Below, in pieces: positions 1-20,841 of a stretch of 20,841 nt of DNA; the stretch's first letter is position 1; the number at the start of each line of letters is the position of its first letter. The translations under genes were made by a program, and so were the position numbers. The stretch is taken from positions 1 through 20,841 of the IMG/VR virus record IMGVR_UViG_3300044692_000066, one strand, 5' to 3'. The notes under the pieces were generated by a model that made no database searches, was not told where the DNA came from, and was given only the letters and a program-made list of their open reading frames with translations. The stretch is from a virus.

Positions 1-1
1 A

Positions 2-103
2 GGCCGCGGCCGGCCGCCGAAGCGGTGGCTCGAAGTCGCTGCCGACCTGGGGATCGACCTGCGCGCGGCCGCGCACGCGGCCGCGCACGCGGGGGCCGCA
101 TGA
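2..103 (+). CDS. C-terminal end of an unknown protein (partial)
   Basis: An open frame enters from the left edge and ends in TGA at 101-103, encoding the last 33 residues of a protein. The visible part contains RPPKRWLEVAADLGIDL followed by an Ala/His-rich tail. Its stop overlaps the ATG of the next gene as ATGA, the arrangement expected for translationally coupled phage genes and the main reason to believe the frame. A 12-bp direct repeat at 65-88 produces the AAAH repeats. I do not recognise the family; too little is present to assign a function. Confidence 0.5.
   Translation, partial: GRGRPPKRWLEVAADLGIDLRAAAHAAAHAGAA
65..88 (+). repeat. Two tandem copies of a 12-bp GC-rich unit
   Basis: The unit GCGGCCGCGCAC occurs twice in direct tandem. 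It lies inside the end of the upstream frame, where it encodes the repeated AAAH tail. It is probably a replication-slippage product; no regulatory role is evident. Confidence 0.5.
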
Positions 104-519
104 AAATCCGGGTATGTGAGCTGGACTTCGAAGTTGCCTTCACGCCGGACCTCCGCGACGACAGCGGCCAGGCCCTGTACGGCTTGTGCGATATGACCGA
201 GGGCCGGATATGGCTCGACGAGGCGATCCGCGACAACCCCTCGCTGGTCGTTTCGACGCTCGTGCACGAGATCATGCACGCGGTCATGGGCGCGACCGGG
301 ACGGGTCACCGTGCGTTCGGGGACGACTCCGACGCGGAGGAGCACTTTATCCGCCAGTTCACGCCGGGGATGATCACGGCGTTGCAGTCGGCGGGGCTCA
401 TGCGCGACCGATGGATCGGCGCGCGGGAGCCGCGGACGAAGACGACGGAGACGATGGCGCGGAACCTGTTGCTCGTCGTGCTGGTGCTGATTTTCTCGTT
501 GTTCGCTGGACGAGGATAA
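100..519 (+). CDS. HExxH metallopeptidase-like phage protein with hydrophobic C-terminus
   Basis: The 139-residue product carries HEIMH at residues 56-60, the zinc-binding HExxH signature of gluzincin-type peptidases, with acidic residues E80/E81 downstream as possible third ligands. Small HExxH proteins of this kind, related to SprT or ImmA/IrrE folds, are common in phage accessory regions; their substrates are mostly unknown. The ATG at 100 was chosen over an upstream in-frame ATG at 25 because it overlaps the previous stop as ATGA and the extra residues would be pure Arg/Gly/Ala. The C-terminus holds a 15-residue hydrophobic stretch, about residues 122-136, which could anchor the protein in a membrane. 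An internal ATG at 454, preceded by GGAG, could instead start a separate 21-residue hydrophobic peptide. Peptidase activity is inferred from the motif only. Confidence 0.72.
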   Translation: MKIRVCELDFEVAFTPDLRDDSGQALYGLCDMTEGRIWLDEAIRDNPSLVVSTLVHEIMHAVMGATGTGHRAFGDDSDAEEHFIRQFTPGMITALQSAGLMRDRWIGAREPRTKTTETMARNLLLVVLVLIFSLFAGRG

Positions 520-522
520 ACG

Positions 523-723
523 ATGACGACCGACGAAATCTTGAACGAGCAGGCCGAAAAGACCGAAAAGAAAGTTAGGATCTACAAGGTGGTTCCGCGG
601 AGCGCGTGGGATGCGTTCCTCGCCGCACCGTCCTGGGACGAGTTCTACCGTGACCTTGGCGAGCGCGCGCCGGTCGGGGAAAAACGCATGCAGGAGACCG
701 ATCATGCCGGAACCGATAGCTGA
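523..723 (+). CDS. Small hypothetical phage protein, 66 aa
   Basis: A 66-residue charged protein starting with ATG at 523, with GAGGA about eight bases upstream as ribosome-binding site. It follows the metallopeptidase gene after 3 bp and its end overlaps the next gene by 20 bp, so it sits within a coupled operon. The N-terminal half is rich in Glu and Lys; the middle contains WDAFLAAPSWDEFYRDLGER, which looks like an amphipathic helical pair. No signal peptide or membrane segment is seen. I do not recognise the family. Position and packing support a real gene. Confidence 0.6.
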   Translation: MTTDEILNEQAEKTEKKVRIYKVVPRSAWDAFLAAPSWDEFYRDLGERAPVGEKRMQETDHAGTDS

Positions 724-1486
724 GGCGCTCGAGGTCCTTCACGCCGCCGGGGTGCAACTGCGACGGAGCGACGCAGCGAGATGGGTTATCATCTACGACG
801 AGCGCGGCAAGCCGCGCGGACGGCTCAAGGCGCCGGCCCAGGTGGCGCGCTACGTGCGCCCCGACGGAACGATCATCGACGAGGCGACGCCGGAGAAGCA
901 GCTGCGCAAGATGGTCTTTGCGCTGTTGGGCGTGGACCTGGGGGTGGTGCCGGGCGAGCGCCCGACGATGATGCTTTGCCCCGATTGTGTGAACGCCGTC
1001 TACGACGTCCCGAAGAAAGGAAAAGTCCCGGCGCGGTGTCCGGGGTGCGAGATCGAGCGGTACAAATGTCCGGAGATCCTGCCGTCGGGGGACAAATGCG
1101 GTAAAACTCTAAACCCGAAAATATGGACACCGAGTAGCTGTGCGGCGCGCAATTATGCCCCACCTAAGTGCAAAAGCTGCACCGTTAGGGCCGCGTGCCA
1201 AAAAGCCCTCGCGAGCGTAACACTCGAACAGCGTAAGGTCGGGGGCCAAAAAGCCCAAGCGAGTAAAACTCCGGAACAGCGTAGGGCCGCGGGCAAAAAA
1301 GCCGTGGCGGGTAAAACACCCGAACAGCTTAGGGCCGCGGGCAAAAAAGCCGCCGCGAGTAAAACACCCGAACAGCGTATCGCCGCGGCCAAAAAAGCCG
1401 CCGCGGCCCGTTGGGCCAACCTAATCGCTAACGCCCAGCGACCGGAGCAACTTTCGGCGGCCGACCTGGCCGCTAGCGTGAAGTGA
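704..1486 (+). CDS. Zinc-ribbon protein with C-terminal TPEQR repeats
   Basis: The ATG at 704 is preceded by AGGAG at 692-696; the frame is open further upstream, but only this start has a good ribosome-binding site. The 260-residue protein has three parts. Residues 1-90 are mixed charged sequence. Residues 92-165 are Cys-rich: C92-x2-C95 and C112-x2-C115 form one zinc ribbon, and C122, C132, C146, C156, C159 and C165 may form a second. Residues 167-230 are four 16-residue repeats, roughly KAxASKTPEQRxAAGK, ending in KAAAARW. The repeats resemble basic nucleic-acid-binding tails such as KGG-type or NUMOD-like motifs, so DNA or RNA binding is a reasonable guess, but no catalytic domain is seen. 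The second half uses AGG, CGT and GTA codons and A-rich stretches unlike its neighbours, suggesting a separate origin. Confidence 0.7.
   Translation: MPEPIAEALEVLHAAGVQLRRSDAARWVIIYDERGKPRGRLKAPAQVARYVRPDGTIIDEATPEKQLRKMVFALLGVDLGVVPGERPTMMLCPDCVNAVYDVPKKGKVPARCPGCEIERYKCPEILPSGDKCGKTLNPKIWTPSSCAARNYAPPKCKSCTVRAACQKALASVTLEQRKVGGQKAQASKTPEQRRAAGKKAVAGKTPEQLRAAGKKAAASKTPEQRIAAAKKAAAARWANLIANAQRPEQLSAADLAASVK
1202..1393 (+). repeat. Four tandem 48-bp coding repeats
   Basis: Units start at 1202, 1250, 1298 and 1346, with a truncated fifth after 1394. Each begins with AAA-rich sequence and encodes KAxAxxTxEQRxxxGx. The repeats are in frame, so unit loss or gain would keep the gene open. Units 2 to 4 are closer to each other than to unit 1, suggesting recent expansion. 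Confidence 0.85.
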
Positions 1487-1498
1487 TAGGCAGGGACC

Positions 1499-1996
1499 AT
1501 GACGGGCAAGTACGGAACGACGATGAACGACTGGATCGACCAGCGACGCGACCAAGAAGCGGCAGCGCGCGAAGAGGCCAGAAGGTGGGCGGCTGACCCC
1601 GTCCCGCCAGGCTGGTCTACGCCGACGAACGTGTGCAAAAACTTCGTGAACGAGGGAGACTGGCCCAGGATCGCGGCGTCCGCGGCGTCCGCGGCGCAGC
1701 GCCGTGGCGGAGGCGTGCCGTTCCTAGGGGGCGGGCAGGTCGGCGTGATCACGAGCTGCAACATACCGGAGGACTCCGTCGTGCAGGTCAGCCCGAACGT
1801 GATCATCATGCACCCTCGCCGACTATTGGAGTTGTCCATCGCCCTGGAGCCTGGACTGTCCCACGCGCAGCGGTGCGCGGCGTGGTCACGGATTCGGATG
1901 AACGTGCGACTACGCGGCGGACTGCCGTCGCTGGCCTTTATTTTGGACTACGCACACCGGTGCGCGACCTTGGCGGAGGTTACCCCAGCTTTTTAG
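1499..1996 (+). CDS. Hypothetical phage protein, 165 aa
   Basis: The gene starts with ATG at 1499 after a GGCAGGGA ribosome-binding region and follows the zinc-ribbon gene by 12 bp. A second in-frame ATG lies at 1523. The N-terminal 45 residues are highly charged and probably helical, with IDQRRDQEAAAREEARRW. The middle is Gly-rich with the segment VPFLGGGQVGVITSCNIPED. The C-terminal part contains three Cys residues and several Arg. No known domain, signal peptide or membrane segment is recognised. Its last 17 bp overlap the end of the convergent portal gene. Coding status rests on length, ribosome-binding site and operon position. Confidence 0.55.
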   Translation: MTGKYGTTMNDWIDQRRDQEAAAREEARRWAADPVPPGWSTPTNVCKNFVNEGDWPRIAASAASAAQRRGGGVPFLGGGQVGVITSCNIPEDSVVQVSPNVIIMHPRRLLELSIALEPGLSHAQRCAAWSRIRMNVRLRGGLPSLAFILDYAHRCATLAEVTPAF

Positions 1997-4223
1997 CCGG
2001 CGGTCCTCCGGGCTTTTTCGCCGGCGGTCCGCTCGCGCCGGGCTTCGCGGCGATGGCCGACGCCTTGATCTGCATCTCGGCCTGCTTGTTCTCCTGGTCC
2101 TGCTTCGCCTTCTCCGCGCCGGTCGGCGGGAGTTCCGCGGTCGCGAGCTGCTCTTGCCGCTTTTGCAAGTCGATCTCGGTGTCGAGATTCAGCTCCCCGT
2201 TCCGGAAGCGCGACGACGCGACCTCGGCGGGCAAAAGGATCTCGTTGGCAACGTACTTCTCATCCGCCTGCGCCATGTTCCATCGGATCTGCGACTGTTC
2301 GAGCTCCGTCGGCTCGTAAAGCTTGTGCCAGGTGAACGACGTCGGCGGGACCCGGCCGTGCGTGGGGGAGTCCTTCGCTTTGCAAATCAGCTCGTACGCA
2401 CGCCGAAGCTTCGGTTCGAGGTAATTTATTTGCTTGCCCTTCACGTTGTCGTAAAAGCGCCGGAAGTCGGCATCCCCCGTCGCGTTCAGGCCCGAGGGCT
2501 CCCGCCCGAAGAGCAGCGCGACGGGCATCTCCGCCGCCGCGGCTACGTTGAGCATTTGCATTTGGATCACGTCCGCCACGCCGGTCAGCGGCGTGGCCGC
2601 GCGCTCGAAGTCCTCGTTTTGCGCGTCGAGGTAGAGCATGCGCCCCGACGAGCGAGACATGTCGACCATTTGCATGCGCGTGTTCAGCGTGCGTTGGTCA
2701 TTCGAGATAAGCTGGGCCAGGTTGTTGATTTTCATGACCGCTTGGCTCATGTCGATCATGAGGTTTGCGATCGATTGAAAACTCTGGTCGTATTGGCGGA
2801 GCGTGTCGTACGGCGCCTGGAGTACCGACAGCGACCACCCGAGGAGCCGGCGGCGCATAAGGAAGTCGACCGGAGCGCCGTCGAAGCGGATCACGCGCGA
2901 CTCGTGCACGCGCGTATTCGACTGGCCGCCGAAGGGGTTGACGATCTCCCACGTCTCGACCTCGCCGAACTTCGGCCCGATCTCGGCGTACCACGTCGAC
3001 GCAAAAACGAACCGGCGATCGATCCACGCGAGGTAGCGGATCGTCTTGATCCCGTCCTCGTTCAGCGGCGTGGCCATGTCCTGGCCGTCGTCGGCGCCGA
3101 TGATGAGCAGGCCCCCGCCGTACAGCCGCCCGAAGACCGTGGCCTCGTACATGCGCGGGATGAACGACAGGCGCGCGGCGTGCTCCTCGATCTGCTTGGC
3201 CAGGCGCGCGCCCGCGTCCTGATCCTGAGCGTTGTCCGCGGGGTTGGTGCCCTTGCCCTTCTCCGCCGACGCGGGCGCCGGACGACGCGGCGCCGGCTTG
3301 CGGTTGCTCGTCGCCTTCATCGCCGTGTCGACGCCCGCGGCCTGCGCCGCGTCGTCCGGCGGCCCGTCGCCGGGCTTCGCGGCGTTGGTGTTCTCTTGCG
3401 GCCCGGCGGCGGCTGGCTGACCCTCCGGGCGCGCGTTCGCCGTGTCGGGGGAACCCGCGCGCTCGGCACCGGGGGCGGCCTTCGACGGGTCGGTGGTCGA
3501 CGCGCTCGAGGCGTTCCCCGCCGGGACCTTCGGACGCTCGCCGGCGCCGCTGTTATTCAGCGACTTCGGGTCGGTTGGCTCGGTCCCGGCGGTGTCCGGG
3601 TTGTCCCGCGTCTGCGGGCGCGTGGGAGCGTCCGGAGCGCGTCCCGACGTGTTGGCGGGGTCACCCCCCATCGGGTCGATCAAGGGCGTTCCTGGGGCCG
3701 CCGGGCCGCTCTCCTGGCCAGCGGCGGACGGGTCTTCCGGGTCGCTGACGCGCGGGACGCCTTCCTCGTCCTCGTCGGGCTGCGCCCCGAATACCAGGCA
3801 CCAGCCGCGACGAAACATCTCATTGGGGTAGGCGGTGACGATGCGCTGGGCAAACGGATTTCCGTTGTACAGGCTCGAGAGCTGCGGATCGTCGATGCGG
3901 TACGGCTCTTCGAATTTGCTTTGGAGCGTCTTATCGCGCTCGAACGTCCCCATCCCCGTCACGCAATTTCGCCATCCGCCGCCCGCGCGCCCGTTCGCGC
4001 CGCCGACGAGACCGTCGAGCAAATTGTCTTCGCGGATACCGGACAGGTACGTGACGACGTCGGTGCGCTTCAGCGTCTCCGCGTCGACGCGGATCGGCTG
4101 CGCTGCGGGGTGCGCGAAGACGGGGAGCGCCGGCGGAGCTTTCGCGCGAGCCTCGACGCGCTCTTGCGACTCGAGCTGCTGTTCGATGGCAACGAGATTC
4201 GGCCTAAAAATGTTGAACCGCAC
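1980..4223 (-). CDS. Portal protein, DUF1073 family, with large disordered insertion
   Basis: The portal forms the dodecameric ring at the head vertex through which DNA is packaged and the neck attaches. The hallmark LLFGREPSGLNATG at about residues 570-583 is the DUF1073 signature, and FGRLYGGGLLIIG at about 364-376 is also typical. Between about 149 and 339 lies a Pro/Ala/Gly/Asp-rich low-complexity stretch with almost no hydrophobic residues. It makes this portal roughly 200 residues longer than the usual 430-550. The C-terminus is Lys/Gln-rich and ends in a PPAKKPGG/PPAKKLG repeat. I prefer the GTG at 4223, giving 747 aa, because CTAAACC lies 12 nt before it as at three other starts; an in-frame GTG at 4247 adds 8 residues. 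The gene is isolated on the minus strand, about 12 kb from the other head genes. No 2H phosphodiesterase motif of anti-CBASS Acb1 proteins is present, although the Pfam family shares that name. Confidence 0.93.
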   Translation of the reverse strand: MRFNIFRPNLVAIEQQLESQERVEARAKAPPALPVFAHPAAQPIRVDAETLKRTDVVTYLSGIREDNLLDGLVGGANGRAGGGWRNCVTGMGTFERDKTLQSKFEEPYRIDDPQLSSLYNGNPFAQRIVTAYPNEMFRRGWCLVFGAQPDEDEEGVPRVSDPEDPSAAGQESGPAAPGTPLIDPMGGDPANTSGRAPDAPTRPQTRDNPDTAGTEPTDPKSLNNSGAGERPKVPAGNASSASTTDPSKAAPGAERAGSPDTANARPEGQPAAAGPQENTNAAKPGDGPPDDAAQAAGVDTAMKATSNRKPAPRRPAPASAEKGKGTNPADNAQDQDAGARLAKQIEEHAARLSFIPRMYEATVFGRLYGGGLLIIGADDGQDMATPLNEDGIKTIRYLAWIDRRFVFASTWYAEIGPKFGEVETWEIVNPFGGQSNTRVHESRVIRFDGAPVDFLMRRRLLGWSLSVLQAPYDTLRQYDQSFQSIANLMIDMSQAVMKINNLAQLISNDQRTLNTRMQMVDMSRSSGRMLYLDAQNEDFERAATPLTGVADVIQMQMLNVAAAAEMPVALLFGREPSGLNATGDADFRRFYDNVKGKQINYLEPKLRRAYELICKAKDSPTHGRVPPTSFTWHKLYEPTELEQSQIRWNMAQADEKYVANEILLPAEVASSRFRNGELNLDTEIDLQKRQEQLATAELPPTGAEKAKQDQENKQAEMQIKASAIAAKPGASGPPAKKPGGPPAKKLG

Positions 4224-4228
4224 CTCCC

Positions 4229-4235
4229 GGTTTAG
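4229..4235 (-). promoter_or_regulatory. CTAAACC start-site motif, portal
   Basis: On the minus strand the sequence reads AGCTAAACCGGGAG-GTG. The C of the motif is exactly 12 nt before the GTG at 4223. No ribosome-binding site with normal spacing precedes that GTG. The fit to a promoter core at -12 with a leaderless start is inferred. Confidence 0.5.
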
Positions 4236-4250
4236 CTGTCTGGACACCCG

Positions 4251-4257
4251 CTAAACC
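4251..4257 (+). promoter_or_regulatory. CTAAACC start-site motif, HTH gene
   Basis: The sequence reads CGCTAAACCGAGGC-ATG, with the motif 12 nt before the ATG at 4263. GAGG is only one base from the ATG, too close to act as a normal ribosome-binding site. It forms an outward-facing pair with the portal copy. Confidence 0.5.
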
Positions 4258-4262
4258 GAGGC

Positions 4263-4454
4263 ATGGGTCGACCCGCACCAAAGCAACCCGCGCCACTGCA
4301 CGAAGGCGTGGCGGCGGTATTTATGGCGAACGAAATTCGAAGGGCGCGCACACGCCAGCCGCAACCGTCCTATTCGCAGATCGCGCGCGAGCTGGGCTGC
4401 ACCGAAAAAACCGTATACCGCGTGCTGACGGGGAAGACGCATGCCGCCGAATGA
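4263..4454 (+). CDS. Small helix-turn-helix DNA-binding protein, 63 aa
   Basis: The 63-residue protein has a Pro/Arg-rich N-terminus and a C-terminal helix-turn-helix, YSQIARELGCTEKTVYRVL at about residues 37-55, of the homeodomain-like or resolvase type. It opens the plus-strand group that continues with a small-terminase-like protein, with which it overlaps by 14 bp. Two roles fit. It could be the DNA-recognition part of a split small terminase that binds the packaging site. It could also be a regulator acting on the inverted repeat just upstream of its own start. The sequence does not decide between them. The ATG at 4263 is 12 nt downstream of the CTAAACC motif. Confidence 0.65.
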   Translation: MGRPAPKQPAPLHEGVAAVFMANEIRRARTRQPQPSYSQIARELGCTEKTVYRVLTGKTHAAE

Positions 4455-4902
4455 CCGGCCCGTGGCGATGCGCGAGGTGATCGTGTGCCAACCCGGCGCG
4501 GAGGGCGCGGCGATCGAAGCGGAGCGCGCGGAGCGCGCGGAGCGCGCGACGACGCTCGCCGTGCGCCGCGCCGAGGAAGCCGCGCGCCTGGCCATCGCCG
4601 AGAACAAAATGACGCACGCGCAAATCCAGCGCGAGGCGATGCTCTTCGTCCTCGGTCAGGTGCAGAAATGGAACAAGATGGCGGAACACCCCGATTTCCA
4701 GAACGCCCTCGGCCCGCTGGACCCGAAGGTGGTCATCAAGCTCGCGGACTTCGCGACGAAGAATTTCCGCCTCGACACCGGCCAGTCCACGGAAAACATC
4801 GCCCACGCCGTCACGCGCACGGTCGACTTTTCGAAGCTGACGCAGGAGGAGCGTAACGCGTGGCGCGCGCTCGCTCTGAAGGCCGGCGCGGGGCAAGAAT
4901 AA
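4441..4902 (+). CDS. Putative small terminase-like protein
   Basis: This 153-residue protein starts with ATG at 4441 after GGGGAAG and overlaps the HTH gene. Its N-terminal half is a long charged helix containing the AER triplet repeat, encoded by three 9-bp copies at 4522-4548. The C-terminal half, with LDPKVVIKLADFATKNFRLD and FSKLTQEERNAWRAL, resembles the oligomerisation region of small terminase subunits, where a helix of the form KALELxAKLxGLD is common. Small terminases recognise phage DNA and activate the large subunit. It lacks its own HTH, which the upstream 63-residue protein could supply. No large terminase follows in this window. The assignment rests on weak pattern similarity and context; a structural or regulatory protein is possible. 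Confidence 0.4.
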   Translation: MPPNDRPVAMREVIVCQPGAEGAAIEAERAERAERATTLAVRRAEEAARLAIAENKMTHAQIQREAMLFVLGQVQKWNKMAEHPDFQNALGPLDPKVVIKLADFATKNFRLDTGQSTENIAHAVTRTVDFSKLTQEERNAWRALALKAGAGQE

Positions 4903-4929
4903 CGGATTTCGGAGACGTGCCCTCTAATT

Positions 4930-5436
4930 ATGGGTGACTCATTTTGGGGCGTTCTGTCGGTGCTCGCGATCGACCCGGGCGCGAAAACGGGCTGGGCGTT
5001 GTTCCAGTCGCGTGTCGAACGTCCGTGGCACCTCGCCGCGTGCGGCGTCGTCTGCCCCCAGGATCACCTTTGGTTGGGGGGTTTGGAAGATTTAGATCTG
5101 GTCGTCATCGAAAACCCTCAGATTTACCCTTCGTCGAAGGTGCCGCCGAACGACATTCTGACCCTCGCGCGCATCGTCGGGCGGTATGAAGAGCGCTTCG
5201 CGGGCCGCGCCGAACGCATCGAGCTGGTCAAGCCGCGCGAGTGGAAGGGCTCCGTCAACGGGGACATCATGGCGCGCCGGATCGAAAGCGCGCTGTCGGC
5301 CTACGACAAGGACGTGATGCGCGGGTGCCTCGTCGGCACCGCCGAAGGCTATCGCCACAACGCGATCGACGCCATCGGGCTCGCACAGTGGACGATCAAG
5401 CAGCGTCGGCTCTGCCCGCGCGCGGAGGGGCGATGA
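4930..5436 (+). CDS. RuvC-fold Holliday-junction-type nuclease
   Basis: The 168-residue protein has the layout of RuvC-like resolvases: AIDPGAKTGWA with D15 on the first strand, VVIENPQ with E61, KPREWKG in the middle, and HNAIDAIGLA with D147 near the C-terminus. These acidic residues would bind the two metal ions that cut branched DNA. Phage members resolve recombination or replication intermediates, sometimes just before packaging, which suits its place next to small-terminase-like and portal genes. The start is uncertain: the ATG at 4930 has CGGAGA too far upstream, and an in-frame GTG at 4960, directly before the first strand, would remove ten residues. The family match is firm; the exact substrate is inferred. 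Confidence 0.85.
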   Translation: MGDSFWGVLSVLAIDPGAKTGWALFQSRVERPWHLAACGVVCPQDHLWLGGLEDLDLVVIENPQIYPSSKVPPNDILTLARIVGRYEERFAGRAERIELVKPREWKGSVNGDIMARRIESALSAYDKDVMRGCLVGTAEGYRHNAIDAIGLAQWTIKQRRLCPRAEGR

Positions 5437-5466
5437 TGTCGGACATATCCGCCGCGTTCAGGCGGC

Positions 5467-6663
5467 TTAGGCCAGTGCCGGCCCGAGCCCCGCGGCGTGC
5501 GACCATCGGGCGTTCGGGTTGCTGAAGACGAGGAATTGCGACGGCGAGCCGTAGAGCCTCGCGTTGATCGCGCCGCCGGTGAACACGAGCGGCGCGGCCG
5601 CCATCCGCCACGTGAATCCCCCGTCCGGGCTGTAGAGGATACGCAGGCCGGCGGCCACCGATACGGTCACAGCCAGGCAGCTCGAGTTATTCACGCCCAG
5701 ACCGCGCGAGCCCGTGAACGACGAGATCGAACTGACCTGCGTCCAGTTCACGCCGTCTTGCGACTGGTACGTGTTCATCCGGCTACCCGTGCCGGTGACG
5801 AGCACGAACGCTCCGTCCGCCGGCGAGTAGACCAGCCCGTTCGGCTGCTCTCCCGAGGCGAGGAACGCCGTGGACTGCAACGTCCAGGTCGTGCCGTCGG
5901 GGGACGTCATGTAATTCGTGGGCGGGCCGCCTTGCGGCATCACGACGAGCAGCGCGGAGGACTGCGCCATGAAAATGTCGCCATACGCGCCCCCGATCTT
6001 CGTGACCGGTACGCTCCACGACGACGGCGTGCCGGGCGTCGTCTCGTACGCGACGAAGGCCCCGATCGAACCCGGGAAGGTCCCCGCGAACGCGCCGACC
6101 ACGCGCCCGGCGAATACGGTGAGAACGCCGATCGGTAACGTGGTCGACGACAATCCGGCACCGGCCGAATTGAATCCTAGCGTCCACGCGCCGCCGAACG
6201 TGCAATGGTATATATCGGCGACGCTTGTCGTGCAGAACGCGCCAAAATAGTTCGTGCCATCAAACGCCGCGCTCGTCGCGAAGCCGAGCGCTCCAGCGCC
6301 GTTGTCGACGCTGGACCACCCCCCGGCGTCGTTGACGCCGTACGCGAGGAAGACGTTGCTCGATACGGTCCCGGACGAGCCCGCGCAGACGAGCCACGTG
6401 TTACCGACCGGATCCCACGCCCCGCCGTAGAAATTGACGTAGCCGGCCGTCGCTGACGCAGTGAAGGTGGCACCCCACGACACCCCCGGGACCGCCCCGC
6501 CCACGCTCGATTGGACCGAGATCGCGTTCAGGATCTGGTTCATCTCCTGCGCGGTCGATGCCTGGTCAGGCGTGAAATACGCATAGTTCGGATCGACCTT
6601 GATCGGTGTGCCGTTGTACGTATTCGATCCGGCCGGGTAATTCGTTCCGTTCGCCCAAAGCAT
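5467..6663 (-). CDS. Tail fibre or receptor-binding protein with Asp-box repeats
   Basis: The 398-residue product is rich in Gly, Ser, Thr, Ala and aromatic residues and poor in charge, as expected for a beta-structured virion surface protein. Asp-box motifs of the BNR/sialidase type are visible: SPDGTTW at 254-260, SQDGVNW at 301-307 and SPDGGFTW at 345-352. These mark a probable beta-propeller covering about residues 70-385. The N-terminal 60 residues, including DPNYAYFTPDQASTAQEMNQ, probably attach the protein to the baseplate. No sialidase catalytic set is recognised, so binding to a surface sugar is more likely than cleavage. It is the last gene of the tail operon, right after the DUF2612 baseplate gene, the usual place for a receptor-binding protein. 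Confidence 0.75.
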   Translation of the reverse strand: MLWANGTNYPAGSNTYNGTPIKVDPNYAYFTPDQASTAQEMNQILNAISVQSSVGGAVPGVSWGATFTASATAGYVNFYGGAWDPVGNTWLVCAGSSGTVSSNVFLAYGVNDAGGWSSVDNGAGALGFATSAAFDGTNYFGAFCTTSVADIYHCTFGGAWTLGFNSAGAGLSSTTLPIGVLTVFAGRVVGAFAGTFPGSIGAFVAYETTPGTPSSWSVPVTKIGGAYGDIFMAQSSALLVVMPQGGPPTNYMTSPDGTTWTLQSTAFLASGEQPNGLVYSPADGAFVLVTGTGSRMNTYQSQDGVNWTQVSSISSFTGSRGLGVNNSSCLAVTVSVAAGLRILYSPDGGFTWRMAAAPLVFTGGAINARLYGSPSQFLVFSNPNARWSHAAGLGPALA

Positions 6664-6664
6664 G

Positions 6665-7294
6665 TCACGCCACCTTTTGCAGATTCGCCCACACGCGCAC
6701 CGTCGGAGTGGGGTTAGTGGAGTCGCCCCAGCCGGTGCCCTGGCCGGGGGTCGTCGAGTCGCCGAGCAGGAAAAGCGTTTTAGTGCTGACCTGCGTGCGG
6801 ATGTTCCCGGCGGTCCCCGCCTCCGCGGCCTCGCCGAGGTCCGTGATCAGGGCGTTCACGATGCTCGTCGACTGCGGCCCCGTCGGCGTCAGGTCGACCT
6901 CCCACGCGGCGGGATACCATTCGGAGTACGCGGCGCCGAGGACGACGAGCGCGACGATCTGGATGATGTCCTCGGCAAGGCCGTTCGAATTGTTGATCCG
7001 GATGCGTAGGCGCAGCGCTGGGACGTAGTCCGCATCGGTGCGGCCGTTACGCGGCTCGCCGACGATGGCGCCGATCTGGTCGAGGATCGCCCACGGCCCG
7101 CCCGCCATGGGGTGATTGTCCAAAATCACCGCGTTCAGGAACGACCAATAGTCGTTTTCGATCTGCTGGAGCCGCGTGGCCAGCGCGCGCACGAAGCCCT
7201 GGACGTTGGGCGTCTGGATCGGGTCGGCGTATCGCGACGTCAGCCACCCGAGGGCCGTCGTGACGTACGAGCTGTCAAGGAGGGGCGCGGGCAC
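6665..7294 (-). CDS. Baseplate wedge protein, DUF2612 family
   Basis: The 209-residue protein contains AILDQIGAIVGEPRNGRTDA at about residues 69-88, then YVPALRLRIRINNSNGLAED, the conserved core of DUF2612. These proteins follow baseplate J in contractile phages and correspond in position to P2 gpI or Mu gp48, linking the wedge to the fibres. The start is GTG at 7294, two bases after the stop of the J gene, and its own stop lies one base before the fibre start. The C-terminal region is Gly/Thr/Ser-rich with STTPGQGTGWGDSTNPTP and may contact the fibre. Confidence 0.85.
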   Translation of the reverse strand: MPAPLLDSSYVTTALGWLTSRYADPIQTPNVQGFVRALATRLQQIENDYWSFLNAVILDNHPMAGGPWAILDQIGAIVGEPRNGRTDADYVPALRLRIRINNSNGLAEDIIQIVALVVLGAAYSEWYPAAWEVDLTPTGPQSTSIVNALITDLGEAAEAGTAGNIRTQVSTKTLFLLGDSTTPGQGTGWGDSTNPTPTVRVWANLQKVA

Positions 7295-7296
7295 CG

Positions 7297-8520
7297 CTAG
7301 ACCCCGTTGACCAGGATATTGGCCGTGCTCAACGTGAATATCTTGAGGAAGCTACCCGCGATATTCGCGGTGTTCGTCGGGCTCGAGTGAATATCGAAGG
7401 TGAACGTGGGAACGTCCGTGATCGGCGGCGTGTACGCGGGCTGAAGGGCCGTCGCGTCGGCGGCGCTGACCGCCTCGAGAGGGCTCGCGCTGAACGTGCG
7501 GGCGATGATGGCGCTCCCCAGGCCTACGTTAACCGCGAACCACCCCGCGATGGCGCTCTTCACAGCGGCCGTCTGCGCCGTCGTAAGGCTCGAGGGCGTC
7601 GTGGTGCAGGTCACGAAGATCGGCACCTGCACGGCGCGGTCGAAGCCGACGACGCGCGAGACGCCTTGCGAGTCGGTGATCGTAACGAGCGTGCCGCCAT
7701 AGGCCTGGACGCCGCTCCCCTTTCGCGTCCAGATCGCGCTCGCGAGCGCGCTGTTTGCCGCGCTCAGACCCGCGCCGTCCCACACGACGATGCGGAAGGC
7801 CTTGCCGGGGAGGCCATTCGAATCGGGGAGGATCGTCGTGTTTTCGAAGCCGTACGCCGAGATGACGCCAGGCACTTCGAGCACGCCCGCGACGATGCTT
7901 GCCAGGTTGCCGCTACCCTGCCCCGCAAGCTCCGCCTCGCGCTTGTTGCGCAAAGTCGTATTCGTGTCGGCGGCGAGGCCGTTCACCGACGCTCCGGGGT
8001 TGGTGACCGAAAGCCAGCCTGTCGAAGGCGTGCCGATGACCGTGAGCGTCCCGGCGTTCGCGACGAAGACCCCCGGCGTCTGGCTGCGGAAGGTCGCAGA
8101 CAGCGTTGCCGTGCCGCCGCTCGAGTTCGTGACGTCCGCCGTCAGGACCCATACGTTCGAGGGCTGATTGATTACGCTCGCCGTCGCGCCGGCGTGGACC
8201 GTCGTCCCCGCGGTGAGCACGAGCGACGCCGTCACGGTGGAGTACGTCGCGGTCTGCGCGTGCGTCCCGGTGAGCGCGCAGAGGTTGCGGAGGAATTGAT
8301 CCTCGGCCGCGCCCGGATTGAGCATATTGAAAACGGTCGCGCCCAGCTCCGTCAACGTGGCCAAGCGCTCGGCGAACGCCGCGATCACCTGCCCGATCGG
8401 CTGCGTCGGGTCCAGGTTGAGGTCTCCCCGGACGTTGGCCAGGACGAGGGTATTCAGGTTTTCCACCTCCTCGTCGGTCGTTGTCGCGGCGTAGCCGGCA
8501 GAGGTAAATCCGGTCGTCAT
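7297..8520 (-). CDS. Baseplate J-like protein
   Basis: The 407-residue protein matches the baseplate J / Mu gp47 family in length, order and sequence. The N-terminus has DLNLDPTQPIGQVIAAFAER, typical of the family, and the middle has the repeat-rich beta region. The segment NKREAELAGQGSGN at about residues 191-204, followed by EVPGVISAYGFENTT, is also characteristic. J proteins form the outer baseplate wedge that switches the tail into contraction. ATG at 8520 overlaps the stop of the gp25-like gene as ATGA, which points to translational coupling. Confidence 0.92.
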   Translation of the reverse strand: MTTGFTSAGYAATTTDEEVENLNTLVLANVRGDLNLDPTQPIGQVIAAFAERLATLTELGATVFNMLNPGAAEDQFLRNLCALTGTHAQTATYSTVTASLVLTAGTTVHAGATASVINQPSNVWVLTADVTNSSGGTATLSATFRSQTPGVFVANAGTLTVIGTPSTGWLSVTNPGASVNGLAADTNTTLRNKREAELAGQGSGNLASIVAGVLEVPGVISAYGFENTTILPDSNGLPGKAFRIVVWDGAGLSAANSALASAIWTRKGSGVQAYGGTLVTITDSQGVSRVVGFDRAVQVPIFVTCTTTPSSLTTAQTAAVKSAIAGWFAVNVGLGSAIIARTFSASPLEAVSAADATALQPAYTPPITDVPTFTFDIHSSPTNTANIAGSFLKIFTLSTANILVNGV

Positions 8521-8930
8521 TGCGCACCTCCTGCGCCGGCCGGCGCCGCGGCGGCCACGTCGATGATGAACGGCTGGCCGACGCCGCCAGTGATGATTGC
8601 CCCGCTATTCGTACGCACCTTGCAAGTCACTTGCAGTTGCCTCGTGCTGCGGAAAAACGTCACATCCAATTGGTCCACGCTCGCCACGCCTTGCGGGGTC
8701 TTCAGGGTTTTTGCGAAGATCGACGAAATCAGATCCAGGTTCGGGTTGGCGACGAGTACGAATTGCACGTAAGGCAGCCCCTGGCGCGTGTCGCGAAACC
8801 ACTCACCCTTGAAAAAAGAGAAAAGGTTCGACAGTTCCCACGCCGTGTTTTGCGCGAGGTCGGTCGAGACCTGGAGATTCCCCGACGACAGGTCCCAATC
8901 GCCGGTATTGGTCTGCGCAAATTGCGACAC
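8517..8930 (-). CDS. Baseplate wedge protein, gp25/gpW-like
   Basis: The 137-residue protein begins with DWDLSSGNLQVSTDLAQNTA and contains FFKGEWFRDTRQGLPYVQ, a pattern of the gp25-like wedge family in which the chain moves from a lysozyme-like fold into the EWFxDxxxGxPY signature. It joins the sheath to the wedge at the baseplate and precedes J as usual. Start is GTG at 8930; CTAAACC lies 16 nt upstream, and no clear ribosome-binding site is seen. The last ten residues are an Ala/Gly/Pro tail. Confidence 0.85.
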   Translation of the reverse strand: MSQFAQTNTGDWDLSSGNLQVSTDLAQNTAWELSNLFSFFKGEWFRDTRQGLPYVQFVLVANPNLDLISSIFAKTLKTPQGVASVDQLDVTFFRSTRQLQVTCKVRTNSGAIITGGVGQPFIIDVAAAAPAGAGGAQ

Positions 8931-8939
8931 GCCGACAGG

Positions 8940-8946
8940 GGTTTAG
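8940..8946 (-). promoter_or_regulatory. CTAAACC start-site motif, gp25-like gene
   Basis: On the minus strand GCACTAAACCCCTGTCGGC precedes the GTG at 8930. The motif falls in the 23-bp gap between the spike and gp25-like genes, one of the few gaps in an otherwise overlapping operon. A start 12 nt downstream would leave a leader of about four bases. The promoter role is inferred. Confidence 0.45.
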
Positions 8947-8953
8947 TGCCCGG

Positions 8954-9631
8954 TCAAGGGGCGCATTTAACGGTCGTCGATCCGGTCGTCGTGAACGTGG
9001 AGAGGAATCCACTAAGGGCCGTCTTCAACGCTGCGCCGCCGTCCCCGGGGTTGGGTGTCCACGCCACGAAAGCGGCGATAAACAAATCGAGCTTCGATGC
9101 CAGCGCCACGGCATCGCTGGCGGGCGCGCCGAGTTCGATGTCCGACGAGCCGATCCGGATCTGCGCCGTCCCACCGTCCTTGCCGATGATGATCTTCGAC
9201 GGGTCGGCCGCGGGCGAAGTCAGCGCCTTCGCATCGGGCGCGACCATCGGGATCGCAAACGGCGAATCGTGCGTGTGCACACCCGCCCATACTGGATCCA
9301 CGGGCGCACTCGCGTCGCCCGATCGCCATGAATCGCACGAGAGGTCGGAGAAAACAAGCAAGACCGTGTCGCCGGCGGCGACGGGTACCCAAACGAAGAA
9401 ACCCCCGCCGCGCAGCACGCCCAGCGGGACGTCCGTGTACGACGGCGCCGGCATCGAGACCGCGTTGCCCAAATCGTCGAATAGGAGTTGATTTACCCCC
9501 ACCTGCACGTCAACGGTCTGCTTGTCCGGGTGCACGGCGGTGACCGTGGCCGGGACGCATTTGCGGATATCCGACTTGACCTTTTCGGCGTGCCGGGCGA
9601 ACACTTCCTCGAGCGATCGATCGATGGGCAT
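8954..9631 (-). CDS. Baseplate spike protein, Gp138 N-terminal domain family
   Basis: The 225-residue protein has the Gp138 N-terminal OB-fold pattern: ATVTAVHPDKQTVDVQVG at about residues 28-45, then a run to GGGFFVWVPVAAGDTVLLVF near 76-95. The segment after it, with HTHDSPFAIPMVAPD, and the Gly-rich C-terminus fit the extended triplex or needle region. Proteins of this family form the trimeric membrane-piercing spike at the centre of the baseplate, like P2 gpV. It follows the hub gene by one base, which fits a direct hub-spike contact. No lysozyme domain is visible. Confidence 0.85.
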   Translation of the reverse strand: MPIDRSLEEVFARHAEKVKSDIRKCVPATVTAVHPDKQTVDVQVGVNQLLFDDLGNAVSMPAPSYTDVPLGVLRGGGFFVWVPVAAGDTVLLVFSDLSCDSWRSGDASAPVDPVWAGVHTHDSPFAIPMVAPDAKALTSPAADPSKIIIGKDGGTAQIRIGSSDIELGAPASDAVALASKLDLFIAAFVAWTPNPGDGGAALKTALSGFLSTFTTTGSTTVKCAP

Positions 9632-9632
9632 A

Positions 9633-10565
9633 TTAGTATTTCACGCAATCCATTTCCGCCCACCACGCTTGATCGTACGTCGATCCCTGGTAGCGTATTT
9701 TCTCAATCCGGTAGCCGCCCTTCTGGACGAAAAGCGAGTCGATCGACACCAGCGCGCCGGGCTGCAACCCCGGTATTAGCAGCGTCTTCACCTGCACGAC
9801 GCCCTGGCTGTCGACCGACGGCGAGTCGATCATCCCCGTGTCCGCAGAAATCTCGATCGCCTTGGTGCTCGATAGCGCCTGACCGATATTCAGGATTTGT
9901 AGCACCCCGTCTTGGATCGACCACTCGAGGCCCGCCGATCGGCAGAGGTCCGTCATCCGATCGCCGGCGTTGCCGATCAGCGCCGCGGTCCGAACCGAAA
10001 TCTGCGCCGCACCGGCCATCGCTTGGGTAAGGTTACCCCGGTCCACGCCGAGCTGTTCGACGATCGCGTCGAAGGCCTGTTTGACCGGCACGTAGGCGCC
10101 GAACGTCTTGGTGACGTTCCCAATCGATCCCGGCTGCGCCTTTTTCGAATTTTTGATGCCGGTCGGGCGCGCGATCGTGTCGGCCGACTCGATGCGCGTG
10201 ACGTAATTAGCGTCCTTGCGCGTCGTCCACGCCGCGTGAGCCTCGGCAAAGAAGATTTGCCCTACCTGGTCCTTATAGCCGGCGTCGAGCTTGACAGTCA
10301 GCTTCCCCGCTCCGGACAGCGACTGCCTCGAATCGGGATTGAGATTGAAGATTTCGATCAAGCACGTGTTCGGCTCGGTCGCCTTCAGCGACTTCTCGAC
10401 GGTGAAATCGACGTCGAAGCCCGACAGGTCGCGGCCGAGGGCGTTGCTGGTGTTGAACGGAACTTTGATGTTCTGCGTGGGGCTCGCCGGGAAGCCGATC
10501 ACAAGATTCATCCGCCGATCAAAAAGCGGAATGCCCTGGACGTCGCCCTTGCCCGCGGTCGCCAC
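9633..10565 (-). CDS. Baseplate hub protein, gp27/XkdQ-like
   Basis: The 310-residue protein lies between the plug gene and the spike gene, where contractile phages keep the hub. Its N-terminal half contains GFDVDFTVEKSL and IEIFNLNPDSRQSL, a pattern common to tail hub proteins, and the C-terminal half has GLEWSIQDGVLQILN and LLIPGLQPGALVSID, typical of the late-control or gp27 fold. The hub caps the tail tube and carries the spike. The open frame extends to 10694 inside the plug gene, but a GTG at 10565, directly after the plug stop, or ATG at 10511 are better starts. I chose 10565; the choice changes only the first 18 residues. Confidence 0.8.
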   Translation of the reverse strand: MATAGKGDVQGIPLFDRRMNLVIGFPASPTQNIKVPFNTSNALGRDLSGFDVDFTVEKSLKATEPNTCLIEIFNLNPDSRQSLSGAGKLTVKLDAGYKDQVGQIFFAEAHAAWTTRKDANYVTRIESADTIARPTGIKNSKKAQPGSIGNVTKTFGAYVPVKQAFDAIVEQLGVDRGNLTQAMAGAAQISVRTAALIGNAGDRMTDLCRSAGLEWSIQDGVLQILNIGQALSSTKAIEISADTGMIDSPSVDSQGVVQVKTLLIPGLQPGALVSIDSLFVQKGGYRIEKIRYQGSTYDQAWWAEMDCVKY

Positions 10566-10566
10566 G

Positions 10567-10974
10567 TCACGCCCCCGGAGTAAAAATGCCGCTGATGAAC
10601 GGACCGGGGTTGCGCTCGGGCTCGGCGTTCGCGGCGTAGAGGTCCGTCGCGTCGACGTAAACGAGTAGCACGCGTTTGCCCGTACCGAGCTCACCGAGGG
10701 CGGGCGCGGCGTCGCTCGTCGTGTCGACGCGCATCGCGACGATCTCCCCCGGCGGCCCGCCCCCCGCGCCGTACGTGCGCAACAAGGGGAAGTCCGGCAC
10801 GACCTTCACACCGAGCGCGTAATCGATCGAGCCGTCTTCGGAGGAGATATCGAAATAGTAGACGGCCTCGCGGGTGTTGTATTTGAAGGTCAGCAGGTAC
10901 GGCGTGCCGTCGAGGGTTGCGACCTGCGTCCAATACGTCGCCGATGGGTCGATGCTGATCTGCGTCCAGGCCAT
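10567..10974 (-). CDS. Baseplate plug protein, Pam3 gp18-like
   Basis: The 135-residue protein has the sequence LDGTPYLLTFKYNTREAVYY near residues 21-40, then GVKVVPDFPLL, which matches the pattern of the cyanophage Pam3 plug domain family (a bulky beta fold with the core LxxxxYxLTxxYNxRxxxWYxDI). In Pam3 this protein fills the centre of the simplified baseplate. ATG at 10974 overlaps the stop of the Dit-like gene as TAATG. The Pro/Gly-rich C-terminus, PERNPGPFISGIFTPG, is probably flexible. Confidence 0.75.
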   Translation of the reverse strand: MAWTQISIDPSATYWTQVATLDGTPYLLTFKYNTREAVYYFDISSEDGSIDYALGVKVVPDFPLLRTYGAGGGPPGEIVAMRVDTTSDAAPALGELGTGKRVLLVYVDATDLYAANAEPERNPGPFISGIFTPGA

Positions 10975-11828
10975 TACGGCACCCCCTGGCCAAGGGCGGC
11001 GAGCGCAGGATCGAGCAACGGGACGCCGAACTTGCCTGTATCCTGGTAATGCGCGGCGAGCGAGCGCCGCGTGCCGTCGTCGATCGGGGCGTTGTCCTGC
11101 TTGCCCTTGTTGAGCGTCGGCGCGGCCTTCTTCACGGAGGGTACGGGTGCGCTCACGATTTGCGAGGTCACGATGCGGATCTCGCGGAGGTCTATATTGA
11201 ACGTAGCGCCGGAACTGCCCGTCTGCGGGCTCCGTTCCATCGTCACCTTTTTGATGACCATGTTCTGGTAAACGCGCTTCGGCGAGTGCACCGTGATCAG
11301 CGTCGCCGTGTCGCGGAGCTGTTCTAGCGCGTCGAGGCAGCCGGCGACGTAAGGATGATCCGCGTCGAACTGCTGCACCAGCACCGTCGCCTCCGTCGGA
11401 GGCCCGGGGATAATGCCCAGCGCCTGAAGCGCCGTCGCCGCGAGCTGCGTAGTCCCGCCGGCGAGGAAGCTCGAGGGCGCCTGCCCGGGGTCGAGCTTCG
11501 TCGCCAGACCTGTGATGAGGCCCGCTTCCTGCGCCTTGGGGAGCGTCAGCGTCATCGGCAGGAGCTGCGAATCATTCGAGTAAATCGGCGTGTCGCTGAC
11601 GAAGAGCTCGAACGACAGCTCAATCGGCAGCGGCCGCACGTGGTCAACGATGGCCACGCCTTGCTCGACGGAATGCTCCGTCACCTGCGATTCGAAGTTG
11701 TGCGTCTCTCGGAGGCACGCGTCGAAGAACTGGATCCCCGCGGGCGCGCCCTGGACCGAAGAGTCCCACACGAAATACGTCGGCGTGACCTGCGCCGGCG
11801 ACCAGGGGGTGAACGGAACGCCCGCCAT
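10974..11828 (-). CDS. Dit-like baseplate protein
   Basis: The 284-residue protein contains VTEHSVEQGVAIVDHVRPLP and IELSFELFVSDTPI at about residues 49-82, and later LRDTATLITVHSPKRVYQNM and FNIDLREIRIVTS. This is the pattern of the Dit-like N-terminal domain, which forms the first ring under the tail tube. A Pro/Ala/Gly-rich stretch separates the two halves and a flexible tail follows. It overlaps the tape-measure stop as TAATG and sits directly after the tape measure, as Dit genes do. Confidence 0.8.
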   Translation of the reverse strand: MAGVPFTPWSPAQVTPTYFVWDSSVQGAPAGIQFFDACLRETHNFESQVTEHSVEQGVAIVDHVRPLPIELSFELFVSDTPIYSNDSQLLPMTLTLPKAQEAGLITGLATKLDPGQAPSSFLAGGTTQLAATALQALGIIPGPPTEATVLVQQFDADHPYVAGCLDALEQLRDTATLITVHSPKRVYQNMVIKKVTMERSPQTGSSGATFNIDLREIRIVTSQIVSAPVPSVKKAAPTLNKGKQDNAPIDDGTRRSLAAHYQDTGKFGVPLLDPALAALGQGVP

Positions 11829-13501
11829 TACTGCGCCCCCGTCGCGCTGGGCATCCCCGCTCCGACGGCGCGGAACGCCTTGCGGGTGCCGGCCGTCGCA
11901 GCGTTGGTGATCTCTTTCGGCGCCGCCTGACCCGTCGTGTGGACCGTGACGTTATTCGTGACGCTCAACGAGCCGTTCCACATCGCCGGCACGTTCGGCG
12001 CGCCGGGTTGATTCGGCTGGGGCTGCGCGGCGAGGAAGTACGGCACGTCGGTATTGCCCGGCGCCCCCGGCGCGCCGGCGCCCGGCGCGGGCGGCGGGGC
12101 CTTGTTGACCGGTGTGGTGAGGCTATCGAAGGCGCGCGCCATGCGCTGGTAGTTCTGCTGGCGCTGGTCGTATGCGGCTTGCTTGTCGGCAAACTCCTTG
12201 TCGACCAGGTTCTGAGCCGCGTCGAATACGGCGGCGCTACCCTTGAACGGGTGCGCGAAGCGGTCGAACATAATCGTCACGCTGGCGATCGCGTGCTGGA
12301 GTCGGTCGACCTCGTTGATCGCCTCGTCCACGCGGGAGACGACCAGCGTCAGAAATTCCCCGCCCCACGCCGCGATCTGCGGGATGCCGTCGACGAAGAC
12401 ACCCACGAACGACTTGTGAAAGTCCTTCATGCCGTCCGTCGCCGCGAATACCGCGTCTTTTATCGCGTTGAAAGCGCCGGTAATCTCCGCTGCGACCCCT
12501 TTCGAGTCACCGCCGAGCTTGTCGATCTGCCGGCCGATGACCGAGTCTCCGCCGGCGAGGAACGTGTAGAAGTCATCGAATACAATATACGCCGCGAAGA
12601 TCGCCGCCCCGATCGCCGTGAACAAGGCAATGAGCGGCAGCCACGACGCGTACGCGAGCGCGCCATACGTCGCCGCCGCGGCGCCGAGGAAGATCAGAGC
12701 GGTCCGAAGCGCGTAGGAGTGCTTCGCCGTGTCGATGAGGATCTTGACGTTCGCGATCCCGTGCTTCACCCACTCGACCAGTGCGGGGAGCAGCTCCCGA
12801 ACGATGGCCGTGCGCATGGTCCGCCAACCGAGCGCGAGGCGCTTCTGCTGCCGATCGACATCGTGAGCCTTCTGGATGAAATCCTCGTCGAGACCTCCAC
12901 CCATCTCGCGGACATCGTCGAACATCTCTTTGAGCGCGGCGCTGCCCTGCTGGAGGACGGGCAGCATCGACGCGCCGCCGCGGCCGAGCGCGCGCATGGC
13001 GAACGCCGTGCGCGTGGCCTGATCGGGGATCGCGTGGAGCTTGTCCGAAAACTCGAGCAGGAGCTGATCCGTCGGCTTGATCTGGCCGTTGCCGTCCCGG
13101 ATCTGTATGCCCATCTGCCGGAAATACTTGGTAGTGCTCTTCGTCCCGAGTGCGACCTCACCGATGGCGCGATTGAAAAACCTGAAGGCCACGATCGCCT
13201 GCTGCGTCGGGACCTGCATCGTCTGAGCGACGTACTGATATTTTTGCAGTTCGTCGGTCGTCAGGCCGAGGTTTTCGGCGTTGTGCTTCAATTCGTCGGC
13301 CATCTGGATCTGGCCGAGGACGAATTGCCGAATGCCGTTGACGATCTGCCCGCCGACCCAAAGACGAGACATCGCGCGCAGCTCGCCGATGAAGCCGCGC
13401 GCGTTGTTCTTCGCAGACGTGAGCTTGCGGTCGGCGTCGGCCAGCTTGTCGCCGCCGGTGACGTCAATAACGAATTTGGCGACTACGTCGCGGAGCGCCA
13501 C
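11828..13501 (-). CDS. Tape measure protein
   Basis: This 557-residue protein is the longest of the tail operon and sits between the chaperone fusion and the Dit-like gene, the standard tape-measure position. It has a helical N-terminus including KLTSAKNNARGFIGELRAM, a long hydrophobic stretch at about residues 264-308 with several potential membrane helices, and a Pro/Ala/Gly-rich C-terminus. Tape measures set tail length and may enter the host membrane during infection. At about 1.5 angstroms per residue it would specify a tail near 80 nm. The start is GTG at 13501, with GGAGG five to nine bases upstream; the preceding chaperone fusion ends 3 bp before. Confidence 0.9.
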   Translation of the reverse strand: MALRDVVAKFVIDVTGGDKLADADRKLTSAKNNARGFIGELRAMSRLWVGGQIVNGIRQFVLGQIQMADELKHNAENLGLTTDELQKYQYVAQTMQVPTQQAIVAFRFFNRAIGEVALGTKSTTKYFRQMGIQIRDGNGQIKPTDQLLLEFSDKLHAIPDQATRTAFAMRALGRGGASMLPVLQQGSAALKEMFDDVREMGGGLDEDFIQKAHDVDRQQKRLALGWRTMRTAIVRELLPALVEWVKHGIANVKILIDTAKHSYALRTALIFLGAAAATYGALAYASWLPLIALFTAIGAAIFAAYIVFDDFYTFLAGGDSVIGRQIDKLGGDSKGVAAEITGAFNAIKDAVFAATDGMKDFHKSFVGVFVDGIPQIAAWGGEFLTLVVSRVDEAINEVDRLQHAIASVTIMFDRFAHPFKGSAAVFDAAQNLVDKEFADKQAAYDQRQQNYQRMARAFDSLTTPVNKAPPPAPGAGAPGAPGNTDVPYFLAAQPQPNQPGAPNVPAMWNGSLSVTNNVTVHTTGQAAPKEITNAATAGTRKAFRAVGAGMPSATGAQ

Positions 13502-13504
13502 GGG

Positions 13505-14073
13505 TCACCTCCGCGCGTACGCTTCCCGCCGAGCGTTTTCGCGCTCATTGAAATAGCGGGTCGCGACGAGCCATTCATCAAAAGACCATTCGTACTGAAT
13601 CTCAGCAAATGTCCCGTACCCCGCCTCTGCCAAGGCCAGGAACGGGCGCGCTACGTCGAGGTCGTCGTCTTCCCCGCCGTCGCCGCCAGGTCCGGGAGCT
13701 GCGGGTTGATTCCGAGCCCAGCGAAAAAATTTGCGAAGTTCGCGTCGATGCAGGCCCAAAGCCACTTGAGCATCTCGCCGTACCGGCCGGCAAAGTGCTC
13801 ATCGAAGGTCGCTTCGTCGAGCTGGAAAACACGCTTGTCGTCGGTGACCGCGTGGAATTGCGTTGCGGCACCGAAAACGCGGCAGAAATAGTCCAGGTCA
13901 TCGTCCGAAATCGAGGCGGCGATCTTGGCGAAGGCCTCGCCCTCGTTGTCCGCATCGGCGATCGGACCCATGAGCTTCATAAGCCGCGCCAGGACCGCGC
14001 GGCCCTGCTTCGCCCCGAGCTGCTGAATCCGGTAATTGTACGCGTCAATTACCTTCGACTTGACGTCACGCAT
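13505..14073 (-). CDS. Tail assembly chaperone fusion made by -1 frameshift
   Basis: The product starts at ATG 14073 like the short chaperone but slips back one base at AAATTTTTTC (13732-13723). It then reads the overlapping frame to the TGA at 13505-13507, giving about 189 residues: 116 from the first frame and 73 from the second. The added part holds RWARNQPAAPG, an acidic linker GEDDD, and the conserved-looking end YEWSFDEWLVATRYFNERE. Lambda G/GT-type chaperones of this design bind the tape measure and recruit tube subunits. The second frame has no convincing start of its own; a first ATG at 13765 lies inside the first gene without a ribosome-binding site. Genomic position, frame offset and slippery sequence all agree. 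Confidence 0.82.
13651..14073 (-). CDS. Tail assembly chaperone, short form
   Basis: The 140-residue protein has a charged helical pattern, with FDEHFAGRYGEMLKWLWACI at about residues 90-109 and then FFAGLGINPQLPDLA, a segment common to tail chaperones of contractile phages. It follows the tube gene and precedes the tape measure, the usual place. Start is ATG at 14073 with GGAGG upstream and CTAAACC further upstream at 14098-14092. The slippery run falls at residues 114-117, so most of the protein is shared with the fusion. The short product is expected to be the more abundant one. Confidence 0.82.
   Translation of the reverse strand: MRDVKSKVIDAYNYRIQQLGAKQGRAVLARLMKLMGPIADADNEGEAFAKIAASISDDDLDYFCRVFGAATQFHAVTDDKRVFQLDEATFDEHFAGRYGEMLKWLWACIDANFANFFAGLGINPQLPDLAATAGKTTTST
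13723..13732 (-). other. Programmed -1 frameshift slippery site
   Basis: On the minus strand the codons read GCA AAT TTT TTC in the first frame and AAA TTT TTT CGC in the second. A-AAT-TTT and T-TTT-TTC both fit the XXXYYYZ slippery pattern. The second frame is -1 relative to the first and stays open to 13505. GC-rich sequence just downstream could form a stimulatory structure, but I could not fold it. Confidence 0.82.
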
Positions 14074-14091
14074 CCGCCAACCTCCGTCGGC

Positions 14092-14098
14092 GGTTTAG
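14092..14098 (-). promoter_or_regulatory. CTAAACC start-site motif, chaperone gene
   Basis: The minus strand reads TCACTAAACCGCCGACGGAG, with GGAGG downstream of the motif and ATG at 14073. The motif fills the gap between tube and chaperone genes. A start 12 nt after the C would leave a short leader that still contains the ribosome-binding site. The promoter role is inferred. Confidence 0.45.
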
Positions 14099-14101
14099 TG
14101 A

Positions 14102-14533
14102 TCAGCTCCCCGCGTCCACGCGCGTGAGGTCCGCGCACTCGAGGGTCCACTCGCGCGTGGTGATCTTGCTGTCGAGCGAGACGTCCGGCGGCTTGGCGAT
14201 CCAGCACGCGCTTGCGGTCCACGTGGCCAGGCCCGAGACACGGTCGCGGATGAGCATGGGGCCGATGTCCGCGCCGTTGCGCGCGAGCAGGCCGGCGTTG
14301 CTCAACGTCGTAAACAGCGTATTACCGCTCGAGGTATGCATGAGCTTGACCTTGATCGTCGCGTGCCGGTTGTTCGTGCGCGACCGGCCGACCTCGCCGT
14401 CGGTGCCCACCACTACCTCGTAGTCGGGCGCGGACTGCTCAATCGTGAGAAATTCGCCCTCGGCAAAACCCGAGTCGATGAGCAGGCCCATGAACACCAT
14501 GGTTACCTGCTTTGCGTCATATCGCTTGGCCAT
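14102..14533 (-). CDS. Tail tube protein, DUF3277 family
   Basis: The 143-residue protein starts MAKRYDAKQVTMVFMG and contains VVVGTDGEVGRSRTNNRHAT near residues 40-59, then LMHTSSGNTLFTTLSN and the C-terminal IAKPPDVSLDSKITTREWTL. These are the marks of DUF3277, the inner-tube protein of this contractile phage group. It follows the sheath by 27 bp, as tubes usually do. The ATG at 14533 is preceded by GGCGGAG with good spacing. The tube polymerises around the tape measure inside the sheath. Confidence 0.88.
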   Translation of the reverse strand: MAKRYDAKQVTMVFMGLLIDSGFAEGEFLTIEQSAPDYEVVVGTDGEVGRSRTNNRHATIKVKLMHTSSGNTLFTTLSNAGLLARNGADIGPMLIRDRVSGLATWTASACWIAKPPDVSLDSKITTREWTLECADLTRVDAGS

Positions 14534-14560
14534 TGCTGAATCTCCGCCGGATTACCGGGA

Positions 14561-15880
14561 TTAGTTCGTGATTACCCCTTGGATGGTCACGGAGTCGATC
14601 GCGCCCGCGAGCTGCGCCGTGAACGACACGAGGGGCAGATTTCGCGACTGACGCGACGTCGGCGACAGGTTCGCGACGAGGGGCACCGAGACGAATGGCG
14701 CCGGCGACGCAGCGAGGAAACCCGTATTCACGAACTGCGTCAGGGCCGCCGTCAGGACGGACCGGATCATGTCGACGCCGGCGTCCGTGTAGGGGATCTT
14801 CAAATTGTTCGCGAGCAGCGCCAGAATGCCGACCTGAATCGCGTTCGTCAGCGCGTCGATGCCGCGCGTGATGTCGATCCACTGGCCGTCCGGCCGCTTG
14901 CCGAATTGCGTCAGGTTCAGCCCGAAGATCGTGCTGTAAACCGAGCCGTTGAAGCCCTCAACCGCGTGGATCTGCGTGGTCGTGAGCGGGTCGGCGATGA
15001 CGCCGGAGAGAGTCTTGAAAGCCCAATTTTCCGATCCCGGAATCGTCGGAAAAAGGCGCCCCTGCCACGCAGCTCCCGAGTACGAAAGCAGTCGACTCGC
15101 GCTCATGAGGCCTGCCGATCGCGTGTGCGACAGCAGCTTTTCCGTGTACATGATGTTCGTCGTGTCCGACGGGTTCATGCAGAGGGAATCGGTCGTATTC
15201 CAGATAAACAGCTTGCCGTTCGCCTCGGCCCATGCCGCGGCCGCGGTGATCTCCGCCGGCGACTGCGAATCGAGGACGAGCCCGTACCAATTCGCGTCGA
15301 GGGCCAGGATCGCGTTCAGGTCCGTCGCGATGCCCGGGTCCGTGGTCGTGTCCGCGAACGAGCAATGAACGAGGTCCGGGTAGAAGTCGACGAGCGCGCC
15401 CGCGGTCAGCGAGATCGTGAAAAACGCATTTGAAGACGTGTGCGTCGCCGTCACGCCGGTGAGCGCGAGCGCGGTCACCGCCGCGGCCGCGGTCCCGGCG
15501 TCGGTACCGGGAACGCCCGTCGAGGCGAACGAGATCGTCGCCGGCGTGGTGCCCGGAAGGCCGACCTTAAACGAGTAGGTGTCGAGCGTGGACGTCGAAT
15601 TGAGCGTGACCTTCAACGTCTGCGCGGGCTTCAGGTTGCGCGGGCCGACCTTCACCGCCGGAGGCGCGGGATTCTGCGAAAAGATCATCGTCGCGGCGAG
15701 CACCGCGGGATGATTCGCGCCGGCGCCATCGGTGATCATGCCGCTGACGGAGCTGTATTCCCGCACCCCTCCGGAAAACCAAAGGTTGCTGGCGGCAATC
15801 AACGTCTCGCCAAATCCCGCTTGCTGCGGACCCGCCCCCTGGACGGAAATCGCAAGACTGACGACGTCGGTAATGGGCAT
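14561..15880 (-). CDS. Contractile tail sheath protein, DUF3383 family
   Basis: The 439-residue protein opens with ITDVVSLAISVQGAGPQQAG and continues FGETLIAASNLWFSGGVREY, then a pattern of YSSVSGMITDGAGANHPAVL and FSQNPAPPAVKVG, the DUF3383 N-terminal block. The middle is a variable beta-rich domain, and the C-terminal block contains FGKRPDGQWIDITRGIDALT followed by LANNLKIPYTDAGV, typical of sheaths. The sheath contracts to drive the tube into the host. ATG at 15880 is the first gene of the minus-strand tail operon; TCGGAGC precedes it and CTAAACC lies 27 nt upstream. Its presence establishes myovirus morphology. Confidence 0.92.
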   Translation of the reverse strand: MPITDVVSLAISVQGAGPQQAGFGETLIAASNLWFSGGVREYSSVSGMITDGAGANHPAVLAATMIFSQNPAPPAVKVGPRNLKPAQTLKVTLNSTSTLDTYSFKVGLPGTTPATISFASTGVPGTDAGTAAAAVTALALTGVTATHTSSNAFFTISLTAGALVDFYPDLVHCSFADTTTDPGIATDLNAILALDANWYGLVLDSQSPAEITAAAAWAEANGKLFIWNTTDSLCMNPSDTTNIMYTEKLLSHTRSAGLMSASRLLSYSGAAWQGRLFPTIPGSENWAFKTLSGVIADPLTTTQIHAVEGFNGSVYSTIFGLNLTQFGKRPDGQWIDITRGIDALTNAIQVGILALLANNLKIPYTDAGVDMIRSVLTAALTQFVNTGFLAASPAPFVSVPLVANLSPTSRQSRNLPLVSFTAQLAGAIDSVTIQGVITN

Positions 15881-15900
15881 AGTGCGCTAGCTCCGACAGC

Positions 15901-15907
15901 GGTTTAG
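15901..15907 (-). promoter_or_regulatory. CTAAACC start-site motif, sheath and tail operon
   Basis: The minus strand reads TCACTAAACCGCTGTCGGAG ahead of the sheath ATG at 15880. It faces away from the plus-strand copy at 15935, forming an outward pair in the 66-bp gap between tail and head operons. TCGGAG, a likely ribosome-binding site, lies at or just after the point 12 nt downstream. No -35-like partner was recognised. Confidence 0.5.
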
Positions 15908-15934
15908 TGACGGTCGAGGGCGTAGGCCGTCTCG

Positions 15935-15941
15935 CTAAACC
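15935..15941 (+). promoter_or_regulatory. CTAAACC start-site motif, head operon
   Basis: The sequence reads TCGCTAAACCCGGGC-GTG, with the motif exactly 12 nt before the GTG at 15947. No ribosome-binding site of normal spacing is seen. It is the head-side half of the divergent pair in this gap. A leaderless start is inferred. Confidence 0.5.
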
Positions 15942-15946
15942 CGGGC

Positions 15947-17164
15947 GTGAGCGTTCGCTTCGACGAATTACGCCTCGACGCCGGATCGGTGCAGGAACTG
16001 CCCGACGGCTCCCTAAAGGTGGTGGGTCGCCTGACCCGCACGGGCATTTTCAATTACCGAAATCCGGACGGATCGCGACGAACCGAATACCGTCCCGCCG
16101 ACGAGGTCTTTTCGCCGCGCGCGATGGCCACGTTCGCAGCAGCGCCGGTGACGATCAATCACCCGCCGGTCGACGCCAACGGCCGTCAGATCCTCGTCAA
16201 TAAGGACAATTGGCGTCGCCTGTCCGTGGGCCATCTCGGAGAGTCCCTCCGTCAGGATGGGGATCACCTCGCGGCGGACGTCTACATCCGAGACGCCGAG
16301 GCCGTGGCAAAGGTCAAATCAGGGAAACTCCGCAAAATATCGCTGGGCTATCAGGTCGATTACGACCGAACGCCCGGCGTGACCCCGGATGGGGCTCGCT
16401 TCGATGGCGTCCAGCGAAATATCCGAGGCAATCACGTCGCGCTCCTCCTCGGCCACGCGCCGCGCGGGGGCGATACTTGCGAATTGCGCCTCGACTCCGA
16501 GGACAACGAAGTTTGCGAGACGGCCGAAGGCCGGATCGACTCCGCACTAAACCCGGGCATGACGCTCGAGGAAGCCCTTGCAAAGATTCTCGCCCTTCAG
16601 GGCGAATTGACCCAAGCCCGCACGGACGCCGCAGAGGTTCCGACGCTTCGTGCGAAGGTGACCGAGCTCACGAACGCGCTGACCGTCGCTCAGGGCGAGC
16701 TGACGCCCGCGCGGCTCGATTCGCTCGCGACCGACCGCGCCAATACCGTCGCCCTCGCCAAGGCGAGCGGCGTCGACGCCGCGGTGCTCGCGAAGCCTAC
16801 GCTCGAAATCAAGCGAGCGCTCGTCGCGAAGCGCACGCCAACGTTGGCCACGCGCACGGACTCGATGAGCGCGGATGCCCTGGACGCGGTCATCGCCGTG
16901 TACGCGGACGCGCCTCACCCGTCGATGGCGGCCGCGGTCGCGCCGCTCGCTGCGCCCATCACGGCCCCCGCCGCGGCGCCGGGGGCGCGCACGGACTCGG
17001 CCGGCCCGGCGAAGCCGAAGACGGTGGCGGAGCTTCAAGCCGCTTTCGCCGCTCGGATTCACGACCAGTGGCGCACCGACTCGGGGGATCCGATCCCTGC
17101 GCCGAATCCCGTCAACCCCGACCGCGCTCTCGCGGCCGAAAACGCCCTCGCCGGAGTCCGATAA
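15947..17164 (+). CDS. Prohead protease, DUF2213 family, with scaffold domain
   Basis: The first 185 residues match DUF2213: FNYRNPDGSRRTEYRPADEV, then APVTINHPP with H72, ISLGYQVDYD with S132, and QRNIRGNHVALL with H163. His and Ser are plausible members of the catalytic set. Such proteases cut the scaffold and other head proteins during maturation. Residues about 205-405 are Ala/Leu/Lys/Glu-rich with a coiled-coil stretch near 205-245 and a low-complexity Pro/Ala part near 320-350, as in a fused scaffold. GTG at 15947 sits 12 nt after a CTAAACC motif. The architecture is like that of lambda C with Nu3, where the scaffold is the C-terminal part of the protease reading frame. The stop at 17164 abuts the cement gene. 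Confidence 0.9.
   Translation: MSVRFDELRLDAGSVQELPDGSLKVVGRLTRTGIFNYRNPDGSRRTEYRPADEVFSPRAMATFAAAPVTINHPPVDANGRQILVNKDNWRRLSVGHLGESLRQDGDHLAADVYIRDAEAVAKVKSGKLRKISLGYQVDYDRTPGVTPDGARFDGVQRNIRGNHVALLLGHAPRGGDTCELRLDSEDNEVCETAEGRIDSALNPGMTLEEALAKILALQGELTQARTDAAEVPTLRAKVTELTNALTVAQGELTPARLDSLATDRANTVALAKASGVDAAVLAKPTLEIKRALVAKRTPTLATRTDSMSADALDAVIAVYADAPHPSMAAAVAPLAAPITAPAAAPGARTDSAGPAKPKTVAELQAAFAARIHDQWRTDSGDPIPAPNPVNPDRALAAENALAGVR
16547..16553 (+). promoter_or_regulatory. CTAAACC start-site motif inside the protease gene
   Basis: The sequence reads GCACTAAACCCGGGC-ATG, the same layout as at 15935, with the ATG at 16559 exactly 12 nt after the C. The codons CTA AAC CCG are part of the protease frame, encoding L201-N-P. 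The recurrence of the full 15-base layout before an internal in-frame Met suggests a nested gene start. Confidence 0.5.
16559..17164 (+). CDS. Nested capsid scaffold protein (internal start in protease gene)
   Basis: Starting at the internal ATG, residue 205 of the protease, this in-frame product would be 201 residues. It begins MTLEEALAKILALQGELTQA, a coiled-coil pattern with hydrophobic heptads, and ends in a basic and Pro/Ala-rich region. The scaffold guides assembly of the major capsid protein and is later cut by the protease. Independent expression is known for lambda Nu3 within C. Here it is supported by the CTAAACC motif with identical 12-nt spacing. No Shine-Dalgarno sequence is well placed before this ATG, so translation could be leaderless. 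Without expression data the nested product is a proposal. Confidence 0.6.
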   Translation: MTLEEALAKILALQGELTQARTDAAEVPTLRAKVTELTNALTVAQGELTPARLDSLATDRANTVALAKASGVDAAVLAKPTLEIKRALVAKRTPTLATRTDSMSADALDAVIAVYADAPHPSMAAAVAPLAAPITAPAAAPGARTDSAGPAKPKTVAELQAAFAARIHDQWRTDSGDPIPAPNPVNPDRALAAENALAGVR

Positions 17165-17710
17165 ATGAGCGTCGTTCAGGGTCAGCAGACCTATTTCATG
17201 TTTCCGCCGCTGGCTGACCCCGGTCAGCTCGCCGACTGCGCATACAACGAAATCGTCACGTACATCGCCGCGGAGACGATCAACCCCGGTCGCGCGGTGG
17301 AACTGGCGGCGGACGGCCTGTCAATTCAGCAGGCGCAGCAGACCGGCAGCACGTTCAATCCCGTCGGCGTCGCGGTTCTCCAGACCGCGCGCGAGGGCCA
17401 GGGCGCCGTCGGAATCACGGGGTACGGCGTCGAGGGTCCGGCCTACCAAATCGGCGAGCCGGTTCCGGTCCTGATTCGCGGCCGGATTTACGGTGAGTGG
17501 TCGGGCACCACGCAGACCGCGATCTCGAATCCCAACGTCTTCCACTCGTCCACCACGGCGACCAATCGCGGCAAGTTCACCGACACCGCGACGTCCACGA
17601 CCGCCGGCAGCGAGGTCGCGGCCGCCGGTCACCCCTTCCGCGTCTTCGCGAAGCTCCCCGGGACGGGATCGATCGTCCTGCTCGACGTCAACCTGCCGGG
17701 CGCGGCGTAA
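17165..17710 (+). CDS. Capsid cement/decoration protein, gp24-like
   Basis: The 181-residue protein contains YNEIVTYIAAETINPGRAVE at about residues 28-47, then FNPVGVAVLQTAREG and GYGVEGPAYQIGEPVPVLIR near 82-101, the pattern of the structural cement protein family found between protease and major capsid genes. It binds between capsomers and stabilises the mature head. The central Ser/Thr/Ala-rich stretch is probably an exposed loop. ATG at 17165 directly follows the protease stop TAA without a gap, which suggests coupling. The assignment rests on family pattern and gene order. Confidence 0.78.
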   Translation: MSVVQGQQTYFMFPPLADPGQLADCAYNEIVTYIAAETINPGRAVELAADGLSIQQAQQTGSTFNPVGVAVLQTAREGQGAVGITGYGVEGPAYQIGEPVPVLIRGRIYGEWSGTTQTAISNPNVFHSSTTATNRGKFTDTATSTTAGSEVAAAGHPFRVFAKLPGTGSIVLLDVNLPGAA

Positions 17711-17743
17711 GCGGCCGGGAACAATTGAAGGAGAATTGACCCT

Positions 17744-18856
17744 ATGCTTTCGGCCGACCGTCCCGCAATGAGCGGGGTCCGCTACGACCTGGCGGACTAC
17801 ATCAATCCCGAAGCCGTCGCGGCCGCCTCCGGCGGCTCTGTCCGCGTCGACGCCGCGGGAAGCGCGTTCTTTCTCCGCGACCTGACCGAGGTCATGGGGC
17901 GGACGTTCGATATCAAATACCCCGACCTGAAGGCGCGCAGCCTTTTCCCGGTGTTCACGGGCGTTGACCCCGGCGCCGAGGGATACGTCTGGCGATCGTT
18001 CGACCGGCGCGGCGGCGCGAAGGTAATCACCGACTACGCCGCGGATATGCCGTCCGCGGAAACGGTCGGCGTCGAGTACCAGGCGCGGTGCCTCTCGCTC
18101 GGCACCTCTTACCAGTATTCGATTCAGGACCTCAACAAGTCCCGAATGGCGGGCATTCCGCTCGAGACGCGCAAGGCGCTCGCCGCGCGGCGCGCGATGG
18201 AAGAGGCTTTCGAAACGATCGCCTTCTTCGGCGTGGCGCAGTTCGTCGGCGGCAGCGCTGGCAACATCAACCTCGGCACGAACGGCTCGCCGTACTTCGC
18301 GCCCGCGACGCCGAACGGGAGCGACCCGTTGGCGATGTATGGGATCACGAATTTCCCGGCTATCTCGGCGTTGTCGCTCGTGACGACGACCACGAACAAC
18401 TGGTCGTCGGGGGCGAGCGTCACGGACATCGTCAACGACTTCAACGCGCTGTTCCTCCAGGTGTTGCAGCAGAGCAACGGCGTGCACCAGGCGGACACGG
18501 TCGTCATGCCGCTGTCGACGTGGACCCTGCTCATGCAAATGCAGCGGTCGACGACGTTCACCGATGATACGGTTCTCCAGTACATCAAAAAGATCAACCC
18601 CTGGCTGAAGAACATTTATTGGACGCCGATGCTCGAGTTCGCTGGACTCAAGCAAAATGGCTCCACGCCGGGGCCGTTGATCATCTGCTACGAGCGCAAT
18701 TCGGAGAACGTCGAGCTGGTCGTGCCCCAGGAGTTCGAGCAGCTTCCCCCGCAGCTCGTGAATTACACGTACAAGGTGCCCTGCCACATGCGCGTCGGGG
18801 GCATCCGCGTGTCGTACCCCAAGGCGTTCCGCTTCCTTCAGGGCTTCGCCGGCTGA
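17744..18856 (+). CDS. Major capsid protein, DUF2184 family
   Basis: The 370-residue protein has the DUF2184 capsid pattern: FFLRDLTEVMGRTFDIKYPD near residues 43-62, then LKARSLFPV and GAEGYVWRSFDRRGGAKVIT near 83-102, and SIQDLNKSRMAGIPLETRKA near 126-145. The C-terminal part contains LELVVPQEFEQL-like and CHMRVGGIRVSYPKAFRF segments. It has the HK97-type shell fold by family knowledge. AAGGAGA at 17728-17734 precedes ATG at 17744, one of the strongest ribosome-binding sites in the window, fitting very high expression. A strong terminator follows at 18882. It completes the order protease, scaffold, cement, capsid. Confidence 0.93.
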   Translation: MLSADRPAMSGVRYDLADYINPEAVAAASGGSVRVDAAGSAFFLRDLTEVMGRTFDIKYPDLKARSLFPVFTGVDPGAEGYVWRSFDRRGGAKVITDYAADMPSAETVGVEYQARCLSLGTSYQYSIQDLNKSRMAGIPLETRKALAARRAMEEAFETIAFFGVAQFVGGSAGNINLGTNGSPYFAPATPNGSDPLAMYGITNFPAISALSLVTTTTNNWSSGASVTDIVNDFNALFLQVLQQSNGVHQADTVVMPLSTWTLLMQMQRSTTFTDDTVLQYIKKINPWLKNIYWTPMLEFAGLKQNGSTPGPLIICYERNSENVELVVPQEFEQLPPQLVNYTYKVPCHMRVGGIRVSYPKAFRFLQGFAG

Positions 18857-18881
18857 TCGTCTTCGCGCCGCGCATGCGGCT

Positions 18882-18920
18882 AGCCCCATCGCCTTCCTCC
18901 GGGCGATGGGGCTTTTTCTT
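18882..18920 (+). terminator. Strong intrinsic terminator after the capsid gene
   Basis: AGCCCCATCGCC at 18882-18893 pairs perfectly with GGCGATGGGGCT at 18902-18913 through an 8-base loop, and TTTTTCTT follows. It is the clearest Rho-independent terminator in the window. It closes the protease-to-capsid unit, so the neck genes downstream need their own promoter or read-through. Confidence 0.92.
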
Positions 18921-18925
18921 GTCCG

Positions 18926-18932
18926 CTAAACC
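18926..18932 (+). promoter_or_regulatory. CTAAACC start-site motif after the capsid terminator
   Basis: The sequence reads CCGCTAAACCCGGAGCGT, six bases after the terminator T-run. No start codon lies 12 nt downstream; a transcript beginning there would have a leader of about 70 nt containing GGGGAGGG before the DUF4054 start. A promoter for the neck operon is the natural reading and is inferred. Confidence 0.5.
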
Positions 18933-19007
18933 CGGAGCGTACCACCAACCGAAACGGCGCGCCGACGCCGCCGTCGCTCGTTGAGCGGCGGGGAGGGTTA
19001 TCCCGCT

Positions 19008-19340
19008 TTGGCCACTCTCGCAATGTTCCGCGTTCAATTCCCGGAGGCGAACGGCGTTTCGGATACGTTGGTCACGCAATACCTGGGAGCGGCGGCGCTC
19101 GAGATCGATCTGAGTGTGTGGGGCGCGTTCAGCGATCCCGTGCTGGCGCCGGCGATGACGAAGGCGGACCAGGGCCAACTCTATCTCGCCGCGCACAAGC
19201 TCGCGATCTCCCCGTTCGGGCAGAACGCCAAGATGACGACGGTCATTCGAAAGAACGAATCCGGTTATCGACGCACGACCTACGGCGCCGAGTTTCTTCT
19301 GCTCATGCAGGGCGTGACCGGCGGGTTTCGGGTCGCCTAA
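19008..19340 (+). CDS. Head-tail connector protein, DUF4054 family
   Basis: From TTG at 19008 the product is 110 residues, starting MATLAMFRVQFPEANGVSDT, the usual opening of DUF4054 proteins. Later it has WGAFSDP, LYLAAHKLAISPFG and RTTYGAEFLLLMQG, all family marks. These proteins form the ring below the portal that links head and tail. GGGGAGGG at 18990-18996 lies 11 nt before the TTG. An upstream in-frame TTG at 18981 has no ribosome-binding site, and ATG at 19023 is too far from one. The gene is first in the neck group after the capsid terminator. Confidence 0.85.
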   Translation: MATLAMFRVQFPEANGVSDTLVTQYLGAAALEIDLSVWGAFSDPVLAPAMTKADQGQLYLAAHKLAISPFGQNAKMTTVIRKNESGYRRTTYGAEFLLLMQGVTGGFRVA

Positions 19341-19790
19341 ATGGCCGGCGGCGGATCCATCACTGATCGTGACCGCGGCTTCGGCGCGCTCTTGCGCGCG
19401 GTGAAGGGCGCGAGCGGCACCGTACAAGTCGGCGTCGCGGACACCCCGCGCGAGGACGACCGCGGTCTCACGAATGCGGACGTCGCGGCGTTCCACGAGT
19501 TCGGCGACCGCCCGTTCATCCGGCCGTGGGTCGACGAAAATCAGCCCGGCATCCGCTCATCACTCCGATATTGGGTGACGCAAACGCTCGCCGGTAAAAA
19601 GCCGTGGCGGAACAGCCTCGAGAAATTCGGGGAGTACGCGGTGAAGGGCATCCGGAAGAAGATCGACCAGGGCGTTCCGCCGCCGCTCGCGAAGTCGACC
19701 GAGAAACGCAAGGGCCACGCGCTGGCCCTCGTCGACACCAAACAAATGTACGACGCCGTCACGTATGAGATCGACGAGGCCGTCAAATGA
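19341..19790 (+). CDS. Neck/tail completion protein, HK97 gp10-like
   Basis: The 149-residue protein contains VQVGVADTPREDD and AAFHEFGDRPFIRPWVDENQ near residues 49-68. The NEFG...RPFxRP-type pattern belongs to the gp10-like and virion morphogenesis families, which act at the head-tail joint. The C-terminal part is charged and helical, with KIDQGVPPPLAKSTEKRKGH. ATG at 19341 begins one base after the DUF4054 stop, and its stop overlaps the next start as ATGA. Confidence 0.78.
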   Translation: MAGGGSITDRDRGFGALLRAVKGASGTVQVGVADTPREDDRGLTNADVAAFHEFGDRPFIRPWVDENQPGIRSSLRYWVTQTLAGKKPWRNSLEKFGEYAVKGIRKKIDQGVPPPLAKSTEKRKGHALALVDTKQMYDAVTYEIDEAVK

Positions 19791-20377
19791 CGACTGCCGC
19801 TATTCCGGTGGTCGATCACGCGGGTCTACTCGCCGTGATTACGGGTATCGCTGAGACCACGTGGGGTCTGGGCGCAACCGTCGCGTTTTGGGAGGATGAT
19901 CCAAATCCGATGGTGTCGGACACCGATGCCGCGCAGATCACCCTATCCGCGCCGAAGATCGATGCGGTAGGCGTCGACGAGCACCGCCGGCACCTCTCCG
20001 ACGGCACCGACGGTTACGCCGCGGGAACCTTCTGGACACTCGAGGTCGGGAACCGAAAGGTCATGATCACGATCAAGGCGCAGACGTTCAATAAGGGCGT
20101 CGCCGCCGCGGAACTTGTCGACGCAATCCGCACGGGGCTGAGCTCCGACACGGTTACGGCGCAATTGAACGCGCTCAATCTGGCCTTCGTGTGGGCGAGC
20201 AATTCGGTTCGCATCAAAGTCAACGTGGACGAACGCGTGGTGAGCACCGCGGCCGCCGACTTCGAATTTGCTGGCGTATCGCAATTCGTCAGCCAGGTAA
20301 TCCTACCTGGCGTCGGCGGCGACTACATCGCCAGCGTGAACACCAATAACATCGTGCCGGGGACGGTGTCACCGTGA
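19787..20377 (+). CDS. Neck/tail terminator-like protein
   Basis: The 196-residue protein sits directly after the gp10-like gene, where the tail terminator normally lies. It opens DHAGLLAVITGIAETTWGLG and continues with AFWEDDPNPMVSD and AQITLSAPKIDAVGVDEHRR, a pattern of the phage neck terminator gp12-like family (an alpha/beta fold with xWxDDPxP near the start). It would cap the tail and dock it to the head. The middle has ELVDAIRTGLSSDTVTAQLN. ATG at 19787 overlaps the previous stop; its stop overlaps the GTG of the fibre gene. Confidence 0.7.
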   Translation: MTTAAIPVVDHAGLLAVITGIAETTWGLGATVAFWEDDPNPMVSDTDAAQITLSAPKIDAVGVDEHRRHLSDGTDGYAAGTFWTLEVGNRKVMITIKAQTFNKGVAAAELVDAIRTGLSSDTVTAQLNALNLAFVWASNSVRIKVNVDERVVSTAAADFEFAGVSQFVSQVILPGVGGDYIASVNTNNIVPGTVSP

Positions 20378-20841
20378 CCGTACGCAACGCAAATAACGCG
20401 GGACCGCCGACGCCGGCCCGCCTGAGCAACGTGCTTCAAGGGCCGCCGGGGCCGCCGGGGCCAGCCGGGCCGCCGGGACCGGGCGCGTCGATCACGTTCG
20501 CGGGGGATCTCGCCGGCACCTCGACGTCGCAAAACGTCGTTGGCATCCTGAGCAAGACGCTGCCGGCGCTGCCTGGGACGTCGCAATATTTGACGTACAG
20601 CGGCACCGCTTGGGTGTTCGTCGCGGGCGCGCCGCCTACGGGCGCCGCTGGCGGCTCGCTCGCCGGCACGTACCCCAACCCCTCCATCGCCGCCTCGGGC
20701 GCGACGGCGGGCACGTACGGCGGCGCAACGGCCGTTCCCGTGATCACCGTCGCTGCCGATGGCCGCATCACCAACGTCACCAGCGTGACGATTACCGGCG
20801 TCACCCCCGGCGGCCCCGCCCACGGCTCGCTCGCAGGAACC
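20374..20841 (+). CDS. Phage fibre protein with collagen-like segment (partial, 3' end missing)
   Basis: A GTG at 20374 overlaps the preceding TGA as GTGA, and the frame stays open to the window edge, giving the first 156 residues. Residues 23-37 are five collagen-like triplets of Gly-Pro-X. Then come the fibre repeats GDLAGTSTSQNVVGILSK, YLTYSGTAWVFVAG, GGSLAGTYPNPSIA and ITVAADGRITNVTSVTITG, a pattern common in phage fibres of environmental bacteria. Such proteins are trimeric shaft or adhesin proteins. Its place after the neck terminator rather than the baseplate genes leaves open whether it is a neck whisker, head fibre or tail fibre. The C-terminal part, which would tell, is outside the window. 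Confidence 0.78.
   Translation, partial: MTVRNANNAGPPTPARLSNVLQGPPGPPGPAGPPGPGASITFAGDLAGTSTSQNVVGILSKTLPALPGTSQYLTYSGTAWVFVAGAPPTGAAGGSLAGTYPNPSIAASGATAGTYGGATAVPVITVAADGRITNVTSVTITGVTPGGPAHGSLAGT
20440..20484 (+). repeat. Collagen-like Gly-Pro-X coding repeat
   Basis: Five in-frame triplets encode GPPGPPGPAGPPGPG using GGNCCG-rich codons. In phages such stretches form rigid triple-helical shafts. The DNA is a direct repeat and could change in length by slippage. Confidence 0.85.

Follow-up and report, generated by a model that had tools for sequence, protein, structure and literature searches.

T4 late promoters carry the sequence TATAAATA, and we know of no leaderless layout in T4. Late transcription in this phage depends on gp33 and the gp45 clamp. 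Its late promoters consist of a -10 element only and are read by gp55, a small sigma-70 relative without the domain that reads the -35 (PMC2988020). In phages phiEco32 and 7-11, a motif of the phage sigma factor (TAATGTATA, TGATGT core) heads the virion genes and early genes are left to host promoters (PMC4331800). Leaderless genes of Actinobacteria and Deinococcus-Thermus carry a -10 TANNNT about 11-12 bp before the start (PMC3160421, PMC12340547); for leaderless bacterial genes the distance to the start codon has also been given as about 12 bp (PMC3160421). Middle/late promoters of Thermus phage P23-45 are independent of -35 contact (PMC7403470).

The element described here, CTAAACC in one phage fragment and CTAAAAT or CTAAACT in its relatives, was compared with each of these. 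It resembles T4 in its apparent -10-only late promoters and its small candidate sigma without a -35 reader, whereas sequence and virion proteins differ; it was not classed as T4 late because the promoter sequence differs and equivalents of gp33 and gp45 lay outside the comparison. A short phage-sigma motif heading virion genes would be common to this system and phiEco32/7-11, but the sequence is another one, and a fixed 5-nt start spacing is not reported in the sections of that source used here. Leaderless TANNNT genes likewise place a -10 hexamer some 11-12 bp ahead of the start codon, but they use a host sigma and a weakly conserved middle, whereas in the present element CTAAA is invariant and the fragment lacks the last T. 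Phage promoters without need of -35 contact are shared with P23-45, where they are of the extended -10 class and are served by host sigma and the inhibitor gp39. By analogy, the element system would work like T4 gp55 and phiEco32/7-11 late transcription; no publication describing the element was found in the literature searched.

CTAAACC copies in the window

The window, meaning the whole stretch of DNA that was analysed, is an IMG/VR virus record of 20,841 bases (65% GC) whose annotated genes (portal, baseplate, sheath, tail chaperone, head protease, major capsid protein) indicate a contractile-tailed phage. CTAAACC was found 9 times against 0.80 expected, and 0 of 100 dinucleotide shuffles reached 9. 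A first-pass annotation of this DNA had reported nine copies on both strands and about one by chance; all nine were recovered, position by position. Eight copies are preceded by a purine (RCTAAACC), as it had noted; the purine was ruled out as part of the element, since relatives show any base there. These eight had been described as lying upstream of genes: all head genes or starts, but the copy at 16546 does so within an open gene (15947-17164). Divergent pairs at both outward-facing strand switches (4229-/4250+ and 15901-/15934+) and a copy (18925) past the only strong terminator were likewise as described. Sites and genes were as follows.

4229..4236 (-): GCTAAACC element of the portal gene; GTG start 4223, gap 5 nt
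1980..4223 (-): portal protein gene (Phage_portal_3, 2e-70)
4250..4257 (+): GCTAAACC element of the HTH / TerS-like / RuvC-like operon; ATG 4263, gap 5 nt
4263..4454 (+): gene for a 63-aa HTH protein, first in the rightward operon (HTH_7, 3e-5)
8940..8947 (-): ACTAAACC element of the baseplate wedge gene; GTG 8930, gap 9 nt
8517..8930 (-): baseplate wedge gene (PHROG 120, 3e-11)
14092..14099 (-): ACTAAACC element of the tail assembly chaperone gene; ATG 14073, gap 18 nt, GGAGG
13651..14073 (-): tail assembly chaperone gene (PHROG 1613, 7e-12)
15901..15908 (-): ACTAAACC element of the tail sheath gene; ATG 15880, gap 20 nt, GGAG
14561..15880 (-): tail sheath gene (PHROG 205, 8e-83)
15934..15941 (+): GCTAAACC element of the head protease (DUF2213) gene; GTG 15947, gap 5 nt
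15947..17164 (+): head maturation protease gene (DUF2213, 2e-38; PHROG 530), internal in-frame start 16559
16546..16553 (+): ACTAAACC element within the protease gene; in-frame ATG 16559, gap 5 nt
17744..18856 (+): major capsid protein gene (Major_capside, 2e-37), without an element of its own
18882..18913 (+): strong intrinsic terminator, 13 pairs, 3' of the major capsid gene
18925..18932 (+): GCTAAACC element past the terminator; TTG 19008, gap 75 nt, GGAGG
19008..19340 (+): head-completion-like gene, which we take to be DUF1320-like

The ninth copy (1109) lies inside a gene (704-1486), as annotated. That gene also encodes tandem Lys/Ala-rich repeats of the KKAAASKTPEQ type (window 1200-1420), which resemble histone H1-like or nucleoid proteins. 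Two further repetitive stretches were seen in the window: a long Pro/Gly/Ala/Asp-rich low-complexity stretch in the portal gene (about 3230-3800), outside the portal family match, and a collagen-like GPPGPPGP repeat (20436-20490) close to the beginning of a probable tail-fibre gene that continues beyond the fragment end.

Motif-to-start gaps at the eight sites were 5, 5, 5, 5, 9, 18, 20 and 75 nt, the start codon following at exactly 5 nt in four of the eight. Gap-5 sites offer too little space for a correctly spaced ribosome-binding site, and the three longest gaps (18, 20 and 75 nt) contain one of GGAG type. The first-pass annotation had missed this leaderless spacing as well as the start inside the protease gene, where ATG 16559 is presumed to begin the scaffold part; the major capsid gene sits behind the protease/scaffold elements. 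With about half of the sites near start codons, a signal for translation or an element of the mRNA 5' leader was considered, but it is given hardly any weight: the other sites stand 18-75 nt off with a normal ribosome-binding site between, and the variants in relatives resemble a -10.

All eight sites are spelled CTAAACC, with C instead of T as the last -10 base of the hexamer TAAACC, and CTAAAAT and CTAAACT are absent from the window. One weak match to classical sigma-70 promoters was found in the window, and none beside a copy. This bears on a reading of the element as an operator, standing beside cryptic host promoters, for a phage activator or repressor such as the 63-aa HTH protein. That protein is encoded behind one copy and has a homologue in a long relative (G017, 29625-29861), and the divergent pairs look like operator regions. 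Such an operator is nevertheless very unlikely, given that the element is non-palindromic with fixed orientation, that the favoured 5-nt gap has no space for a separate downstream promoter, that no sigma-70 promoter accompanies the copies, and that G005 has the element and no detected homologue of the HTH protein.

Spelling, placement and spacing in related phages

Relatives were gathered by capsid search (63-65% identity); terminase and tail tube scans brought in G007 (57.7 kb) and G017 (47.4 kb), along with several fragments. None was obtained by tail sheath alone. No close cultured relative was found, phage records matching at <60% identity, and host assignment with capsid and terminase profiles against GTDB genomes returned none.

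CTAAACC itself was scarce in the relatives, its few copies lying, as far as seen, away from gene heads. When 7-mers were ranked by enrichment with no prior, CTAAAAT (L009, L010) and CTAAACT (L011) were at or near the top, at orthologous positions: the protease start, the internal scaffold start, the sheath, the chaperone and the 19008-type gene (orthologues in L009, L011 and G005). Among relatives of 55-57% identity, some retained CTAAAAT/CTAAACT despite rearrangement or inversion of gene blocks (L035, the same as G005), and two (L034, L036) carried GCGCTAGANT at matching places. The motif search across related phages suggested in the first-pass annotation found an element heading orthologous genes, but in altered spelling (CTAAAAT, CTAAACT, GCGCTAGANT). 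Within single phages other than that of the window the spelling was also fairly uniform: gene heads carried CTAAAAT in G001 and G007 and CTAAACT in G017 and L076, with mixed spelling in G005, G018 and L075. The internal in-frame start with its element was present in the window, G001, G002, G003, G007, G017, L076 and L087, and G004 and G006 have CTAGACT at the same position.

Other short sequences were enriched further out. Four more distant phages (L092, L093, L095, L096; tube about 50% identical) are strongly enriched for GTTTAAA/TTTAAAC, with as many as 22 copies where 0.9 would be expected, perhaps a separate element peculiar to these phages, and in the distant relative L038 a palindromic AAACGTTT occurs in 12 copies (0.35 expected).

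Start-codon spacing was scored at the CTAAA[AC][CT] sites of the relatives, with the window left out. ATG or GTG followed at a gap of exactly 5 nt in 28/79 sites, compared with 0-11% for 19 anagram controls; because the set holds overlapping or near-identical contigs (L054/L055, G001/L078, G005/G018) the effective n is below 79, and the contrast with the anagrams is still large. At this gap (4/8 window and 28/79 relative sites) the first T of the hexamer stands 11 bp before the start, which is close to the position of TANNNT in leaderless genes (about 12 bp). The final T is present in most relatives and absent in the window (TAAACC, 8/8).

In four long contigs, the virion module contained 34 sites in 113 kb, as against 3 sites in the 68 kb of the replication/terminase module; the p value of 1e-4 is indicative only, because module borders were drawn by eye from the gene map after the sites had been seen. 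Anagrams were also somewhat biased to the virion module, none as strongly in number, and the three early-module sites all lay within predicted ORFs. Early promoters were sought in the replication module of G007, with only weak matches near chance level.

The first-pass annotation had recognised no -35 partner, and no TTGACA-like hexamer was enriched at 61 gene-head sites. Bases upstream of the motif likewise showed no strongly conserved position, which bears on a promoter core for a single-subunit phage RNA polymerase. T3-type promoters have a CACTAAA core, superficially matched at four window sites, but such enzymes need about 17 conserved upstream bases, none of which is conserved here, and the long relatives possess a sigma factor; this reading is highly improbable.

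CTAAAAT, CTAAACT and CTAGAAT each contain, after the C, an ordinary -10 hexamer (TAAAAT, TAAACT, TAGAAT), a resemblance missed in the first-pass annotation, which had recognised no promoter class. Its proposal of a phage activator site is made less likely by the fixed 5-nt start spacing and by these -10-like hexamers. The element might instead be nothing other than the -10 (TANNNT) that the host uses at leaderless genes of its own, recognised by a primary or alternative host sigma, with the phage sigma acting elsewhere or in tuning. Where GC-rich bacteria have leaderless genes, TANNNT stands about 12 bp ahead of the start codon, as it does in Deinococcus-Thermus, and CTAAAAT and CTAGAAT provide good -10 hexamers. 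We consider a host -10 unlikely, however, since the window's TAAACC lacks the final T at 8/8 sites, CTAAA is invariant among sites and so tighter than TANNNT, virion-module genes are preferred while early genes are without the element, and spelling varies coherently from phage to phage.

A candidate sigma factor and its proposed promoters

A sigma-70-family protein of 212-230 aa is encoded near the terminase in all four long clade contigs (G003, G005, G007, G017) and in the fragment G010. Sigma70_r2 was matched in G003 and G005, the other three being homologues, and PHROG 351 (RNA polymerase sigma factor) was matched by 5/5 members. In G021-G024, four long and distant relatives that lack the motif, no sigma protein was matched, and the incomplete window fragment has neither a sigma gene nor a large terminase gene. 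In G005, a pentapeptide-repeat protein (L041 12327-13016) is encoded directly behind the sigma gene.

The helix-turn-helix of sigma region 4.2 is the reader of the -35. A profile built from the five members was aligned with bacterial sigma factors (SigA/RpoD); the match begins at about region 1.2/2, ends at sigma-70 residue 563 and so stops before the region 4.2 helix-turn-helix, and this lack fits the missing -35 at the sites. An AlphaFold model of the phage sigma reached confidence in some parts only (mean pLDDT 77, pTM 0.47), and a search with it listed bacterial sigma factors among the first matches, sigma-S and sigma-A included, at domain level only (TM-scores about 0.4). The nearest annotated phage proteins were cyanophage and Bacillus phage sigma factors. 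Co-occurrence with the element and the missing region 4.2 are what link the phage sigma to it, as its putative reader.

CTAAACC is very probably an on-switch for virion genes. We think it likely that it is the -10 of late promoters read by host core polymerase with a phage sigma lacking region 4.2. The first-pass annotation had offered, as one option, that host polymerase together with a phage factor reads a promoter core here; conserved placement, orientation, the lack of a -35 and the -10 likeness support this well, as does the sigma of regions 2-3 encoded by the long relatives. Under this proposal CTAAACC would act as the -10 element of phage late (virion) promoters and would be recognised by host core RNA polymerase carrying a sigma of regions 2-3; no -35 would be required, because region 4.2 is lacking. 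Transcription would start ~6-7 nt past the hexamer. With a gap of 5 nt between motif and start codon the mRNA would be leaderless or nearly leaderless; with a gap of at least 18 nt it would have a normal leader containing a ribosome-binding site. The element inside the protease gene would yield a separate scaffold transcript. The window phage's own sigma gene would lie on the missing part of the genome, and the promoters would presumably fire late. Sites at gaps of 9-75 nt are a misfit to a strict leaderless layout, and TAAACC lacks the -7 T favoured by sigma-70-type factors. A late promoter and phage sigma with many leaderless transcripts is the most economical account.

Possible co-change of promoter and factor

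Of the sigmas, those of G003 and G017, phages that both use CTAAACT, resemble each other most (46.5%). This suggests that promoter spelling and sigma change in step from phage to phage, though with so few sigmas common descent fits equally well. The C for T at the last -10 base at 8/8 window sites suggests concerted evolution of promoter and factor. Our tentative picture, which we hold with less than even confidence, is of an uncultivated contractile-tailed clade with a compact sigma and a seven-base, start-abutting promoter, a largely leaderless late programme, and spelling that changes together with the sigma, to T->C in the window. All promoters of the window having made this change, its sigma would possess a new -7 specificity.

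If true, a phage late programme would depend partly on the translation of leaderless mRNAs, and its scaffold protein would come from an internal promoter. CTAAAAT, CTAAACT, CTAAACC and CTAGANT would form a natural series of promoter alleles with matching small sigmas, in which sigma region 2 specificity at -7/-8, evolving with a whole regulon, could be tested directly. The element would also let the late genes of uncultivated phages be read from sequence.
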